Assembly: GCF_007994135.1 (NCBI RefSeq)
Contig: NZ_VLKF01000001.1
Location: 1,240,001-1,304,000, forward strand
Source of the DNA: Modestobacter roseus
Lineage (GTDB): Bacteria; Actinomycetota; Actinomycetes; Mycobacteriales; Geodermatophilaceae
DNA: 64,000 bases
Direction of reading: 5' to 3'
Part shown: in pieces, positions 1-64,000 of the stretch
Layout: each line of letters opens with the position of its first letter
How positions within the stretch are numbered: position 1 is the stretch's first letter
Translations under genes and position numbers: made by a program
The notes under the pieces: generated by a model
What the model saw: only the letters and a program-made list of their open reading frames with translations
Told to the model about the DNA's origin: nothing
The model's database searches: none

Positions 1-93
1 CGGCGGGTGCTGCTGGCCGTCGGCAGCGCGGCGTCCGTCGTGGTGGTGGCCGGGCTGGTCGGGCTCGACCTGCGCGCGGGGGGCCTGCTGTGA
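1..93 (+). CDS. C-terminus of a membrane protein (partial)
   Basis: Frame 1 is open from the first base to a TGA at 91-93 and gives 30 residues. They are mostly Ala, Val, Leu and Gly, with basic residues at the start, which looks like a final transmembrane helix and short tail. The stop overlaps the GTG start of the next gene (GTGA), so the two are probably translationally coupled. The rest lies outside the window, so the family cannot be named. Confidence 0.55.
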   Translation, partial: RRVLLAVGSAASVVVVAGLVGLDLRAGGLL

Positions 94-803
94 CCTCGTG
101 GAAGTGGGACGTGGACAGCACGGGCACAGCGCCGGTGGCTGGGGCCCGCCGGTACCGGGTGGCCGACGTCGTGGGTGCCGCCGGCGCCGCGGCGACGTTC
201 CTGGGGCACGTCGTCACCGGGCCGCTGCTGCGGTCCCGGCGGCGGTCGTGGGGCGCCACCCCGGGGGAGGCCGCGATGGCCCTGCCCGGGGACGACCTGG
301 TGCCCGCGCCGCGCTGGCAGGCCACCCGCGCGGTGACGATCGACGCAGCGGCGGCGGACGTCTGGCCGTGGCTGGTGCAGATCGGGCAGGGCCGTGCCGG
401 CTTCTACAGCCACCAGCTGCTGGAGAACCTGGTCGGCTGTGACGTCCACGACCGGTTCGAGGTGGTTCCCGAGCTCCAGCAGCTGGCCGTCGGGGACGAG
501 GTCCGGCTGGCCCGCGGTGGGCCGGCCCTGCCGGTGGCGGTGCTGGAGCGCGGCCGACACCTGGTGCTCGGCGGCCCCGCCGGTCCGCTCGGGCGGCGCG
601 GCGACCCGACCGCGTCCATCTGGGGGTTCCACCTCCGCCCGACCGGCCCCGGCTCGTGCCGGCTGCTCACCCGCAGCCGCACCAGCTACGGCCGCGGACT
701 GCTGCCCTGGCTGGCGTTCGGGCCGGTGAACGAGCGGGCGTCCTACGTCATGGAGCGGCGGATGCTGTCCACCGTCAAGGCGCTGGCCGAGGAGCGCACA
801 TGA
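90..803 (+). CDS. SRPBCC-fold (polyketide cyclase/START-like) protein
   Basis: 237 residues from a GTG that overlaps the preceding stop. Residues 1-50 hold a small-residue stretch (about 27-45) that could be a membrane or linker segment. From about residue 75 the pattern fits an SRPBCC ligand-binding fold: a first strand ending in a conserved 'VWPWLVQIGQGRAGFYS' segment, a central 'VGDEVRL' strand, a 'FHLRP' strand and a long C-terminal helix with 'MERRMLSTVKALAEE'. This family binds hydrophobic small molecules, and the substrate cannot be told from sequence. Coupling to the upstream membrane protein suggests joint function. The family call is fairly safe; the role is unknown. Confidence 0.7.
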   Translation: MTSWKWDVDSTGTAPVAGARRYRVADVVGAAGAAATFLGHVVTGPLLRSRRRSWGATPGEAAMALPGDDLVPAPRWQATRAVTIDAAAADVWPWLVQIGQGRAGFYSHQLLENLVGCDVHDRFEVVPELQQLAVGDEVRLARGGPALPVAVLERGRHLVLGGPAGPLGRRGDPTASIWGFHLRPTGPGSCRLLTRSRTSYGRGLLPWLAFGPVNERASYVMERRMLSTVKALAEERT

Positions 804-805
804 CG

Positions 806-960
806 GGACTTCCCCGACTCCAGTTGACTCGTCGGGTGTGGTGGCGATGACGATGCCGGCGCCGGGCTCGCTGACCAGGTAGCTGCGGTCGCCCGGGCCC
901 GTCGCGAGGCGGCGGTCCCATACGACGCGGTGATAGCCGGTATCAGCAGGTTCCCGTTCC
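806..960 (-). pseudogene. Possible antisense coding remnant
   Basis: The minus strand of this gap reads open for about 50 codons with protein-like composition, including 'GPGDRSYLVSEPGAGIVI'. There is no start or Shine-Dalgarno site, and the frame runs on into the opposite strand of the SRPBCC gene. I do not recognise a family. It may be the tail of a decayed gene or chance in GC-rich DNA. The rest of the 804-1076 gap shows only the leader of the next gene. Confidence 0.2.
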
Positions 961-1076
961 GGGCAGGTGCGCGCGCACGGCAGGGTGACAGCGATCACGA
1001 GCGCGTGCCCACGGCCGCAGGCCCGGCCTCGCGCTGAGCCCTCGACCGCTGCCGTCATCGACGATCGGAGAAGTAC

Positions 1077-2270
1077 ATGTGTGATGCCGTCTCGCGCGCG
1101 ATGAGCGATGTCTCCGCGCTGCCGGAGTCCAGCCGCCGCCGCTTCCTGCAGGCGCTGGGAGTGACCGCCGCCGCCGGTGGCATGGTCGCTGCTGGCCTGG
1201 GGAGCGCTCAGGCGGCGCCGCGCGGTCGCGGACACCGCCCGGTCCGGAACCGCACCCGGCTGGTCCTGCTCGGGACGGCCGGCGGTCCCGTCCACCAGAG
1301 CCACGACCACTACGGCGTCTCGACCGCTGTGGTCTACGAGGACAGGGTGTACGTGGTGGACCTGGGGCTCGGTGCGTACCGGCGCCTGATCGAGAGTGGG
1401 CTGTCCCCGCTGGGTACCGGGGCGGCGTCGCTGTCCCAGGTCCGCGGCATCTTCTTCACCCACCTGCACAGCGACCACACCACCGACTGGCCGGCTGTCT
1501 ACGCCACCGGCCCGATGAACGCGGTGGGCCGTCCGCAGGGCAGCGTCATCGAGGTCTTCGGCCCGGGGGACCGGGGCACCCTGCCACGGGTGTTCCCTCC
1601 CGGCCGTGCGGTCCCGGAGGTCGTCAACCCGGAGCAGCCGACGGCCGGCATCTCCGGGATGACCGGCTACCTCCGCCAGGCCTTCTCCCAGGACTTCAAC
1701 GACCGGACCAGGGACAGCAACTTCCCCGGACCGGAGAGCCTCTTCCACGTGCAGGACATCGACCTGACCGGGATCTGGGACGTCGACCCGGCGGGCACGC
1801 CGCCGCGCCTGGACCGTCCCATCGAGGTGTGGCAGGACGGCGACGTCAGGATCACCGCGACGCTCGTCGACCACCACCCGACCGCACCGGCGTTCGCCTA
1901 CCGCTTCGACACCCCGGACGGATCGGTCGTCGTCTCCGGCGACACCACGGTCAGCGCGAACCTCATCGACCTCGCCCGCGACACCGACTACCTGGTCCAC
2001 GAGGTCATCGACCCGGCCTACGTCGACCAGATCGTGGCCAGCCTGCCGCCGGCGATCGGGGGCCCGCTGCGCGAGCACCTGATCGCCGCGCACACCACCA
2101 TCGAGCAGGTGGGCCGGGACGTCGCCGAGCCCGCGGGCGCGCGGAACCTCGTCCTCAACCACCTCGTCCCCGCCGACAGCTCCCGCAGGCGCTGGGCCGC
2201 AGCCCAGCACGGCTACTCCGGGCGCCTGATCGTGGGGGAGGACCTGCTGCAGCTCGGCATCGGTCGCTGA
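1077..2270 (+). CDS. Tat-exported metallo-beta-lactamase-fold hydrolase
   Basis: 397 residues. The N-terminus carries a twin-arginine motif (S-R-R-R-F-L-Q, about residues 19-25) followed by an Ala/Gly-rich hydrophobic stretch and an 'AQA' cleavage-like site, so export by Tat is likely. The metal motif H-x-H-x-D-H is at about residues 129-134 ('THLHSDHTTDW'). Further ligands are suggested by 'VSGDTTVS' and a C-terminal 'LNHLVP'. The fold matches RNase Z/arylsulfatase-like hydrolases; lactone, ester or sulfate-ester cleavage are all possible. A paralogue with the same layout lies at 19110. The ATG at 1077 is followed by another ATG at 1101, just before the signal, which is also a plausible start. 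Confidence 0.8.
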   Translation: MCDAVSRAMSDVSALPESSRRRFLQALGVTAAAGGMVAAGLGSAQAAPRGRGHRPVRNRTRLVLLGTAGGPVHQSHDHYGVSTAVVYEDRVYVVDLGLGAYRRLIESGLSPLGTGAASLSQVRGIFFTHLHSDHTTDWPAVYATGPMNAVGRPQGSVIEVFGPGDRGTLPRVFPPGRAVPEVVNPEQPTAGISGMTGYLRQAFSQDFNDRTRDSNFPGPESLFHVQDIDLTGIWDVDPAGTPPRLDRPIEVWQDGDVRITATLVDHHPTAPAFAYRFDTPDGSVVVSGDTTVSANLIDLARDTDYLVHEVIDPAYVDQIVASLPPAIGGPLREHLIAAHTTIEQVGRDVAEPAGARNLVLNHLVPADSSRRRWAAAQHGYSGRLIVGEDLLQLGIGR

Positions 2271-2280
2271 GCCCCGCTCG

Positions 2281-2310
2281 GGGCCGGCGCTGGGCCACCA
2301 GCGCCGGCCC
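2281..2310 (+). terminator. Stem-loop after the MBL-fold gene
   Basis: A perfect 12-bp inverted repeat (arms 2281-2292 and 2299-2310) with a 6-nt loop, 10 bases after the stop. It has no T-run, as is usual for hairpin terminators in high-GC actinobacteria. It sits between two convergent genes. Confidence 0.6.
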
Positions 2311-2340
2311 GGTGCGACCGCGGGCCGTCGACGGGGGACA

Positions 2341-2370
2341 GGTCGCGGGGCCCGTGCGGGCCCCGCGACC
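2341..2370 (-). terminator. Stem-loop at the end of the minus-strand catabolic operon
   Basis: A perfect 13-bp inverted repeat (arms 2341-2353 and 2358-2370) with a 4-nt loop, two bases past the stop of the VOC gene. Together with the hairpin at 2281 it separates the two convergent transcription units. Confidence 0.65.
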
Positions 2371-2372
2371 GC

Positions 2373-2774
2373 TCAGTTGACGACGTGCGTCTGCCCCATC
2401 AGCATCGCTTCCCAGGCGTGCCCGTCGGGGTCGGTGAAGCTGCCCACGTAGCGGAGGCCGTCGCTGCGGGTGTCCAGGCCCCGGCGGCCGCCGGCGGCGA
2501 CGGCGGCGGTCACCAGCTCGTCGACCCGCTCCCGGCTGTCGACGGTCAGGCAGAGCACCGCGGTCACCCCGGTGGTGGGCTCGCCCAGGGGGCCGGGAAC
2601 CCGCTCGGCGAGGTGCTCCGCGAGCTGCAGCATCAGCGCGACCTCGTCACTGAGCACCACGGCCAGCGTCCGCTCGTCGGAGAACTGCTCGTGCACCCGC
2701 AGACCCAGCGCGGTGTAGAACTCGCGCGAGACCCCGAGGTCACGCACCGGCAGGTTGACGAAGAGCATGCCCAC
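2373..2774 (-). CDS. VOC-family (glyoxalase-like) protein
   Basis: 133 residues, one vicinal-oxygen-chelate domain. It starts with the typical 'MLFVNLPVRDLGVSREFYTA' strand-helix and ends with 'FTDPDGHAWEAM', the usual last strand carrying the Glu ligand. It resembles the small 'lactoylglutathione lyase-related' proteins whose substrates are mostly unknown. It is the last gene of the ring-cleavage operon, 7 bases after the alpha/beta hydrolase, so it may act on a ring-fission product or as a detoxifying isomerase. The specific reaction cannot be assigned. Confidence 0.7.
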   Translation of the reverse strand: MGMLFVNLPVRDLGVSREFYTALGLRVHEQFSDERTLAVVLSDEVALMLQLAEHLAERVPGPLGEPTTGVTAVLCLTVDSRERVDELVTAAVAAGGRRGLDTRSDGLRYVGSFTDPDGHAWEAMLMGQTHVVN

Positions 2775-2781
2775 GCGTCGC

Positions 2782-3966
2782 TCAGCCCCGGTCCGCGGCG
2801 AGCTCGGCGAAGGTGTCGGCCACCCAGTCGGCGACGAACGTGCTGACGTGCGGCAGGTGGTCCAGGCCGATGTGCTCGGTCGCGCCCTCCTCGGGGGTGA
2901 ACACCCGCAGCTCGCACTTGGGGGAGTTGACCGCCTGCTCGTGGGAGCGGTGCGCGTACTCCAGCGGGATCTGCCGGTCGTTCTCGCCGTGGGCGATCAG
3001 GAACGGCACGGTGATCTGCTCGACCACGCCGTCGAGGTGGACGGCGTCGGCGAAGTCGAGGAAGCCGTCGAGGTCGTTCTCGTCGCCGTCCTGGCCCCAC
3101 ACCCAGAGCACGTGCGACCAGTAGTGCGGCACCGGGCGTTCGCCCTCGCGCTCCTTCCGGCGGCGCTGGACGGCCCCCCAGTTGTGGTTGGCGCCCCAGG
3201 CGACGCAGAGGGCGAACCGCTTCTCGAAGGCCGCCGCGCGGGGGGCGTAGTAGCCACCCAGCGACCAGCCCACGATGCCGATGCGCGCGGCGTCGACGTC
3301 GCTGCGGGTCTCCAGCCAGTCCACCGCCGCACCGGCCCACGCCTCCGCGTCGATCCGGGCCGTGATCCCCTGCAGCCGCAGCGACTCCCCGGTGCCGGGC
3401 TGGTCGAGCATCAGGCAGGAGATGCCCCGGGCGGCCAGCTCCTCCCAGTGGTTGGAGGCGTACATGTGCTCCTTGGTGCTGTCCAGCCCGTTGACCAGCA
3501 CGACGACCGGCGCGGGACCGTCGTCGGTGGCCGGTGCGGCGCTGAAGTAGGCCGGCAGCGTGGCGCCCTCGTACGGGATCTCGACCCGGGACACGCGCGG
3601 GCTGTGCAGCTCGAAGGCCTTCTGCGCGATGCCCAGCATCCGCCGGTAGGTGGGCACCCGGTTCGGGTCGGAGTGGGCGAGCATCCGCTCGGCCTGGGCG
3701 AGGTAGTTGCTGGCCCGGAAGTACAGCTGCCCGGCGGTGCGGGCGTGCCCGGCCTCCTCGGCGTCCTCGGCCTGGGCCACCAGCTGGTCGGTCAGCGCCG
3801 TCCACGCGCGCAGGAAGTCCGGCGTGCCGGCGTCCTCGCCGGCGTTGGCGGCGTCCTTGATCGGCCGGCAGGCCCGGTCGACCTCGTCGATCAGGCCCCC
3901 GGAGTTCAGCGTCGCGACGACGCCGAGGTTCCAGGTGTAGGGGCCGGTGGGGAAGTACTCGAACAC
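2782..3966 (-). CDS. Alpha/beta-hydrolase (FrsA / pseudooxynicotine-hydrolase-like)
   Basis: 394 residues from the GTG at 3966, chosen because a purine-rich site lies just upstream and the longer reading frame begins with non-protein-like sequence. The N-terminal 150 residues are helical, then comes a canonical hydrolase core: an oxyanion-type loop 'VNGLDSTKEH', nucleophile elbow G-W-S-L-G-G (Ser about 235), acid loop 'HGENDRQIP' and a His near 'EHIGLDHLPH'. This two-part layout matches the family containing 2,6-dihydroxypseudooxynicotine hydrolase, which cleaves C-C bonds in N-heteroaromatic catabolism. In this operon a role in hydrolysing a ring-fission product or a beta-diketone is likely. 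The exact substrate is inferred only loosely. Confidence 0.72.
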   Translation of the reverse strand: MFEYFPTGPYTWNLGVVATLNSGGLIDEVDRACRPIKDAANAGEDAGTPDFLRAWTALTDQLVAQAEDAEEAGHARTAGQLYFRASNYLAQAERMLAHSDPNRVPTYRRMLGIAQKAFELHSPRVSRVEIPYEGATLPAYFSAAPATDDGPAPVVVLVNGLDSTKEHMYASNHWEELAARGISCLMLDQPGTGESLRLQGITARIDAEAWAGAAVDWLETRSDVDAARIGIVGWSLGGYYAPRAAAFEKRFALCVAWGANHNWGAVQRRRKEREGERPVPHYWSHVLWVWGQDGDENDLDGFLDFADAVHLDGVVEQITVPFLIAHGENDRQIPLEYAHRSHEQAVNSPKCELRVFTPEEGATEHIGLDHLPHVSTFVADWVADTFAELAADRG

Positions 3967-3988
3967 GGGTGGTCCTCTCTCAGGGTGG

Positions 3989-4126
3989 TCAGCAGGGGCC
4001 GGGGAGGATGGCGGACCAGCCGCCGTCCACCACCGGGTCGGTGCCGGTGACGGGGGACGCCGCGCGGCCCTGCCCACCGGCGGTGGCGGTGATGAGCACG
4101 ACCGTGCCGGCCGGGTGGCCGGTCAC
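3989..4126 (-). pseudogene. SDR remnant: both ends of the fold, middle deleted
   Basis: A 45-codon frame starting with a GTG that overlaps the stop of the intact SDR gene (GTGA). Its first half reads like the glycine-rich first strand of a short-chain dehydrogenase ('GTVVLITATAGGQGRAA'). It then jumps straight to the family's C-terminal signature ('VTGTDPVVDGGWSAI'). The roughly 200 residues between, with the catalytic Ser/Tyr/Lys, are absent. This looks like an internal in-frame deletion of a second SDR gene that once stood in the operon. Confidence 0.65.
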
Positions 4127-4869
4127 CCGCGCACCGCGTCGCTGATCGACTTGACGCCGCCGTGGGCGGTCATCCCGCCGTCGACCGGGATCTCCGCGCC
4201 GCTGATGAAGGAGGCGTCGTCGCTGAGCAGGAAGGCGACCAGCGGGGCGACGTCGTCGACCGTGCCGGTGCGCCCCAGCGGGGTCTCGGCGATGTTCGCC
4301 TGCCGGAACGCCGGCGCCGCCGAGGCGGTCATCGGGGTCTCCACGTAGCCGGGGTGCACGGTGTTGACCCGGATGCCGCGCGGCCCGAGCTCCAGGCAGG
4401 CCGCCTTCGCCAGCCCGCGCAGCGCCCACTTGCTCGCCGTGTAGGCGACCGGGAAGTGGCCGGTGAGGGCGGCCACCGAGCCGACCACGACGACCGACGC
4501 GCCGGCGGGCATCAGCGGGGCGAGCGCCTGGATGCCGAGCAGCGTGCCGGTGACGTTGACGTCGGCGACCCTGGTGAGGTCCGCCGGGTCGACGTCGAGC
4601 AGCCGCGCGCGCCCGGTGACGCCGGCGTTGGCCACCAGCCCGTCCACCCGTCCGTGCCGGGCGTGCAGCTGGTCCGCCAGCGTCGCCCAGCCGGCGGCAT
4701 CGGTGACGTCCAGCTGCCGGTAGCCGACCCCGGGCAGGTCCTCCGCGGGTGCCTCCCCGAGGTCGACGGCGGTGACGTGCGCCCCGCGGGCGACCAGCAG
4801 CCGGACCTCGGCCGCGCCCTGACCCCGCCCGGCGCCGGTGACCACGACGACCTTGCCGGTGAGCGTCAC
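4123..4869 (-). CDS. Short-chain dehydrogenase/reductase (SDR)
   Basis: 248 residues from a GTG overlapping the stop of the FAH gene. It is a classical SDR: cofactor motif T-G-A-G-R-G-Q-G near residue 11, 'NAG' after strand 4, catalytic Ser in 'VVVGSVAAL', Y-x-x-x-K at about 143-147 ('YTASK'), and the C-terminal 'GAEIPVDGGMTA'. An Asp after the second strand ('VTAVDLGE') favours NAD over NADP. In the operon it would oxidise or reduce an alcohol/ketone of a ring-cleavage or pre-cleavage intermediate, for example a dihydrodiol or hydroxy-acid. Substrate unknown. Confidence 0.8.
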   Translation of the reverse strand: MTLTGKVVVVTGAGRGQGAAEVRLLVARGAHVTAVDLGEAPAEDLPGVGYRQLDVTDAAGWATLADQLHARHGRVDGLVANAGVTGRARLLDVDPADLTRVADVNVTGTLLGIQALAPLMPAGASVVVVGSVAALTGHFPVAYTASKWALRGLAKAACLELGPRGIRVNTVHPGYVETPMTASAAPAFRQANIAETPLGRTGTVDDVAPLVAFLLSDDASFISGAEIPVDGGMTAHGGVKSISDAVRG

Positions 4870-5831
4870 GACCGGGCGCGGGTCCGGGGGCGCGGCCGGG
4901 CCGGCACCACGGGGGGCAGGTCGACGCCGGCGACGACCCGGTTCCGGATGGTGCCGATGCCCTCGACGGTCATCTCGACGACGTCGCCGGGCTGCAGCGG
5001 CGGGGGAGCGGTGTCGCCGCGGGTGCCCCAGAGCTCGGCGAGGCAGCCGCCGTTGCCGCAGGTGCCCGAACCCAGCACGTCCCCGGCCCGGACCTCGGTG
5101 CCGCGGGAGGCGTAGGAGATGAGCTCTTCGAACGGCCAGCCCATGTTCGACAGCAGGTCCCGGCCGATCTCGGTGCCGTTGACCGACACCCGCAGGTCCA
5201 GGGCCAGGAAGCCGTCGTCGTCCCGGAAGGGCTCCAGTTCGTCGGCGGTGACCAGCCAGGGACCCAGGGTGCTGGCCGAGTCCTTGCCCTTGGCCGGGCC
5301 CAGGTTGACCTTCATCTCCCGGGCCTGCAGGTCGCGGGCCGACCAGTCGTTGAGCACGGTGTAGCCGAAGACGTGCTCGCGGGCCTGGGCCGGGGTCAGC
5401 GAGGCGCCGTCCCGGCCCACCACGACGGCGACCTCGAGCTCGAAGTCGAACCGCTCGGAACCGGGTGGGACGGCGACGTCGTCGTGCGCGCCGACCAGGG
5501 CGTAGGGGTTGGTGAAGTAGAAGGTCGGTGCCTGGTACCACTCCGGCACCACCCCGGCGACGCCGTCGATCGCCTTGCGGACGCCCTCGACGTGCTCCTC
5601 GAAGGCGACGAAGTCCCGCACGGTCGGCGCCTGCAGCGGCGGCAGCAGCCGGACGTCGTCCAGCGGGACCGGCGGTCCGGCCATCGCCCGGGCACCTGCC
5701 TCCAGGGCCGCCGGCAGGCCGGCGCGCACCAGATCGAGCACCGTCGTCCCGGCCGGCAGCGGGTGCACGTCGTCGCCGTCGACGACACCGGCCGACACGA
5801 CGCCGTGCAGCTGGTAGGTGGCGAACCGCAT
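4866..5831 (-). CDS. Fumarylacetoacetate hydrolase (FAH)-family enzyme
   Basis: 321 residues. The ATG at 5831 overlaps the dioxygenase stop (ATGA). The C-terminal catalytic domain has the family signature 'FGYTVLNDWSARDLQ', an upstream acidic metal site around 'FDFELEVAVVVGRDG' and a late 'GTCGNGGCLAELWG' loop. Family members cleave C-C bonds of acylpyruvates or fumarylpyruvate, or decarboxylate and hydrate meta-cleavage products. Lying directly after an extradiol dioxygenase, it most likely processes the ring-fission product or a later diketo acid. The unusual 'GSGTCGNGGC' loop also occurs in FAH-like proteins of aromatic operons. Substrate not assignable. Confidence 0.8.
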   Translation of the reverse strand: MRFATYQLHGVVSAGVVDGDDVHPLPAGTTVLDLVRAGLPAALEAGARAMAGPPVPLDDVRLLPPLQAPTVRDFVAFEEHVEGVRKAIDGVAGVVPEWYQAPTFYFTNPYALVGAHDDVAVPPGSERFDFELEVAVVVGRDGASLTPAQAREHVFGYTVLNDWSARDLQAREMKVNLGPAKGKDSASTLGPWLVTADELEPFRDDDGFLALDLRVSVNGTEIGRDLLSNMGWPFEELISYASRGTEVRAGDVLGSGTCGNGGCLAELWGTRGDTAPPPLQPGDVVEMTVEGIGTIRNRVVAGVDLPPVVPARPRPRTRARS

Positions 5832-6769
5832 CAGACGGGAGGGGCGACGAACAGACCCTTGTCGGGGTCGTTGAACGAACGCTGGGCGACGAACTCGTTC
5901 ATCGCGTTCGCGGTGCCCCACTGGTCGGAGACCTCGGGGTTGGTGAAGTCGTAGAGGTGCGGGTGCCAGGTGTCCTCGTCCAGCACCTCGAGCTCGGTCG
6001 TGTACTCGACGGTGTTGCCGTGCGGGTCGAGGAAGTAGCTGAAGGTGTTGTTGCCGGCCATGTGCCGGCCCGGCCCCCAGATCTTCTCCACGCCGGCGCG
6101 CAGCAGCCGGCCGGTGCCGCGCATGTACTCGTCGATGCCGCGCATCTCGAACGAGGCGTGGTGCAGGGAGGGGTGGGGACCCCGGGCGACCGCCATGCTG
6201 TGGTGCCAGGCGTTCGTGCGCATGAACCACATCATGTTGCCCATCCGCGGGTGCATCAGGGTGTCGGACAGGGCGAAGGCCAGGTGCTTCTCGTAGAAGG
6301 CGACGGTGCCCTCGGGGTCGGCGGAGTTGAGCACCACGTGGGACAGCCGGACCGGGATCGACTCGCCCTCCTCGATGGTGCGGTGCTGCCGCGCCTCGAC
6401 GTCGGAGCTGATCTCGACGGTGCGGCCCTCGTTGTCGAAGAACCGGAAGCCGTAGCCGCCCCCGGGGGTCTGCAGGGTGTCCGGCTCACCGATCAGCTGG
6501 ACCCCGTCGGCAGCCAGCTGCCCGGCCAGGGTGTCGACGTCGGCAGCGGTCGCCGTGCCGAAGGAGATGAGGTCGATCCGCTTGTCGGCGGACTGCCGCA
6601 GCCGGACGATGTACTGCTCCGGCGAGCCCTCGGCGGCCAGGTAGGCCAGCCCGGAGTCGGTGTGCTCCGTCCGCAGCCCCCAGGTACCGGAGTAGAAGCC
6701 GAGCTGCTTGTCGAAGTCGGGCACGGCGAGGTCGACGTGCCGCAGGTGGGTGATGAGGCGTTCGGTCAT
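5831..6769 (-). CDS. Type I extradiol ring-cleavage dioxygenase
   Basis: 312 residues with two vicinal-oxygen-chelate domains. The N-terminal domain is non-catalytic. The C-terminal one carries the metal triad: His about 144 in 'LSHVVLNS', His about 203/204 in 'LHHASFEM' and Glu about 255 in 'NTVEYTTEL'. These are the Fe(II)/Mn(II) ligands of catechol 2,3-dioxygenase-like enzymes, which insert O2 next to vicinal hydroxyls and open the ring. An 'AGNNTFSYFLDPHGN' segment is typical of the class. It is flanked by a ring hydroxylase upstream and an FAH hydrolase downstream, a standard hydroxylate-cleave-hydrolyse order. The preceding AGAGGA is the likely ribosome site. The ring substrate is unknown. 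Confidence 0.85.
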   Translation of the reverse strand: MTERLITHLRHVDLAVPDFDKQLGFYSGTWGLRTEHTDSGLAYLAAEGSPEQYIVRLRQSADKRIDLISFGTATAADVDTLAGQLAADGVQLIGEPDTLQTPGGGYGFRFFDNEGRTVEISSDVEARQHRTIEEGESIPVRLSHVVLNSADPEGTVAFYEKHLAFALSDTLMHPRMGNMMWFMRTNAWHHSMAVARGPHPSLHHASFEMRGIDEYMRGTGRLLRAGVEKIWGPGRHMAGNNTFSYFLDPHGNTVEYTTELEVLDEDTWHPHLYDFTNPEVSDQWGTANAMNEFVAQRSFNDPDKGLFVAPPV

Positions 6770-6786
6770 GGCACGGGGTCCTCTGC

Positions 6787-7917
6787 TCAGGCGGGCTGGC
6801 TGGTGAGTGCGGCGATGGACCGCATGAGGGCGGGGATGTCGCCCTGGACGTGGTCCAGTTGCCACTGGGCGAGGGAGTTGGACGCCTCGACGACGGTGCT
6901 GGCCCGCTCGAACCGGCGCGCCATGAAGGCGTTCCACAGGTCCTGGTCCAGCGCGGTGCGCTCGGTGAGCAGCTCGGCCAGGACGACGGCGTCCTCCAGG
7001 GCCATCGCGCCGCCCTGCGCGATGGTGGGCGGGCAGGTGTGCGCGGCGTCGCCGATCAGCACCACCCGGCCGCGGTTCCACGGCTGCTCGAGCACGTGCG
7101 TCTCGAACCAGGTGTAGTTGACCCGGGACGGGTCGGTGAGCGTCTCGCGGATCTCGTCCCACGGGCCGTGGTAGGCCTCGGACAGCCGGCGCATGGTGGC
7201 CAGCTGCTCGTCGGGGGTCAGCCCGCTGCGGTCCTGCGCGGGCTCGACGATGTACGCGTACAGCGAGTCCTCGCTGGTGGGGCAGTAGCCGGCGATGAAC
7301 GACGGCCCGCCGTAGATCAGGTCGGTGCGGGTGACGCTCGCCGGCCGGGGCCCGAAGGCCCGCCAGATGCCCATGCCGATCGAGCGGGTCTCCAGGTTGA
7401 TCCCCAGCGCCCGGCGGGTCCACGAGCGGATGCCGTCGGCGCCGACCACCAGGTCGTAGCGGCCCGTCGAGTGGTCGGAGAAGGTGACGTCGACACCCGT
7501 GTCGTCCTGGGTGAGCTCGGTGAACGTGGTCCCGTACCGCAGCTTCACGCCGACCTCGGTCGCCCGACCGCACAGGATGCGGGCGAGCTCCGGCCGGGGC
7601 ATGCCCATCACGGCCGGCAGGTCCGGGCCGCCGGTCTTGGCGTCCGGGATCTCGGCCACGACGGTGCCGAAGGGGTCGGGCGCGCGGATGCCGGTGACGT
7701 CGAAGGCGTAGCCGGCTGCCTCGGCCTGCTCCCAGACACCGAGCGACCGCAGTTCGCGGAGGGCGTTGCCCTGCAGCGTGATGCCGGAGCCGAGGGCGGC
7801 CGCGTCCGGCTTGATCTCGACGAGGTCCACGGCCACGCCCCGGGATGCGAGGTGGATGGCGGTGGCCGCCCCGGCGAGGCCGCTACCGACCACCAGGACG
7901 TTGTTCACAGCAGGCAT
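6787..7917 (-). CDS. Class A FAD-dependent aromatic monooxygenase
   Basis: 376 residues. It has the three flavoprotein hydroxylase motifs: G-x-G-x-x-G near residue 12 ('GSGLAG'), the DG motif 'GADGIRS' and the GD motif 'LIGDAAHTCPP'. Its size is close to salicylate hydroxylase and 6-hydroxynicotinate 3-monooxygenase. Such enzymes use NAD(P)H and O2 to add a hydroxyl to an aromatic ring, often with decarboxylation. Gene order implies it makes the ortho-diol or aminophenol that the next enzyme cleaves. The ATG at 7917 sits 30 bases after the cyclase gene. Confidence 0.82.
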   Translation of the reverse strand: MPAVNNVLVVGSGLAGAATAIHLASRGVAVDLVEIKPDAAALGSGITLQGNALRELRSLGVWEQAEAAGYAFDVTGIRAPDPFGTVVAEIPDAKTGGPDLPAVMGMPRPELARILCGRATEVGVKLRYGTTFTELTQDDTGVDVTFSDHSTGRYDLVVGADGIRSWTRRALGINLETRSIGMGIWRAFGPRPASVTRTDLIYGGPSFIAGYCPTSEDSLYAYIVEPAQDRSGLTPDEQLATMRRLSEAYHGPWDEIRETLTDPSRVNYTWFETHVLEQPWNRGRVVLIGDAAHTCPPTIAQGGAMALEDAVVLAELLTERTALDQDLWNAFMARRFERASTVVEASNSLAQWQLDHVQGDIPALMRSIAALTSQPA

Positions 7918-7947
7918 GTCAGGACTCCCTCGTCTCTGCGTTGCCGG

Positions 7948-8970
7948 TCACTTGACCGCGATGGGGTTGACCGGGGCGCCGACGGCGCCGGTCACGGGCA
8001 GCGGCGCCGCGGTGAGGAAGAAGTCCCAGACGCCGTCGACCGCGCAGTCGGCGGCCAGCGCGTCCAGGTCCCACATCTCCCCGAGGAAGAGCCCGATGTT
8101 GGGGATGCAGACCTGGTGCAGCGGCTGGAAGGCGACGTCGAACTCGTTGGGCCGCACCTCGAATCCCCAGGTGTCGGTGGCGATGCCGGCGATCTCGGTG
8201 TCGTGCAGCCAGTCGGCGGTGGTGAACGACAGGCCGGGGGAGTCCCCGCCGGCGTAGTCACCCCAGCCCCGGCCCTCGGCGATGTCGCGCCGGGCGCGGG
8301 TCAGCCGGCCGGTGCGCACCAGCAGCAGGTCGCCACGTCCCACCCGCGCGGTCTCGCCCTGTGCGGCGATGGTGGCCGCCAGGTGCTCGGCGGTGATGGC
8401 GAAGCCGTCGGGCAGTTCGCCGTCGGTGCCGATCGCCCGACCGACGTCGAGCAGCACGCCGCGACCGGCGATGTGCGCCGCCGCGGTCTCGATGCCGGTC
8501 ACCCGGTCCCCGTCGCTGGTGACGACGTCACCGGCGCGGCGGCCGTTCCAGGCCATCCCGTGATCGAAGATGTGACCGAGGCCGTCCCACTGGGTCGAGG
8601 CCTGCAGCGGCATGGCGATCACGTCGTCCGCCCCGCCGATCCCGTGCGGGAACCCCTGCACACCGCGCTCGGCGTCGGTCCCGGTGTCCAGCATCGTGTG
8701 CACCGGGTTGGTGCGACGGCGCCAGCCCTTCTGCGGGCCGTCCATGTCGAAGGACTGGGACAGCGAGAAGCTCACCCCGCGCCGGACCAGCCGGGCACCC
8801 TCCAGGCGCTTGGCCTCGTCGAGGAAGTTCAGCGTCCCGAGGACGTCGTCGGCACCCCAGCGCCCCCAGTTCGAGCAGCGCTTCGCGGCGGCGGCGACGG
8901 CACCCTCGGGATCGGTCCGGTCGAGGCCTTCGGGGGAGTGCGGCACGCCCTCGACGGTGGCGCAGCCCAC
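7948..8970 (-). CDS. Cyclase-family (KynB / isatin-hydrolase-like) metal hydrolase
   Basis: 340 residues of the cyclase superfamily (PF04199). The central metal site reads 'STQWDGLGHIFDHG', the D-x-x-x-H type motif of bacterial arylformamidase (KynB) and isatin hydrolase, with a later His near 'PLHQVCIPNIG'. Members hydrolyse amide or lactam bonds in tryptophan- and indole-type catabolism or act on cyclic intermediates. As first gene of the operon it may open or activate the substrate before hydroxylation. The GTG at 8970 is given; a second GTG at 8946, before 'PHSPEGLDR', is equally plausible and has a better GAGGG upstream. Substrate not known. Confidence 0.72.
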   Translation of the reverse strand: MGCATVEGVPHSPEGLDRTDPEGAVAAAAKRCSNWGRWGADDVLGTLNFLDEAKRLEGARLVRRGVSFSLSQSFDMDGPQKGWRRRTNPVHTMLDTGTDAERGVQGFPHGIGGADDVIAMPLQASTQWDGLGHIFDHGMAWNGRRAGDVVTSDGDRVTGIETAAAHIAGRGVLLDVGRAIGTDGELPDGFAITAEHLAATIAAQGETARVGRGDLLLVRTGRLTRARRDIAEGRGWGDYAGGDSPGLSFTTADWLHDTEIAGIATDTWGFEVRPNEFDVAFQPLHQVCIPNIGLFLGEMWDLDALAADCAVDGVWDFFLTAAPLPVTGAVGAPVNPIAVK

Positions 8971-8993
8971 ACGGGTCAGGGAAGACGAGATGT

Positions 8994-9010
8994 CTGATGA
9001 GGAACATCAG
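8994..9010. promoter_or_regulatory. 17-bp inverted repeat in the LysR/catabolic divergent promoter
   Basis: CTGATG, five bases, CATCAG: a perfect inverted repeat in the 61-bp gap between the operon and its divergent LysR gene. This is the position expected for a LysR-type operator controlling both directions. Confidence 0.5.
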
Positions 9011-9019
9011 TCCGGTCGA

Positions 9020-9025
9020 TAGCCT
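9020..9025 (+). promoter_or_regulatory. -10 element for a probably leaderless LysR mRNA
   Basis: TAGCCT ends six bases before the GTG start of the LysR gene, and no Shine-Dalgarno sequence fits between. Transcription would then begin at or next to the start codon, a common leaderless layout in actinobacteria. No convincing -35 is seen. Confidence 0.4.
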
Positions 9026-9031
9026 GGCCCG

Positions 9032-9970
9032 GTGAACCTCGCCAGCCTGGACCTCAACCTGCTCGTGTCCCTCGACGCGCTGCTCCAGCAGCGGAGCGTC
9101 ACGCGGGCCGCGGCGCAGATGGGGCTGAGCCAGCCGGCGCTGTCGGCGTCCCTCGCGCGCCTGCGCCGGCACTTCGACGACGAGCTGCTGACCCGCCAGG
9201 GGAACGAGTACCGGCTGACCCCCCTGGCGGTGCAGCTCAAGGAGCTCGCCCGGATCGCCCTGTCCGGCGTCGAGCGCGTCTTCGCGGCCCAGCCCGAGTT
9301 CGACCCGGCGTCCTCGACCCGCGAGTTCACGCTGCTCGTCAGCGACTACGTGGTGGCCATCCTCGGGGACACGCTGGCCGAGCTGCTGGCCGAGGAGGCG
9401 CCGCACACGAGGCTGCGACTCACGCCGCACTCACCGGCGATGGTCGAGCGGGCGGACCAGGTGCTCCTCACCGCGGACCTGCTCCTCCTCCCGCACGGCT
9501 TCGTCAGCGACCTCTCGCACCACGACCTGTACCGCGACGAGTGGGTCTGCGTCGTCGCGGCCGACAGCCCGGCGGCCGACGCGGGGCTGACCGTGGCAGA
9601 CCTGGAGACCCTCCCCTGGGTGGTGACCTACCACGGCCAGACGGCGTCCACGCCGGCCGCGCGCCAGATGCGCATGCTCGGCATCGAGCCGTGGGTGCAG
9701 GTGGTGAACGAGAGCTTCCTGACCGTTCCCGCCCTCGTCGCGGGAAGCGGTCGGATCGCGCTGCTGCAGCGCCGGCTGGTGGACCAGCTGCCGCTGAACT
9801 CCGGCATCCGCGCCCTCCCCGTCCCCTTCGACGCCGGCCCGCTGATCGAGACCATGTGGTGGCACCCGGTCTTCGACGACGATCCCGAGCACTCCTACCT
9901 GCGCGACCTGGTCGTGCGTGCGGCGGAGCTGGCCCTGGGCGGACAGCCCGAGGATCATCGATCCGACTGA
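9032..9970 (+). CDS. LysR-family transcriptional regulator of the ring-cleavage operon
   Basis: 312 residues. An N-terminal winged helix-turn-helix spans about residues 5-65 ('SVTRAAAQMGLSQPALSASL' is the recognition region). A two-lobed effector-binding domain follows, of the NodD/NahR-like subgroup ('MNLASLDLNLLVSLDALL' start). It is divergent from the minus-strand catabolic operon and only 61 bp from it, which is the classical layout for an activator that senses a pathway intermediate. The GTG start is preceded by a -10-like box rather than a ribosome site. The effector is unknown. Confidence 0.85.
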   Translation: MNLASLDLNLLVSLDALLQQRSVTRAAAQMGLSQPALSASLARLRRHFDDELLTRQGNEYRLTPLAVQLKELARIALSGVERVFAAQPEFDPASSTREFTLLVSDYVVAILGDTLAELLAEEAPHTRLRLTPHSPAMVERADQVLLTADLLLLPHGFVSDLSHHDLYRDEWVCVVAADSPAADAGLTVADLETLPWVVTYHGQTASTPAARQMRMLGIEPWVQVVNESFLTVPALVAGSGRIALLQRRLVDQLPLNSGIRALPVPFDAGPLIETMWWHPVFDDDPEHSYLRDLVVRAAELALGGQPEDHRSD

Positions 9971-9980
9971 TACCGATCAG
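9967..9980. promoter_or_regulatory. Palindrome before the first ABC transporter operon
   Basis: CTGAT-ACCG-ATCAG, a perfect 5-bp-arm inverted repeat overlapping the LysR stop codon and about 100 bases upstream of the binding-protein gene. An 11-bp part of it, CTGATCGGTAT on the minus strand, recurs at 29403-29413 beside another promoter. Candidate operator; the cognate regulator is unknown. Confidence 0.35.
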
Positions 9981-10077
9981 CGCGATAAGTGATTTCCGCT
10001 TCGCTGGTCCGGTGCTGACACTTCGACAGCAGTGATGCCCGTCACCGGCGACGGGCTCCGCCCTCGAAGGAGAGCTG

Positions 10078-11250
10078 ATGACCCGCTCCATGCGCCGGCC
10101 CGGCGTGATCGCCGTCCTCACCCTGGTCGCCACGATCGGGCTGACGGGCTGCGGCTCCTCGGACGAGGACCCGGCCGACTCGGCGAGCTCGGCCAGCCAG
10201 AGCACCTCCGCGGCCGGCGACCCCGTCGCCATGGGGGACCTGCTCGCGGTCGCCTACGAGGGGCAGATGGGCACGCCGCCCACCACGGCGACGACTCCGC
10301 CGGAGGACGTCGACCTCTGGGTCGTCTCCTGCGGTGAGCAGATCCCGAGCTGTTCCACACCGACGGCCGCCGTGCAGGAAGCGGCCCAGGCGGTGGGCTG
10401 GGACGTGCGGCTGTGCGACGGGCAGCTGAACCCCAACGGCTGGGGTGACTGCGTGCGGCAGGCGATCAGCGCCGACGCCGACGTCGTGGTGCCCGTGGGC
10501 ATCGACTGCGCCAGCGTCCAGCAGCCCTTCCAGGAGGCGAAGGACGCCGGGGTCACGGTCGTCGGCGGCGGGGGTGCCGACTGCGACGAGGTGGGCGGCC
10601 AGCCGCTGTGGGCCAGCGAGCGGATCCAGCTCGAGGGGATGGGCGTCCGGGACGTCTTCGAACTGCAGGGCAAGCTCGCGGCCGACTGGCTGATCGGCAC
10701 GACGGACGGTCAGGCCAAGGTGCTCCACCTGGTCTTCACCGACCCGCTGTGGGGCCCCTGGCTGGCCGAGGGGTTCGAGCAGGAGATGGCGACGTGCGAG
10801 GGCTGCGAGATCGTCGGCACGTTGGAGGTCGCCAACAACGACGTGATGACCGGTGCGCTGCCGCAGAAGTTCTCCACCGCGCTGCTGCAGTCGCCTGAGG
10901 TCGACTCGGTCTTCGTGCCCCTCGGTGGCTGGATGCCCGCCGGACTGGCGCAGGCCGTGGTCTCGTCCGGGCGGTCTGCCGACCTCGACGTCATCAGCGG
11001 CCTGGGCAACGTGGCCAACATGGAGCTGATCCGCAGCGACGGCGGCCAGGACGCCATCGTCGGCTACCCCACCCAGTGGGGCGGCTGGGGATCGGTGGAC
11101 ACCGCGATCCGGGTGCTCAACGGCGAGGAGCCGGTGGCCCAGGGCGACGGTTTCCAGGTCATCGACGCGGAGAGCGGGCTCCCGCCGCAGGGCCAGGACT
11201 TCGAGCCGGTCGACTTCCGGGCCGCCTACCGGGAGGCCTGGGGCGTCTGA
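10078..11250 (+). CDS. Sugar-type (PBP-I) ABC transporter substrate-binding lipoprotein
   Basis: 390 residues. A lipoprotein signal is present: basic start, hydrophobic stretch and lipobox L-T-G-C at about residue 23. A Ser/Ala-rich linker follows. The mature part has the two-lobed layout of ribose/xylose-type periplasmic binding proteins ('AISADADVVVPVGIDCASVQ', 'VDSVFVPLGGWMPAGLAQ'). A strong AGGAG lies seven bases before the ATG. It is followed by an RbsA-type ATPase and an RbsC-type permease, so this is a complete importer. Its place among aromatic genes suggests uptake of an aromatic or glycosylated substrate rather than ribose, which is inference. Confidence 0.82.
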   Translation: MTRSMRRPGVIAVLTLVATIGLTGCGSSDEDPADSASSASQSTSAAGDPVAMGDLLAVAYEGQMGTPPTTATTPPEDVDLWVVSCGEQIPSCSTPTAAVQEAAQAVGWDVRLCDGQLNPNGWGDCVRQAISADADVVVPVGIDCASVQQPFQEAKDAGVTVVGGGGADCDEVGGQPLWASERIQLEGMGVRDVFELQGKLAADWLIGTTDGQAKVLHLVFTDPLWGPWLAEGFEQEMATCEGCEIVGTLEVANNDVMTGALPQKFSTALLQSPEVDSVFVPLGGWMPAGLAQAVVSSGRSADLDVISGLGNVANMELIRSDGGQDAIVGYPTQWGGWGSVDTAIRVLNGEEPVAQGDGFQVIDAESGLPPQGQDFEPVDFRAAYREAWGV

Positions 11251-11312
11251 CCGCCCGCTCGTCCGTTCCGGTGGCCGCGCCCTCGGGCGCGGCCACCGGC
11301 GAGAGGATCACC

Positions 11313-12932
11313 ATGACGACCACGCACACCCCTCCGGCCCCCACCACGGACGTCGCCCTCCGGATCACGGGGATGACCAAGCGCTTCGGGGCGACGCTCG
11401 CCCTCGACGGTGCCGACCTGGCCCTCCGGCACGGCACCGTGCACGCCCTCGTCGGCGGCAACGGGTGCGGCAAGTCCACGACCATCAAGGTGCTCGCCGG
11501 CGTCCACCGCGCGGATGCCGGGCGGATCGAGGTGGCCGGATCGGTCTGGTCGGCCGCCGACTACGACGCCCGAGCCGGACGGGCGGCCGGCCTCCGGTTC
11601 GTCCACCAGGACCTGGGCCTGTTCCCCGAGCTGTCGATCGCGGAGAACGTCGCACTCGACGCCGGCTACCCCCGCGGGCTGGCCGGTCGGGTGTCCTGGG
11701 CGGCCCTGCACCGGCGGGTCGCCGGGTTGTTGGAGACCTATGAGATCGACGCCTCGCCCGCCACCCCGGTCAGGGCCCTGCGCCCGGCGCAGCGCACCCT
11801 GGTGGCGATCGCCCGTGCCCTGCAGGACCAGGAGAGCGACCAGCACCTGGTCCTCGTCCTCGACGAGCCCACCGCGACCCTGCCCCAGCACGAGTCGCAG
11901 CTCCTCCTGGACGCGGTCCGCCGGCGGGCCGACCGGGGGCAGACGGTGCTGATCGTCAGCCACCGCATGCCGGAGGTGCTGGCGGTGTCCGACGACTTCA
12001 CCGTGTTCCGGGACGGGCGGACGGTGGCGTCCCTCGTGGCCGCGCGCCCCACCGAGGGGGACCTGGTGGCCCGGATGACCGGAGCCGGTCCGGGCACCGG
12101 CGTCCCGGCGGCTGATGGCGGGGGTGGCGGTGGTCGACCTGCCCCGGCCGAGGAGCAGGACGACGTGGTGCTCGAGGTGTCGGGCTTGTCGGGGGGCCCG
12201 CTGCGCGGGCTCGACCTGCAGGTGCGGCGCGGGGAGATCGTCGGCGTCACCGGCCTGGTGGGTTCGGGTCGCACCTCCCTGCTCAAGACCGTGTTCGGCG
12301 AGCACACGCCCGTCGAGGGCAGCGTGCGCATCGCCTCGGCCGGATCGGCCGGTACGACGGCCGCGACGACGACGGCACGCATCGGGGCCGGGGTCGCCTA
12401 CGTCCCGGAGGACCGGGGCGGTGAAGCCGCCTTCGCCGACCTCACGCTCCGGCACAACCTGTCGGCCACCGTGCTCCGCCGCTACTGGCGGCCGTGGGGG
12501 ATGGCGCTGCGCCGGGAGCGGGCGGAGGCCCGCGCACTGATCCGTGGGCACGGGATCAAGGCGTCGTCGTCCGAGGTCCCGTTCTCGGCACTGTCCGGCG
12601 GCAACCAGCAGAAGGCGATCCTGGCCCGCTGGCTCCGGCGCGAGCCCACGCTGCTCCTGCTCGACGAGCCGACGCAGGGCGTCGACGTCATGTCCCGGTC
12701 CGACATCTACCGGACCGTGCAGGAGACCGCGGCGCGCGGCTGTGCCGTGCTGGTGGCCTCCTCGGACCTCCTCGAGCTGTGCGGCCTGTGCGATCGCGTG
12801 CTCGTGCTGCGCGACGGACGAGTGGCGGCCGAGGTGAGCGGGCCGGACCTCACGGCCGACCGGCTCACCGCACTGACCCAGAGCACCGACCCGGCCACCG
12901 GTCCGGCGCCGACCCGAGGAGACCGACGATGA
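11313..12932 (+). CDS. RbsA-type duplicated ABC ATPase
   Basis: 539 residues from the ATG at 11313 (GAGAGGA upstream). Two fused ATP-binding domains. The first has Walker A 'GGNGCGKST', a degenerate signature 'LRPAQRTLVAIARA' and Walker B 'VLVLDEPTATL'. The second has the shortened P-loop 'GLVGSGRTS', signature 'LSGGNQQKAILARWL' and 'LLLLDEPTQGVDV'. One degenerate and one intact half is normal for ribose/galactose-class importers. It energises the permease encoded next. The ATGA overlap with that gene suggests coupled translation. Confidence 0.9.
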   Translation: MTTTHTPPAPTTDVALRITGMTKRFGATLALDGADLALRHGTVHALVGGNGCGKSTTIKVLAGVHRADAGRIEVAGSVWSAADYDARAGRAAGLRFVHQDLGLFPELSIAENVALDAGYPRGLAGRVSWAALHRRVAGLLETYEIDASPATPVRALRPAQRTLVAIARALQDQESDQHLVLVLDEPTATLPQHESQLLLDAVRRRADRGQTVLIVSHRMPEVLAVSDDFTVFRDGRTVASLVAARPTEGDLVARMTGAGPGTGVPAADGGGGGGRPAPAEEQDDVVLEVSGLSGGPLRGLDLQVRRGEIVGVTGLVGSGRTSLLKTVFGEHTPVEGSVRIASAGSAGTTAATTTARIGAGVAYVPEDRGGEAAFADLTLRHNLSATVLRRYWRPWGMALRRERAEARALIRGHGIKASSSEVPFSALSGGNQQKAILARWLRREPTLLLLDEPTQGVDVMSRSDIYRTVQETAARGCAVLVASSDLLELCGLCDRVLVLRDGRVAAEVSGPDLTADRLTALTQSTDPATGPAPTRGDRR

Positions 12933-13984
12933 GCCTGGCCAACACCGAGCACGTGGAGACCGCCCCCGGCGACGGGCCCGGCGGCAGTGCCCTCGACCCC
13001 ACCACCGCCCCGGAGCGGTCATCCCGGGTGAAGGGCTTCGCCGAGCGCAACGCACTGCTGGCCCTGCTGCTGGCGGTCATCGCGTTCTTCGCGGTGTACC
13101 CGGACAGCTCGGCCACCTTCTTCACCACGCAGAACGCCAGCGTCCTGCTGGGCAACCAGTCCGTGGTCGCGCTCCTCGCCCTGGCGGTCATCCTGCCGCT
13201 GGTCACGGGGTACTTCGACTTCTCCCTGGGCGCGATCGCCGCGACATCGAGCGTCCTGACCGCCGGGCTGATGAGCTTCCACGCGCTCCCGCTCGGTGTG
13301 GCGATCGCCGTCGGCGTCGGCACCGGAGCCGTGATCGGAGGGGTCAACGGGCTGCTCGTGACCAGGTTCGGGCTCAACAGCTTCGTCACGACCCTCGGCA
13401 TGGCGACCCTGCTGGGCGGCCTCATCCAGTGGTACACCGGCGGCCAGACCATCCTGGCCGGCATCGACCCGGCACTCCCGCGGTTCGGCGGTGCGACCTG
13501 GCTCGGGCTGCCCCGCGTGGTCTTCGTCGTCCTGCTGGCCACCGTCGCACTCTGGTACCTGCTCTCCCAGACCCCGTTCGGCCGGAGCCTCTACGCGATC
13601 GGGTCGAACCCCCGCTCCGCGCGGCTCGTGGGTGTGCGGGTCGACCGATCGGTCTGGACGACGTTCGTGCTGGCCGGCGCACTTGCCGGGGTCACCGGTG
13701 TGCTCCAGCTGGCCCGGACCGGCAGCGCCACCGCCGACAACGGGACGAGTCTGCTCTTCCCGGCGCTGGCGGCGGCGTTCCTCGGGGCCACCGCCGTCGT
13801 GCCGGGGTTCTTCAACGCCGTCGGCACGATCATCGGCGTGCTCTTCGTCTCGGTGGCCGTCAGCGGGCTGACCCTGTCCGGTGCCAGCGCCTGGGCCAGC
13901 CCGGTCTTCAACGGCGCGGCGCTGCTGGTGGCCGTCGGTCTGTCGCACTACCTGGGTCGCCACCGGGGTGTCCGCACCGGCTGA
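12929..13984 (+). CDS. RbsC-type ABC transporter permease
   Basis: 351 residues from an ATG overlapping the ATPase stop (ATGA). A hydrophilic N-terminus of about 40 residues precedes some eight to ten hydrophobic segments. Characteristic stretches are 'LPLVTGYFDFSLGAIAA', 'NGLLVTRFGLNSFVTTLG' and 'SNPRSARLVGVRVD', all diagnostic of the branched-chain/ribose permease family. It forms the membrane channel of the importer. It is the last gene of the operon and faces the minus-strand dehydrogenase across 145 bases with no clear gene. Confidence 0.88.
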   Translation: MSLANTEHVETAPGDGPGGSALDPTTAPERSSRVKGFAERNALLALLLAVIAFFAVYPDSSATFFTTQNASVLLGNQSVVALLALAVILPLVTGYFDFSLGAIAATSSVLTAGLMSFHALPLGVAIAVGVGTGAVIGGVNGLLVTRFGLNSFVTTLGMATLLGGLIQWYTGGQTILAGIDPALPRFGGATWLGLPRVVFVVLLATVALWYLLSQTPFGRSLYAIGSNPRSARLVGVRVDRSVWTTFVLAGALAGVTGVLQLARTGSATADNGTSLLFPALAAAFLGATAVVPGFFNAVGTIIGVLFVSVAVSGLTLSGASAWASPVFNGAALLVAVGLSHYLGRHRGVRTG

Positions 13985-14129
13985 ACGGCATCCCGCGAGC
14001 TGCCGGAGCAGGCGGGTCCCCGCACCGTGGTCGATGGCCAGGCAGCTGTCCGGCCAGGGCGGCATCGCCACGGTCGCGGGCCGTCGACGCCCGAGCGGCC
14101 GCCGGCACCCGGCGCCGTCCTCGGGACGA

Positions 14130-15242
14130 TCACGGGACGATGACGTAGTTGCTGAAGCCGCCGTTGCGGTTCTGCAGCACGGACAAGGCGCTGTTCACCT
14201 CGGCGAGGGTGAACACCTCGTGCTCGAACACCGAGAGGTCGACCGCCCCCGCCGCTGCCAGGTCCGCCATCTCCTGGCCGTCGGCCGTGGTGAACCACGC
14301 CGATCCGATCATGGTCTTGTCGTTGTCCATCAGCTCGTGCACGTGCACCGGGACGTGACCGGCGACGGCGCTGATGTTGATGTGCCGCCCGCCCCGACGG
14401 AGGCCGCCCAGGGCTGCCAGCCAGGACTCCTGGGGGGCGCCCGGGCCGAGCGCGTCGATGACGACGTCCGCGCCCTCGCCGTCGGTCAGGCTGCGGGTCC
14501 ACTCGCCGGTCGAGACCTCGTCCTCGAGGGAGTGGACCTCGATGCGTCCGGGTGCGATGGCCCTGACCCGGTCGAGCAGGTCCCGGTTGCGCGCCGTACC
14601 CAGGACCTTGCGTGCGCCGAGCGCGAGTGCGAAGAGGGCGACCCCCAGGCCGAGAGTGCCGCTGATCCCGTTGATCAGGACCACGTCGGACGACGTGAGG
14701 CCGGCCCGGCGCAGCGCGCGGTAGCCGGTGCCCAGGTAACCCCAGCGCGCGGCGGTCTCGTGGGAGACGTTGTCCGGCAAGGTGACCAGGCTGTACTGCG
14801 GCGCGGTCATGTACTCCGCGAGGCCCCCGTAGGGGTAGTCCTCGAACATCTGCCGGGCGTCCTCGCTGAACCCGAAGTAGCCGTTGAAGGCGTAGAACCT
14901 GCAGGAGGTGGTCTGACCCGCGCGGCAGTACCGGCAGCCGCCGCAGTACCGGGCGGGGTTGACGTAGACGCGCTGGCCGATGTCGACGCCGTGGACCTGC
15001 GCACCTCGTGCGACGACGACACCGGTGGGATCCAGCCCGAAGATCGCGGGCAGCGGCGGTAGCGAGGTGTGCGGGAACCAGTCCGTGAAGTGGGTCAGCA
15101 CGTTGCCCAGGTTGGGCACGATCCCGCAGGCCTTGACCTGCACCAGGACGTCGGTGGGCCGGGGTGTGGGGACCTCGATCTCGTCGACGGTGAGCGGCTC
15201 CCCGCGCACGTGCATCCGGGCTGCCCGCATGGTCTTCGGCAT
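14130..15242 (-). CDS. Zinc-dependent medium-chain alcohol dehydrogenase (MDR)
   Basis: 370 residues from the ATG at 15242, with AGGAG eight bases upstream. The catalytic Cys is in 'KACGIVPNLGNVL', structural zinc cysteines are in 'CGGCRYCRAGQTTSC', and the nucleotide-binding region is 'INGISGTLGLGVALFALAL'. The usual Cys-His pairing around the catalytic site is replaced by an unusual 'GIVPNLGNVL', which its paralogue at 42113 shares. It may oxidise a benzylic or aliphatic alcohol or an aldehyde adduct. Upstream is a repeated promoter element (15460-15534) also found before the hydroxylase at 16823, implying co-regulation by the LysR protein between them. Confidence 0.82.
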   Translation of the reverse strand: MPKTMRAARMHVRGEPLTVDEIEVPTPRPTDVLVQVKACGIVPNLGNVLTHFTDWFPHTSLPPLPAIFGLDPTGVVVARGAQVHGVDIGQRVYVNPARYCGGCRYCRAGQTTSCRFYAFNGYFGFSEDARQMFEDYPYGGLAEYMTAPQYSLVTLPDNVSHETAARWGYLGTGYRALRRAGLTSSDVVLINGISGTLGLGVALFALALGARKVLGTARNRDLLDRVRAIAPGRIEVHSLEDEVSTGEWTRSLTDGEGADVVIDALGPGAPQESWLAALGGLRRGGRHINISAVAGHVPVHVHELMDNDKTMIGSAWFTTADGQEMADLAAAGAVDLSVFEHEVFTLAEVNSALSVLQNRNGGFSNYVIVP

Positions 15243-15459
15243 CACTAGGACTCCTGGGTCTCGGTGCCGGCCAGGCCGCGCTGGCGGATGGCGGGTCCCC
15301 GGGGGCGTCCGGAGGCCCTCGCCGCGGGACGGACGTGAGGTGTCACTGCGCCGGGTGCTCGGCCCTGCGCCGGGGCGTCCTCGCCGTTCCGTTTCCGGAC
15401 CGACCGCATGTCGCGATGGGCGTCGGCACCGGTCGTGCCGGTGTCCGCGAACGAATGCG

Positions 15460-15534
15460 GACAAGGTGGCACCGGTCACAGCCCGGTGGCCAGCGACACT
15501 GTCCGAACCCCGGCATAAGGGATCCTTGTGTCCC
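15460..15534 (-). promoter_or_regulatory. LysR-regulon promoter element, copy A (upstream of the dehydrogenase)
   Basis: This block of about 75 bp reappears, reversed, at 16533-16607. Conserved parts are a 14/14 match (GACAAGGTGGCACC), a 12/13 match (GGCCAGCGACACT) and 22/30 around an ATA-N9-TGT site at 15515-15529 (ATAAGGGATCCTTGT), the LysR-type T-N11-A pattern. Its inner edge lies about 218 bases before the dehydrogenase start. The remainder of the 323-base gap (15243-15565) holds only this long leader. Confidence 0.65.
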
Positions 15535-15565
15535 GGGCACCGCCGGCAGCGGAGGACGGTGCCGG

Positions 15566-16540
15566 CTACCGAGCAGGGGGCGCCGCGGACGAGGCGAGCG
15601 CTGCGCCGGGGGCGGGGTCGCAGTCGCTGAAGCCCCCGATGCGCTGCGCGGCATCGTGGAGGAAGGAGACGACGGCCGCCGCGCGGCGACTCAGCCTGTC
15701 CTGCTCGGGCCAGGCGGCGACGACCCGGTGGACCGGCACGTTCCCGGACAACGGGATGCACACCAGCGGCTCGCCCTCCAGGCTGACGTCCAGCGGCCAT
15801 CGCTGCACGAGGTGGGTCCAGCCCAGTCCCCGGGCCACGAGGCAGCGGACCACCTCGATGTTCGCAGACGTGTGGACGATGCGGGGGACGGCGCCGACAT
15901 CCCGGAACAGCTGCTCGGTGTTGCCGGGGCTGGGTCCCTGCGCGTAGACGACGAGCGGCTCATCGGCGAGGTCTTCGACGGTCACCGTGGTCTCGGCGGC
16001 CAGGCGGTGGTCCGCCGGCAGGAGTGCGTAGGGGCGCAGGCTGCGGATGGTCTCGGTGGCGAGACCGGGACCGAGACCGGTGTCGTACGTGACCGCGAGC
16101 TCGCAGGCGCCGCTGGTCAGCGCTCGGCGCAGCTCCTCCTGCGATTCCTCGATGACCGAGAGCTCCACCGCCGGGTGCTGGACGGCGAAGGTGCCGTGCA
16201 GCGGTGGCAGGTACAGGGGCGCGAGGGTCGAGTAGCACCCCAGCCTCAGGACGCCGCGCAGGTCCGCATCCGGGGTCCGGGCACTGCTCTGGACGTCCGC
16301 CGCGGCGGCGAGGACCCGGCGGGCGTCGGCGACGACCTCGAGGCCGGCCTCCGTCAGGGTCACGCCGTGCCCCGGGCGGCGGGCCAGGAGTTGCGCGCCC
16401 AGTCCACGTTCGAGGTCGTGGATGCCTGCCGAGATGGCCGCCTGGGAGACGTGCTCCGTCTCCGCAGCGGCGGTCATCGAGCCCGTCTCGGCCACCGCGA
16501 CCAGGTAGCTCAGCTGCCGCAGGGAGAAGTTGGGGACCAT
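15566..16540 (-). CDS. LysR-family transcriptional regulator
   Basis: 324 residues. The helix-turn-helix is at about residues 18-40 ('GSMTAAAETEHVSQAAISAG'), and the effector domain has the typical 'LRLGCYSTLAPLYLPPL' start. It resembles the third LysR at 45494 in build. Its start codon overlaps a LysR-type site (16539-16553), which suggests autoregulation. It sits between the dehydrogenase and the FAD hydroxylase, whose promoters share one element, so both are its probable targets. The last 20 residues are Ala/Pro-rich and may be an unstructured tail. Confidence 0.85.
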   Translation of the reverse strand: MVPNFSLRQLSYLVAVAETGSMTAAAETEHVSQAAISAGIHDLERGLGAQLLARRPGHGVTLTEAGLEVVADARRVLAAAADVQSSARTPDADLRGVLRLGCYSTLAPLYLPPLHGTFAVQHPAVELSVIEESQEELRRALTSGACELAVTYDTGLGPGLATETIRSLRPYALLPADHRLAAETTVTVEDLADEPLVVYAQGPSPGNTEQLFRDVGAVPRIVHTSANIEVVRCLVARGLGWTHLVQRWPLDVSLEGEPLVCIPLSGNVPVHRVVAAWPEQDRLSRRAAAVVSFLHDAAQRIGGFSDCDPAPGAALASSAAPPAR

Positions 16541-16607
16541 AAGGACCGCCTATACCGGTGTTGGGAGAGTGTCGTTGGCCAGGCGCTCGAGCGGGTGCCA
16601 CCTTGTC
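16533..16607 (+). promoter_or_regulatory. LysR-regulon promoter element, copy B (upstream of the hydroxylase)
   Basis: Inverted counterpart of the element at 15460-15534. It contains the site ATAAGGACCGCCTAT at 16539-16553, which covers the LysR start codon. Its far edge is about 216 bases before the hydroxylase start, nearly the same distance as copy A from the dehydrogenase. Both copies point the same way relative to the catabolic gene. Confidence 0.65.
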
Positions 16608-16822
16608 ACCACGTCCGGTGAGGGGAGCAGCGGGTTCGACCGGCACGAGGCAGCGGCCGTCGCCGTCCGGTGGGTGGCGGCATCCGGACGAGTGCCGACG
16701 CTGGGGCGGGTCCACCGAGCACGGGGGACGCGGACCTGCCGGACCGGCGCTGGAACGTGCACATCGGCGTGGGGGAGCCGGGTTCGACGGACGAGCGGTG
16801 GGTGGCGGAGGGGATGGTCGCG

Positions 16823-18577
16823 ATGACGGGCAGCGGTACCGGAGGCGAGTTCGACGGCGACGTGCTCGTCGTGGGCACCGGACCCATGGGGGCGACGACA
16901 GCCCTGGCGCTGGCGACCTACGGAGTCCGGGTCCTGGTTGTCGATCGTCGGAACTGGCTCGCGGACTCGCCCCGGGCGCACGTGACGAATCTGCGCACGA
17001 TGGAGGTGCTCCGGAGTCTGGGGGTGGAGGGCGAGGTCCGCACGCAGGCGACCCCGTGGGAGCTCATGGGCGACACGACCTTCGCCATGAGCCTGGGGGG
17101 CCCGGAGATCGCGCGGATCTCCAGCTACGGACTCGGCGACGGACGCTACGGGGAGTACCGCGCCGCGAGCCCCTGTCGCATGGCGGATGTGCCGCAGCCC
17201 CTGCTGGAACCCGTTCTCGTGAACGCGGCCGCGCAGCGAGGGGCGGTGTTCTCGTTCAACACCACCTACCGGGCCAGCGTGCAGGACGCCGCGGGTGTCA
17301 CCGTGACGCTCGAGGACCGCACCACCGGGCGGCTGTACGAACGGCGGGTCCGCTACCTGGTCGGTGCGGACGGTGCCCGCTCCCGGGTCGCAGCGGACGC
17401 CGGCCTGCCCCTGGAGGGCGAGCTGCGGCGGGCCGGCACGGTCTACGCGCAGTTCAGCGGGGACCTGTCCGCGTACATGAGGAACCGGCAGAGCGTGCTG
17501 ACCTGGATCGTGAACGACGCGGCCGCGGTCGGCGAGATCGGCCTGGGACTGCTCCGGGCGGTGCGGCCCTGGGATCGCTGGATCGCCGGCTGGGGATTCG
17601 ACATCGAGGCGGGTGATCCCGACGTGAGCGTCGAGACGGCGCGGGCGAGGATCAAGGCGTACGTCGGTGACCCTGCATTCGAGCCGGAGGTCGGCGCGAT
17701 CAGCCCGTGGTACGTCAACGAGGCGTGGGCGACCACCTACTCCGCAGGGCGCATCTTCTGCGGTGGCGACGCCGTGCACCGGCACCCACCGTCGAACGGC
17801 CTCGGCTCGAACACCTCCATCCAGGACGCGTTCAACCTGGCCTGGAAGCTCGCGTACGTCCTCGGGGGACGTGCTGCGCCGGCGCTGCTGGACAGCTACA
17901 GCCAGGAGCGTGCACCCGTGGGCCGCCAGGTCGTCGGGCGGGCGAACCAGTCCCGCCGCGAGTACGCGGCCCTGCACCGAGCACTCGCCCCGGATGTGCC
18001 GGGCGGTGCTGCTCGCCACGAGAAGCTCACCGCCCCCACACCCGAGGGGGCGCGGGCGCGGTCGGAGCTCGCGGCCGTGCTCGAGCTGAAGGAGAACGAG
18101 TACAACGCCCTGGGGGTCGAGCTGAACCACCGTTACACCTCTGACGCGGTCATCCCGGGTGATGAGCCCGACGAGATCTGGGAGCGCGATCCGGAGATCT
18201 TCGCGCAGCCGACCACGCGGCCGGGAGCGAAGCTGCCGCACGCGTGGCTGGTCGGTGCCGACGGCGAGCACGTCTCCACCCTCGACCTGGTGGGTGACGG
18301 CGCGTTCACCTTGCTGACCGGCCTGACCGGCGGCGCGTGGGTGGAGGCGGTCCGGGCCTTGGCGTTGCCGTTCCTGCGGGTCGTGGTGATGGGTGGGCCG
18401 GCGGCGCAGGACCTGTACTTCGCGTGGCAGCGCGCTCGCGAGGTGGCGGAGGACGGGGCGATCCTCGTACGCCCGGACGGCTACGTCGCCTGGCGCTCGC
18501 ACGGCGCGCCCGGATCGGATGCGGGAGCCGAGGTCGAGGCCGTGCTCGCCCGGCTGCTCCGGTCGAGCGCCGCATGA
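16823..18577 (+). CDS. FAD-dependent phenol hydroxylase (TfdB/PheA-like)
   Basis: 584 residues from the ATG at 16823, nine bases after a GGAGGG; the ATG at 16814 is too close to that site. Motifs: 'VLVVGTGPMGATTALALA' Rossmann start, 'LVGADGARSRV' DG motif and 'FCGGDAVHRHPPSNGLGSN' GD motif, with the long C-terminal thioredoxin-like domain of the phenol/2,4-dichlorophenol hydroxylase group. It would add an ortho hydroxyl to a phenolic using NAD(P)H and O2. The next gene, a Tat-exported MBL hydrolase, has its own promoter. A decayed copy of this type of gene lies at 40553. Confidence 0.85.
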   Translation: MTGSGTGGEFDGDVLVVGTGPMGATTALALATYGVRVLVVDRRNWLADSPRAHVTNLRTMEVLRSLGVEGEVRTQATPWELMGDTTFAMSLGGPEIARISSYGLGDGRYGEYRAASPCRMADVPQPLLEPVLVNAAAQRGAVFSFNTTYRASVQDAAGVTVTLEDRTTGRLYERRVRYLVGADGARSRVAADAGLPLEGELRRAGTVYAQFSGDLSAYMRNRQSVLTWIVNDAAAVGEIGLGLLRAVRPWDRWIAGWGFDIEAGDPDVSVETARARIKAYVGDPAFEPEVGAISPWYVNEAWATTYSAGRIFCGGDAVHRHPPSNGLGSNTSIQDAFNLAWKLAYVLGGRAAPALLDSYSQERAPVGRQVVGRANQSRREYAALHRALAPDVPGGAARHEKLTAPTPEGARARSELAAVLELKENEYNALGVELNHRYTSDAVIPGDEPDEIWERDPEIFAQPTTRPGAKLPHAWLVGADGEHVSTLDLVGDGAFTLLTGLTGGAWVEAVRALALPFLRVVVMGGPAAQDLYFAWQRAREVAEDGAILVRPDGYVAWRSHGAPGSDAGAEVEAVLARLLRSSAA

Positions 18578-18606
18578 GCCGGTTCGTCGGGTCTCCCGCG
18601 CCCTGA

Positions 18607-18634
18607 GGGGCGGGGGGGCGCGACGGCCCGCCCC
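18607..18634 (+). terminator. Stem-loop after the FAD hydroxylase
   Basis: GGGGCGGG (18607-18614) pairs perfectly with CCCGCCCC (18627-18634) around a 12-nt loop, 30 bases after the stop. No T-run. Confidence 0.5.
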
Positions 18635-18844
18635 GGTGCCGCGCCGTCCTGCCAGCAGGGGTTGCCGGCATCCGGCCGTGCCGGGACACCGGTGAGCGGC
18701 GGAGCTCGTGGATCGACACCTGGGACGGGCGGACCCGACCCCGCCCGTCGACGGCACCGCCTCCCTGACCGCTCGAACCGCTCGAGCACGAGACGGCCGG
18801 CCCCCGTCGCCGCGACCTGACCAGGTTCTCGCGCCGTGCACGTG

Positions 18845-18874
18845 TTGACCGTCACACCTGAACCCGGATACTAT
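18845..18874 (+). promoter_or_regulatory. Sigma-70-type promoter for the second MBL-fold gene
   Basis: -35 TTGACC (18845-18850) and -10 TACTAT (18869-18874) with 18-bp spacing, an unusually good match for this GC-rich DNA. It predicts a leader of about 230 bases before the GTG at 19110. The rest of the 18578-19109 gap holds the terminator and no recognisable gene. Confidence 0.6.
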
Positions 18875-19109
18875 CCAGACCTCAGAAACCGAGCGGTCTC
18901 CGAAATCGGCAACGTGTGCAGCGCTGCCAAGGCGCAACAGGTGGAGCAACCGCAGGCCCGTGTCCGCTGCGACGAGTCCGGGCCTGACGGTGGGGCTGAT
19001 CGCGACCAGCGGCCGCGCGGGCGGCGCGGGCAACGGAGCAGTCCTCGTACCGCACGCTCGGCCCGGCTCGTCGATCGATGGTGAACACCGACACATCAAG
19101 GAGACGCAA

Positions 19110-20246
19110 GTGTGCGGATCATGCTCGTCGGAGGAGTCGCAGGTGAGCGCGGGCAGGGGCCTGTCCCGCCGCGGCCTGCTCGTGGGCGGTGCTGGCCTGG
19201 TGGCGACGGCTGCTGCCGTCGCCACCGCCGGCCCGGCTGCTGCGACGTCCCCTGCCGGCGGTCCGCACCCGAAGCGGGGAATGCGGGTCGTCACCCTCGG
19301 TACCCAAGGGGGGCCGCCCCCGACGGTCGAGCGGGCGGGCACGTCGAGCGTCGTGGTGGTGGACGGCAAGAACTACCTCGTGGACGCCGGGCGGGCTGCG
19401 GTGACGCAGTACGTCCGTGCCCGCCTCGACTTCGCCGACCTGTCGGCGATGTTCATCACCCACCTGCACGCCGACCACGTGGCGGACTACTTCAACTTCT
19501 TCCTGCTCGCCGGGAACTACTCACCGGAGCAGCACGATGCACTGGCCGGGCCGATCCCCGTGTACGGCCCGGGCGGAGCAGGCGGCCTGCCCCCGACGTT
19601 CGGGGGCGGCACGTCGCCGACGACCAGTCCCGAGGACCCGACGCCCGGCTTGCTCGCGCTCACCGACCACTCCGCGAAGGCGCTCGCGTACAGCACGAAC
19701 GTGTTCATGCGTGACTCGGCGATCCGTGAGACCCGGTCGCTGGCCGACGTCCGGGAGATCGTGCTGCCCAGCGGCTCGGGCGCCAGCTCCACGAACACCG
19801 CTCCTCCCATGGCCCCGTTCGTGATCATGGAAGACGATCGGGTACGGGTCAGTGCCGTGCTCGTTCCGCATGGTCCCGTGTTCCCCGCGTTCGCCTACCG
19901 CTTCGAGAGCGATCACGGCGTCATCACGTTCTCGGGTGACACCACCTACAGCGAGAACCTGTTGAGGCTTGCCGAGGGTTCGGACATCCTGGTCCACGAG
20001 TCCATCAACATCCAGGGATGGAACGGGCCAGCGGCCCTGAAGGACCACCTCATCGAGTCGCACGTCGAGGTGCAGAAGGTCGGTGCCGTCGCTGAAGCGG
20101 CTGCTGCGAAGCACCTCGTCCTCAGCCACATCGGCGACCTGGCCACTGAGGTGGTGCACGTGCCGACGTGGCGGCGGTGGGCGCAGCAGGGGTACACGGG
20201 CACGGTCGACATCGCTACCGAGCTGCAGGCCTACCGCGTGCGGTGA
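19110..20246 (+). CDS. Tat-exported metallo-beta-lactamase-fold hydrolase (paralogue)
   Basis: 378 residues from the GTG at 19110, five bases after AAGGAGAC; the longer open frame lacks such a site. Twin-arginine signal 'LSRRGLLVGGAGLVATAAA' ends near 'GPAAA'. Metal motif H118-x-H120-x-D122-H123 ('THLHADHVADY'), then 'FSGDTTYSENLLRLA' and 'LVLSHIGD' as further ligand regions. The order of motifs matches the protein at 1077, so these are paralogues or a shared transferred family. A secreted hydrolase may release phenolics from esters, lactones or sulfates before uptake; this is inference. Confidence 0.8.
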   Translation: MCGSCSSEESQVSAGRGLSRRGLLVGGAGLVATAAAVATAGPAAATSPAGGPHPKRGMRVVTLGTQGGPPPTVERAGTSSVVVVDGKNYLVDAGRAAVTQYVRARLDFADLSAMFITHLHADHVADYFNFFLLAGNYSPEQHDALAGPIPVYGPGGAGGLPPTFGGGTSPTTSPEDPTPGLLALTDHSAKALAYSTNVFMRDSAIRETRSLADVREIVLPSGSGASSTNTAPPMAPFVIMEDDRVRVSAVLVPHGPVFPAFAYRFESDHGVITFSGDTTYSENLLRLAEGSDILVHESINIQGWNGPAALKDHLIESHVEVQKVGAVAEAAAAKHLVLSHIGDLATEVVHVPTWRRWAQQGYTGTVDIATELQAYRVR

Positions 20247-20439
20247 CGGTCCTCGGCCTGCGGGTCGATCGCCCGTCCGGAGCTTCGCCACGACGACCGT
20301 GTCGGCGGGGCGCCTCCTCGGACACGAGCGCGCCACCGCCGCCGGGACGTGGTCGACGTGCCTCCGCCGCGCGGTGGCCGTGCCATGTGCACCGGGCCGG
20401 CGGACCGGCACCGTCAGGTGACCCGCGCCTGACCCCGCC

Positions 20440-20840
20440 CGGGTCCGGCTCGACCCGGGAAGCTGGGACGGCGACTCGATCGAGGAGCGGTACCGCAGCC
20501 CGATCGAGATGGGCCGGGGCAGGAGCGTGACGTCGGCGACGGCCCCAGCTACCAGCCGTTCGAGTTCCCCCACCCGCCCTGCATCACGGCTGGGCAGTCC
20601 CGCCTGGGCAGACTGGATCCCCAAGGACGGCGATAAGGCGGGCCACTCGACCTTCCCGGCCGACAGCTACCACGTCCGCAAGGTGCTCACGCTGAGCTCC
20701 ATCGACCCCCGCTGCAGCGAGCGGGGGACCGGGGTGACGCTGTTGTGGGGCGCACCCGGTCAACCGCAGGAGATCCGGGCGACCCCGCGTCGGGGAGCGC
20801 GTCCGGCTCCGCAGATCTCGGCGTCCGTCCGTGCCGCACC
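20440..20840 (+). pseudogene. Decayed GcvT/LigM-type demethylase, C-terminal part
   Basis: Frames on the plus strand carry pieces that line up with the C-termini of the three intact demethylases. 'SIEERYRSPIEMGRGRSV' matches their 'IENYYVDPIEAGYERLV' region. A frameshifted 'GDGPSYQPFEFPHPP' follows. Then, back in the first frame, comes 'HVRKVLTLSSIDPRCSERG' and 'VTLLWGAPGQPQEIRATPR', matching 'AEPGTELTLLWGEP...REIRAT'. The N-terminal 300 residues are missing and at least two frameshifts are needed. The bases between 20247 and 20440 show nothing recognisable. Confidence 0.7.
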
Positions 20841-20932
20841 ACCTGGTTCACGGGCACGACGCACGTCGTCCGTCGGACACGAGGGCCTCGGTCACCGGAG
20901 CACCGGCGGACGGAGCGCCGCGCTCCGGGCGG

Positions 20933-21703
20933 TCAGGCGTCTGCTGGTCGCGGCCACTGGCTGAACTGCTGGGCCGCCGCGTCGGCGAAACCGGCAGGCT
21001 CGCCAGCTTCCACGAGGGTGAGGGCGATCTCGCGCATCTCCGCTGTCCAGCGCCAGCCCTTGTGCGTCGCTGCATCGAGCGCGGCGGCGTACCGGGCTGC
21101 CAGATCGGGTTGCGAGCGGGCCCACTCGGCCACCAGCGCGTCCTCGACGCCGAGATCCTGGGCTGCACGCCGCAGGCTCACCAGCAGCGCCGCGGTGATC
21201 TTGGTCCACGCCGCATACGTCATCTTGAGCGCAGAGGCCGCCACGTCACCGCCCTCGAGTACGACGGTCTCGATCCGCGTGCCGGCGAAGACGTCGGCGA
21301 CCGTGGTGGCGAGGCGACCGGACAGGTAGAGGCGCGACGTCCCGGCGAGCCGCGGCGGGGGACCGATGACCCCTCCGTCGACGTACTGCCCGCCCGCGTC
21401 CCGGATGACGGTGGCGACAGCGCCGGCCGTGGCGGGGCTGATGGCATTGGCATCCACGTACACGCCAGGGAAGCCGGCAACGGCCCGGGCAGTGTCGAGG
21501 GCTGCCGCCGGGGGGCAGATGGAGAAGACGAACTCTCGATCGTCGAGGTCCCGGAGCGGGTGCAAGCCGGCTTCCTCGGCACGTCGGCGGGTGCCGGGTC
21601 CACGGCCCGCGGGCAACCAGCCGACGTGGTGCCCCACATCGCTGAGCGCGCGGCCCACGGCCGCACCCATCTGTCCCGGATGGAGGATCGCGATGCGAGT
21701 CAC
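20933..21703 (-). CDS. NAD(P)-binding oxidoreductase, 6PGDH-like with DUF1932 domain
   Basis: 256 residues from the GTG at 21703, directly before 'TRIAILHPGQMGAAVGRAL', the N-terminal Rossmann motif of the beta-hydroxyacid dehydrogenase superfamily. The C-terminal half ('ALKMTYAAWTKITAALL', then 'EDALVAEWARSQP') is the DUF1932 all-helical domain. Such proteins are found beside aromatic and betaine catabolic genes, but their reaction is not settled. Here it is the last gene after the ABC transporter and first demethylase, with a 156-base gap, probably in the same unit. It could process a hydroxy-acid released from the imported substrate. Confidence 0.7.
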   Translation of the reverse strand: MTRIAILHPGQMGAAVGRALSDVGHHVGWLPAGRGPGTRRRAEEAGLHPLRDLDDREFVFSICPPAAALDTARAVAGFPGVYVDANAISPATAGAVATVIRDAGGQYVDGGVIGPPPRLAGTSRLYLSGRLATTVADVFAGTRIETVVLEGGDVAASALKMTYAAWTKITAALLVSLRRAAQDLGVEDALVAEWARSQPDLAARYAAALDAATHKGWRWTAEMREIALTLVEAGEPAGFADAAAQQFSQWPRPADA

Positions 21704-21859
21704 GACGACCGCCTGCGCGGGGTCCGCGACTCCGGTGCGGTCCCGGGGCGCGTCGGCCCCGGCCAGGCGCACGGCCGACCGCAGCTCACCTGCTGGAACC
21801 CCTCAGGCACGGGCGGTCCTCGATCCAGTCGTGGTCATGGGGCGACCGTCCAGGTGGCA

Positions 21860-23242
21860 CTAGCGGTTGGCAGTCTTGATCACCTTCGCGAAGTACGGCG
21901 TCGGGGCGACTGTCGCACGGATCTCCCGGAGCTGGTTGCGGCCGACGTTGTCGCGCTTGCTGCCGGGTTCGCCCCACAGCAGGGTCAGTTCCGTTCCGGG
22001 CTCGGCCAGCTCCTGGGAGATGATCCCGTGCGAGAGGACGTGGCCGGCGTTCGCGGAGAACGACATGTACTGGGAGAAGCCGATCGTCTCGCCACCGCTC
22101 TGGACGGCGTCCGCCGCCCAGGTCGAGTACATGGGCGAGGGCAGTGCGATGAACTGTGCAGGGAGCTTCGGGTCGAACAGTGCCGAATTGATCGCCGCTG
22201 CGACGTCCTCGTCGTTCCAGACGAGCGTGACCTTCGTCCGACGCTGGTTCTCCGCGCGCTCCACCAGGGCGCCACGACCGAGGAAGTCCCTGTCCCAGTC
22301 CACGAGCCGCTCGTATCCGGCCTCGATGGGGTCGACGTAGTAGTTCTCGATCCGGTCGCACGACAAGCTGCCGCCGAGTGACCCGAACGCCTCCAGGGAG
22401 AAGGCACTGACCCACTCCCGGTAGGGCCGCATCCGCTCGCCGTGGTAGATCGCCGGCAGCGGCAGGGGAAGCCAGCCCGATTCCTGGGCAGTGGTCGCGT
22501 AGGCGAGTGCTCCGACCTTGCGCAGGCCGTACTTCTCCCCAGCTGCCTGGAACGCCTCGCGCACCGCCTCCTGATCCGCCCAGGGGCCGTAGAGCTCGAA
22601 GCCCGGGGTGCCGGCCATGCCGTGCCGGAGGGCCCGGATGTCCTTCCCCGCGATCCGGACGTCGCCGACCGAGAAGAACCCGACCTCCGGCAGGGGACCT
22701 TCGACCACCTCGGTCACCAGCTCAAGCGCGCGCGGCCCCTGGACCTGGAAGCGGAACACGTCACGGGGAGCTTCGACGACCGACCAGTTGTGATCCAGCT
22801 CGGCGGTGACGCCGTGGCCGGAGTTCTCCGCGTGGTACTTCACCCAGTTGAGGGCGAAGGGTGCGCCGACGACGCGCAGGAAGTCGGCCTCCTCGTGGAA
22901 GAGGATCGCATCGCCGACGAGGTAGCCGTCGTGACTGGCCAGGACGATCTGCTTGGCCTTGCGGACGGGGAACGGATCGAACCTGTTCACCGCGATGGTG
23001 GACAGGAAAGGAACGATGTCCGTGCCGCGCAGGTGCAACTCGGACATGTGGTACGACTGCTCGAGGAGCGCGACCTCGTCCTTCCATGCCCGTACCTCGT
23101 CACGCCAGTTCGTGAACTCCGCCGGGATCCCGGGGAACACGTACGGACCGAGCTGGCCAGGTCCGCGCAGGAGCTCCACAGGGCCACCGGCCATCTGGAG
23201 CTTCTGCTCCAGGGTCTGGGGGATGTCGGCGGTGCCGGTCAT
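21860..23242 (-). CDS. THF-dependent O-demethylase, GcvT/LigM family (copy 1)
   Basis: 460 residues, the usual length for LigM-type aryl O-demethylases (about 470). N-terminal folate-binding domain with 'PAEFTNWRDEVRAWKDEVAL', 'LEQSYHMSELHLRG' and 'FRFQVQGPRALEL'. The central 'RALRHGMAGTPGFELYGP' is the hallmark of this aminomethyltransferase branch, followed by 'ATTAQESGWLPLPLPA' and a C-terminal barrel with 'LTLLWGEPGS'. These enzymes move a methyl group from a methoxy-aromatic (vanillate, syringate) or similar donor to tetrahydrofolate. It is encoded just after its own ribose-type importer, suggesting that transporter brings in its substrate. Close to copy 2 (27912), more distant from copy 3 (35079). 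Confidence 0.83.
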   Translation of the reverse strand: MTGTADIPQTLEQKLQMAGGPVELLRGPGQLGPYVFPGIPAEFTNWRDEVRAWKDEVALLEQSYHMSELHLRGTDIVPFLSTIAVNRFDPFPVRKAKQIVLASHDGYLVGDAILFHEEADFLRVVGAPFALNWVKYHAENSGHGVTAELDHNWSVVEAPRDVFRFQVQGPRALELVTEVVEGPLPEVGFFSVGDVRIAGKDIRALRHGMAGTPGFELYGPWADQEAVREAFQAAGEKYGLRKVGALAYATTAQESGWLPLPLPAIYHGERMRPYREWVSAFSLEAFGSLGGSLSCDRIENYYVDPIEAGYERLVDWDRDFLGRGALVERAENQRRTKVTLVWNDEDVAAAINSALFDPKLPAQFIALPSPMYSTWAADAVQSGGETIGFSQYMSFSANAGHVLSHGIISQELAEPGTELTLLWGEPGSKRDNVGRNQLREIRATVAPTPYFAKVIKTANR

Positions 23243-23293
23243 GGTCGTCCTCTCTCGGGGTGCTGGGCATTGCCGTCTCGTTGCGGCCGGGAT

Positions 23294-23322
23294 CGGAGAG
23301 CCTCACCGGGTGAGGCTCTCCG
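23294..23322 (-). terminator. Stem-loop across the permease stop codon
   Basis: Fourteen-base arms (23294-23307 and 23309-23322) are exact reverse complements around one base, so in practice a stem of about 12 bp. It covers the permease stop at 23303-23305, between transporter and demethylase. It could stop part of the transcription or protect the upstream mRNA, making transporter and enzyme levels differ. Confidence 0.5.
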
Positions 23323-24382
23323 CCCGCTCGGGCGCGGGAGGCGCTGATCCCTCCGCCTCGTCGCCTCCCTGACGTCGGCCGAAGGGGAAGGCGCGGCGGA
23401 TGGCGCCGGTGCGGGCAGACGGTTTCTCCCACTGGGAGAGCCCCACGGCAGCGAGGAGTGCGATGCCGTTGAACAGGTCGCTGATCCAGGGCGGCCCCCC
23501 GATCAGCTGGAGACCCTTGATGCCCGTGGCGAGCACGTAGACGGCGATCACCGTCCCCCACACGTTGAACCGGCCGCCCTTGAACTGCGTGGAGCCGAGG
23601 AACACCGCGGTCAGCGCGGGCAGCAGCAGGCCGGGTCCGACCGTCGGCTCGCCCGTGTTGAGTCTGGAGGTCAGCAGCACACCGGCCATCGCGGCGATCG
23701 CCCCACCCGCAACCAGGGCGCCGATGCGGAGGCGGACCACGTGCACGCCCGCGAGCCGGGCGCCGTCCGGGTTGTAGCCCGCGGCGTACATCCGGCGTCC
23801 CACCGGGGTGCGCTCGAGCACGTACCAGACGACGAACGCCAGCACGAGCATCACGTAGGCCGGCACCGTGATGCCGAGCAATCTGCTCGTCGCGATGCTC
23901 CGGAAGCCCTCCTGCAGCCCCACGACCTGCTGGCTGGAGGACATCCATGCCAGAGCCGCGAGCAGGATCGAGCTGAGCCCGAGGGTCGCGATGAACGAGT
24001 CGATGCGGCCCTTCGTGATGATGAGTCCCGAGACGAGGCCGACGAGGGCCCCCGCCAGCAGGGTGAGCGGGATGGCCATGGCGAACGGGATGCCGGCCTT
24101 GACCTGGAGCACCGCGACGAGGATGCCGGCGAAGCCCACCTCAGCGCCGATGGCGAGGTTGAACGAGCCCGTGACCAGCGGGATCATCACCCCGATCGCC
24201 GCGATGACGGTGATCGCCTGGGCGTCCAGGAGAGTGCGCCACACCCCCTCCTGCAAGAAGGTCTGCGGCGTCACGAGCGAGAACACCACGAAGATGAACA
24301 CGAAGATGTAGATCGCGCTGATGTTCCGGAACGACAGCAACCGGAGCCGCTTCTGGTTGGTCGTCACCTCGCTGCTGCTCAT
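23303..24382 (-). CDS. RbsC-type ABC transporter permease
   Basis: 359 residues. The ATG at 24382 overlaps the stop of the ATPase gene only by reading order (ATGA at 24379-24382). Family landmarks are 'MIPLVTGSFNLAIGAEVGFA', 'GRIDSFIATLGLSSIL' and 'GYNPDGARLAGVHV'. About ten hydrophobic segments are followed by a charged C-terminal tail rich in Glu, Pro and Ala. It is the membrane partner of the ATPase and binding protein encoded upstream. The gene order binding protein-ATPase-permease-demethylase suggests import of a methylated aromatic or an analogous methyl donor. Confidence 0.87.
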   Translation of the reverse strand: MSSSEVTTNQKRLRLLSFRNISAIYIFVFIFVVFSLVTPQTFLQEGVWRTLLDAQAITVIAAIGVMIPLVTGSFNLAIGAEVGFAGILVAVLQVKAGIPFAMAIPLTLLAGALVGLVSGLIITKGRIDSFIATLGLSSILLAALAWMSSSQQVVGLQEGFRSIATSRLLGITVPAYVMLVLAFVVWYVLERTPVGRRMYAAGYNPDGARLAGVHVVRLRIGALVAGGAIAAMAGVLLTSRLNTGEPTVGPGLLLPALTAVFLGSTQFKGGRFNVWGTVIAVYVLATGIKGLQLIGGPPWISDLFNGIALLAAVGLSQWEKPSARTGAIRRAFPFGRRQGGDEAEGSAPPAPERAESLTR

Positions 24383-25947
24383 GGGTGCTCCCCGTCTCTC
24401 ATCGCCGGCGGCACGGTCGCCCGCGCCAGTCCGTAGCCCTGGAGCACCAGCTCCGACTCGGTCAACTGCTCGCCCGACAACTCGGCGACGATCTGCCCCT
24501 CGCGCATGACCAGCACGCGGTCGCACAGCCGGACCAGTTCCTTGGCGTCCGACGAGCACACCAGCACGGCCGTGCCGCGGGCCGCCGCCTGGTCGATCTC
24601 GGCGTACAGGGCCTGCTTGGCACCGATGTCGACGCCCTGCGTCGGTTCCTCCAGCAGCAGCACCCGCGGGTCGTTGCGCAGCCACTTGGCGAACACGATC
24701 TTCTGCTGGTTGCCGCCGCTGAACCGGGCGAACGCCTGCTCGGGTCGCGCCGGCCGGACGTCGTACCGATCGACCAGGGCGCGGGCGAGCCGCTGCTCCG
24801 CGGCGGAGCGGAGCGCGCCCCCGGGTCCCGTCAGGCTCCCCAGCTCGGGCAGGGTCATGTTCTCGCGCGCGTTCATCGCGCGGATCCCGCCGTAGCGAGC
24901 CCGGTCGCCGGCCACGAACGCCAGGCCGCGGCGGACGCTCTCCCGCGGGGTGCGGTCGGGATAGGACGTGCCCGACAGCCAGTAGTGGTCGGCGTCCGCC
25001 CTGGTGCCGCCGAACACGAGGGAGGGCAGCAGATCGCGACCCGATCCGAGGACCCCCGCGACACCGACGACCTCGCCCGCGCGCAGCTGGAGGTCGATGC
25101 CTCGCACGCCGGGCGCTCGCAGGCCGGCGATGTCGAGCACGATGTCGCCGGCGGGGGATCTGTCGACCGGGCTCTCCTCCTCGTGCGCGGCCGCCCCTGT
25201 CACCAGCTCGACGAGTGCGTCGTGGTCCAGCGAGACCGCGGCGACGTCGGAGACCTTGCGGCCGTCTCGGAGCACCACGACGCGGTCGGCGATGCCGAGG
25301 ACCTCGTCCAGGCGGTGGGAGATGAAGACGACGCCCGCGCCCGCGTCGGCGACCCGGCGCACGGCGTTGACGAGGATCTCGACCTCGGTGGCGTGCAGGG
25401 CTTCGGTGGGCTCGTCGAGGATGAGCACGTTCCTCGCGTGCGTCCAGCCGTCCAGGGCGCGCGCGATCGCGATGATCGACCGCTGCGCCGGTGCGAGTCT
25501 GCTGATCGGCAGGTCGACGTCGAAGGCTTCCCCGAAGCGGGAGATGAGCTCGCGCGCCCGTTCCCGCTCATGACGCCGGCGCGTGGGCGCCAACCCACCC
25601 GGTGCACCGACCCCGAGGTTCTCGACCGCGGTGAACTCCGAGACGAGTCCCAGGTCCTGGTGGATGATGTGGAGTTCGGTCGCTTCGTCTCCTCCGCCGG
25701 CGAAGGAGACGGTGCCCTCGTCGGCGGTGTGGACACCGGCGAGGATCTTGACGAGCGTCGACTTCCCGGAGCCGTTGTGGCCGACGATCGCCACGATCTC
25801 GCCGCTGCGCACGTCGAGGGAGACGTCGTCGAGTGCGCGCAGTCCCGGGAAGTCCTTGACGATCCCGGTGGCTCGCATCAGCGGGTCCCCGCCCGCCTGG
25901 CCGGCGCCCCGGGCGGGCGCCGACGCAGGCGGCGTGGTCTCGACCAT
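24379..25947 (-). CDS. RbsA-type duplicated ABC ATPase
   Basis: 522 residues from the ATG at 25947, two bases after the binding-protein stop. First domain: Walker A 'GHNGSGKST', degenerate signature 'LAPAQRSIIAIARAL', Walker B 'VLILDEPTEAL'. Second domain: 'GVLGSGRDLLPS' in place of a full P-loop, signature 'FSGGNQQKIVFAKWL', 'VLLLEEPTQGVDIG' with Glu where Asp is usual in Walker B. Same build as the ATPase at 11313, so the window holds two related importers. It powers uptake through the permease encoded next. Confidence 0.9.
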   Translation of the reverse strand: MVETTPPASAPARGAGQAGGDPLMRATGIVKDFPGLRALDDVSLDVRSGEIVAIVGHNGSGKSTLVKILAGVHTADEGTVSFAGGGDEATELHIIHQDLGLVSEFTAVENLGVGAPGGLAPTRRRHERERARELISRFGEAFDVDLPISRLAPAQRSIIAIARALDGWTHARNVLILDEPTEALHATEVEILVNAVRRVADAGAGVVFISHRLDEVLGIADRVVVLRDGRKVSDVAAVSLDHDALVELVTGAAAHEEESPVDRSPAGDIVLDIAGLRAPGVRGIDLQLRAGEVVGVAGVLGSGRDLLPSLVFGGTRADADHYWLSGTSYPDRTPRESVRRGLAFVAGDRARYGGIRAMNARENMTLPELGSLTGPGGALRSAAEQRLARALVDRYDVRPARPEQAFARFSGGNQQKIVFAKWLRNDPRVLLLEEPTQGVDIGAKQALYAEIDQAAARGTAVLVCSSDAKELVRLCDRVLVMREGQIVAELSGEQLTESELVLQGYGLARATVPPAMRDGEHP

Positions 25948-25949
25948 TC

Positions 25950-27131
25950 CTACTTCCCCCAGAGCGCGGCGAAGTCGTCCGCCATGCCGGGGTACGCGAC
26001 GAACCCGTTCGGGTACTCGTCGGCGGTCGCGGGTGTGATCACCCGCGAGATCGCCTTGACCCAGGGAAGCCAGTCGCCGTACTCCACCTCGAGGCCCTGG
26101 TGCCGGCGCAGGCCCTCGTCGAGCATGAACCAGCTGTACTGGTTGTAGTCGACGGCGAGCCCCGCAGCCTGCAGGCCGGAGCCGATCTGTTCGATGTTCG
26201 GCGGCAGGGACGACTGACCCATGCCGGGCACGTCGAGGCCGGCCAGGTCCTGCTTGGCCTTCAACCCGATCTGCATCTGATCGGCCGAGGTGATGAAGAA
26301 GTCGGTCTCCGGGTGCGCCTGGAGGTCGCTCACGATCGCGTCCCCGGCGGTGGTGTCCATCGTCGCGACGGGGATGTCGACGACGCGGAGGGTGCAGTCG
26401 GGGCAGGTGTCCTCCAGGTAGGCCTCGGCGGCTTCGAGCTGCACCTGGGAGAACGAGAACTCGGGCACCCTGTAGAACACGAACTCGGTGCTGGTGCCGC
26501 ACGTGAAGGTGATCGCTGCGGCGGCGAGCACCTCGCCGTTGACGAGGGAAGCGCCCCTGCCGGAGTGCGAGTCGAGCAGGCCGAACTGCTCAGCGTTGCT
26601 GTTGCCCGCGTACACGACGGTGGTGCCGGCCTCCTCGAGCGCTTCCAGGTGGTTCTGGAAGAACGTCGCGTCCACCGCCGGCGAGATGAGGATGTCCGGC
26701 GCGCTCTCCACGACCGAGCCGACCGCCGTGTTCACGCTCTGGGCGTCCAGGCCGGCATCGATCCGCTGGAGCTGCACCCCGGCGGTCTCAGCGGCCTGCT
26801 CGATGCCCGCGTAGATGATCGACCCGACGGCCGACCCGTTGTCGAGGACGGCCACGGTCGTGGACGGGTCGACCGGCTCGGGAAGCGGTTCCGTCTGCGG
26901 CAGCCCGGTCGACGCCTCCTCGAAGTAGGCGATGCGCTCGCTCGCTGTCTCGTAGTCGATGCCCTCGAGCGGCTCAGCGGCGCACTCGCCGTCCGCGTCC
27001 CGGTAGACGACATCTCCCGAACTGCCCTCGCTGCCGGCATCCCCGCCGTCCGAGCTGCATCCGGCGACGCCGAGCGTCGCCGCGGTCAGCGCGGCGAGGA
27101 GCGTGACGCGCGATCTGGCGTTCGTGCCCAT
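25950..27131 (-). CDS. PBP-I-type ABC substrate-binding lipoprotein
   Basis: 393 residues with a lipoprotein signal (lipobox V-A-G-C near residue 25) and an acidic, Ser/Gly-rich linker. The mature part reads as a type I periplasmic binding protein: 'TTVAVLDNGSAVGSIIYAGI', 'SAPDILISPAVDATFFQNHL' and 'TSADQMQIGLKAKQDLAGLD'. Cysteine pair 'CGTS...CPDC' may form a disulfide, as in the first transporter's protein. It is the first gene of the transporter-demethylase operon and lies about 127 bases downstream of a strong promoter. The ligand is unknown; a methoxylated aromatic is a reasonable guess from context. Confidence 0.82.
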   Translation of the reverse strand: MGTNARSRVTLLAALTAATLGVAGCSSDGGDAGSEGSSGDVVYRDADGECAAEPLEGIDYETASERIAYFEEASTGLPQTEPLPEPVDPSTTVAVLDNGSAVGSIIYAGIEQAAETAGVQLQRIDAGLDAQSVNTAVGSVVESAPDILISPAVDATFFQNHLEALEEAGTTVVYAGNSNAEQFGLLDSHSGRGASLVNGEVLAAAAITFTCGTSTEFVFYRVPEFSFSQVQLEAAEAYLEDTCPDCTLRVVDIPVATMDTTAGDAIVSDLQAHPETDFFITSADQMQIGLKAKQDLAGLDVPGMGQSSLPPNIEQIGSGLQAAGLAVDYNQYSWFMLDEGLRRHQGLEVEYGDWLPWVKAISRVITPATADEYPNGFVAYPGMADDFAALWGK

Positions 27132-27264
27132 GCGGTATCCCTTCTCATGGCAGCCGCCTGGGAGAAGGCAGGCGACGTTGCCTGGGTGGTGCGGACGGCG
27201 GAGCCTGAGGCGTCACTACAGCCTGCTCGGAATCCAGATACCGATTTGACTCCGTGTGCGGAGG

Positions 27265-27293
27265 AGTATCCTGAGTGGGTTCGGGCGTGTCAA
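27265..27293 (-). promoter_or_regulatory. Strong sigma-70-type promoter of the transporter-demethylase operon
   Basis: On the minus strand: -35 TTGACA (27293-27288), 17 bases, -10 GATACT (27270-27265). Predicted start is near 27258. Just downstream is AAATCGGTATCT (27235-27246 on the minus strand), close to the CTGATCGGTAT motif at 29403 and 9967. Confidence 0.7.
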
Positions 27294-27864
27294 GGGTCAC
27301 AACCGTGGACGTTGCGCCCGGAACGTGATGGTCTGCATCGATCACTGCGAGGTGGTCCTGCGTACGGCTGGACGAGCCGCACGGGCGCGACGCGTCCTCG
27401 ATCGCGGCACGGGGGCGCCCGCCACCGGAGTTCGGGGCGACCGCCCACGGCCCGGCCGGGCGGGACGCAGCCGGCGGCATCGTCGACCCGCATGCCGGCG
27501 AGGCCGGGCTCCCGGCGGTCGCCACTCCGTTCGGTGCCGACGTCGTCCCGTGGCACATGCCCTGCCCGTGCCGGCTGTGGCGGTCCCTGTCCGGCCCGGT
27601 GCGGCGGTTCGCCGCCCTGGTGGACGTCGCGATGCTCGCGCTCCACGCGCGCCAGGCGTCGACCACCCGTCCAGCCGGGAGGCTCTGGCCCGGTCCCTGG
27701 CGCCCCTCACCGCAGCGGCTCGAGGTCCGCCGAGCGCCGAGGCCGTCCCGGGTGACGGGACCGGTGCCCAGGGGGCCGCCGAGTTCATCGGGCGGGCCCG
27801 GCTCCACCCGTCGTCGACCGGCCGGAGCTCCGGCGGAGCAGTGTTCGCGCGCCTCGGGGCCGAA
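27294..27864. other. 571-base stretch without a recognisable gene
   Basis: Between the strong promoter at 27265 and the hairpin at 27865, several GC-rich open frames run through on both strands. None has a ribosome site, a known motif or convincing codon bias. It may be decayed coding DNA, but I could not match any piece to a family. Confidence 0.4.
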
Positions 27865-27900
27865 CGGCCGTCCCCCGGCTCGAGCGCCGGGGGACGGCCG
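27865..27900 (-). terminator. 15-bp stem-loop terminator of the second demethylase gene
   Basis: Arms 27865-27879 and 27886-27900 are perfectly complementary with a 6-nt loop, 11 bases past the stop. The strongest hairpin in this half of the window. Confidence 0.7.
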
Positions 27901-27911
27901 CTGGCGTCGGG

Positions 27912-29288
27912 CTACCGCTGGTCGCGCTTGATCACCTTGTCGAAGTACGGCGCGGGAGCCACGGTGACCCGGATCTCTCGGACCTGGTGGGCGTCGACGG
28001 TCCTCCGCTGGCTGTCGGGCTCTCCCCACAGCAGGGTCAGCTCGGTTCCCGGCTCGGCGAGGCTCGTGTCCACCAGCGCCTCGGAGATGACGTGCCCGGC
28101 GTTGGCCGAGTAGGCGGACCACTGGGAGACCCCGATGTTCCGGTCACCGTCGAGCACCGCGTCGGACTCGAACGTGGCGTACATCGGGGTGGGCAGGGTC
28201 AGGAAGCGGCCGGGCTCGTCGCCGAAGAGCGACGACGTGATGGTGGCGCTCACGTCGTCGTCGTTCCAGACCAGGGTCACCTTCCGGCGGCTCTGGTTGG
28301 CGGCCTTCTCCCGCAGGGCGTCGCGGCCGACGAAGTCGCGGTTCCAGTCGACCAGCCCGCCGTAGCCCACCTCGATCGGATCGACGTAGTAGTCGCGGAT
28401 GTCGTCGGAGACCAGGCTGCCGCCCAGCGACCCGATCGTCTCGAGGAAGTAGGCGTTCAGCCACTCCCGGTAGGCCTTCATCTCGGTGCCGTGGTAGATC
28501 GCCGGCAGCGGCATGGGCATCCACCCGGACTCCTGCGCGGTGGTCGAGTACGCCAGGGCCCCGACCTTGCGCAGGCCGTACTGCTCGCCGGCCTTCTCCA
28601 GCGCCTCACGCACCGCCTGCTGGTCGTCCCACGGTCCGTAGATCTCGAAGCCCGGGGTGCCGGCCATCCCGTGGCGCAGTGCGCGGACGGTCTTCCCGGC
28701 GATGGTCATCTCGCCGACCGAGAAGAACTTGACCTCGGGCACCGAGCCGCCCGCGACCTCGCTGACGAGCGCCAGCGCCTGCGGACCCTGCACCTGGATG
28801 CGGAAGACGTCGCGCGGGTGGGGCTGGACCGACCAGTTGTCGTCCTTCTCCGCGGTGACGTCGAAGGGGGTGTCCTGTGCGTTGAACAGCAGCCAGTCGC
28901 TGGCGAAGGGTGCGCCCACGACCCGGAAGAACTCCTCGTCCTCGCGGAAGAGGATCGCGTCGGCGATCATGTTGCCGTCGTGGCCGGCCAGGACGATCTG
29001 CTTGGCCTTCTTGGCGGGGAAGGGGTCGAACTTGTTGATCGCGAACTGGGAGAGGAAGGGGATCACCTCCCGACCGCGCAGGTGGAGTTCGGTCATGTGG
29101 TAGCTCTGCTCGAGCAGTGCGACGCCCTCCTTCCACGCCCGCGCCTCGTCGCGCCAGTTGGTGAACTCCGCCGGGATCCCGGGGAAGACGTACGGGCCCA
29201 GGTCGGAGCTGCGGAGCAGCTTCACCGGACCTCCCGCCTGGTCCATGAGGGACTGGAGCGACAGTGGGGTTCCGCCAGTGTGAGTCAT
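27912..29288 (-). CDS. THF-dependent O-demethylase, GcvT/LigM family (copy 2)
   Basis: 458 residues, close to copy 1 throughout: 'GIPAEFTNWRDEARAWKEG', 'LLEQSYHMTELHLRG', 'RALRHGMAGTPGFEIYGP', 'TTAQESGWMPMPLPA' and 'LTLLWGEPDS'. A perfect GGAGG precedes the ATG. It has its own promoter (29389-29418) and its own terminator (27865-27900), so it is a single-gene unit. Having copies 1 and 2 so alike but separately controlled suggests recent duplication and specialisation to different methoxy-aromatics. It would feed methyl-THF to the metF-folD-purU genes nearby. Substrate not shown by sequence. Confidence 0.83.
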   Translation of the reverse strand: MTHTGGTPLSLQSLMDQAGGPVKLLRSSDLGPYVFPGIPAEFTNWRDEARAWKEGVALLEQSYHMTELHLRGREVIPFLSQFAINKFDPFPAKKAKQIVLAGHDGNMIADAILFREDEEFFRVVGAPFASDWLLFNAQDTPFDVTAEKDDNWSVQPHPRDVFRIQVQGPQALALVSEVAGGSVPEVKFFSVGEMTIAGKTVRALRHGMAGTPGFEIYGPWDDQQAVREALEKAGEQYGLRKVGALAYSTTAQESGWMPMPLPAIYHGTEMKAYREWLNAYFLETIGSLGGSLVSDDIRDYYVDPIEVGYGGLVDWNRDFVGRDALREKAANQSRRKVTLVWNDDDVSATITSSLFGDEPGRFLTLPTPMYATFESDAVLDGDRNIGVSQWSAYSANAGHVISEALVDTSLAEPGTELTLLWGEPDSQRRTVDAHQVREIRVTVAPAPYFDKVIKRDQR

Positions 29289-29388
29289 GAGAATCCTCCC
29301 CGGGCCACGTCGTCGTGGGCCCGATACGTGTGCCAGCCGCTGGAGTCCCGCCTGCCGTGACGGCTGTGACTGAAACCACAGATGCTGA

Positions 29389-29418
29389 ACGGTATTGAAA
29401 ATCTGATCGGTATGTCAA
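29389..29418 (-). promoter_or_regulatory. Promoter of demethylase copy 2
   Basis: Minus strand: -35 TTGACA (29418-29413), 18 bases, -10 TACCGT (29394-29389). CTGATCGGTAT occupies 29403-29413, between and touching the -35, where a bound repressor would block polymerase. The 29289-29640 gap holds this promoter, a leader of about 94 bases, and otherwise nothing recognised. Confidence 0.6.
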
Positions 29419-29640
29419 GGGTCATGGCGACGGCAGCGGGACGCAGTCCGCCCATCCGGTCGCGGCTGCAGTCCCACCCCTGCTGGCACCCCGCAGACGT
29501 CTCGCGCAGGTCGGCGCCCCGTCGCCCCTGACAGGCCGGCCGGTAGGGCCAGCACCACCCTCCAGCCCCCGGCGACGCGCGTCGTCGACGCGCTGGAGGA
29601 GCCCCACGCCGACAGCAGCGGGGCGGTCGTCGCACGTCGC

Positions 29641-30528
29641 TCAGTCGTACGGCACGTGGTCCACCTCCTCGCGGTCGCCGACAGCCGCGACGACCCGTAC
29701 CGCGTCGGCCGAGCCGGCGACCTCGTGCACGCGAACGCCCCAGGCGCCCGCCCGGGCGGCCAGTACCGAGGTGGCCAGCGTGGCGGCGTCGCGACGCTGG
29801 GCGGGTGGCGCGACCCCGTCCTGCCCGGCGAGCACGGCGCCGAGGAAGCGCTTGCGGGAGGCCCCGACCAGGATCGGGAGGCCGAGAGCGGTGAGCTGGT
29901 CGAGGTTCCGCAGCAGGGTCAGGTCGTGCGGCGGCAGCTTGCCGAAGCCGAGGCCCGGGTCGAGGACGATCTGCTCGTCGGCGACGCCGGCCGACACGGC
30001 GTCGTCCACCCGCTGCACCAGCTCCCGCCGGACGTCGGCGACGACGTCGTCATAGCGCGCCGAGGAGTACATGTCCGCGCTGTGCCCCCGCCAGTGCGTG
30101 AGGACCCAGCCCACGCCGGTCCCGGCCACGACCGCAGCCATGTCCGGGTCGGCGAGGCCGCCGCTGACGTCGTTGACCAGGACGGCGCCGGCGTCGACGG
30201 CCGCGGCCGCGACCCGCGCCCGCGTGGTGTCGACGCTGACCGCGATCCCGGCGCGAGCCAGCTCGGCGATCACGGGGACGACGCGAGCGAGCTCCTCCTC
30301 GGCGTCGACGCGCGTCGCGCCGGGCCGGGTGGACTCCCCGCCCACGTCGACGTAGTCCGCCCCGGCTGCGGTCATCCGGTGGCCGTGGGCGATCGCCCGC
30401 GCGTGGTCGTCGTAGCGGCCACCGTCGGAGAACGAGTCGGGGGTCACGTTCAGGATGCCCATCACCAGGCACCGGTCCTGCCGAGGCACCGGTGGGGCAG
30501 GGGTGGCGGAGACGGTGGTCGACGTCAT
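29641..30528 (-). CDS. folP: Dihydropteroate synthase
   Basis: 295 residues. All family signatures are visible: 'MGILNVTPDSFSDGG' near residue 23, 'VGGESTRPGA', 'LVNDVSGGL', 'LDPGLGFGK' and 'LVGASRKRFLG'. The enzyme joins p-aminobenzoate to the pterin pyrophosphate in folate synthesis. The usual 'LMH' of the phosphate-binding segment reads 'VLTHWRG' here. The ATG overlaps the folC stop (ATGA). It is the last gene of a long minus-strand folate/C1 run and is probably an accessory copy that supports high tetrahydrofolate demand during O-demethylation; a housekeeping copy elsewhere is expected. Confidence 0.92.
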   Translation of the reverse strand: MTSTTVSATPAPPVPRQDRCLVMGILNVTPDSFSDGGRYDDHARAIAHGHRMTAAGADYVDVGGESTRPGATRVDAEEELARVVPVIAELARAGIAVSVDTTRARVAAAAVDAGAVLVNDVSGGLADPDMAAVVAGTGVGWVLTHWRGHSADMYSSARYDDVVADVRRELVQRVDDAVSAGVADEQIVLDPGLGFGKLPPHDLTLLRNLDQLTALGLPILVGASRKRFLGAVLAGQDGVAPPAQRRDAATLATSVLAARAGAWGVRVHEVAGSADAVRVVAAVGDREEVDHVPYD

Positions 30529-31868
30529 CGGAGTCCCTCGTCCAGCAGACTGCGTGCTTCTCCGGCCGTGACGACGCTGCCGGTCACCAGCACGGCAGCA
30601 GGACCGTCGTGATCGACGGCCCGCTCCCCGGCCCGGGCGAGCGCGCGAGGCAGGGCCCGCTCGACGACCACCCGGTCGGGACCCAGTTCCTCGGCGGCCA
30701 GGCGGCCCAGGTCCTCGGCTGCCATCCCGCGTGGGGAGGTGTTCTCGGTGACGATCACCTCCGCGGCTGTTCCGCGGAGGGCGCGCAGCATCCCCCGGAC
30801 GTCCTTGTCCGCCAGGGCAGCGATCACCACGATCAGGTGCGGCGGGGGAGACAGCTCCCGGACGGCCGCTGCCGTCACCGCCATGCCCGCGGGGTTGTGC
30901 GAGGCGTCGACCCACACGTGCGGGGCCGTGCGAACCCGTTCCAGACGCCCCGGCGAGCGGACGGCTGCGAGCGCCGCACGCACGGTTCCGGTGTCCAGCT
31001 GCTGACCTCGGGAGGACAGGAACGCCTCAGCTGCGACGAGGGCGACAGCGGTGTTGCCCGCCTGGTGGCGGCCGAGGAGCGGCAGCCGCAGCCCCCGGTG
31101 CACGCCCTGCTGGACCCGGACGTCGAGCTCCTGCCCATCGGGGTCGGGGGTGCGCCGCACGACGCGCTCATCGACGCCGGCGTGCACCACGGTGGCGCCG
31201 ATCGACGCCGCCCGTTCGAGCAGCACGGGCATCGCCGCGGCGGGCTGTTCGGCGAGCACGGCCACCGCCCCGGGTTTGATGATGCCCGCCTTCTCCGCCG
31301 CGATCGCGGCCTCGTCGGGCCCCAGGTGCTCGGTGTGGTCGAGCGAGATCGGGGTGACGACGGCGACCCGACCATCTGCGACGTTCGTCGCGTCCCACGC
31401 GCCACCCATGCCGACCTCGAGCACCACGACGTCCAGGCCGTCCTCGGCGAAGGCCTGGAAGGCCATGGCGGTGATCGCCTCGAAGAACGACAGCGGCGTG
31501 GTGCTGGAGCCGTCCACGTCGCCGAAGGCCGGCTCCAACCGGCGATGGACGTCGACGAACCGGCCGGCGTCGATCGGCCGGCCGGCCAGCACGATCCGCT
31601 CGCGGACGGACTGCAGGTGAGGGCTGGTGTAGCGCCCCACGCGCAGTCCACCGGCGCGGAGCAGGTCGTCGATGATCCGCGCAGTGCTCGTCTTGCCGTT
31701 CGTCCCGGTCACGTGGATCACCGGCACCTCGTCCTGGGGATCCCCGACAGCGCGCATGACGGCGCGCATCCGCTCCAGCGACGGCTCGAGCCGGCTCTCG
31801 GGCCACCGCCGCAGGAGCGCGCGCTCGACGTCGGGTGCGGACTGGGGGCGGGGTGACGGGACGGTCAT
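30525..31868 (-). CDS. folC: Folylpolyglutamate / dihydrofolate synthase
   Basis: 447 residues from the ATG at 31868. The Mur-ligase-type P-loop is 'HVTGTNGKTSTAR', then 'YTSPHL', 'VLEVGMGGAWDATN' with the metal-binding Glu, and a C-terminal domain ending 'VLVTGSVVTAGEA'. It adds glutamates to folates and, in many bacteria, makes dihydrofolate from dihydropteroate, which keeps cofactors in the cell. The start overlaps the stop of the short pabB-like frame, and the stop overlaps folP, so the block is tightly coupled. Confidence 0.92.
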   Translation of the reverse strand: MTVPSPRPQSAPDVERALLRRWPESRLEPSLERMRAVMRAVGDPQDEVPVIHVTGTNGKTSTARIIDDLLRAGGLRVGRYTSPHLQSVRERIVLAGRPIDAGRFVDVHRRLEPAFGDVDGSSTTPLSFFEAITAMAFQAFAEDGLDVVVLEVGMGGAWDATNVADGRVAVVTPISLDHTEHLGPDEAAIAAEKAGIIKPGAVAVLAEQPAAAMPVLLERAASIGATVVHAGVDERVVRRTPDPDGQELDVRVQQGVHRGLRLPLLGRHQAGNTAVALVAAEAFLSSRGQQLDTGTVRAALAAVRSPGRLERVRTAPHVWVDASHNPAGMAVTAAAVRELSPPPHLIVVIAALADKDVRGMLRALRGTAAEVIVTENTSPRGMAAEDLGRLAAEELGPDRVVVERALPRALARAGERAVDHDGPAAVLVTGSVVTAGEARSLLDEGLR

Positions 31869-32059
31869 CGCCTGACCGGCTCTGCGTGTGGACGCACGCC
31901 GTGGGGGGCGCGTGGACCGGATGCGCCGAGGAGGGGTGCCGCGCGCCAGCCGCGCTCGTCGAGGTGCCACGCCGTCAGGACGCGGTGGGGTGACGGGAAC
32001 CGGAGCGCCTCGCCGGTGTCCAGGTCGTCGAAGCGGGCCCACGGTCGGGCGGTGGTCAT
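31865..32059 (-). pseudogene. 64-codon pabB-like N-terminal fragment kept in frame between folD and folC
   Basis: The ATG at 32059 overlaps the folD stop and its TGA overlaps the folC start, so it fills the gap exactly. Residues 7-34 ('ARFDDLDTGEALRFPSPHRV', then 'LTAWHLDE') look like the start of aminodeoxychorismate synthase component I (PabB) of actinobacteria. The rest is Arg/Pro-rich and unlike any part of that enzyme. It could be a truncated pabB left as a translational bridge, or a real small protein. The family match is from memory of the motif, not an alignment. Confidence 0.5.
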
Positions 32060-32919
32060 CGCCGTCCGGTGCTCTGCTGGACCCTGGCGGCGGTGAGGGT
32101 GTTGGCCAGCAGCATGGCGATCGTCATCGGGCCGACACCGCCGGGGACGGGGGTGATCGTGCCGGCCACCTCGGCGACGGCGTCGTACTGGACGTCACCG
32201 GTGAGGCCGTGCTCGCCGCGGTGGATACCCACGTCGATGACGGTGGCGCCCGGCTTCACCGCGTCGGCGCCCACGAGGGAGGGGATGCCGGCGGCGACCA
32301 CGAGGACGTCGGCGCGGCGGCACTCGGCGGCCAGGTCGCGGGTGCGGGAGTGGCAGATGGTCACCGTGGCGTTGCGCTCGAGCAGCAGCTGGGCCATCGG
32401 CTTGCCGACGAGCACCGAGCGGCCGATCACCACCGCGTGCGCCCCGGACAGCGGCACGCCGTGGCGGTCCAGCAGCTCGATCACCCCGGACGGGGTGCAC
32501 GGGCGCAGGCCGGGCCGCCCTTGCGCCAGCAGACCGGCGTTGGCGGTGGTGAGCCCGTCGACGTCCTTCTCCGCCGGGATGCGGGTGAGCAGTGCCTCGG
32601 CGTCCAGGTGCCCGGGCGTGGGGAGCTGCAGCAGGATCCCGGAGACGGCCGGATCAGCAGCCAGCTCGTCGAGCAGCGCTGCCGCCTCGTGCTGGGGGAC
32701 GTCCCCGGGCAGGTGCCGGTGCAGATCGACCATGCCGGCGGCGACGCAGGCGCGGCGCTTGCTGCGGACGTAGACCTCGCTGGCGGGGTCGTCGCCGATG
32801 AGCACGGTGGCCAGACCGGGGGCGGTGCCGCCGGCGGCGACCAGCTCGGCCACGCCCTTCGCCACCTCCTCGCGGACCTGCTGCGCGACGGCCCTGCCGT
32901 CGATGATCTCTGCGGTCAC
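32056..32919 (-). CDS. folD: Methylene-THF dehydrogenase / methenyl-THF cyclohydrolase
   Basis: 287 residues from the GTG at 32919, six bases after GAGGAG. Catalytic Tyr-Lys pair in 'YVRSKRRAC', folate-site 'LLQLPTPGHLD', 'EKDVDGLT', NADP site 'GRSVLVGKPMAQLL' and the C-terminal 'PVPGGVGPMTIAML'. The bifunctional enzyme oxidises methylene-THF to formyl-THF. It stands between metF (methyl to methylene) and purU (formyl to formate), giving an oxidative path for methyl groups taken from aromatics. Ten bases separate it from purU. Confidence 0.94.
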   Translation of the reverse strand: MTAEIIDGRAVAQQVREEVAKGVAELVAAGGTAPGLATVLIGDDPASEVYVRSKRRACVAAGMVDLHRHLPGDVPQHEAAALLDELAADPAVSGILLQLPTPGHLDAEALLTRIPAEKDVDGLTTANAGLLAQGRPGLRPCTPSGVIELLDRHGVPLSGAHAVVIGRSVLVGKPMAQLLLERNATVTICHSRTRDLAAECRRADVLVVAAGIPSLVGADAVKPGATVIDVGIHRGEHGLTGDVQYDAVAEVAGTITPVPGGVGPMTIAMLLANTLTAARVQQSTGRR

Positions 32920-32929
32920 GACGAGCTCC

Positions 32930-33856
32930 TCAGAAGACGATCGTGGTGTTGCCGTGGACGGCGACGCGGTCCTCCAGGTGCCAGCGCACCGCGCGGGAGA
33001 GGACGGCGCGCTCGACGTCGGCACCCATCCGGACCAGGTCGGGGGTGTCCTGCCGGTGGTCCACCCGGACGACGTCCTGCTCGATGATCGGGCCCTCGTC
33101 GAGGTCGGCGGTCACGTAGTGGGCGGTGGCGCCGATGAGCTTCACGCCGCGTTCCCTGGCCTTGGCGTAGGGCCCGGCACCGATGAAGGCGGGCAGGAAC
33201 GAGTGGTGGATGTTGATCAGCGGCGCGCCGACGCCCTCCAGGAAGGTCGGGGTGATGATCTGCATGTAGCGGGCCAGGACCACCAGGTCGACGTTGCCCC
33301 GCAGCAGGTCCAGGATCCGGGCCTCGGCCTCGGCCCGGTTGTCCCTGGTGGCCGGCACGTGGAAGAACGGCACGCCGAAGGAGCGGACGTCGGTGGCCAG
33401 GTCGGGGTGGTTGCTGATCACCATGACCACGTTCATGTCCAGCTCGCCGCGGCGGTTGCGCCACAGCAGGTCCAGCACGCAGTGGTCGGTCTTGGAGACC
33501 ATGATCGCCACCCGCTTGGGCTTCCTGGCCTCGGTGAGGGTGAACTGCATGTCGAACTCGTCGGCCACGGTGGCGGCGAAGGAGCGCTCGAGCTCCTCGC
33601 GGGTGGCGGTGAGCCCGGGCAGGTGGAACTCGGTCCGCTGGAAGAACGTCCCACCTCCCTCGGCGGTGGAGAACTGGTCGAGGGTGACGATGTTGGCCCC
33701 CGCCCCGGCCAGGAACGTGCCGATCGCCGAGACGATCCCGGGCCGGTCAGCGCAGTGGATGAGCAACCGGCCGTGGTCGCCGTCATGGGCGCTGCTGACC
33801 GTGCTCGGCAGCGAGGGGGTGGACGGGCCGGCCGTCGTGGGGGGTGCGGTGGTCAT
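32930..33856 (-). CDS. purU: Formyltetrahydrofolate deformylase
   Basis: 308 residues: a Ser/Thr/Pro-rich leader of about 25, an ACT domain ('LLIHCADRPGIVSAIGTFL') and a formyltransferase-fold hydrolase with 'VISNHPDL', 'INIHHSFLPAF' and 'DLDEGPIIEQDV', which carry the catalytic Asn, His and Asp. It hydrolyses 10-formyl-THF to THF and formate. In methyl-compound catabolism (for example chloromethane gene clusters with metF, folD and purU) it frees THF for another round. A stem-loop (33912-33944) separates it from metF. Confidence 0.93.
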   Translation of the reverse strand: MTTAPPTTAGPSTPSLPSTVSSAHDGDHGRLLIHCADRPGIVSAIGTFLAGAGANIVTLDQFSTAEGGGTFFQRTEFHLPGLTATREELERSFAATVADEFDMQFTLTEARKPKRVAIMVSKTDHCVLDLLWRNRRGELDMNVVMVISNHPDLATDVRSFGVPFFHVPATRDNRAEAEARILDLLRGNVDLVVLARYMQIITPTFLEGVGAPLINIHHSFLPAFIGAGPYAKARERGVKLIGATAHYVTADLDEGPIIEQDVVRVDHRQDTPDLVRMGADVERAVLSRAVRWHLEDRVAVHGNTTIVF

Positions 33857-33911
33857 GACGTCTCCGTGGGGGACTCCCGGCGAGCGCCGGGCGGGCGAGC
33901 GAGGGGCTGGG

Positions 33912-33944
33912 CCGGCCGGCTCCCGCTGTGTGGGAGCCGGCCGG
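33912..33944 (-). terminator. Stem-loop between metF and purU
   Basis: Thirteen-base arms (33912-33924 and 33932-33944), perfect, with a 7-nt loop. It could attenuate or process the mRNA between metF and purU rather than end it, because no separate promoter for purU is evident. Confidence 0.5.
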
Positions 33945-33964
33945 GCTCCGGGGGCCGGTGAACC

Positions 33965-34828
33965 TCAGGACAGGTTCTGCAGCGTGCGCGTGCGCCAGGC
34001 CTCGGTGGGCTCGAGGTCGTTGAAGGTGAAGACGTGGAAGCCCGCGATGGCGTTGTCCGGCTTGCCGATGTGCGGCGCCAGGCCTCGGATGATCGTGTCC
34101 GGGCTGTAGCCACCTGGCACGAAGAAGCGCCAGAACAGGTTCTGCTGCTTCTTCAGGAACTTCGCGGACTCGCCGATGCCCAGGCCGCCGGAGACCCGCA
34201 GCAGCTTCTGCCGGGTCACCGCTCCCGGGACGCCGACGTGCACCGGCAGGTCGATGCGCCGCCGCTTGAGCTCCCGGGCCCAGGCGAGGATGACCTTCGG
34301 GTCGAAGACGATCTGCGTCTTGATGTGGGTGGCCATCGACGCCTTGTCCTCGAGCGCCTGGAACAGCACGTCCGGCCCGACCTCGGGGTGCCCCTCGGGA
34401 TGGCCACCGATGCCGATCTCGGTGAACCCGTGGTCCAGCTCGTGCAGCGCGCGCAGCAGGGAGAGCGCGTCCGTGAACTGGGTGGGGGTGTCGGCACGGT
34501 CCCCGCCGACGACGAAGACGTCGGTGATGCCGGCTTCGCGGCAGCGCGCCACGACGTCGGCCAGGTGGGCCCGATCGCGTACCTGCTGGGCGGACAGGTG
34601 CGGGGCCACGGTGTAGCCGTGGCCGACGAGCGACACGGCCAGCTCGACCGTCGCGTCCTGGCCCTTGGCGGGCGAGGCGGTGACGGTGAGCGGCACCTCC
34701 CTCGGCACGTTGGCGAGGACGGACTCCTCGGTCTTCTTGAAGGGGATCACCTCGTACCCCATCGCCTGGAAGACCTGCTTCAGCGAGGCCCGGAACACGG
34801 GGTCCCGGACGGAGAGGGCGCGGCTCAT
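33965..34828 (-). CDS. metF: Methylenetetrahydrofolate reductase (short, divergent MetF)
   Basis: 287 residues from the ATG at 34828, with AAGGAG upstream. It keeps the barrel landmarks: 'YEVIPFKKTEES' (the Glu matches the catalytic Glu of the usual 'FEFFPP'), 'APHLSAQQ', 'VFVVGGDRADTP' where most have 'ALRGD', 'IGGHPEGHPE' and 'QIVFD'. The departures from housekeeping MetF resemble the type encoded beside THF-dependent demethylases, where the enzyme is thought to run in the methyl-THF oxidising direction. It is 250 bases after demethylase copy 3, a gap with a short tandem repeat and no gene. Confidence 0.85.
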   Translation of the reverse strand: MSRALSVRDPVFRASLKQVFQAMGYEVIPFKKTEESVLANVPREVPLTVTASPAKGQDATVELAVSLVGHGYTVAPHLSAQQVRDRAHLADVVARCREAGITDVFVVGGDRADTPTQFTDALSLLRALHELDHGFTEIGIGGHPEGHPEVGPDVLFQALEDKASMATHIKTQIVFDPKVILAWARELKRRRIDLPVHVGVPGAVTRQKLLRVSGGLGIGESAKFLKKQQNLFWRFFVPGGYSPDTIIRGLAPHIGKPDNAIAGFHVFTFNDLEPTEAWRTRTLQNLS

Positions 34829-34880
34829 CTGGTCGGTGCTCCTTCGAGGGATCGGTGCAGGGCGGCCGCAACGGCGCGGC

Positions 34881-34911
34881 GGTGGGCTGGGCGGTGGGCT
34901 GGGCGGTGGGC
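34881..34911. repeat. 12-bp tandem repeat, about 2.6 copies
   Basis: GGTGGGCTGGGC at 34881 and 34893, with a partial third copy at 34905, in the gap between demethylase copy 3 and metF. Copy-number slippage is likely; no function is evident. Confidence 0.6.
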
Positions 34912-35078
34912 GCGGTCGGCCCGGCGGACCGGTGATCAGGGACCCGGGCGGGACGGCGTCCTCGCCCAGCACAGCCAGGCCGTGCGCCGCTGCGGCTGGT
35001 CGGCGCGGCACGGGACGGCCGGGACCGTGGCCGTGCGGTGGACGGGGGCTCGTCCCGCCCACCGCGCGGCGGGTGAGC

Positions 35079-36467
35079 TCAGCCCAGCCCGGCGTTGGAG
35101 CGGTACTCCGCGCGGGCCTTCGCGACCAGCGGCGCGGGCTGGACCGTTGCGCGGATCTTGACCTGCACGTGGTCCTCGACCGCGGGCTTGGACGACGGCG
35201 TCGGCTCGCCCCACACGACGGTCACCTCGGTGCCCGGCTCCGCGACCGACGCGTCGACCACGGCGACGGACAGGACCGACCGCTCGTTGGCGGAGTAGCC
35301 GGTGTGCGTCGAGCGCCCGATCAGGGCGCCGCTGGAGTTCTCGACCCGGTCGTAGTGGTAGGTCGCGAAGTGCGCGATCGGCAGGTTGAAGAACTTCGCG
35401 CCCACCCCGTCGTGGAACAGCGAACCGAAGGCCTTCTCGACGTCGTCGCCGTTCCAGACGAGCGTCACCTTCCGGTTGGCCTCGGCGCGACCGCTCGCCA
35501 CCTGCTGCTCGAGCGCGGAGCGGCCGATGAAGTCGTGGTCGAACTTGGTGATCCGGCCGTAGCCGACGTCGTAGGGGGAGAAGTAGTAGTCCTCGAGCTC
35601 CTCCGAGTACAGGCTCCCGCCCAGGGACACCGTCGCATCGATCTCGTCGGCGGCGAGCCACTGGCGGAACCCGGCGGTGCTGGCGCCGGAGTAGAACGCC
35701 GGCAGCGGACGGGGCAGCCACCCGGACTCGAGGCTGTTCGTCAGGTAGGCCCGCCCGCCGACCTTGACCATGCCGTGCTTCTCGCCGGCGGCCACGAGGG
35801 CGTCGACGACGGCGTCCCGGTCCTCCCACGGGCCGACGAACTCGAAGCCGGGCTCGGCAGCCATGCCGTGCCGGAGGGCGCGCACCGTCTTCCCCGCGAT
35901 GGTGAAGCGCGCGCCGTGGAAGAACTTGACCGTGGGGGGCTCGTCGCCGAGCGCGTCCCTGATCACGTCGATCGCGCCGGGTCCCTGGACCTCGTAGCGG
36001 TAGACCTTGGGGTTGCCCGCGCGGGCGTAGGAAGGGTTGTCCCGCCAGATCTCGACGTCGTAACCGCCGGTCTCCGCGTGGTACTGCAGCCAGTTGATCG
36101 AGGGCGGGATGCCGACGGCCTGGAACTCGTCCTCCTCGTTCCGGAAGAGGATGTTGTCCCCGATCAGGTGGCCCTCCTCGGTCGCTGCGACGTACTGCTT
36201 CGCGGCGTCCACCGGGAAGTACTCGACGCTGTTGACCGCGGTGTCGCGGATCAGCTTGAGCGCGTCGGGGCCCTTGATGTTCAGGTCGGCCATGTGGTGC
36301 GACTGGTCGAACAGCACCGACGTGCGCCGCCAGGCCAGCTGCTCGTCGCGCCAGTTCGTGAACTCCGGGGTCACCGGGGTGCTGACGATCGGCGGTGACT
36401 GCGACTCCCAGAGCAGGGTGTGCGCGCTGCCGGCCTCGGTGATGGCGTCTTCCAGATTGCGGGCCAT
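35079..36467 (-). CDS. THF-dependent O-demethylase, GcvT/LigM family (copy 3)
   Basis: 462 residues from the ATG at 36467, eight bases after GGAG. It has the family core ('TPEFTNWRDEQLAWRRTSVL', 'FDQSHHMADLNIKG', 'YRYEVQGPGAIDVI', 'RALRHGMAAEPGFEFVGP') but differs from copies 1 and 2 in 'SLYSEELEDYYFSPYDVGYG', 'HTGYSANERSVLSVA' and 'VTVVWGEP', which is nearer to classical LigM/vanillate demethylase. It lies between the ligJ-side genes and metF-purU-folD, so methyl transfer and oxidation are encoded together. Likely substrates are vanillate, syringate or 3-O-methylgallate; choosing among them is inference. Confidence 0.85.
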   Translation of the reverse strand: MARNLEDAITEAGSAHTLLWESQSPPIVSTPVTPEFTNWRDEQLAWRRTSVLFDQSHHMADLNIKGPDALKLIRDTAVNSVEYFPVDAAKQYVAATEEGHLIGDNILFRNEEDEFQAVGIPPSINWLQYHAETGGYDVEIWRDNPSYARAGNPKVYRYEVQGPGAIDVIRDALGDEPPTVKFFHGARFTIAGKTVRALRHGMAAEPGFEFVGPWEDRDAVVDALVAAGEKHGMVKVGGRAYLTNSLESGWLPRPLPAFYSGASTAGFRQWLAADEIDATVSLGGSLYSEELEDYYFSPYDVGYGRITKFDHDFIGRSALEQQVASGRAEANRKVTLVWNGDDVEKAFGSLFHDGVGAKFFNLPIAHFATYHYDRVENSSGALIGRSTHTGYSANERSVLSVAVVDASVAEPGTEVTVVWGEPTPSSKPAVEDHVQVKIRATVQPAPLVAKARAEYRSNAGLG

Positions 36468-36535
36468 GATCAGGTGCTCCTTCGAACCGTGGGGGTCGTG
36501 GGTGGTGGGTCGGTGGGGCGCGGGTCGGGTGGAAC

Positions 36536-37450
36536 TCAGTGGTCGGCGGACCGGCTGAACCGGGTGTCGAGGACGCCGGCCGCGGCATCTCGCCGGTCCT
36601 GGGGCAGCAGCCCGGCCTGGACCATCACCTCGACGGTGGAGTCGAAGGCTCGCGGTGACACGCGCAGGCCCTCGGGCCACATGCCGAGCCGGCGGGTGTA
36701 GTCCAGGCCGCGGGCGGCGAGCTCCGGCTCGTCGGGGGTGGTGATCCGCTGGTAGATCGGCGAGGTCACGGCGTCGTTCGCCGGGTCGTTGACGAAGGCG
36801 TGGCCTTCGGCCAGGGACGTGATCAGCCGGGTCACGGCGTCCTGGTTCTCCTGCAGCCACGGGGCGTTGCCGATGACCGCGGCGAAGATGATCTCCGGCA
36901 GCACGTCGGGGATCTCGCCGAGCAGGCCGTAACCCTCCCGCTCGGCGAGGAAGTTCCAGGGCGCCGGCTGGGGTGCGGCGTCGATCTCGCCGTCCTGCAG
37001 CGCCTTCCACCGTGCGGTGTGCACGCCGGCGAGGACGAACTCGTAGTCGTCCGGGTACCCCAGTCCGGCCTGCCGGAGCAGCTGCTGGGCGTAGATCGCC
37101 GTCCCCTCGGTCAGCGACGAGGTGCCGATCCGCCGGCCACGCAGGGCCGCCAGATCGGGGATCCCGGGCCTGGCGACGAGCGACATGGGCAGCCGCTCGG
37201 AGTTGGACCCGATGATCCGCAGGCCGCCGCCGGCCAGGTGGTCGGCGACCGCGCCCTCCGGCGGGGTGATGGCGAGGTCGGCCGTGCCCTCGCGCACTGC
37301 CGTGGTCGCCTTGTCGACCGAGCCGAGGCGCTGGTAGTCGATCTCGAGCCCGTTGCGGGCGAAGATGCCCTGCTCCTCTGCCACGAACACGGGGAGCCAG
37401 TTGAAGCCCTGCGCCCCCCCGGCGAGACGAACGGTCGTGGGTCCGGTCAT
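36536..37450 (-). CDS. Leaderless NMT1/SsuA-like periplasmic-binding-fold protein
   Basis: 304 residues. The fold matches SsuA/THI5-type binding proteins: 'RLAGGAQGFNWLPVFVAEEQ', 'GIFARNGLEIDYQRLG', 'GTADLAITPPEG', 'RRIGTSSLTEGTAIYAQQLL'. The protein begins directly with the first strand and has no signal peptide or lipobox, and no cognate permease or ATPase is nearby. It therefore probably acts in the cytoplasm. The binding fold is also used by enzymes such as 4,5-dihydroxyphthalate decarboxylase. The start overlaps the ligJ stop (ATGA), so it is co-made with the 4-oxalomesaconate hydratase and may be a decarboxylase, isomerase or sensor in the same pathway. Confidence 0.75.
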   Translation of the reverse strand: MTGPTTVRLAGGAQGFNWLPVFVAEEQGIFARNGLEIDYQRLGSVDKATTAVREGTADLAITPPEGAVADHLAGGGLRIIGSNSERLPMSLVARPGIPDLAALRGRRIGTSSLTEGTAIYAQQLLRQAGLGYPDDYEFVLAGVHTARWKALQDGEIDAAPQPAPWNFLAEREGYGLLGEIPDVLPEIIFAAVIGNAPWLQENQDAVTRLITSLAEGHAFVNDPANDAVTSPIYQRITTPDEPELAARGLDYTRRLGMWPEGLRVSPRAFDSTVEVMVQAGLLPQDRRDAAAGVLDTRFSRSADH

Positions 37451-38499
37451 GTCTGTGCTCCTCTCCTCGCAGGAGCAACTGCGCGCTCCTGGTCCTGCAG
37501 CCGCGCGTCGAGCAGCGGGTAGACCCGACGGGCGTTGCGCTCGAAGACCTGCTGGCGGGCGTCGTCGTCGAGCCCTGCGGCGTCGATGTAGCGCTTGGTG
37601 TCGTCGAACGGGTGTCCCGTCCTGGGGTCGTCCGTCTTGACGGCGCCCAGCAGCTCCGAGCCGAACAGGACGTTCTCCGGCCCGACGACGTCCAGGAGCA
37701 GGTCGATGCCGGCCTGGTGGTAGACGCAGGTGTCGAAGAAGACGTTGTCGCGGAGCTGGTCGACACGCGAAGGCGTGCCGAGCATGATCGCCAGTCCGCG
37801 GTACCGGCCCCAGTGGTAGGGGGCCGCGCCACCGCCGTGCGGGATGATCAGGCGGAGCCCGGGGTGCCGGTCGAACAGGTCGCCGTCCAGCAGCTGCATG
37901 AACGCGATCGTGTCGCCGGCGAGGTAGTGCGCTCCGGTCGTGTGCACCCCCGGCCGGGTGGACCCGGACACGTGGATCATCGCCGGGACCCGGGCCCGCT
38001 CGAGGGCGCTCCACAGGGGATCCCACCAGCGGTCGGTCAGCGGGGGCGCCGTCCAGGCCCCCCCGGACGGGTCGGGGTTGACGTTGCAGCCGACGAAGCC
38101 GGCGTCCACGCAACGCTCCAGCTCGGCCACTGCGGGCCCGAGGTCGCCGTCCACGGTCTGCGGCAGCTGGCAGACCCCGGCGAAGTTCCGCGGGAACATG
38201 TCCACGATCCGGCCGATCGTGTCGTTGGACAGGCGGGCCCACGCGTCGGCGACGTCCTGTCCCGGCACGTGGTGACCCATGGCGGAAGCGCGTGGTGAGA
38301 GCAGTGTGACGTCGGTGCCGCGCTCCTGCTGCAGCCGCAGCTGGTTGGTCTCGACGGCCGTGTGGAGGTCGGCGTCCGGGATGCCCGCGACGGGCGCAGG
38401 GGCGTCGCCGCGACCTTCGGCGAAGGCGACCTGGGCCGCGCGGTGGGCGCGGAACCCGGCGGGCTCGCTCGTGAAGTGACCGTGGCAGTCGATGATCAC
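37447..38499 (-). CDS. ligJ: 4-Oxalomesaconate hydratase (amidohydrolase family)
   Basis: 350 residues from the GTG at 38499, seven bases after GAGGAGG. It matches Sphingobium LigJ in several long segments: start 'IIDCHGHFTSEP', 'LLSPRASAMGHHV', 'FAGVCQLPQ', 'GCNVNPDPSGG', 'MIHVSGSTRPGVHTTGAHYL', 'IIPHGGGAAPYHWGRYRG' and 'NVFFDTCVYHQAGIDLL'. The enzyme hydrates 4-oxalomesaconate to 4-carboxy-4-hydroxy-2-oxoadipate in protocatechuate or gallate 4,5-cleavage. The next pathway enzyme, the LigK-type aldolase, is encoded at 44552. First gene of the long minus-strand run into the demethylase and folate genes. Confidence 0.9.
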   Translation of the reverse strand: MIIDCHGHFTSEPAGFRAHRAAQVAFAEGRGDAPAPVAGIPDADLHTAVETNQLRLQQERGTDVTLLSPRASAMGHHVPGQDVADAWARLSNDTIGRIVDMFPRNFAGVCQLPQTVDGDLGPAVAELERCVDAGFVGCNVNPDPSGGAWTAPPLTDRWWDPLWSALERARVPAMIHVSGSTRPGVHTTGAHYLAGDTIAFMQLLDGDLFDRHPGLRLIIPHGGGAAPYHWGRYRGLAIMLGTPSRVDQLRDNVFFDTCVYHQAGIDLLLDVVGPENVLFGSELLGAVKTDDPRTGHPFDDTKRYIDAAGLDDDARQQVFERNARRVYPLLDARLQDQERAVAPARRGAQT

Positions 38500-38821
38500 C
38501 GGCGACCTCCTCGTCGAACGGGCGTACTCCGGCGTGCCCGAGCTCGGGAGGGCAACGTCGCCGCGACCACCCCGCACCGGGCTGGCACGGCCAGACTGGC
38601 AGCGCGCCAACACCGAGAAAAGCGGATAAAACCGCACCATGTGATCGACTCCACCGAATTGCCGTTAATCGGATTAATCGACGTCACACCTCGACCTTCT
38701 CCGCTTTGCACGTGGATGTGAGCCCGGCAGACTCGGTCGGCACAGGTGCCGAACGGTGCGTACCGGCCGTGCGCAGCCGGGACGCCCGGGGGGGCGCCGC
38801 CAGGGAGACGAGGAGGTCCCC
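38500..38821. promoter_or_regulatory. Divergent promoter region of ligJ and the VAO-type oxidase, with 13-bp palindrome
   Basis: This 322-base gap is more AT-rich than its surroundings between 38610 and 38720. TTAATC-G-GATTAA (38665-38677) is a perfect 6-1-6 palindrome about midway, a good candidate operator for both directions. GCGG-ATAAAA-CCGC lies near 38623. No regulator gene adjoins, so the binding protein is unknown. Confidence 0.5.
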
Positions 38822-40456
38822 GTGACCGATGACGGTCCGTCCACACCCATCGGCCGAGCTCCGGACCAGCCGGACGACGCACGCATCCCCACCATCCCGG
38901 AACTGGTCGCCCGCGAACTCGCGGAGATCGTCGGGGAGGAGTGGGTCCGCGTCGAGCGCGCGAGCGTGGACGAGTTCAAGGACCCGTTCTGGATCCCCGG
39001 TGACGAGACCTACGCGGCCTCAGCCGTCGTGCAACCCGGAACCGTCGAGGAGGTGCAGGAGGTCCTGCGCCTGGCGAACCGCCACGGGGTACCCGTCTCG
39101 CCGCACAGCCAGGGCCGGAACCTCGGTCACGGCGGCGCGTCCCCGCGCAAGCGAGGTGCCATCCAGCTCGGTTTCCAGCGGATGAACCGGGTCCTGGAGA
39201 TCGACGAGGAGCTCGCTCTCGCGGTGGTCGAGCCGGGCGTCACCTGGCAGGACCTCTACGACGAGGTCTCCCAGCGGGGGCTGGACCTGCTGACCCCGGT
39301 GCCGGACCTCGGGTGGGGGTCGGTCGTCGGCAACACGATGGACTCCGGGCACACCTACCAGGACTACGGGGCGGACTACCGGCTGGCGGCCGGGTTCGAG
39401 GTGGTGCTGCCCGACGGTGAGCTGCTCCGCACCGGGCAGGGCGCCATCCCGGGCGGCAAGGCGGGCCACACGTACCGCCGCAGCCTCGGGCCCTCGCTCG
39501 ACGAGCTGTTCATCCAGTCCAACCTCGGCATCGTGGTGCGGATGGGCGTGTGGCTCAAGCGCCGTCCCGAGGCCTACGCGCCGCTGGTCCTCGTCGTCGG
39601 GGAGGACGAGGACCTCGAGGCGGCGGTCGACACGATCCGGGAGCTGCGGCTCGCCGGTCACCTCGAGGGCGTGCCGGCGCTCTACTCCACGCTCCGCGCC
39701 GCGCACATGGTGCTGGACGCCCCCGTCCCCCCTCGGGCGTTGCCCTACTCCGTCGAGGAGCTGCGCCAGCTCGGGACCGAGAAGGACGTCGGCGCCTGGG
39801 CACTGCGCGCGGCGGTCTGGGGTGACCGGGAGATCGTGGAGATCAAGCTGCGGCGGGTCCTCGAGGCCTGGGAGCGGATCCCCAGCGGTCGGGTCCACCC
39901 CGTGCGGGTGTACGCGCGCACCGAGTACGAGGAGTTCACCCGCTCCGCGGAGAAGATCACCATCGGCATCCCGACCCTGAAGGCGATCGAGTCGACCCCC
40001 GACCACGTGGCGCACCTGGACGTCTCGCCGGTCGTGCCGATGCGGGGCAGCGCCATCCGCGAGGTGGTCGAGGAGCTGCGCGGGCACTATGCCGGCGCGG
40101 GTCTCAGCTTCGGGGTCGGGATCATGGTGGTGGGGGAGCGGTCGGCCGTGGCCATCGCCGGGATCCGCTACGACCGCACCGACGAGGTGAGCGCGAGGAC
40201 GGCGGTCGAGACCGGCCGGCGGATGGTCGCGGCTCTGGGTGAGCTCGGCTACGGGGACTGCCGCCCGCACCTGGAGTTCATGGACCTCGCCCAGTCCGCG
40301 TACTCCTTCAACGGGCACGCCTACCGCCGCTTCGTCGAGCGGCTGAAGGACGCGGTGGACCCGAACGGGGTCCTTGCGCCCGGACGGCACGGGATCTGGC
40401 CGGCGCGGGACCGCGCGGACGGAGCGGTCGACCCCGCGGCCGCCGGGAACGACTAG
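38822..40456 (+). CDS. FAD-linked phenol oxidase/dehydrogenase of the VAO / 4-cresol dehydrogenase group
   Basis: 544 residues from the GTG at 38822 after a strong GAGGAGG. PCMH-type FAD-binding domain: 'VSPHSQGRNLGHGGASPRK', 'VVEPGVTWQDLYDEVS', 'VGNTMDSGHTYQDYGADY'. The C-terminal 'APGRHGIWP' is diagnostic for vanillyl-alcohol oxidase, eugenol oxidase and 4-cresol dehydrogenase. These oxidise the para side chain of 4-alkylphenols to alcohols or aldehydes. In this setting it would turn vanillyl alcohol, eugenol-like or 4-alkylguaiacol side chains into vanillin-type products, upstream of O-demethylation. The last codons and stop lie within a duplicated 57-bp unit. Confidence 0.85.
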   Translation: MTDDGPSTPIGRAPDQPDDARIPTIPELVARELAEIVGEEWVRVERASVDEFKDPFWIPGDETYAASAVVQPGTVEEVQEVLRLANRHGVPVSPHSQGRNLGHGGASPRKRGAIQLGFQRMNRVLEIDEELALAVVEPGVTWQDLYDEVSQRGLDLLTPVPDLGWGSVVGNTMDSGHTYQDYGADYRLAAGFEVVLPDGELLRTGQGAIPGGKAGHTYRRSLGPSLDELFIQSNLGIVVRMGVWLKRRPEAYAPLVLVVGEDEDLEAAVDTIRELRLAGHLEGVPALYSTLRAAHMVLDAPVPPRALPYSVEELRQLGTEKDVGAWALRAAVWGDREIVEIKLRRVLEAWERIPSGRVHPVRVYARTEYEEFTRSAEKITIGIPTLKAIESTPDHVAHLDVSPVVPMRGSAIREVVEELRGHYAGAGLSFGVGIMVVGERSAVAIAGIRYDRTDEVSARTAVETGRRMVAALGELGYGDCRPHLEFMDLAQSAYSFNGHAYRRFVERLKDAVDPNGVLAPGRHGIWPARDRADGAVDPAAAGND

Positions 40457-40551
40457 CGGCGGACCCGGCGGTGGCCTCCTCGCCTGGACGGGCAGGCCGC
40501 CGGGAACGACTAGCGGCGGACCCGGCGGTGGCCTCCGCGCCTGGACGGGCA
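40438..40551 (+). repeat. 57-bp tandem duplication spanning a stop codon
   Basis: Unit 1 (40438-40494) and unit 2 (40495-40551) differ at one base. Unit 1 contains the last codons and TAG stop of the VAO-type oxidase, so a second copy of the gene end follows in place. The near identity implies a recent event or concerted correction. Confidence 0.85.
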
Positions 40552-40552
40552 G

Positions 40553-40720
40553 GCCGACGCCGACGCCGACGTCCTCGTCGTCGGCACCGGCCCGTGGACG
40601 CGACCACCGCCGCGGCTCCGGCGACGCGCGGTGTCCGGGTCGTCGCGCACCGGTCCGGCTCGGTCGTGTGCGGGGCTCTGCGCCACCGCGCCCAACGGGC
40701 GAGCGGAGCATCGTCGTGAG
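40553..40720 (+). pseudogene. N-terminal fragment of a FAD hydroxylase, frameshifted
   Basis: 'DADVLVVGTGP' in one frame, then after a missing pair of bases 'DATTAAAPATRGVRVVAHR' in another. Together they match residues 12-45 of the hydroxylase at 16823 ('GDVLVVGTGPMGATTALALA', 'TYGVRVLVVDRR'), with nucleotide similarity as well. Nothing beyond the first 60 or so codons is recognisable. The rest of 40721-40954 is leader sequence of the TetR gene with no gene seen. Confidence 0.7.
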
Positions 40721-40954
40721 CTCCCCGCCCGCGGTGCCGTCGACCCCCGGGGGGGCCTGCGGGACGCCGCGGCCCCGGCCGCCGAGCCGTCACCGTGGGC
40801 AGGGCATCGGCGGGGCGTCGAGGCACGTCCACCGGCCCGGTGGTCGGTTGGAGGAGACAACAGGGACGGGACGCCGCCCGAACTCCTTCCGGATATCGTG
40901 CACTCGCTGACGGCGCCCAGATCGGTGGTCGGTTGGGCTGAACGTGAGGATGAG

Positions 40955-41557
40955 ATGGCACGGTTGACACGCGAGCAGAGCCAGGCCCTCACGCGTGAAC
41001 GCATCTTGAAGGCTGCTGGCGACGTGGTGGCGCGAGATGGTTACGACGGGGCCTCGGTGGACCGCATCGCTGAGGCGGCCGGGTACTCCAAGGGAGCCTT
41101 CTACTCGAACTTCTCGTCGAAGGAGGACGCGCTCAACCAGTTGCTCGAGAGCCACGCCGGTCGGGACGTCACGGACCTCAGCTCGATGCTCGACGGGCTC
41201 GACGACGTCGAGGCGATCCTCGACGCGGTGGCGCGGTGGAGCGATGCCCGGGCCGCAGAGCTCAAGTGGGGTCTGATCGCCATCGAGTTCCTGCGGCGGG
41301 CTCGCCGTGATGGTTCGCTGACCGATCGCGAGCGTCAGCCGTTCATCGCCCAGTGGCGCGACATGGGGGACCTGCTCCTGGAGAAGCTCTTCCCCGGGGC
41401 CGCGCCGCCCATCGATCCGGTCGACCTCGGCGGCATCGTCCTGGACCTCACGTACGGGGGCATCTCGGTCTTCCTCGAGGCGAACACCGCCGGGCAGATG
41501 GTCCGCCAGATACTGAGCGCCTTCGTGGCAGCTCACACCGAGGAGCCGGCGGTCTGA
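40955..41557 (+). CDS. TetR-family transcriptional regulator
   Basis: 200 residues from the ATG at 40955. N-terminal helix-turn-helix 'GYDGASVDRIAEAAGYSKGA' and 'FYSNFSSKEDAL' are textbook TetR. The C-terminal domain is all-helical. A perfect palindrome of matching type (41758-41775) overlaps the promoter between this gene and the dehydrogenase at 42113, so it most likely represses that gene until an inducer binds. Its own control is not obvious from the upstream sequence. Confidence 0.88.
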   Translation: MARLTREQSQALTRERILKAAGDVVARDGYDGASVDRIAEAAGYSKGAFYSNFSSKEDALNQLLESHAGRDVTDLSSMLDGLDDVEAILDAVARWSDARAAELKWGLIAIEFLRRARRDGSLTDRERQPFIAQWRDMGDLLLEKLFPGAAPPIDPVDLGGIVLDLTYGGISVFLEANTAGQMVRQILSAFVAAHTEEPAV

Positions 41558-41738
41558 TCCCGGCTCTGGTCGGTGGGGCCTCGGTGGGCTCGCCGACGGG
41601 GACGAGCGCGGTCGAGTCGCACGCGCTCCCGCCGCACCTCGCTCGACTGATCACCTCGGCTGGGCCGGGGTGCGCCGGTCCGGTCACGCTGGACCAGGCG
41701 AGACAGCTCGCGGGATCTCTCGTCGCTGGATGAGGCCC

Positions 41739-41775
41739 TTGACACACCCGGACGGACAGATACCCTTAGGTATCT
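41739..41775 (+). promoter_or_regulatory. Promoter with overlapping TetR-type operator
   Basis: -35 TTGACA (41739-41744) and -10 TACCCT (41761-41766) with 16-bp spacing. AGATACC-CTTA-GGTATCT, a perfect 7-bp-arm palindrome (41758-41775), covers the -10, and a further GTATCT half-site follows near 41789. A bound TetR protein would shut the promoter. It gives a leader of about 340 bases before the dehydrogenase. Confidence 0.7.
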
Positions 41776-41850
41776 GAGACCTACCGAGTATCTGAAGCCG
41801 GTCTCACGCCCTGGTGACACAGGGACCCTGACCGGCCGGGACGGTCGGAC

Positions 41851-42111
41851 ATGTCTGCGATGGAGGAGATGTGTCGGCGCTGTTGCTGTGCTCTGTGCAT
41901 CCGCGCCGTCATGGCGGAGGGCGCGATGCGTCGCTCGCCACCTCCGGCAGGGTTCGGGTCACCGAACAGCCGTGCTGCGCTCCTCGCGCACCGGCGTCGA
42001 CCCCAGATGACCGTTCCTGGGGCTCCACCCATGTGGCAGACCTTCGCGGGCCCGTCTGTCGGCCAGCTGCGCCGACGGCGGCCCTTCGCTGCGATCACAA
42101 CGGAGAACTGA
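41851..42111 (+). CDS. Possible small upstream ORF with a Cys-rich start
   Basis: An 86-codon frame inside the leader, ending two bases before the dehydrogenase ATG. An inner ATG at 41869 follows GGAGGAG and opens with 'MCRRCCCALC', five Cys in ten residues. Codon usage is less GC-biased at third positions than in neighbouring genes, and no family is recognised. It may be a regulatory leader peptide rather than a functional protein, or chance. The remaining 41558-41850 contains the promoter and operator. Confidence 0.3.
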   Translation: MSAMEEMCRRCCCALCIRAVMAEGAMRRSPPPAGFGSPNSRAALLAHRRRPQMTVPGAPPMWQTFAGPSVGQLRRRRPFAAITTEN

Positions 42112-42112
42112 C

Positions 42113-43279
42113 ATGACCACAGGTCTTTCTGCAGTGCGTGAGCACGACGACCAGGGCGCCGATGCCGGCGCCCGGACACTCATGCGCGCTGCGCGGCTGC
42201 ACAACGTGGGCGACTCGATGGTGGTCGAGCAGGTGGAGAAGCCACGCGCGAGCGGGACGGACGTGATCGTCGAGGTGCGCGCCTGCGGGATGGTCCCCAA
42301 CCTCGCCAACGTGCTCGCGAACTGGGAGACCTGGTACCCGCACGAGCCTCTCCCGCCGCGGCCGGCGATCTTCGGGCTCGATCCCGTCGGCGTGGTGCAC
42401 GAGGTCGGCGAGCAGGTCGTCGCCTTCTCGCCGGGGGATCGGGTGTACGTCAACCCCAGTCGCTCGTGCGGCGGTTGCCACGCCTGCTCGGCCGGCACGC
42501 CCCAGAAGTGCGACTACTGGACCTTCGCGGGCTACTTCGGCTTCAACGAGAACAGTCTGGAGATGTACGCCCGGTACCCGCATGGTGGCTTCTGCGAGTT
42601 CATGAAGGCGCCGCAGAGCTCGCTGGTCCCGCTCCCGGACGACCTCGACTTCCGGCACGCCACCCGGCTGGGCTACCTCGGCACCGCCTACTCCGCGGTG
42701 CGACAGTTGGGGCCCCTGGCCGGGAAGACGCTCATCGTCAACGGCGGCACCGGGACGCTCGGCGTCGGCGTGACGCTCATCGCCCTGGCGATGGGCGTCT
42801 CCCGGGTGTTCGCCGTCGCACGCGGGGTCCCGCTGCTGGCGCGGTTGCGTGAGCTGGCCCCCGACCGGATCGAGATCCACTCGAACCTCGAGGGGAGCGC
42901 CGCGGCGTGGGTGAAGGCCCGGACTCGTGGACTCGGGGCGAACTTCATGATCGACACCCTGGGTGCCGTCGCGTCGCTGGACTCGATGAAGGACGCGATG
43001 GGCGGGGTGCGCCGGGGCGGGCGTGTCGTCAACATCGGGGGAACCGCGGGTGAGCTCGGACTCGACGTGAAGTGGTGGATGGACAACTCCATCGAGCTCG
43101 TCGGGTCAGCCTGGTTCACGACGGCCGAGGGGATGGAGCTGGTCGACATGATCGAGTTCGGAGCCCTCGACATCTCGGCGCTCCAGCCGAAGGCGTGGCC
43201 CTTCGAGAAGATCAACGATGCGATCAACGGCGTCACCAGCGGCGACGGGGGTTTCACCAGCTATCTCGTCGAACTCTGA
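42113..43279 (+). CDS. Zinc-dependent medium-chain alcohol dehydrogenase (MDR), paralogue
   Basis: 388 residues, GGAG eight bases before the ATG. It parallels the enzyme at 14130: 'RACGMVPNLANVLANWETWY' at the catalytic Cys, 'CGGCHACSAGTPQKC' structural zinc site, 'FAGYFGFNENS', 'NGGTGTLGVGVTLIALAMG' nucleotide site and 'GSAWFTTAEGMELVDM'. It has an extra 20 residues at the N-terminus. The two paralogues are under different regulators (LysR and TetR), suggesting related alcohols or aldehydes from different parent compounds. A role in oxidising benzylic alcohols or handling released C1 units is conjecture. Confidence 0.83.
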   Translation: MTTGLSAVREHDDQGADAGARTLMRAARLHNVGDSMVVEQVEKPRASGTDVIVEVRACGMVPNLANVLANWETWYPHEPLPPRPAIFGLDPVGVVHEVGEQVVAFSPGDRVYVNPSRSCGGCHACSAGTPQKCDYWTFAGYFGFNENSLEMYARYPHGGFCEFMKAPQSSLVPLPDDLDFRHATRLGYLGTAYSAVRQLGPLAGKTLIVNGGTGTLGVGVTLIALAMGVSRVFAVARGVPLLARLRELAPDRIEIHSNLEGSAAAWVKARTRGLGANFMIDTLGAVASLDSMKDAMGGVRRGGRVVNIGGTAGELGLDVKWWMDNSIELVGSAWFTTAEGMELVDMIEFGALDISALQPKAWPFEKINDAINGVTSGDGGFTSYLVEL

Positions 43280-43309
43280 GGGCGAACTGCTCGACGTGGG
43301 GGAGCGCGA

Positions 43310-43327
43310 GCGCGTCAGTTCACGCGC
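43310..43327 (+). terminator. Small stem-loop after the dehydrogenase
   Basis: GCGCGT-CAGTTC-ACGCGC, a 6-bp perfect stem with 6-nt loop, 31 bases after the stop. Confidence 0.4.
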
Positions 43328-43535
43328 CCCCTGGCCGACTCCCTGACCGGCAGGGGCCGTCATGAGTGACCTCTCCGGTACGGGATGGTCGCCGCCGTTG
43401 CCGGAAGGCGCGCAGCAGCGGTCATCGGCCTCCGTGGGCCGTCCCCTCCCAGGATGAGTCCCCTCGGCGACGGATCCTGCGCGAGAGGTGAGGTCCGATG
43501 GCGGAGGTCACCTCGACGGGTGGCCCGAGCGCAGT

Positions 43536-43675
43536 GGGACCACCGACCACCCGGAGGTTGGTCGGTGGTCCCGCCGGCGAGAGGCCCCATCGATCCTGCT
43601 GGACGAACACGGCCACGGCTGGAACGCCGCGGGTCCAGCACCCGGAGCCGATGCGATCCACCGGCTCCGGGTGCT
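43536..43675. repeat. Two 14-bp inverted repeats in a 719-base gene-free stretch
   Basis: The 43280-43998 gap has no convincing gene. It holds two perfect inverted repeats: arms 43536-43549/43559-43572 and 43637-43650/43662-43675, with 9- and 11-nt loops. A third, GGGCCGTCA with TGACGGCCC, lies near 43911-43945. Such hairpin density could mean stable RNA structures or remnants of a mobile or attachment sequence. Confidence 0.5.
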
Positions 43676-43998
43676 CCCGGGTGTCGATGAGGTCGGCATC
43701 GAGCCCATCGGTGCGTGAGCACGAGCGCGGGTACCGGTCTCGCGGCGGGTGCCCGGTCTCCCGGATGCCCAGCACGTCGGCGGGGTCGGCACGCTGTTGA
43801 CCTCGTCGACGACGTCGGTCCCGGCGGCCCCGAGGCGCCGGCGGCGCCGCACCTCCGCGACGCCCCAGGTCCCCGCCGCACCGGCCTGACGCGCGGCGAC
43901 CGTCAAGGGACGGGGCCGTCATCGGTGTCCTCGTGACGGCCCTGCTGCTGTCCCGGCCAGGCCGGTGGTGTGCATGACGTGGGGCGCGTGCTGGAGAA

Positions 43999-44559
43999 CT
44001 AGCCGCGGGAAGCGCCGATCAGCACGAAGGCCATCGTCGCGGGCCTGCTGCCCTGGTTCCGCCACGCGTGGCGGGTGCCGTTCTGCACGACGACATCGCC
44101 GGTCCGCAGGTGGACGGTCTCGTCGTCGAGCTCCAGCCAGACCTCGCCGTCGAGCACGATGTCGTAGTCGATGCTGTCGGTGGTGTGCACGCCGGGGGCA
44201 TCCGCTTCGAACCGGGACGCGAAGTCAGGTGCGAAGTCGTACGTCTCCTGACCGGCGGCCGCCCCGTCGAAGTGCGGACTCGCGTAGACGCTGTCCGGCG
44301 GGAACTGGACGATCAGCAGGGTCGTCTCGCCGGGCCCGGGGAGCAACGGGCCACGAGGCGGGGCGGTCTCCTCCTCGACGGCGGGGAGAGCGGGCGACGA
44401 AGCCGTGCGGTAGACGACCGAGCTGACCATCCCGGGCACCGCCTGGTGGTGCAGCGCGTTCGGCACGGGCCCGTCGCTGGACACCACCGACCGGCCCGAC
44501 CTCGTCGCCGTGATGACACGCCTCGGCCGGCGGGGGCTCGAGAACAGTCCCTCACTCAT
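43999..44559 (-). CDS. Cupin-domain protein
   Basis: 186 residues. The C-terminal half is a small barrel with '[18 protein letters not shown]' and '[18 protein letters not shown]', the two cupin motifs; the first has lost some of the usual metal His residues while 'H-A-W-R' remains. Cupins of this type beside aromatic genes may be dioxygenases, isomerases or small-molecule sensors. The ATG lies 8 bases inside the ligK stop region, so it is translated with the aldolase. It may assist the 4-oxalomesaconate branch, for example in keto-enol tautomerisation; this is inference. Confidence 0.75.
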
Positions 44560-45226
44560 AGACCAGTCCCTTCTCTGCGAGTCCGCGCCGGAGCGCGGGG
44601 TTGAGGTCGAGGCTCGAGTGCCCCGCCGCGTACTGGGTGCGCTTGGCCTCTTCCGCCGTGGCCCGCGTGCGCGCCGCGGTCAACACGTCGGCGGCGTCCT
44701 CCCTGCGGACGACGCAGACGCCGTCGTCGTCGGCGACGACCACGTCTCCCGGGTGGACCAGGCGGTTGCCGCAGACCAACGGGACCTGCACGTCGGCGAG
44801 CGTCTCCTTGACCGTGCCCTGTGCGTGCACCGTCTTGCTCCAGACGGGGAATCCCATCGCGCGCAACGTCTGGACGTCGCGCACGCCCGCGTCGATGACG
44901 ATGCCCTGCACGCCACGTGCCATGGCAGAGGTCGCCAGCAGGTCCCCGAAGTAGCCGTCATCGCAGGGAGAGGTCGGTGAGACGACGAGGATGTCGCCCG
45001 GCTGTGCTTGCTCGAGGGCGACGTGCAGCATCCAGTTGTCCCCCGGGGGGACCTCGCAGGTCAGGGCAGTGCCGGACACCGCTGTACCGGTTTGACGCGG
45101 CACGAGGCGCGAGTGGAGCAGACCGGTACGTCCCTGCGCCTCGTGGGTGGTGGCCACGCCCAGGGCCGCGAAGGCATCGGCGACGTCCCGGGGGGTCCGG
45201 GACGTGCGGGTCACGACGCGAGCCAC
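44552..45226 (-). CDS. ligK: 4-Carboxy-4-hydroxy-2-oxoadipate aldolase (RraA-like fold)
   Basis: 224 residues from the GTG at 45226 after GGGAGA. It follows the LigK/GalC pattern: '[19 protein letters not shown]', '[20 protein letters not shown]' (metal/substrate loop), '[20 protein letters not shown]' with the catalytic Arg-Asp, '[10 protein letters not shown]' and '[17 protein letters not shown]'. It splits the aldol to pyruvate and oxaloacetate and may also decarboxylate oxaloacetate. Together with LigJ at 37447 it completes the lower 4,5-cleavage route. It is probably controlled by the LysR gene directly upstream. Confidence 0.88.
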
Positions 45227-45420
45227 GGCTGTCTCCCGACCGGGAGGGGAGTGGGGGACCGTTCCGGGTCGTCGCTCCTGGTGCTCGTCATGACTCTTCC
45301 TCGTCGTCGAGGTGGGGGCCGCCGGCGGTCGCCGATCGGCTGGTGACCGCGCGCCCGCCGCCGGCTGCTGGCGCTGAGCTCGAGTATCGAGCGGGGCACA
45401 CTCCTGGACAACCGGCCTTT

Positions 45421-45455
45421 GTCGTTGCCCAACCTCGGAAAAGGCGAATTAGCCC
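45421..45455. promoter_or_regulatory. Possible weak third copy of the LysR-regulon motif
   Basis: CCCAACCTCGGAAAAGGCG (45428-45446) resembles CCCAACACCGGTATAGGCG of the element at 16533-16607 read on the minus strand (15 of 19). It lies between the LysR stop and the ligK start, the same slot as copy A. The flanking blocks of that element are not conserved, so this is only suggestive. The 45227-45493 gap holds nothing else recognised. Confidence 0.3.
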
Positions 45456-45493
45456 TGCGCCGACACCTGGACGCTCGGCTGGCGTCCCCCGTG

Positions 45494-46435
45494 TCAGGTC
45501 TCGGGCACCGCTGGGATCTCCGGCCAGGCCACCGCGCGGGCGAAGGCGACGACGGCCTCCGTGCGCGATGTGAGGGGGAGCTCGGTGGACCACGCGAGGT
45601 CCACCGCCAGCGGCGGCACGGCCGGCACGATGTCCTTCATGACGACCGGGAAGCCCGTTGCGCCCGAGTAGTCGAAGAGCCGCTGGATCAACATCCCGTA
45701 GCCCAGGCCGCGCCCCACCAGGGTGCGTACGACGTCCGGGTTCTGGGTGCGGTGCCGGACTCGGGGGGTGATCCCACGGGCGTCGAAGATCGAGCGCATG
45801 TGGGTGCTCGACGGTGGGGAGTCGATCATGATGAAGTCCTCGTCCGCCAGCTGCTCGAGACGGACGAAGGGCTCGCGGGCGAGCGGGTGGGACCCGGCCA
45901 GCAGGATGTGCGGCGGGAGTTCGAAGAGCTTGGTGCGGTGCACCCGTGCCGGCAGCTGCACGTCGTAGACGAAGGCGACGTCGATGCGACCGGAGTCGAG
46001 CAGCTCGACGAGCAGGTCCTGGGTCGCCTCGGTGACGGTGATGTCCAGCTGGGGGTGGGCGGTGCTGAAGGCGCTGAGCAGGGGAGGCAGGACCGTCGGT
46101 GCGAGAGTGGGGTAGCAGCCGATCGCCAGTGGCCCGACGAGTTCCCCCGCCGTCGTCCCCAGGGCGAACTGCAGCTCCTGAGCATCCCGGAGCAGTCTCC
46201 GGGCGTCGGCGACCGCCCGATCGCCGGCGCTGGTCAGCGTGAGCCCCTGGGACTTGCGGCGAACGCACAGCCGGGTTCCGAGGAGGCGCTCGAGCTCGGT
46301 GATGGCGTCGGACATGGTGGAGGGTGAGACGTGCATCCGCTCGGCTGCCTGGGCGATCGTCCCCGCCTCCGCAGCGGCGACCAGGTACGCCAACTGCCTG
46401 AGCGTGAAGGAGGGCGGGATCCAGCTCGACGTCAT
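45494..46435 (-). CDS. LysR-family transcriptional regulator near ligK
   Basis: 313 residues from the ATG at 46435; the longer frame has no ribosome site. The helix-turn-helix is about residues 24-43 ('GTIAQAAERMHVSPSTMSDA'), with the effector domain starting 'LVGPLAIGCYPTLAPTVLPP'. It is closely similar in plan to the LysR protein at 15566. It lies upstream of ligK and the cupin in the same direction, so activation of that pair is likely, with a pathway keto-acid as possible effector. The 231 bases upstream hold no gene. Confidence 0.85.
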   Translation of the reverse strand: MTSSWIPPSFTLRQLAYLVAAAEAGTIAQAAERMHVSPSTMSDAITELERLLGTRLCVRRKSQGLTLTSAGDRAVADARRLLRDAQELQFALGTTAGELVGPLAIGCYPTLAPTVLPPLLSAFSTAHPQLDITVTEATQDLLVELLDSGRIDVAFVYDVQLPARVHRTKLFELPPHILLAGSHPLAREPFVRLEQLADEDFIMIDSPPSSTHMRSIFDARGITPRVRHRTQNPDVVRTLVGRGLGYGMLIQRLFDYSGATGFPVVMKDIVPAVPPLAVDLAWSTELPLTSRTEAVVAFARAVAWPEIPAVPET

Positions 46436-46666
46436 GGCACCCACTATCAGCGGCCCGTCAACGACCGACCGGACACCGCCTCGAGTGCCGTCGGTGGCCG
46501 ACGGGGCTCCCGGCGGCGATGTCCACGACACCTGGTCACCTGCCCTCTCCCGGTCGATCCCGCTGAACGCCTGAGTCCATCGCCACACCTGGGTCGACCG
46601 ACGGCACGCCACGGGCCAGCTCGGTGGGCGCCGTCACGCCTCGCGACGTGACGGCACCCGGACCGG

Positions 46667-48304
46667 TCAGACGGTGAACTGGGCCAGTGCCGTGTGCAGC
46701 TCGTCGCTCATCCGGTGCAGTTCGCTGGCTGCGGCCTGGGCGTCGGCGACGCGCATGCTGGTCTCCTGGGTGCCGCTGGCGAGACCGGTGATCGCCGATG
46801 CGATGTCACGGCTGCTGTCCGCCGCCTCGGCGACGTTCCGGTTCATCTCGTTGGTGGTGGCAGTCTGTTCCTCGACGGCGGCAGCGATGGTGGCCTGGAA
46901 GTCGTTGATCTCAGCGATCACCGCGCTGATGCGACCGATGGCGTCCACTGCGCCCGTGGTGTCGGCCTGGATCGCCTGGACGCGGGTCGAGATGTCCTCC
47001 GTGGCCCGCGCCGTCTCCTGCGCCAGTTCCTTGACCTCGCTGGCGACGACCGCGAAGCCCTTGCCCGACTCGCCGGCGCGTGCGGCCTCGATGGTGGCGT
47101 TGAGGGCCAGGAGGTTGGTCTGCTCGGCGATCCCGTTGATGAGCTTCACCACCTCGGCGATCTCTTGCGACGACGTGCCGAGCTTGCCGACGGTCCGCGT
47201 CGTCGCCTCGGCCTCCCGGACGGCTTGGTCAGCCACCCGGGCCGCTTCGGCGGCGTTGTGGGCGATCTCGCGGATCGCGGTCTCCATCTGCGCCGAGCCC
47301 GTGGCGACCGTGTCGACGCTCGATGCCACATCGCGGGCCGACCTCTCGACCCGCTCGGACTGGTCGGCCGCGTCACTCGAGAACTGCGCGAGACCACCCG
47401 CCACACCCGTCAGCTGGGTGGACGCCGCGGACAGACGAGTCGACGAGGTACCGACGACTGCCAACAACCCACCGAGGGTGTCGAGGGTGCGATCGAGCGA
47501 TGAGGCGACGTGCTGCAGTTCGGCGCCGCCCGTGTGGCCTGCCCGTTCTCGGAGGTCGCCGCCGGCCACCTTGTCCAGCACCTCGCGGATCCGCTGCACG
47601 GGCGCGGTGATGCTGCGGGCGACCAGCAGGGCCAGCGCGATGGAGATCACCAGGCCGAGCAGGATGATCGCGATCGTCACGGTACGAGCCGTCCGGTAGG
47701 CGTCGTGCGCCGCCTCGGACGTGGCCTCGGCCGACCGCGCCCCAGCCGTCGTCGCGGTGGAGATCGCCTCGTTCGCGTCGGCCCCTGCTGCCGCGATGAC
47801 GGGGCTGAGGCGTGCCCACGTCTCGGAGTCTCCGGCCGCCGCGGCAGCGTTGATCTGCTCCAGGACGGTCATGAACTGCTGCGCTGCGGCCGTGTAGCTG
47901 TCGAACGCCGCCCTCGCATCGGGTGCGAGCGGGGCGGACTGCAGTGCCGCCATCTGCGTCCGGAGCGAGTCCATGGTCGAGGTGATGTCCTCGGCGTTCT
48001 GCTCGGTGGCGGCTGCGGGGCGGCCCGGGATCGATGCCAGTGCCTGGAAGGTGCGGTACTGCCACCAGGTGGTCTCCAGCGTCTTCAACTGCGCGAGGGG
48101 CACTGTCCCTTCGGTGTAGACGTCGGAGGCGCGGTCGCTGAGCGAGGACATCCGGTGCACGCCGACGATGCCGACGGCGACCGTCGTCAGGGCCACGAGC
48201 AGGATGGCTGCCAGCAGGCGGCCGCGCAGGCCGACCCGGGTGATGCGCTGTCGGAAGCCTGCTGCGGGCGATTCGCCTCGGACGTCGACGGACGGATTGG
48301 CCAT
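46667..48304 (-). CDS. Methyl-accepting chemotaxis protein
   Basis: 545 residues from the ATG at 48304 (GAAGG upstream; a GTG at 48316 is an alternative). A first membrane helix lies at about residues 25-45. A four-helix-bundle sensor (4HB_MCP-like, '[12 protein letters not shown]') and a second helix near 210-230 follow, then HAMP, and the long coiled-coil signalling domain with the highly conserved tip '[20 protein letters not shown]' and '[15 protein letters not shown]'. It implies a motile host. Its place next to catabolic genes suggests taxis towards aromatics, but the ligand is unknown. Confidence 0.9.
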
Positions 48305-48519
48305 GGTCGCCTTCACTCCTCAGGTGTGCCGCCTCCACAGCGGACAGTGCGACCTTCGGCACTTCACATACCCGAGTGAACTCGGATCATGGTCCGAATC
48401 CGAACTGGATCGCGAGGGTGGCAGGGCAGGGACCCGCCGGCCGCGCAGGCTGGGTGGCGGCGCCAACGTGACCTGCGCAAACGGGAGATCGGCGGGTGAC
48501 CACGTACGGCTGCTCGCAG

Positions 48520-48563
48520 CTGGGGGTCGAGGGGGCGCAGGTTCACACCCTGTCAGCCCGACA
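48520..48563 (+). other. 3' half of a tRNA-Pro(GGG)-like gene, possible attachment site
   Basis: From an anticodon loop C-T-GGG-G-G through a 5-bp T-stem (48537-48541 with 48549-48553), 7-nt loop TTCACAC, acceptor strand CAGCCCG and A-C-A, this reads as the 3' half of a proline tRNA. The 5' half does not fold from the bases before it, so it is a fragment. Such 3' halves mark the far end of elements integrated in tRNA genes. The rest of 48305-48847 has no gene; a hairpin (48580-48612) follows the fragment. Confidence 0.5.
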
Positions 48564-48847
48564 GAGAAGTGGCACGTGAGAGGCGGGTCGTCCGGATCGG
48601 GCGGCCCGCCTCCTGCGTTCGCCACGGGGACGCGGTGGTGGCCGAGGCTCGCTCGACCGCACGGCCGTCGCAGGCCAGGCGGTCGTGCTCGCGCCCACAC
48701 CGACCCGGACGCCGCCCACGAGGTGACCGTCGTGGGCACGGACACCGGCACGGCCGGTCGGCGCTTCCCGGCCGTGCGCCGGCCGTGCGCCGGCCGAGCC
48801 GCCGGGGTCCGGGTCCCGCGCTGCCGGACCGCCGACGGTTCGGCCGG

Positions 48848-50149
48848 TCAGGCGCCGGCCGCGTGCGCGGACCGCGGCGCCGGAGCGTCGTCGACGGGCA
48901 GGACGGTGCGTTCCCCGAGGGGCGGTGGCTCCGGCTCAGCAGGTCCTGGCTCGGCGCGTTCCGGCTCGGCGCGTTCGGGCTCAGCAGGGTGCAGCCGCAG
49001 GTGTTCCAGGACCCGGTAGGACACGGCCACGAACGGGACGGCCAGCAGCGCCCCCGCCACCCCCAGCAGGAGGCCGCCGGCGGTGACCGCGATCAGGATC
49101 GCGGCGGGGTGGAGGTTCAGGGCGTGGCCCATGATCAGGGGCTGCAGCACGTTGCCCTCGATCTGCTGCACCACCAGGACCACCGCCAGGATGATGATCG
49201 CGTCGGTGGTGCCGTTCGTCACCAGGGTGACCAGCACCGCCACCGCACCGCTGACGGTGGCCCCCACGATCGGGACGAACGCGCCCACGAAGGTGAGCAG
49301 GGTCAGCGAGATCCACAGCGGGACGCCGAGGACCAGCAACCCGATGCCGATGCCGACGGCGTCGATGAGGGCGACGAGCACGGTGCCCCGCACGTAGCTG
49401 GCCAGCGTGGTCCACGCTGCCCGGCCGGCGCCGTCGACCTGGTCCCGCCGCCGGGCCGGGACGCGGTCGAGCAGCCAGGCCCACATGGTGGCGCCGTCCT
49501 TGAGCAGGAAGAAGACGAGGAAGGCGATGAGGATGATGGCGCCCAGGACGTAGACCACCATCCGGGCACCGGCCGCGGGGTCGGGGGCGAACTGGTAGAG
49601 CCGGTTGACCACCTGGTTGCGGAGGTCGGACACCTGCTGGGCGTCCAGGCCCAGGGGCCCCTCGATCAGCCACACGCGGATCCGGTCGATCCCGGCGGCC
49701 AGCGGCCGGGTCAGGCCCTGGATCGTGCTGGTGGCCCGGAAGCCGACGAGGAAGCCGATGCCGAGGAGGACGGCGAGCAGGGCCAGGACGGCGCCCAGCG
49801 CGGCGAGCCCCGCCGGCAGCCCGGCGCGCCGCAGGCCGCGCGAGACGGGCGCCGTGAGCGCGGCCACGAGCAGGGCCAGTGCCACGGCGAAGGAGACCAG
49901 CGGCAGTCGGAGCAGGATCCAGAACAGCAGCCAGCCGAGCGCGGCGAGCGCCAGGATGCCCCCAGCGATGGCCATCGCCCGCACGGTCCAGGCGGGCACG
50001 GTGGGCAGGGCCGGCCGGGACGGCGCCGGCGCGCCACGCTGCGGGGCCGACGAGTTCACGCCGTCCTGCCGATCGGTCGTCGCCGGCCCGGGCGGCGGTG
50101 GACGTCCAGCTCCGGCGTCCTCGGGGATGCTCGTCCTGCGGTCGTGCAC
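48848..50149 (-). CDS. AI-2E-family transporter
   Basis: 433 residues from the GTG at 50149, eight bases after GGAGG. About eight hydrophobic segments in the AI-2E (PF01594) arrangement: paired helices, a soluble stretch with 'GLDAQQVSDLRNQVVNRLYQ', 'FFLLKDGATMWAWLLDRVP', then 'YVRGTVLVALIDAVGIGIGL', 'FVPIVGATVSGAVAVLV' and 'VVQQIEGNVLQPLIMG'. The C-terminal tail has E-P-E-R-A repeats and is probably disordered. Family members export signals or act as Na+/H+ antiporters; the cargo is unknown. It looks like a core gene outside the catabolic island. Confidence 0.87.
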   Translation of the reverse strand: MHDRRTSIPEDAGAGRPPPPGPATTDRQDGVNSSAPQRGAPAPSRPALPTVPAWTVRAMAIAGGILALAALGWLLFWILLRLPLVSFAVALALLVAALTAPVSRGLRRAGLPAGLAALGAVLALLAVLLGIGFLVGFRATSTIQGLTRPLAAGIDRIRVWLIEGPLGLDAQQVSDLRNQVVNRLYQFAPDPAAGARMVVYVLGAIILIAFLVFFLLKDGATMWAWLLDRVPARRRDQVDGAGRAAWTTLASYVRGTVLVALIDAVGIGIGLLVLGVPLWISLTLLTFVGAFVPIVGATVSGAVAVLVTLVTNGTTDAIIILAVVLVVQQIEGNVLQPLIMGHALNLHPAAILIAVTAGGLLLGVAGALLAVPFVAVSYRVLEHLRLHPAEPERAEPERAEPGPAEPEPPPLGERTVLPVDDAPAPRSAHAAGA

Positions 50150-50534
50150 GGGTCCCACCTCCAGTTCGCCGGCCCGCGGGTCCGGACCGTGCGGCGTCGA
50201 GCCGACCGTCCTGCCTCGGCCGCCGGGTCGCCTGCGGCCCGGCTGGACCCTCGCGGTCTCGTGGGTCATGCCCCCGCGCTGCCCGGCCATCCTCGTGCCG
50301 GACCAGAACGTCAGCCAATCGTCATCCGGGCTCGCCTCCGTCGGCGCTCGGCTGCTCCGGCGCGGCGACCTCCGCGGGGTCCCGGCCCGGCCACCGGCGC
50401 GGTCGGGTCGGGAGTGGGTGGGTTACGACTTGATGTCGGAGCGCGGTGCTCCGGGTGGTGGCCGTCGCTGCGGGCACCGACCAGGGGCCGGGCCGGTGGC
50501 CCGGACCCAGAACCGTCCCCACGCGGAGGAACAC
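50150..50534. other. 385-base divergent gap
   Basis: Between the AI-2E gene and the lipoprotein gene. Open frames of the neighbours extend into it without ribosome sites. I see no further gene, hairpin pair or convincing promoter. Confidence 0.4.
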
Positions 50535-51176
50535 ATGCGCAGTACTCGGGAGGGCGCCGTCCGGGCACGGAGACGCTGGACGCCGGTGGCGGCCGCGGTG
50601 CTGGCACTGGCGGGCGCAACCGCGTGCAGCGGGCCGTCCGTCGACGACTCCCCGGCCGCGGCCACGGCGGACCTGCAGGACGTCCGGGACGAGGTCGCCG
50701 ATCTGCGCGACCGGGTCGCCACCCTGGAGGACCGGGTCGCCGGGCTGCAGTCCCCACCGGTCGAGGACGGGACCGAGGAGCCGGCGGACGGGACCGGGGA
50801 CGCCGACGACGCGGCCGCCGTGGGCGGTTTCTTCGCCGATCCCCGGTCCGCCGTCGGTGAGCGGGTCACCGTGCGCGGCCAGGTCACCGAGGTCCTCGCC
50901 ACCACGGACGTCGCGAGTGCGTTCCGCATCGCCGGCGATGTCGGTGACGCCGTCGCGGTCGTCTCCGCGACCCCGTCGCCGGACCTGACGGCGGGCGACG
51001 AGGTCGAGGTGACGGGCGGCGTGGTCGAGGTGGACGCCGGGACGTTCGAGACCGACTTCGGCATCGCGGTCGACCAGGTCTTCGCGGACCCGCAGGCGTG
51101 GCTGACCGACGCGGAGGGGGAGGTGGCCCTCGCGGCCATCGGGATCGAGCTGCTGCCGGCGCCGGCCGGCGGCTGA
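50535..51176 (+). CDS. Lipoprotein with coiled coil and OB-like domain
   Basis: 213 residues, GGAGG five bases before the ATG. Lipoprotein signal with lipobox A-T-A-C near residue 31. Residues about 45-70 are a heptad-type coiled coil ('LQDVRDEVADLRDRVATLED'). After an acidic linker, a beta-rich domain follows ('VGERVTVRGQVTEVLATTD', 'VVEVDAGTFETDFGIAVD') that looks like an OB-fold, as in small actinobacterial proteins of unknown role. It could bind ions or cell-surface polymer. No operon partner. Confidence 0.65.
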   Translation: MRSTREGAVRARRRWTPVAAAVLALAGATACSGPSVDDSPAAATADLQDVRDEVADLRDRVATLEDRVAGLQSPPVEDGTEEPADGTGDADDAAAVGGFFADPRSAVGERVTVRGQVTEVLATTDVASAFRIAGDVGDAVAVVSATPSPDLTAGDEVEVTGGVVEVDAGTFETDFGIAVDQVFADPQAWLTDAEGEVALAAIGIELLPAPAGG

Positions 51177-51301
51177 CCTGCACCAGCAGCTCCGTGCTCG
51201 CCGGCCGCGGGGTCAGCGGGTGCCGCGGACACGCCGGGCGACGACCGAGCAGGCGGCAGGTGGGCCGCTCGACCGTCCCCGGCGCGGACCGACCCGTCCG
51301 G

Positions 51302-52069
51302 TCAGGACGTCGGAGCGGTGCTGCGCGCGTCGGTCGGCTGCCCGCCCGGCACCGCTGCCGCAGCCGAGCCGCCGGCCGCTGCCCGGCGCGCCGCCAGGTG
51401 GCCCCGGGTCATCAGCGCGAGGGCGGTGAGCACGACGACGGCGGCGCCGGACAGGGCCACGCCGTCGCCCAGGAGCAGGAGGGCGCCTCCCGCGGCGGCG
51501 CCGGACGCCATGAGCACGACGGCGCCGCCCCGGCGGAACGAGTGCGCACCGGTGCCGCCGCCGAGGCGGGACTCGCTCACCCAGCTGGTCAGCGTCATGG
51601 TCAGCACGACGGTGGACACGTCGGGCACCCCGAAGCGCTTGGCCACCACCGCCTGCATGCCCATGCCGGCGCTCAACGCGGCGGTGATGCCGACCAGCAG
51701 ACCGTGCGGGGCCTCCGGGACGACGAGGAAGACCACCGCGGAGGCGGCGGTGAGGACGGCGAGGGCCCCGATGAGCACCAGCGAGCGCAGCGGTACCTGC
51801 AGGCCGGTCGGCTGGCGCTGCAGGAAGCGCGCGGCGACCAGCGCCCCGGCGGCGAAACCGGCCAGCGCGATCGCCGCCAGCCGGACGGGGATGTCCTGGT
51901 CGGTCGTCAGGCCCATGCCCAGCAGGACGATGTTGCCGGTCATGTTGGCGGTGAACACCCGGTCCAGGCCCAGGTAGCTGATCGCGTCGAACATGCCGGT
52001 GCCGAAGGTGAGCAGGAAGGCCGCGGCCTGCAGGGGGTGGCGGGGAGCCCGGCGTTCCCGGCGGTTCAC
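51302..52069 (-). CDS. DUF1275 (YoaK-like) membrane protein
   Basis: 255 residues from a GTG overlapping the preceding stop (GTGA). Six or seven hydrophobic helices with the DUF1275 landmarks 'GMFDAISYLGLDRVFTANMT', 'GNIVLLGMGL', 'GMGMQAVVAKRFGVPDVSTV' and 'TMTLTSWVSE'. Family function is unknown; some members are placed with permeases. It is coupled to the gamma-glutamyltransferase gene. Confidence 0.82.
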   Translation of the reverse strand: MNRRERRAPRHPLQAAAFLLTFGTGMFDAISYLGLDRVFTANMTGNIVLLGMGLTTDQDIPVRLAAIALAGFAAGALVAARFLQRQPTGLQVPLRSLVLIGALAVLTAASAVVFLVVPEAPHGLLVGITAALSAGMGMQAVVAKRFGVPDVSTVVLTMTLTSWVSESRLGGGTGAHSFRRGGAVVLMASGAAAGGALLLLGDGVALSGAAVVVLTALALMTRGHLAARRAAAGGSAAAAVPGGQPTDARSTAPTS

Positions 52070-53663
52070 CGTGCCGGCACCGGGACGACGGTCGCCCGCC
52101 CGTCGGATCTCGGGTCGCTGGCGGCGGTGAACCCGCCGGCGTCGACCGCGATCACCTGGGCGTGGCCGAGCATCTCGCTGTGCGGTGCGTACTCCTGCAG
52201 CGTGTAGCCGCGATCGACGAGGGCGGCCCGCACGACGGCCGGCACGTCGGACTCGACCAGCACCAGGTCCTCGGGCTCGCCGGCGCCGAGACCGCCGACC
52301 ACCCAGCGCGGGGTGCTCACGGCCTGCTCGGGGGAGTCGCCGGAGAACAGGGCGCGCAGCACCTGCGCGTGGATCTGCGGCTGGGCCTTGCCGCCCATCG
52401 TGCCGACGACCCACGCGAGCTCCTCGCCCCGGGTCACCATCACCGGCATCAGCGTGTGCCCGGGTCGCTTGCCCGGCGCGAGGCAGTTGGCGCTGGCCGG
52501 GTCGAGGGAGAAGTAGGCCCCCCGGTTGTGCAGGACGACCCCCGTGGTCGGCTCCAGCAGCCCGGAGCCGAAGGGGTGGAACACGCTGAGGATCAGGCAC
52601 GCCGCGTGGCCGTCGCTGTCGGTGGCCACCACGGCCACGGTGTCCCCGCGGGGCTGGACGAAGGCGGTCGGGCCGTCGGTGGCACCGGCGGTGACGGCTT
52701 CCTCCGCCGCCCGGGCGAGCGCTCCGTCGGCGAGGAGGTCGTCCACGTCCACGTCCGCGTGCCGGGGGTCGGCCAGCAACCGCGCCCGGTCCCGGTTCGC
52801 CCGCGACCACAGCGCGGCCAGCGGGCCCGCACCGGCGCCGTCCACGTCGACGTCCCCGGGCAGGTGCGACAGCGCGCCGAGCACCTGGAGGAGCTGGTAG
52901 CCCTGGGTGTTGAGCGGGCTGGTCCAGACGGTGTGGCCGTCGTGGTCACGGTGCAGCGGCGGCACCGTCTCGGGGGCGAAGGAGCGGAGGTCCTCCGCGG
53001 TGAGCCGGCTGCCCAGCCGGGACAGCCCGGTGAGGAGCTCCACCGCGACCGGGCCGTCGTAGAAGGCGGCCGCGCCGCCCGCCGCCACCTGGGCGAGGGT
53101 CCGGGCGAGGGCCGGCTGCCGCAGGAGCGCACCGGCGGTGAGCGGTGCGCCGTCGGGGGCGAAGACCCCGCGCAGCCCGGGGTCGGCCAGCACCTCGTCC
53201 CGGTAGGTGACCAGGGCCCGGCCGAGGCTGGACGACACCTCGGCCCCGGTGTCCGCCAGGTCGACGGCGGCGGCCCAGACCTCGGCCCACGGCAGCCGGC
53301 CACCGAGGGCGTGCGCGGCGGCCAGCCCACCGACCACACCCGGCACGGTGACGGTGTCGATGCCGACGGTGGGCATGGTGCCGCCGTTGCGGGAGGCCAC
53401 GTCGGCCACGGAGGTCGCGGCCGCCGCCGGCCCGCTGGCGTTGATGCAGGAGATGCGCCCGTCCGGCGTCCGGACGAGGCCGATGAGGTCACCCCCGAGG
53501 CTCGTCTGGTGGGGGTACAGCACGGTGAGGGCGGCGGCGGCGGCGATCGCGGCGTCGACCGCGGTGCCGCCCCGGGCGGCCACGTCGCTGCCGGCAGCGG
53601 TGGCCTGCGCGTGGGGGACGCGACGGCGCAGCGGCGGGCCGGGGCAGGGTCGGCAGAGGTCAT
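52066..53663 (-). CDS. ggt: Gamma-glutamyltransferase with apparent N-terminal frameshift
   Basis: The long frame shows the full family pattern: 'GTAVDAAIAAAAALTVLYPH', 'SLGGDLIGLV', 'TVTVPGVVGGLAAAHALGG', the autocleavage region 'PRGDTVAVVATDSDGHAA' with the nucleophile Thr, and 'VVGTMGGKAQPQIHAQVL'. It lacks a proper start. The ATG at 53663 has a perfect AGGAG seven bases upstream and encodes 'MTSADPAPARRCAVASP' in another frame. One more C in the C5 run at 53613-53617 would join the two as '...VASPHAQATAAG', as in relatives. This is a one-base deletion or a sequencing error. The enzyme would hydrolyse or transfer gamma-glutamyl groups, usually outside the membrane. Confidence 0.75.
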
Positions 53664-53692
53664 GGTGCGGCTCCTGGGCGGGAGAGGGGGCG

Positions 53693-54508
53693 TCAGAGCA
53701 CGCGGCGCAGGAAGGCGCGGGTGCGGTCGTGACTCGGGGCGTTGAGGACCTGGGCGGGGTCGCCGGACTCCACGACGACACCGCCGTCCATGAAGAAGAC
53801 CGTGTCGGCGACGTCCCGCGCGAAGGCGATCTCGTGGGTGACCACGAGCATCGTGAGGCCCTCCCGGGCGAGGTCGGTCATGACCGAGAGCACCTCGTCC
53901 ACCAGCTCCGGGTCGAGCGCCGAGGTGGGCTCGTCGAACAACAGCACCCGCGGCCGGACGGCGAGTGCCCGGGCGATGGCGACGCGCTGCTGCTGCCCAC
54001 CGGACAGCTGGGCGGGGTAGTGCTCGGCGTACGGGCTCAGCCCCACCCGGTCCAGCAGCGCCAGGCCCTCCTCGCGGGCGCGGTCGCGGGGGACGCCGTG
54101 CACGTGCACCGGTGCCTCCATCACGTTGGCGAGCGCCGTCTGGTGGGCCAGCAGGTTGAACCGCTGGAAGACCATGGCGGTGGCACGGCGCTGGCGGGCG
54201 ATCTGCCGCGGGGACAGGGCGTGCCGGCGGCCGCCCTGCACGCGGTAGCCGACCAGTTCACCGTCGATGTGGATGGCGCCGTCGGTGGCGGTCTCCAGCT
54301 GGTTCACGCACCGCAGCAGGGTCGACTTCCCCGAGCCGGACGGCCCGAGGATGCAGGCCACCTGCCCGGGGGCCACGGTGAGATCGATGCCCTTGAGGAC
54401 CCGGTGCTCACCGAAGGTCTTGCACAGCCCGGCGATCTCCACCATGGGTCGCGTCGAGCCGGGCGCCGTCTGCTGGTCGGTCGCCGTGGCGACGGGGGTC
54501 TCAGGCAT
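53693..54508 (-). CDS. Polar amino-acid ABC transporter ATPase (GlnQ-like)
   Basis: 271 residues. Walker A 'GPSGSGKST', Q-loop 'VFQRFNLLAHQTALANV', signature 'LSGGQQQRVAIARAL', Walker B 'LLFDEPTSALDPE' and 'VVTHEIAFARDVADTV' with the switch His. The order and the 'FNLLAHQTALANVMEAPVHV' stretch are typical of the glutamine/histidine/arginine family. It overlaps the permease stop by 8 bases. It is downstream of permease and binding protein, with the gamma-glutamyltransferase next; a peptide- or glutamyl-linked nitrogen source is possible. Confidence 0.9.
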   Translation of the reverse strand: MPETPVATATDQQTAPGSTRPMVEIAGLCKTFGEHRVLKGIDLTVAPGQVACILGPSGSGKSTLLRCVNQLETATDGAIHIDGELVGYRVQGGRRHALSPRQIARQRRATAMVFQRFNLLAHQTALANVMEAPVHVHGVPRDRAREEGLALLDRVGLSPYAEHYPAQLSGGQQQRVAIARALAVRPRVLLFDEPTSALDPELVDEVLSVMTDLAREGLTMLVVTHEIAFARDVADTVFFMDGGVVVESGDPAQVLNAPSHDRTRAFLRRVL

Positions 54509-55427
54509 CGGTCTTCTCCTCCATCGCCTTCATCCGCTCACGGGCCGCCCTGGGCAGGCCCGTGGACAGCCGCTTCTCGAGCTGGCTCTGGACGACGGTG
54601 AGCACGACCACCACCAGGCCGTACCAGAACGTCGCCACCAGCAGCAGCGGGATCTGCTGGAAGTTGCGCGAGTAGATCGCCTGCACCGAGTACATGAGGT
54701 CGGCGAGGCCGATGAGGATCACCACGGAGGAGTACTTCAGGACCGAGATGACCTGGTTCATCGTCGGGGGGACGGAGATGCGGGCCGCCTGCGGGAAGAC
54801 CACCCGGCGGAAGACCGCCAGCGGGGTCATGCCCATCGCCGTCGCGGCCTCCACCTGACCCCGGTCCACGCTCATCACGCCGGACCGCATGATCTCCGCC
54901 ATGTAGCCGGCCACGAACAGGCTCAGCGCGATGATCGCCGCACCCAGCTGGTTGATCACCGCGTTGGTCTCGAAGGACACGAACTCCGGACCGAAGGGGA
55001 TGCCGAAGCTGATCCGGGGCAGCACGGAGGCGAGGAAGAACCAGAAGAGCAGCTGGACCAGCAACGGGATGGTGCGCGAGATGTAGATGGCGGTGAAGGA
55101 GACCGCTCGCAGCGTCGGGCTGGACGACAGCCGCATGGCCGTGAGCACCAGCCCGAGCACGGTCCCGCCCACCATGCCCGCGACCGTCAGGATCACGGTG
55201 ATCCGCAACCCGTCGAGGACCAGCGGGTGGAACAGGTACTCCCAGAAGACGGGGAGGTTGAGCCGGTCGTTGGTGACGACGAAGTTGGCCAGCATCGCCA
55301 GCAGCACCACGACGACGGCGAGGTAGACGAACTCCGGCCAGCGGACCCGCGGGGCGATCGGCTCGAGACCGGACGGCCGGGAGCCGGTGTCCGCCGGCGC
55401 CCCCGTCCGGCTGGCCACGGCGCTCAC
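54501..55427 (-). CDS. Polar amino-acid ABC transporter permease
   Basis: 308 residues from the GTG at 55427 (GTGA overlap with the binding-protein stop); the GTG at 55418 is better spaced from GGAG and is an alternative. Five to six hydrophobic segments. The HisM/GlnP-type motifs 'LDGLRITVILTVAGMVGGTV', 'ISRTIPLLVQLLFWFFLASV', 'AEIMRSGVMSVDRGQVEAAT' and 'ATAMGMTPLAVFRRVVFPQA' contain the EAA loop that contacts the ATPase. One permease gene is present, so it probably works as a homodimer. Confidence 0.9.
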   Translation of the reverse strand: MSAVASRTGAPADTGSRPSGLEPIAPRVRWPEFVYLAVVVVLLAMLANFVVTNDRLNLPVFWEYLFHPLVLDGLRITVILTVAGMVGGTVLGLVLTAMRLSSSPTLRAVSFTAIYISRTIPLLVQLLFWFFLASVLPRISFGIPFGPEFVSFETNAVINQLGAAIIALSLFVAGYMAEIMRSGVMSVDRGQVEAATAMGMTPLAVFRRVVFPQAARISVPPTMNQVISVLKYSSVVILIGLADLMYSVQAIYSRNFQQIPLLLVATFWYGLVVVVLTVVQSQLEKRLSTGLPRAARERMKAMEEKTDA

Positions 55428-56323
55428 TCCTCGGTCGCCGCGTTGATGGGAGCGCCCTCCAGGAGGCTCTCCGAGACGCCGAACTCCTCGCCGAGCTCGG
55501 TGAACGTCCCGTCCTCCTGGAGCTCCAGCAGCGCGGCGACGAAGGCGTCGCGCAGCTCGGTGTCGTCCTTGCGGAACAGGGCGCCGCCGGGGATCTCGTT
55601 GAAGAAGTCGCCTGCCTGCTCGAACTGGCCCCCCGACTGGCTCACCGCGTAGCCGACGGCGGGGCTCACGTTGAGCGCGGCGGGCGCCCGACCCGCGCTC
55701 ATCGCGGTCTGCAGGTCGTCGGGGCCCTGGACCACGAGCTTGTCCACGGGCTCCTGCCCGGCTGCCACGCACTCCTCGCTCAGCGCGTCGGCGGTCCGCT
55801 CACCCTGGCTGGCAGCACCCACGACCGTGGTCACCCCGCAGAGGTCCGACGGTTCCTCGATGCCCTCGGGGTTGCCCTGCGGGACGAGGATGCCGGCACC
55901 CACCTGCATGTAGTCGACGAAGTCGGCCGACTCCTGGCGTTCGGCGGTGTCGACGACGAAGGACATCACCGTGTCGTAGCGCTCGGCCTGCAGCCCGGCG
56001 ATCAGGCCGCTGAAGTCGCCGGGCCGGAACTCGGCCTCCAGCCCCATCACCCCGGCGACGGCGCGGGCGAGCTCGATCTCGAAGCCGGTGAGCGAGCCGT
56101 CGTCCGCCGACAGGACCATCGGCGCCGTCCCGGGGTCCACGCCGATGGTGAGGACGCCGGCGTCCGCGATGTCGTCGGGCACCAGCGCGGCGATCTCGTC
56201 GTCCTGCTCGACCGAGGGGACCGCCGCGGCCTCGGTCTCCTCGTCGGACGACCCGCCGCAGGCCGTCAGGGTCACGGTCGCGCCCAGCGCGATGGTCAGG
56301 GACAGAGCTCGGAGCGGACGCAC
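55424..56323 (-). CDS. Polar amino-acid-type ABC substrate-binding lipoprotein
   Basis: 299 residues from a GTG six bases after GGAGG. Lipobox L-T-A-C near residue 21. A PBP-II-type domain follows: 'VLTIGVDPGTAPMVLSADDG', 'SLTGFEIELARAVAGVMGLE', 'DFSGLIAGLQAERYDTVMS', and 'GAASQGERTADAL'. The 'FEIELA' motif is the amino-acid contact region. First gene of the operon, with a FadR-type palindrome (56349-56361) just upstream, so the divergent GntR protein probably controls it. Ligand class: amino acid or related amine/organic acid. Confidence 0.88.
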   Translation of the reverse strand: MRPLRALSLTIALGATVTLTACGGSSDEETEAAAVPSVEQDDEIAALVPDDIADAGVLTIGVDPGTAPMVLSADDGSLTGFEIELARAVAGVMGLEAEFRPGDFSGLIAGLQAERYDTVMSFVVDTAERQESADFVDYMQVGAGILVPQGNPEGIEEPSDLCGVTTVVGAASQGERTADALSEECVAAGQEPVDKLVVQGPDDLQTAMSAGRAPAALNVSPAVGYAVSQSGGQFEQAGDFFNEIPGGALFRKDDTELRDAFVAALLELQEDGTFTELGEEFGVSESLLEGAPINAATEE

Positions 56324-56348
56324 AGTCGGCCTCCAGTGGTCGGGAGAA

Positions 56349-56361
56349 TTGGTCGGACCAA
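56349..56361. promoter_or_regulatory. FadR-type operator, site 1
   Basis: TTGGTC-G-GACCAA, a perfect 13-bp palindrome 26 bases before the binding-protein start. It is the same as site 2 except at the central base, and fits the TGGTnnnACCA pattern of FadR-subfamily GntR regulators. Confidence 0.75.
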
Positions 56362-56404
56362 GTCACCCGGTCGAGGGATGGTGCCGGTGAGTCTGGGCTC
56401 ACAC

Positions 56405-56439
56405 TGAACGCGCTGTAAAGACTTCTGACGGCAGTTTCA
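56405..56439 (+). promoter_or_regulatory. 35-bp element, copy Y (shared with 60805-60839)
   Basis: TGAACG, TGTAAAGACT, TGAC and TTCA occur at offsets 0, 9, 21 and 31, exactly as at 60805. In all 23 of 35 positions agree. It sits between the ABC operon and the GntR gene. Regulator unknown. Confidence 0.5.
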
Positions 56440-56515
56440 TGATTGAGACGCGGGCGTAACCTCGCGGGGTCGGCTGTCACCCGGTGTCATGTCGCCGGTG
56501 ACGGGCGGACGATCA

Positions 56516-56528
56516 TTGGTCCGACCAA
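56516..56528. promoter_or_regulatory. FadR-type operator, site 2
   Basis: TTGGTC-C-GACCAA immediately before the AAGGAG of the GntR gene; binding here would give autoregulation. Confidence 0.75.
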
Positions 56529-56537
56529 GGAGTCCTC

Positions 56538-57230
56538 GTGCACGCTGGCGCCGCACCGTCCGGGCAGCCCTCGCGGGCGGATGCCGTGTCGGCTCGCCTC
56601 GAGCGGCTCATCCTGGACGGGACGCTCGGTCCGGGAGACCGGCTGCCCCCCGAACGGGAGCTCGCCGGGTCGCTCGGCGTCTCCCGCGGCTCGGTCCGGG
56701 ACGCGCTGCGCGACCTGGAGGTCCGCGGGCTCGTCGACCGCACCCGGGGCAGGGGGACGACCGTGCTGCGTCCGGGCGGGACGCTCACCGGGCTGGCGCT
56801 GGCCGGCGGGCTGGACGCCGACCGGATCGAACTGGCGCAGGTGATGGACGTGCGCGCCTGCATCGAGCCGTCGGTCGCGGGCCGGGCCGCACGGCACGCC
56901 ACCGCCCAGGCGGTCGCCCAGCTGGATGCGCTGCTCCTGGAGATGGAGTCGGAGAGCCGGCCGGCCGACTTCGCCCGGCTGGACCGGACCTTCCACCGGG
57001 CGATCGCCCAGTACAGCAACAACCCGCTGCTGGTCCGCCTGCACGACCGCGTGCAGGAGCTCGCCGAACCCAGTCGCCGTGAGCACCTGCTCACCGCCGA
57101 CCGGATCCGCTCCTCCCGCCGGGAGCACCAGCGGATCGTCGACGCCATCCGGGCGGGCGACGAGGCAGGTGCGGTCGCGGCGGCCGCCGCGCACGTCGCC
57201 AGCGTGCAGCGCCGGGTCGCGGGCGGCTGA
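56538..57230 (+). CDS. GntR-family regulator, FadR subfamily
   Basis: 230 residues from a GTG five bases after AAGGAG. N-terminal winged helix: 'LGPGDRLPPERELAGSLGVS' and 'RGSVRDALRDLEVRGLVDR'. C-terminal FCD helical domain with the metal-ligand pattern Asp...His ('RLDRTFHRAIAQYSNN') and later His ('RREHQRIVDAI', 'AAAHVASVQ'). Two palindromes fitting FadR-type binding flank the divergent promoter, so it very likely controls the transporter operon and itself. FCD proteins usually bind organic acids. Confidence 0.9.
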   Translation: MHAGAAPSGQPSRADAVSARLERLILDGTLGPGDRLPPERELAGSLGVSRGSVRDALRDLEVRGLVDRTRGRGTTVLRPGGTLTGLALAGGLDADRIELAQVMDVRACIEPSVAGRAARHATAQAVAQLDALLLEMESESRPADFARLDRTFHRAIAQYSNNPLLVRLHDRVQELAEPSRREHLLTADRIRSSRREHQRIVDAIRAGDEAGAVAAAAAHVASVQRRVAGG

Positions 57231-57255
57231 CGCGCGGGGTCGGTGACCCGGGGCA

Positions 57256-57277
57256 GCCGCGGCCGGCCGGCCGCGGC
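57256..57277. terminator. Bidirectional GC hairpin between convergent genes
   Basis: A perfect 22-bp palindrome, nested in a second 7-bp pair (57244-57250 with 57285-57291), in the 58 bases between the GntR and mobA stops. It probably ends both transcripts. Confidence 0.55.
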
Positions 57278-57288
57278 CGGCCGGCGGG

Positions 57289-59187
57289 TCAGCTGCCGGT
57301 GGGCGGCGGCGCGACGAACACCGAGCGGAAGAACGCGGCCAGCCGGTCGGTCGCGGTGAGCGGCAGCACGTCGGCGACGTACTGGTCCGGCCGGACGACG
57401 ACGACGGCGCCGCGCCGGTCGATGCCCCGTTCCTCGAACACGTCCTGCCCCGGCTCCACCGCGTAGACCTTCTCGTGGTCGACGAGGCCGAAGGGGCCCT
57501 TGCGGGGGAGGAAGACCCGGGGCACCCGGCGGAGGTCGACGTCCTCGAAGGGCTGCTGGTACACGACCTTGACGTCGAACCAGGCGTCCTCGTCCGGACC
57601 GTCCGGGGTGTGGGTCAGGACCGGCGACCCGGGGGAGTGGGCGAGCCACTCCCCGAGGTCGGCCAGCGCCGACGGCCGGCCGGCGGGAGGGGCGTCGGCG
57701 AAGACGTAGATGCGCCACCGGCCGTCGGCGCGCGCCGTGTGACCCAGGTGTGCAGGCGTCGCGTCGCAGACCCGGACGACCGGTGCCGAGCGGAAGCGCT
57801 TGCCGATCGGGTACCCGGTGGCGCAGGCCTGGTGGTCGGGCTCGGCGACGATCTGCGAGGGCTGGTACTGGGTCATGAAGCCGGCCGGGAACTCGAAGGT
57901 CTTGACGTAGAAGTCCTCGAGCTCGGACGGGTCGGCCAGGTCCTCCGGCCTGGTGGCCATCAGCGTCGACCACTGCTTGTCGAAGTCGATGAGGTCCTTG
58001 GCGACCACCCGGCGTTCCGCGGCGTAGGTGGTCAGCAGCGACTCGGGGCTGCGGCCGTCGAGCACGTGGCCGAGCTTCCAGGCGATGTTGAAGCCGTCCT
58101 GCATGGACACGTTCATGCCCTGGCCGGCCTTCGCGCTGTGCGTGTGGCAGGCGTCGCCGGTGATGAACACCCGGGGCGGCCGCGCGGTGGCCTCGTCGGC
58201 GTCGTCGAACCGGTCGGCGAGGCGGTGTCCCACCTCGTAGACGCTGTGCCAGGCGACGTGCTTCACGTCCACCGTGTACGGGTGCAGGATCTGGTTCGCC
58301 CGGGCGATGATCTGCTCGATCGTCGTCCGGCGGACGGCACCGTGGTCGTCCTGGGAGACCTCGCCGAGGTCGACGTAGAAGCGGTCGAGGTAGCCGCCCT
58401 CGCGCGGGATGAGCAGGATGCTGCCGCCGTCCCGGGACTGGATGGCGCACTTGGTGCGGATGTCGGGGAAGTCGGTGACGGTGAGGACGTCCATGACGCC
58501 CCAGGCGTGCAGTGCCTGGTCGCCGGCGAGCGTGCCCCCGATGGCCTGGCGCACCCCGCTGCGCGCGCCGTCGCAGCCCACCACGTACTTCGCGCGGACG
58601 GTGCGCGTCTGCCCCTCCCGCGGGCCGCTGGTGTGCCGGAGCGTGACGGTGACCGGGTGGTCGTCGGCGTCGTCGCGTTCCAGCCCGACGAACTCCAGCC
58701 CGAAGTCGGGCTCCGACCTCGCCGGTGAGTTGGCCATGAACTCCGCGAAGTGGTCCTGGACCCGCGCCTGGTTGACGATCAGGTGCGGGAACTCGCTCAC
58801 GCCGGCGGGGTCGTCCGGGGTGCGCTTGGCGCGCACGATGGTGGCCGGATCGGCGGGGTCCGGCTTCCAGAACGACATGGTGGTGATCCGGTAGGCCTCG
58901 TCGATGATCCGCCGCGCGAAGCCGAACGCCTGGAAGGTCTCCACGCTGCGCGCCTGGATGCCGTCGGCCTGGCCGACGGCGAGCCGGCCGCTGCGGCGTT
59001 CCACGACGCGCGTGACCACCCCCGGGAACTGGGACAGCTGCGCGGCGGTGATCATGCCCGCGGGGCCGGTCCCGACGACGAGGACGTCGACCTCGCCGGG
59101 GAGCTCCTCGGGGCGGTCGATGCCGACGCCGGCGGCCGGTTCGACCGCTGGGTCACCGGAGACGTATCCGTGGTGGTGGAACTGCAC
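57289..59187 (-). CDS. mobA: 3-Hydroxybenzoate 4-monooxygenase
   Basis: 632 residues from the GTG at 59187 after GAGGAGG. The match to Comamonas MobA is strong: start 'MQFHHHGYVSG', 'VDVLVVGTGPAGMITAAQLS', 'VGQADGIQARSVETFQAFGF', 'FWKPDPADPATI', 'SEFPHLIVNQARVQDHF', 'YVVGCDGARSGVRQAIGG', 'WGVMDVLTVTDFPDIRTK' and 'ITGDACHTHSAKAGQGMNVS', with the C-terminal thioredoxin-like domain. It hydroxylates 3-hydroxybenzoate to protocatechuate, which would enter the 4,5- or another cleavage route. The IclR gene divergent from it is the likely regulator. Confidence 0.9.
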   Translation of the reverse strand: MQFHHHGYVSGDPAVEPAAGVGIDRPEELPGEVDVLVVGTGPAGMITAAQLSQFPGVVTRVVERRSGRLAVGQADGIQARSVETFQAFGFARRIIDEAYRITTMSFWKPDPADPATIVRAKRTPDDPAGVSEFPHLIVNQARVQDHFAEFMANSPARSEPDFGLEFVGLERDDADDHPVTVTLRHTSGPREGQTRTVRAKYVVGCDGARSGVRQAIGGTLAGDQALHAWGVMDVLTVTDFPDIRTKCAIQSRDGGSILLIPREGGYLDRFYVDLGEVSQDDHGAVRRTTIEQIIARANQILHPYTVDVKHVAWHSVYEVGHRLADRFDDADEATARPPRVFITGDACHTHSAKAGQGMNVSMQDGFNIAWKLGHVLDGRSPESLLTTYAAERRVVAKDLIDFDKQWSTLMATRPEDLADPSELEDFYVKTFEFPAGFMTQYQPSQIVAEPDHQACATGYPIGKRFRSAPVVRVCDATPAHLGHTARADGRWRIYVFADAPPAGRPSALADLGEWLAHSPGSPVLTHTPDGPDEDAWFDVKVVYQQPFEDVDLRRVPRVFLPRKGPFGLVDHEKVYAVEPGQDVFEERGIDRRGAVVVVRPDQYVADVLPLTATDRLAAFFRSVFVAPPPTGS

Positions 59188-59239
59188 TGGTCCTCCTCGC
59201 GCCATCGCGAGCACGGCGGGTGACGCCGTCAGGCGTTGT

Positions 59240-59265
59240 TCGATAACCGGGTAGACGGCTCGATA
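59240..59265. promoter_or_regulatory. Direct repeats in the mobA/IclR divergent promoter
   Basis: TCGATA occurs at 59240-59245 and 59260-59265, exactly 20 bp apart, two helical turns, in an AT-richer patch. A likely two-site target for the IclR-type regulator. A TAGGGT at 59371-59376 could be the -10 of the regulator gene. Confidence 0.45.
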
Positions 59266-59406
59266 TTGTGACGCGATGGTAGGGGCGCTGTGTCCGGCGG
59301 CACAAGCACCGGTCCCGGGAGGACGACGTCGCGTCGTCCGCGGCGGGGAGGCCGGCCGGCGGGCACCTCGTAGGGTGTGCCGGGCGGCATCCACGAGGGG
59401 GCGACG

Positions 59407-60099
59407 ATGACGGCAGGGCAGGCGGGCACCCCGCCGCAGTCGCAGACGCTGGACCGTGGGCTGCGCATCCTCGAGCACCTGGCGGCGGCCGGCCGGCCGT
59501 TGCAGGCCGCCGAGATCGGCACCGCGGTGGGGCTCCACCGGTCGATCACGTACCGGCTGCTGCGGACCCTGGAGGGTCACCAACTGGTCGACCGTCTGCC
59601 CGCCGGCCAGTACACGCTCGGACTGGGTCTGACCGCGCTCGCCCGCGGCGTGCGCTCGGGGCTGCAGGGTGCGGCCGGCCCCTGGCTGCACCAGTTGGTG
59701 GAGGAGCTGGGCATGACCGCCTTCCTGGTGGTCCGCTCCGGTGGCGATGCGGTCACGGTGCTGAGCGTCGAGCCGCAGGACACCGCGGCCCACGTCGTGT
59801 ACCGACCGGGCAGCCGCCATCCGACCGACCGGGGGGCACCGGGGCTGGCCCTGCTGATGCCGGCCGCGCCGGCGCCCGACGACCGGCCCGAGCTGCAGGA
59901 GGCGCGGCGCGCCGGCTGGGCGGTCTCGCGCGGCGAGGTCGTGGCCGGGCTCCGGTCGGTCGCCGCCCCCGTCGTGGGCGCGGACGGCGGGGTGCCCGGT
60001 GCGATCGCCGTGGTCTACGTGGACGAGAACGCCGACGTGTCGGCCATCGGGCAGGCCGTCGTCGCCGCGGCGCGGAAGACCGCCGCCGCGCTCGGCTGA
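59407..60099 (+). CDS. IclR-family transcriptional regulator (probable mobA regulator)
   Basis: 230 residues from the ATG at 59407, preceded by GAGGGGG. The N-terminal winged helix 'LQAAEIGTAVGLHRSITYRL' and 'LRTLEGHQLVDR' is followed by a GAF-like effector domain ('GMTAFLVVRSGGDAVTVLSV', 'GSRHPTDRGAPGLAL'). It is divergent from mobA, the usual arrangement for activators or repressors that sense 3-hydroxybenzoate or protocatechuate. Confidence 0.88.
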   Translation: MTAGQAGTPPQSQTLDRGLRILEHLAAAGRPLQAAEIGTAVGLHRSITYRLLRTLEGHQLVDRLPAGQYTLGLGLTALARGVRSGLQGAAGPWLHQLVEELGMTAFLVVRSGGDAVTVLSVEPQDTAAHVVYRPGSRHPTDRGAPGLALLMPAAPAPDDRPELQEARRAGWAVSRGEVVAGLRSVAAPVVGADGGVPGAIAVVYVDENADVSAIGQAVVAAARKTAAALG

Positions 60100-60168
60100 G
60101 CGCGGGCATCTCGTAGCCTGGGCGCGCCCGCGCACGGCGGGCTCACCACGTACGGAGGAGCCGCCGGG

Positions 60169-60807
60169 ATGACGGATGCGCAGCCGGTGACCGCCCCCCT
60201 CTCCCTGCGCGAGCGCAATCGCCTGCGCACCCGGCGGGAGCTGCTCGACGCGGCCCTGCGGGTGTTCGCCGACAAGGGGTTCGGGGGTGCCACCGTCGAG
60301 GCGATCGCCACCGAGGCCGGGGCGTCGAAGGTGACCCTCTACGCCTACTTCCCGGCGGGCCGGGACGACCTCTTCCGCGAGCTCTACGACGAGGTCAACC
60401 GGGAGTACCTGGAGCTGGCGACGGCTGCGCGGGACGCCGCCGCCGGCTTCGTCGACCGGGTGGTGGCCCTCGCGGCACCGCTGCTGGAGATCGGCGGCCG
60501 GCCGCTCGTCGGCAGGTTCTACGCCAACAGCGACCCGACGGCCGAGCCGGTGCTCGTGCCGGTCCGGGGGCACGCGTCCCGGCTCTCGGTCACGTTGATC
60601 GCCGAGGACGTCGTCGCGGCCCGGACGTCCGGCCTCATGGCCCCGGGCGTCGACCCGGAGGTCCTGGCGGCACTGCTCGTCGGGGCGCTGCGCGCCGCCC
60701 TCGCCGAGGTCGCCGTCGACGGCACGAGGGCCGGTCACCTGCTGGCCGGCATCGCCGACCTGGCCCGGGGGCTGCTCGTCCCCGCGGAGCGTGGCAGCGA
60801 TAGGTGA
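60169..60807 (+). CDS. TetR-family transcriptional regulator
   Basis: 212 residues, GGAGGAG upstream of the ATG. Helix-turn-helix 'GFGGATVEAIATEAGASKVT' and 'LYAYFPAGRDDLF'; helical ligand domain with a TetR_C-type 'GRPLVGRFYANSDPTAEPVL'. A TAGCCT at 60114-60119 may be its -10. It precedes the kinase/aminotransferase/permease operon in the same direction and could repress it, though a clear palindrome was not found between them. Confidence 0.87.
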   Translation: MTDAQPVTAPLSLRERNRLRTRRELLDAALRVFADKGFGGATVEAIATEAGASKVTLYAYFPAGRDDLFRELYDEVNREYLELATAARDAAAGFVDRVVALAAPLLEIGGRPLVGRFYANSDPTAEPVLVPVRGHASRLSVTLIAEDVVAARTSGLMAPGVDPEVLAALLVGALRAALAEVAVDGTRAGHLLAGIADLARGLLVPAERGSDR

Positions 60808-60839
60808 ACGGTGTGTAAGGACTCTTGACCTGCCGTTCA
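60805..60839 (+). promoter_or_regulatory. 35-bp element, copy X (shared with 56405-56439)
   Basis: TGAACG, TGTAAGGACT, TTGACC and TTCA at the same offsets as in the ABC-transporter promoter. It starts at the TetR stop codon and lies 119 bases before the kinase gene. It suggests one regulator, or a shared promoter type, for two nitrogen-compound loci. Confidence 0.5.
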
Positions 60840-60957
60840 GGCAGTGCGAGCCTCTCGGTGAGCCCGGACACTCGACCGGGTGCCATCGGCCCTCGGCGCG
60901 GAGGCAGCTGAACGCCGGAGCTGCCCCGCGAGGTGAGCCGCGACCAGGAGGTCCCAC

Positions 60958-61965
60958 GTGGCCATGGACGAGCAGGCGGCGCGGCGCATCGCGCGGGCCG
61001 CGTTGGTGCGGTACGGCCTCGACGAGGTGGACCTGCACTTCGTCAAGTTCCGCGAGAACTGGGTCTTCCGGGCCGAGTGCGGGGGCGAGTCCTTCGCGCT
61101 CCGGCTGCACCGCCCGGGGCTGCACTCCGTGGTGGAGATCCAGTCGGAGCTCAGCTACCTCGAGGCACTCCAGCAGCGGGGGTTCCCGGTGCCGGAACCG
61201 GTGCAGACCCGGGACGGCCAGCTGATCTGCGCGATCGACGCCGGCGACGGCGGCACGGTGCTGGTCGACGTCCTGCGGTGGGTCGAGGGGGCCGCCCCGC
61301 TCGGCGACGCCGGCGCTGCCTTCGACGGGACCAGCCCGCTCACACCCCAGGACTTCCACCGGGTCGGGGCCCTCGCCGGCACCCTGCACAACCACCTGGC
61401 GGAGCTCGGCCGGCTCCCGGGGTTCAGCCGTGCCGCCTGGGACGGCGAGGGCCTGGTGGGGGAGCGGGCGCTCTGGGGCGACCCGCTGGCGCTGCCCGTC
61501 CTGTCGGCCGCCGACCGGGAGCTCCTGGCCGGTGCCATCGCCCGGCTGGCCACCGACCTCACCGCGCTGGGGGACGGGCCGGACGTCTACGGCGTCATCC
61601 ACGCCGACCTCACGCCGGAGAACATCCTGGTCCGCGGCGACGAGCTCGTCCTCATCGACTTCGACGACTTCGGTGAGGGCTGGCACCTCTTCGAGCTGGC
61701 GACCATCCTCTTCTTCTACCGCCCGCACCCGAGGTTCCCCGACTTCGTCGACGCCGTCATCGCCGGGTACCGGACCCAGCGTCCGCTCGACGACCGGCAG
61801 GTGCGCCTCTGGCCCGGGATGCTCCTGGCCCGTGGCCTGACCTACCTGGGCTGGGCGGCCGAACGCCCCGGGGAGGAGACCTCCGTGTGGCTCGGCGAGC
61901 ACGTGGTCCCGGTGGTGCTGAACCTGGCCCGGGACTACCTCTCGGAGCACCGCGAGCTCGTCTGA
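60958..61965 (+). CDS. APH-fold kinase of amino-alcohol type
   Basis: 335 residues from the GTG at 60958, six bases after AGGAGG (ATG at 60964 possible). Kinase landmarks of the phosphotransferase (APH) family: 'NWVFRAECGGESFALRLHRP' with the ATP Lys replaced by Arg in 'ALRLH', 'GVIHADLTPENILV' catalytic loop with Asp, and 'LIDFDDFGEGWHLFELA' metal Asp. Upstream of a class III aminotransferase of phospholyase type and an APC permease, it fits a hydroxylysine- or ethanolamine-like kinase that phosphorylates a hydroxyamine before elimination. Substrate unproven. Confidence 0.78.
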   Translation: MAMDEQAARRIARAALVRYGLDEVDLHFVKFRENWVFRAECGGESFALRLHRPGLHSVVEIQSELSYLEALQQRGFPVPEPVQTRDGQLICAIDAGDGGTVLVDVLRWVEGAAPLGDAGAAFDGTSPLTPQDFHRVGALAGTLHNHLAELGRLPGFSRAAWDGEGLVGERALWGDPLALPVLSAADRELLAGAIARLATDLTALGDGPDVYGVIHADLTPENILVRGDELVLIDFDDFGEGWHLFELATILFFYRPHPRFPDFVDAVIAGYRTQRPLDDRQVRLWPGMLLARGLTYLGWAAERPGEETSVWLGEHVVPVVLNLARDYLSEHRELV

Positions 61966-62026
61966 GCTGCCACCCCGCCGGCGCTCTCCGGCGCGTCGCG
62001 CGGACCACCGACAGAACGGAACAGCC

Positions 62027-63355
62027 ATGACCCACCCCGCAGCTCCTCCACCCAGCGACCGTCGACGTGCGCTGCTGGCACGTCGGCGCGCGACCATCGG
62101 CAGTCGGTCCCCGCTGTTCTACGAGACCCCGCTGGAGTTCGTCCGGGGCTCCGGCGTCTGGCTGGAGGAGGCGTCCGGCCGCCGGTTCCTCGACGCCTAC
62201 AACAACGTGCCGCACGTCGGGCACTGCCACCCCCGCGTGGTCGAGGCCCTGGGCGCCCAGGCCGCCACGCTCAACGTGCACACGCGGTACCTCAACGAGC
62301 GGGTGCTGCAGTACGCCGAGGAGCTGCTGGAGACCTTCGGTGGCGGTCTGGACCGGGTCTTCTTCACCAACAGCGGGTCCGAGGCCAACGAGCTGGCCCT
62401 GCGGCTCGCCCGACAGCGGACCGGCGCCACCGGTGTGCTCGTGACCGACTCCAGCTACCACGGCAACACCATCACGCTGGCCGAGCTCACCACCGGCCTG
62501 ACCGTCGCCGAACCGCTGGGCGCCCACGTCCGGGCGCTGCACCTCCCGGACCTGGACCGGCCGGGGACGGACGACGGCACCGACGAGGACCAGGCGCTGC
62601 GCGACGGGCTGGCCGCGGTCGACCACGCCATCGCCTCGCTCCAGGAGGCCGGCCACGGGGTCTCGGCGCTCCTGTTCGACCCGCTGTTCAGCTCCGAGGG
62701 CCTGCCCCGGCTCCCCGCCGGCTACGTCGAGGGCCTCTGCCGGCGGGTCCAGGCCGCCGGGGGACTGGTCATCAGCGACGAGGTGCAGTCCGGCTTCGGC
62801 CGCTGCGGCACGGTCATGTGGGGGCACCAGCTGTTCGACATCACGCCCGACCTGGTCACCCTGGGCAAGCCCATGGGCAACGGCCACCCGATGGGCGGGG
62901 TGGTGACGCGGGAGGAGCTGCTCGAGGACTTCGGCCGGCGGAACATGTACTTCAACACCTTCGCCGGCAACCCGGTCAGCTCCGCCGTCGGCCTCGCCGT
63001 CCTGCACGTCATGCGGGACGAGGACCTGATGGGCCGCGCCAAGCGGGTGGGTGCTGCACTCCGCGAGGAGTTCCTCCGGCTGGCGGCGGAGAGCGCGGTG
63101 ACCGGCGCGGTGAAGGGGCAGGGCCTCTACCTCGGGCTCTCCTTCGTCGAGCCCGACGATCCCGCCCGGGCGAACGCACCGGCGGCGAAGGCCGTCGTCG
63201 AGGGCATGGTGGCGTCGGACGTGCTGATCAGCCGCATCGGGCCGGACGACGACGTGCTCAAGATCCGGCCGCCGCTGGCCTTCGACGACGAGCACGCCGA
63301 CCTGCTGGTCGCCCGGCTGGCGCCCGTCCTGCGCGCTGCCGGCCAGCGGGGCTGA
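62027..63355 (+). CDS. Class III aminotransferase-fold enzyme, probable amino-alcohol phosphate phospholyase
   Basis: 442 residues. PLP-enzyme motifs: 'NNVPHVGHCHPRVVEAL', 'LNVHTRYLNERVLQYAEEL', 'FFTNSGSEANELALRLARQ', 'VISDEVQSGFGRCGTVMWG', and the Schiff-base Lys in 'VTLGKPMGNGHPMGGVV'. The 'HTRYLNE' and 'GKPMGNGHP' patterns are those of ethanolamine-phosphate and phosphohydroxylysine phospholyases rather than ordinary transaminases. With the upstream kinase it would release phosphate and ammonia from a phosphorylated hydroxyamine, giving an aldehyde. An aminotransferase role remains possible. The ribosome site is weak. Confidence 0.8.
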   Translation: MTHPAAPPPSDRRRALLARRRATIGSRSPLFYETPLEFVRGSGVWLEEASGRRFLDAYNNVPHVGHCHPRVVEALGAQAATLNVHTRYLNERVLQYAEELLETFGGGLDRVFFTNSGSEANELALRLARQRTGATGVLVTDSSYHGNTITLAELTTGLTVAEPLGAHVRALHLPDLDRPGTDDGTDEDQALRDGLAAVDHAIASLQEAGHGVSALLFDPLFSSEGLPRLPAGYVEGLCRRVQAAGGLVISDEVQSGFGRCGTVMWGHQLFDITPDLVTLGKPMGNGHPMGGVVTREELLEDFGRRNMYFNTFAGNPVSSAVGLAVLHVMRDEDLMGRAKRVGAALREEFLRLAAESAVTGAVKGQGLYLGLSFVEPDDPARANAPAAKAVVEGMVASDVLISRIGPDDDVLKIRPPLAFDDEHADLLVARLAPVLRAAGQRG

Positions 63356-63513
63356 CCCCGGACGCCGGGCTCGGCAGTGAGCGCGCGACGTCAAGAACTG
63401 TGCGCTCAGATCCTGGTCGTCGCCTGTGACGGGCAGCACCCTCACCAGCAACTCCGCCGGGGCCGGCGGTGGATCTCCAGCTGGCCTCCGGACCCACCCC
63501 GAAGGGAAGTGCC

Positions 63514-64000
63514 ATGACCGCGTCCAACGCCGAACCCGCGTCCCGGCTCGCTGCCAACCAGCTCGGCGTGCCCGGGGTCGTGTTCCTCGTCCTCGCCGCC
63601 GTCGCCCCCCTCACCGGCGCCATCGTCGTCATGTCGCTGGCGATCGCGCTCGGCAACGGCAGCGGCGTCGTCTTCGCGGTCCTGGCGGTGGCCGCCATCC
63701 TGCTGCTGTTCGCCGTCGGGTACGCGCAGATGTCCCGCGAGCTGGTCAACGCCGGCGGGTTCTACGCCTTCGTCGTCCGGGGCCTGGGCCGGCCGGCCGG
63801 GCTCGTCGCGGGCTTCATCGCCACGATGGGCTACAACTTCTTCGTCGCCGGCGCGATCGGCACGTCCGGGTTCTTCACCTCGATCATCGTCACCGACCTG
63901 GTCGGCATCGACGTCCCCTGGTACCTGGCGGGCCTGGCGATGATGATCGCCTCGTTCCTCCTGGCCCGGGGCGGGATCGACATCAGCGCCAAGGTGCTGG
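63514..64000 (+). CDS. APC-family amino-acid/amine permease (partial, runs off the window)
   Basis: 162 residues are visible from an ATG after GAAGGGAAG. 'LGVPGVVFLVLAAVAPLTGA' is the typical first helix with the substrate-binding Gly motif, followed by 'GNGSGVVFAVLAVAAILLLF', 'NAGGFYAFVVRGLGRPAGLV' and further helices. This is the amino acid-polyamine-organocation family. It probably imports the amine or amino alcohol that the kinase and phospholyase act on. Confidence 0.87.
   Translation, partial: MTASNAEPASRLAANQLGVPGVVFLVLAAVAPLTGAIVVMSLAIALGNGSGVVFAVLAVAAILLLFAVGYAQMSRELVNAGGFYAFVVRGLGRPAGLVAGFIATMGYNFFVAGAIGTSGFFTSIIVTDLVGIDVPWYLAGLAMMIASFLLARGGIDISAKVL

Follow-up and report, generated by a model that had tools for sequence, protein, structure and literature searches.

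A probable tetrahydrofolate-dependent O-demethylation unit with extra FolP and FolC in Modestobacter roseus

We examined a 64,000-nt window of the genome of Modestobacter roseus (GCF_007994135.1, contig NZ_VLKF01000001.1, 1,240,001-1,304,000 of the forward strand; position 1 below is the first letter of this window), and describe a minus-strand block at 20,933-38,499 that combines three LigM/DesA-type methyltransferases, a MetF of the Sphingobium sp. SYK-6 type, PurU, FolD, FolC, FolP and LigJ, and additionally a CUT2-type ABC importer, a DUF1932 dehydrogenase and an NMT1-like binding protein. In this soil actinobacterium, the block is probably a unit for tetrahydrofolate (THF, H4folate)-dependent O-demethylation, presumably of plant-derived methoxy-aromatics, that carries its own FolP and FolC to enlarge the H4folate pool.

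Genes of the block and its surroundings

A sequence-only reading of this DNA had proposed a block for THF-dependent demethylation of actinobacterial type, in which C1 oxidation (MetF, FolD and PurU) is joined by an added DHPS and FolC. Our analysis supports this proposal: all of the genes that it named lie on the minus strand within 21,860-38,499, and profile or structure scores bear out their families. The three methyltransferases (copy 1, 21860-23242; copy 2, 27912-29288; copy 3, 35079-36467; all minus strand) belong to the LigM/DesA superfamily, with copies 2 and 3 aligning nearly full length to structures 5tl4/5x1i (391 and 444 bits, respectively, to the LigM structure 5tl4), copy 1 aligning nearly full length to the DesA and LigM models, and all three scoring 119-130 bits with Pfam GCV_T. 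A Tyr at position -6 from ESGW, which we take to be the catalytic residue of the superfamily, is present in all three copies (AYATTAQESGW in copy 1) and in the LigM of a second cluster treated below; overall, 52 of 62 segments fit this pattern. Scores for copies 1-3 were 416.1, 461.4 and 530.0 with the LigM model (NCBIfam NF047885, cut-off 580) and 479.6, 505.5 and 559.0 with the DesA model (NCBIfam NF047633, cut-off 800); because no copy passes either cut-off, vanillate, syringate and 3-O-methylgallate are at most candidate substrates. The Arg of the LigM GRAP motif, presumably a carboxylate contact, is missing from the three copies, which read GAPF, GAPF and GIPP (Ala, Ala and Ile). Copies 1 and 2 are 66% identical and form their own clade in a tree (SH-aLRT 100).

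The divergent MetF (33965-34828, minus strand) scores 39 bits with PF02219 (MTHFR). Its nearest structure is 7xg9, which we take to be the MTHFR of SYK-6 (107 bits, vs. 31 or less for other MTHFR structures), and this match, together with linkage to LigM/DesA-type genes in relatives (26 of 27 loci), places it in the SYK-6 type. The MTHFR subfamily of SYK-6 favours oxidation of methyl-THF (PMC13001107), and MetF of this kind is described as co-evolved with LigM (PMC6888825, PMC13001107). FolD, the methylene-THF dehydrogenase/cyclohydrolase (32056-32919, minus strand; PF02882 222 bits, PF00763 118 bits), is one of three FolDs that the genome encodes. PurU, the 10-formyl-THF deformylase (32930-33856, minus strand; TIGR00655 397.9, cut-off 285.95), is one of only two in the genome above the family cut-off, each of them inside a demethylase cluster.

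Directly upstream of copy 1, on the same strand, the importer (23,303-27,131) comprises a CUT2-type permease (23303-24382; PF02653 124 bits, the best models being sugar permeases, all under cut-off), an RbsA/AraG-like ATPase (24379-25947; two ABC_tran stretches and ~350 bits to YtfR/AraG/RbsA models, under their cut-offs) and a periplasmic binding protein (25950-27131; PF13407 36.8 bits, cut-off 35.1). The same unit includes the gene for the DUF1932 NAD-binding protein (20933-21709, minus strand, the start being placed at 21709; PF09130 57.5 bits, 1i36 59 bits), which resembles phosphogluconate/hydroxyisobutyrate dehydrogenases. Upstream of this transporter-copy 1-DUF1932 unit is a candidate promoter-like site, TTGACA-17-GATACT (27265-27293, minus strand; 10 of 12 consensus bases), one of two found in the region with both strands scanned, vs. 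a mean of 0.3 in shuffles; both are candidates by sequence match only. An NMT1/SsuA-like substrate-binding protein (36536-37450, minus strand; PF09084 72.9 bits) is encoded between LigJ and copy 3; its start runs 4 bases into the end of ligJ, and 68 bases separate it from copy 3. The transport unit close to a demethylase is the CUT2-type importer; the NMT1/SsuA-like protein had been missed. A second CUT2-type importer in the window, of unassigned ligand, lies beside flavoprotein-hydroxylase and LysR genes.

Genes that point to aromatic substrates are found in and near the block: the 4-oxalomesaconate hydratase LigJ (37447-38499, minus strand; 6dwv 433 bits, 2gwg 373 bits), a divergent plus-strand gene for a flavoenzyme of the vanillyl-alcohol/4-allylsyringol-oxidase type (38756-40456; 8s7n 323, 9gov 315 bits), and a 4-carboxy-4-hydroxy-2-oxoadipate (CHA) aldolase (44552-45226, minus strand; NF006731 319.4, cut-off 179; 3noj 276 bits), adjoined by a LysR regulator (45494-46612, minus strand; PF03466 133 bits). 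The aldolase scores slightly under the cut-off of TIGR02798 ligK (294.5 vs. 304.5), ligK being, we assume, the gene name for CHA aldolase. The aldolase and oxidase-type genes, although within the window, sit beyond the stretch that the sequence-only reading covered. A whole-genome search placed LigB-type ring-cleavage dioxygenases at three genomic locations, none of them within the window, and the block genes that we identified include no folE, folB, folK or pabB. The block is therefore not self-contained, as had been claimed: early folate steps and ring cleavage are encoded outside it.

These surroundings bear on whether copies 1 and 2 might act on non-aromatic methoxy compounds, such as methoxylated sugars or cyclitols, leaving only copy 3 to serve aromatics. 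We think this doubtful. The sugar-type importer directly upstream of copy 1, in one unit with the dehydrogenase, points that way, as does the separate clade of copies 1 and 2 without the LigM GRAP motif; however, CUT2 transporter type says little, because the other importer of this type in the window adjoins flavoprotein-hydroxylase and LysR genes, and LigJ, CHA aldolase and the vanillyl-alcohol-oxidase-type enzyme all point to aromatics.

Extra FolP and FolC, and folate genes in relatives

FolP, a dihydropteroate synthase (DHPS; 29641-30528, minus strand; TIGR01496 306.9 bits, cut-off 162.6), and FolC, a folylpolyglutamate/dihydrofolate synthase (30525-31868, minus strand; TIGR01499 346 bits, cut-off 162.65), have genes in which the folP start overlaps the folC stop. 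Both pass their family cut-offs, confirming the pterin-pABA joining and polyglutamylation enzymes that had been read into the block. They are extra copies, since the genome also encodes, apart from the block, a folE-folP-folB-folK set and another folC (69% identity to the folE-operon FolP and 55% to the other FolC); the possibility raised earlier that they are the only housekeeping copies thus fails. Compared by eye with the motifs we take to be those of DHPS, the block FolP looks intact with one change, HWRGH being preceded by T, not M. A second cluster, 0.3 Mb away in the same genome, has the order purU-folD-metF-ligM; its LigM passes the LigM cut-off (880.9 vs. 580) and has GRAP, and a folP adjoins on the strand opposite to ligM, beside P450 and reductase genes.

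Among 27 loci of relatives with a LigM-linked MetF, ligM/desA was present at 26, folD at 25, pabBC at 23, FTCD at 17, folP (counted within ~10 kb of MetF) at 14 and folC at one. Only ~0.5 folP occurrences are expected at an assumed chance rate of 1.8%, an excess that is overstated because the relatives are not independent. At the other 13 loci folP was missing within ~10 kb, and at 12 of these a further 2.8-10 kb towards the folD side again revealed none; it is therefore not obligatory. Outside the family (Geodermatophilaceae), folP was found at none of 40 MetF loci. The cluster pabBC is the sole copy above 500 bits in the genome at 20 of the 23 loci having it, and at these is thus probably the housekeeping gene. 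A similar pairing of folate genes with demethylase clusters recurs in relatives, and may mean that catabolism of this kind comes with a folate supply of its own.

The Geodermatophilaceae also have glycine-betaine/dimethylglycine/sarcosine clusters (gbcA-like, soxBDA, dmgdh, purU, sdaA), for a different pathway that likewise passes methyl groups to THF, with folP within 15 kb at nine of their 13 MetF loci. In a tree, a branch with 99/99 support splits the FolPs of both kinds of cluster from 18 housekeeping FolPs, and the glycine-betaine-cluster FolPs form a separate clade (100/100); this topology may reflect one recruitment of FolP or two.

Proposed pathway and alternative readings

Beyond the observed gene content, copy number and recurrence, we infer that the genes of the block would be induced together, on methoxylated substrates, and that FolP and FolC would act on the folate pool. 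The three LigM/DesA-type enzymes would shift the methyl group of such substrates onto H4folate to give 5-methyl-H4folate, the SYK-6-type MetF would run oxidatively to yield methylene-H4folate, FolD would convert this to 10-formyl-H4folate, and PurU would free formate and regenerate H4folate. FolP and FolC would enlarge and polyglutamylate the H4folate pool beyond what the housekeeping folE-folP-folB-folK set provides; a DHPS and FolC of its own would suit the unit because, in a pathway that supports growth, folate carries methyl groups stoichiometrically. The demethylated product, of catechol or gallate type, would probably be cut by LigAB encoded elsewhere, then return to LigJ and CHA aldolase here.

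A demethylation unit could be real and yet hold folP and folC as neutral or historical passengers, demethylase genes having come to lie beside folate genes and the extra copies having no effect on flux. We judge this unlikely, while giving it appreciable weight: 13 of 27 loci lack folP and 26 lack folC, the second-cluster folP is off the ligM strand, and the sole-copy pabBC in 20 of 23 genomes suggests that demethylase genes joined a folate locus rather than folate genes a demethylase locus. Passengers would fit poorly with the separate housekeeping folP and folC retained in the genome, with folP beside both of its clusters and in glycine-betaine clusters, split 99/99 from housekeeping FolPs, and with the largely intact-looking DHPS motifs of the block FolP. 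That the extra FolP is an isoform with tolerance of benzoate-type substrates is, in our view, improbable. Vanillate-type acids resemble p-aminobenzoate and could inhibit ordinary DHPS, and the cluster FolPs differ from the housekeeping ones, but folP also occurs in the glycine-betaine clusters, whose pathway should involve no aromatic acid. Extra DHPS copies are a classical route to sulfonamide resistance, but such a role, unrelated to catabolism, is very improbable for the block FolP, which scores far below all Sul cut-offs (Sul1 101/600, Sul2 117/575, Sul3 130/475, Sul4 205/600), much as the housekeeping copy does, and is linked to C1 genes.

We return to a unit that supplies its own folate enzymes. 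With about even confidence we extend this reading to the family: pathways of Geodermatophilaceae that use H4folate as stoichiometric C1 acceptor would carry a dedicated lineage of enzymes for late folate synthesis (FolP, with FolC in places and PabBC alongside), which both methoxy-aromatic and glycine-betaine clusters share and which stands apart from housekeeping FolP, the pool growing together with the pathway, much in the way that genes for B12 accompany corrinoid pathways. Should induction of the pathway extend to FolP and FolC, folate would act here as a carrier scaled to the pathway, in addition to its housekeeping role as a cofactor. The engineering of THF-dependent lignin demethylation would then change, with the cofactor pool as a bottleneck, and the extra DHPS of several actinobacteria, otherwise perhaps taken as resistance genes, would be explained. 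Related genomes with and without a linked folP offer a natural comparison.

Comparison with known systems

Chloromethane-type modules are marked by the corrinoid methyltransferase CmuA/CmuB in the cluster; neither had a match among the scanned proteins of 20,933-40,456, which places the block outside this type. Plasmid pCMU01 of Methylobacterium extorquens CM4, with cmu genes, metF2, folD, purU and folC2, resembles the block in joining metF-folD-purU and a second folC to a THF-dependent methyl pathway, but its methyl transfer runs via Cmu proteins (corrinoid), it is not aromatic, and the gene table of the source shows no plasmid folP (PMC3621897). The claim that no described system has the full gene set is accordingly weakened for folC, known beside metF-folD-purU from pCMU01, whereas for folP or pabB with such methyl-transfer genes our literature search found no precedent.

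In SYK-6, ligM-metF-ligH form an operon with C1 oxidation via FolD, and ligJ and ligK belong to a downstream regulon (PMC6888825). LigM/DesA methyltransferases (desA being present in SYK-6 as well), a LigM-linked MetF and C1 oxidation through FolD are shared with the block (PMC6888825, PMC13001107); instead of the PurU of the block, the SYK-6 operon carries LigH (formyl-THF synthetase), the phylum differs, and the operon as described in these sources is not said to include FolP or FolC. Thermophilic actinobacterial MAGs with DesA-like aminomethyltransferases, metF and ligH share THF-dependent O-demethylation and the conserved methyl-transferring tyrosine, but are of other orders, and their description mentions no folate-synthesis gene (PMC9296663). 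The glycine-betaine clusters differ in carrying out N-demethylation and in the separate clade of their FolPs, but, like the block, they combine THF-linked C1 metabolism with folD, folP and purU, and mostly folC and pabBC too, in one cluster.

Layout and likely substrates of the demethylation block

Between 38,499 and 20,933 the minus strand carries, in this order, LigJ and an NMT1-like binding protein, then LigM-type copy 3 (35079..36467), MetF (33965..34828), PurU, FolD and FolC, followed by FolP, LigM-type copy 2 (27912..29288), the three genes of a CUT2-type ABC importer (for binding protein, ATPase and permease), LigM-type copy 1 (21860..23242) and a DUF1932 dehydrogenase. The gene set named in the sequence-only reading (three GcvT/LigM-type methyltransferases, metF, folD, purU, folC, folP and ligJ) was thus all found on the one strand of this genome (4.52 Mb, two contigs). 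The ligJ/binding-protein and folC/folP pairs overlap by 4 bases; larger gaps lie between metF and ligM3 (~250 bases), folP and ligM2 (~350) and ligM2 and the transporter (~780), suggesting that the block may be transcribed in two or three pieces. The sole promoter-like match found on the block strand is at 27,293-27,265, before the transporter. The window MetF had no NCBIfam match at E 1e-15.

The NMT1/SsuA-like protein (36536-37450), whose gene overlaps ligJ, has no obvious signal peptide by eye; it may share the fold of such proteins yet be cytoplasmic, rather than belong to a transporter. A second sugar-type importer (Peripla_BP_4 and a double ABC ATPase, 10078-12932) sits beside genes for a LysR regulator and a ring-hydroxylase-like flavoprotein.

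All three LigM-type copies score below the LigM and DesA model cut-offs; each keeps the tyrosine motif, and the GRAP arginine is replaced in all three. Branches in the LigM tree were long, and copy 3 was left unplaced. Because copies 1 and 2 share 66% identity and copy 1 follows the sugar-type importer, these two may act on a non-aromatic substrate. Divergent from the block on the plus strand is a flavoenzyme of the vanillyl-alcohol/4-allylsyringol-oxidase type (38756-40456), which could serve the entry of allyl- or alkyl-syringols; together with LigJ and a CHA aldolase at 44,552 (above the cut-off of one model), it points to syringyl- or gallate-type aromatics. Two LigB-type dioxygenase loci lie ~0.43 Mb from the window (L198 9939-12988 and L199 2125-3356), the former being LigAB accompanied by an aldolase that shares 55% identity with the CHA aldolase of the window.

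Extra folate-gene copies and the FolP tree

The genome has five Pterin_bind matches, of which four pass as DHPS and the fifth had no match to the DHPS model. One of the four is in the window block, another adjoins a second demethylase cluster, a third belongs to a folE-folP-folB-folK run (307.3 bits, with FolE, FolB and HPPK neighbours by Pfam), and the last, L024 (282.2 bits), is divergent. Two FolC copies are above cut-off (the block copy and one other), there are three FolD copies, and the two PurU copies above cut-off (at 1,272,933 and 1,578,197) each fall within a demethylase cluster. The block FolP is 69% identical to that of the folE operon, and the block FolC 55% identical to the other FolC. 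That the block folP and folC might be the only housekeeping copies, a possibility which the sequence-only reading had set against itself, is rejected by these separate copies elsewhere; when the Sul models were tested, a sulfonamide-resistance DHPS was likewise rejected as the identity of the block FolP.

The second cluster (L020, C1:1,578,125-1,586,323) comprises purU, folD, metF and LigM, this LigM scoring 880.9 bits against a cut-off of 580. It is followed on the opposite strand by folP, which thus does not share the strand of ligM, and by a P450 and a reductase. The P450 (L020 14121-15355) is read in two overlapping frames with a Pfam P450 match on one piece only, a possible frameshift; its homologues occur at 9 of 27 relatives' MetF loci.

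For the FolP tree we collected 53 rows, which are local tblastn segments rather than full proteins; four repeats of one locus were dropped, and the long rows L024 and L162 (the latter labelled housekeeping by choice of row alone) were also left out. In the resulting unrooted tree, 18 housekeeping FolPs are split by a branch of 99/99 from 19 methoxy-type FolPs (from ligM/metF clusters) and 10 betaine-type FolPs (from glycine-betaine clusters), the last forming one clade (100/100). The methoxy type as one clade was not rejected (p-AU 0.197). We dropped the claim that FolP was recruited at least twice, since without the two long rows the methoxy and betaine types share one side (99/99); the tree fits either two recruitments or one dedicated lineage that entered clusters of both kinds. 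The window FolP is 69% identical to the housekeeping copy versus 48% to the betaine type, and this lower value may reflect the long betaine branch.

Linkage within and outside the family

Of the 112 genomes of the family, 49 have a match to the window MetF. Apart from the window's own genome, identity is 74-82% in 27 of them and 49-56% in 16, and the remaining five matches are weak. For the 27, which are every relative with MetF identity of at least 74%, ~10 kb per side was taken where the contig allowed, and neighbour genes were called by tblastn with chosen queries at ≥70 bits, so that very divergent ones would be missed. These loci held ligM/desA-type genes (26), folD (25), pabBC (23), FTCD (17), folP (14), purU (9), P450 (9) and folC (1). 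For twelve of the 13 folP-less loci a further 2.8-10 kb was taken on the folD flank, again with no folP. Chance neighbourhood as the cause of the folP linkage is rejected on these counts, with binomial figures whose significance is overstated, chance rates having been assumed and related genomes treated as independent.

A frequent order in the relatives is ligM, a second LigM/DesA-type gene, metF, folD, pabBC, FTCD, folP. A genome of the same genus (G106) has folP-folC-FTCD-pabBC-folD-metF without ligM, adjoining a branched-chain-type ABC importer and a 5-formyl-THF cyclo-ligase. Such clusters are also carried by Modestobacter altitudinis (L019, NZ_SJEW01000028.1) and Blastococcus sp. CPCC 205250 (L018); in the latter, folP and folC lie beside metF-purU-folD and the LigM-type proteins are very divergent (32%, 43%), possibly marking another substrate class.

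PabBC, a fused aminodeoxychorismate synthase/lyase (TIGR00553 339.2 versus a cut-off of 328.4, plus Aminotran_4), was dropped as an extra copy: of the 23 genomes whose cluster includes pabBC, 20 have no other copy above 500 bits (two copies in G088, G099 and G091), and it is therefore probably a housekeeping gene beside which clusters formed. In the window's genome, PabBC is at 1,625,016, outside both clusters; FolP there, unlike PabBC, is an extra copy.

The 16 MetF loci with 49-56% identity divide into 13 beside glycine-betaine/dimethylglycine/sarcosine genes and three beside ligM-type genes. By coordinates, at least nine of the 13, a sample not chosen on folP, have a folP on their contig no more than 15 kb away; the other four (G051, G049, G059 and G056, the first two with MetF near contig ends) had no folP among the matches listed. 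Six extended glycine-betaine/sarcosine clusters with a distinct MetF class (L103/L104 on G054:C8, L105/L106, L107/L108, L109/L110, L111/L112 and L115/L116) read dmgdh-FTCD-folD-folP-sdaA-purU by tblastn; these, and three more without the block-type MetF, were chosen because folP was seen there. Five of the six continue with folC and pabBC (the fetched region of G102 was too short to tell), and gene identities in the G054 cluster were confirmed by Pfam. The glycine-betaine/sarcosine clusters make a second folate-equipped demethylation system.

Outside the family we took 40 loci from the better-scoring MetF matches in 396 Actinomycetota genomes, some on short contigs. MetF was near dmgdh/sox/gbcA at 33, ligM-type genes at four, folC at seven and pabBC at one; folP was near it at none of the 40, and we no longer claim that the folP link holds generally beyond the family. 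The linked folC is a second copy above cut-off in G161, G183 and G349 (cut by the contig end in G349) and the only one in G304, G294, G367 and G194; in G161 and G183 it sits in a ligM-metF-purU-folD cluster. The G161 gene is split: at L122 (G161:C1, ~3494760-3495937, another actinobacterial family) folC matches in two pieces, and a full copy is elsewhere in G161.

Proposed cofactor supply and comparison with known systems

PMC6888825 describes LigM/DesA forming 5-methyl-H4folate, which is oxidised via MetF and FolD, and PMC13001107 describes a SYK-6 MTHFR subfamily that prefers to oxidise methyl-THF and has evolved together with LigM. PurU would close the cycle by formate release, and FolP and FolC would enlarge and polyglutamylate the H4folate pool. 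A dedicated FolP might instead provide tolerance to aromatic inhibitors; glycine-betaine clusters carry folP too, which argues for pool demand.

In open-licence PMC text we found no paper that looked relevant to a link of folP or pabB with O-demethylase or sarcosine oxidase, or of folC with ligM, and a dicamba demethylase paper (PMC9404685) has no mention of metF, folD, folC, purU, cluster or cofactor. The earlier statement, which knew of no described system with the full set, agrees with that search as to the folP linkage; FolC with metF-folD-purU is already published for pCMU01 (PMC3621897). The plasmid table in that source is without folP, whereas the block has it. In its observed gene content, copy numbers, linkage and family matches, the block is a LigM-type C1 module with extra late folate-synthesis enzymes.
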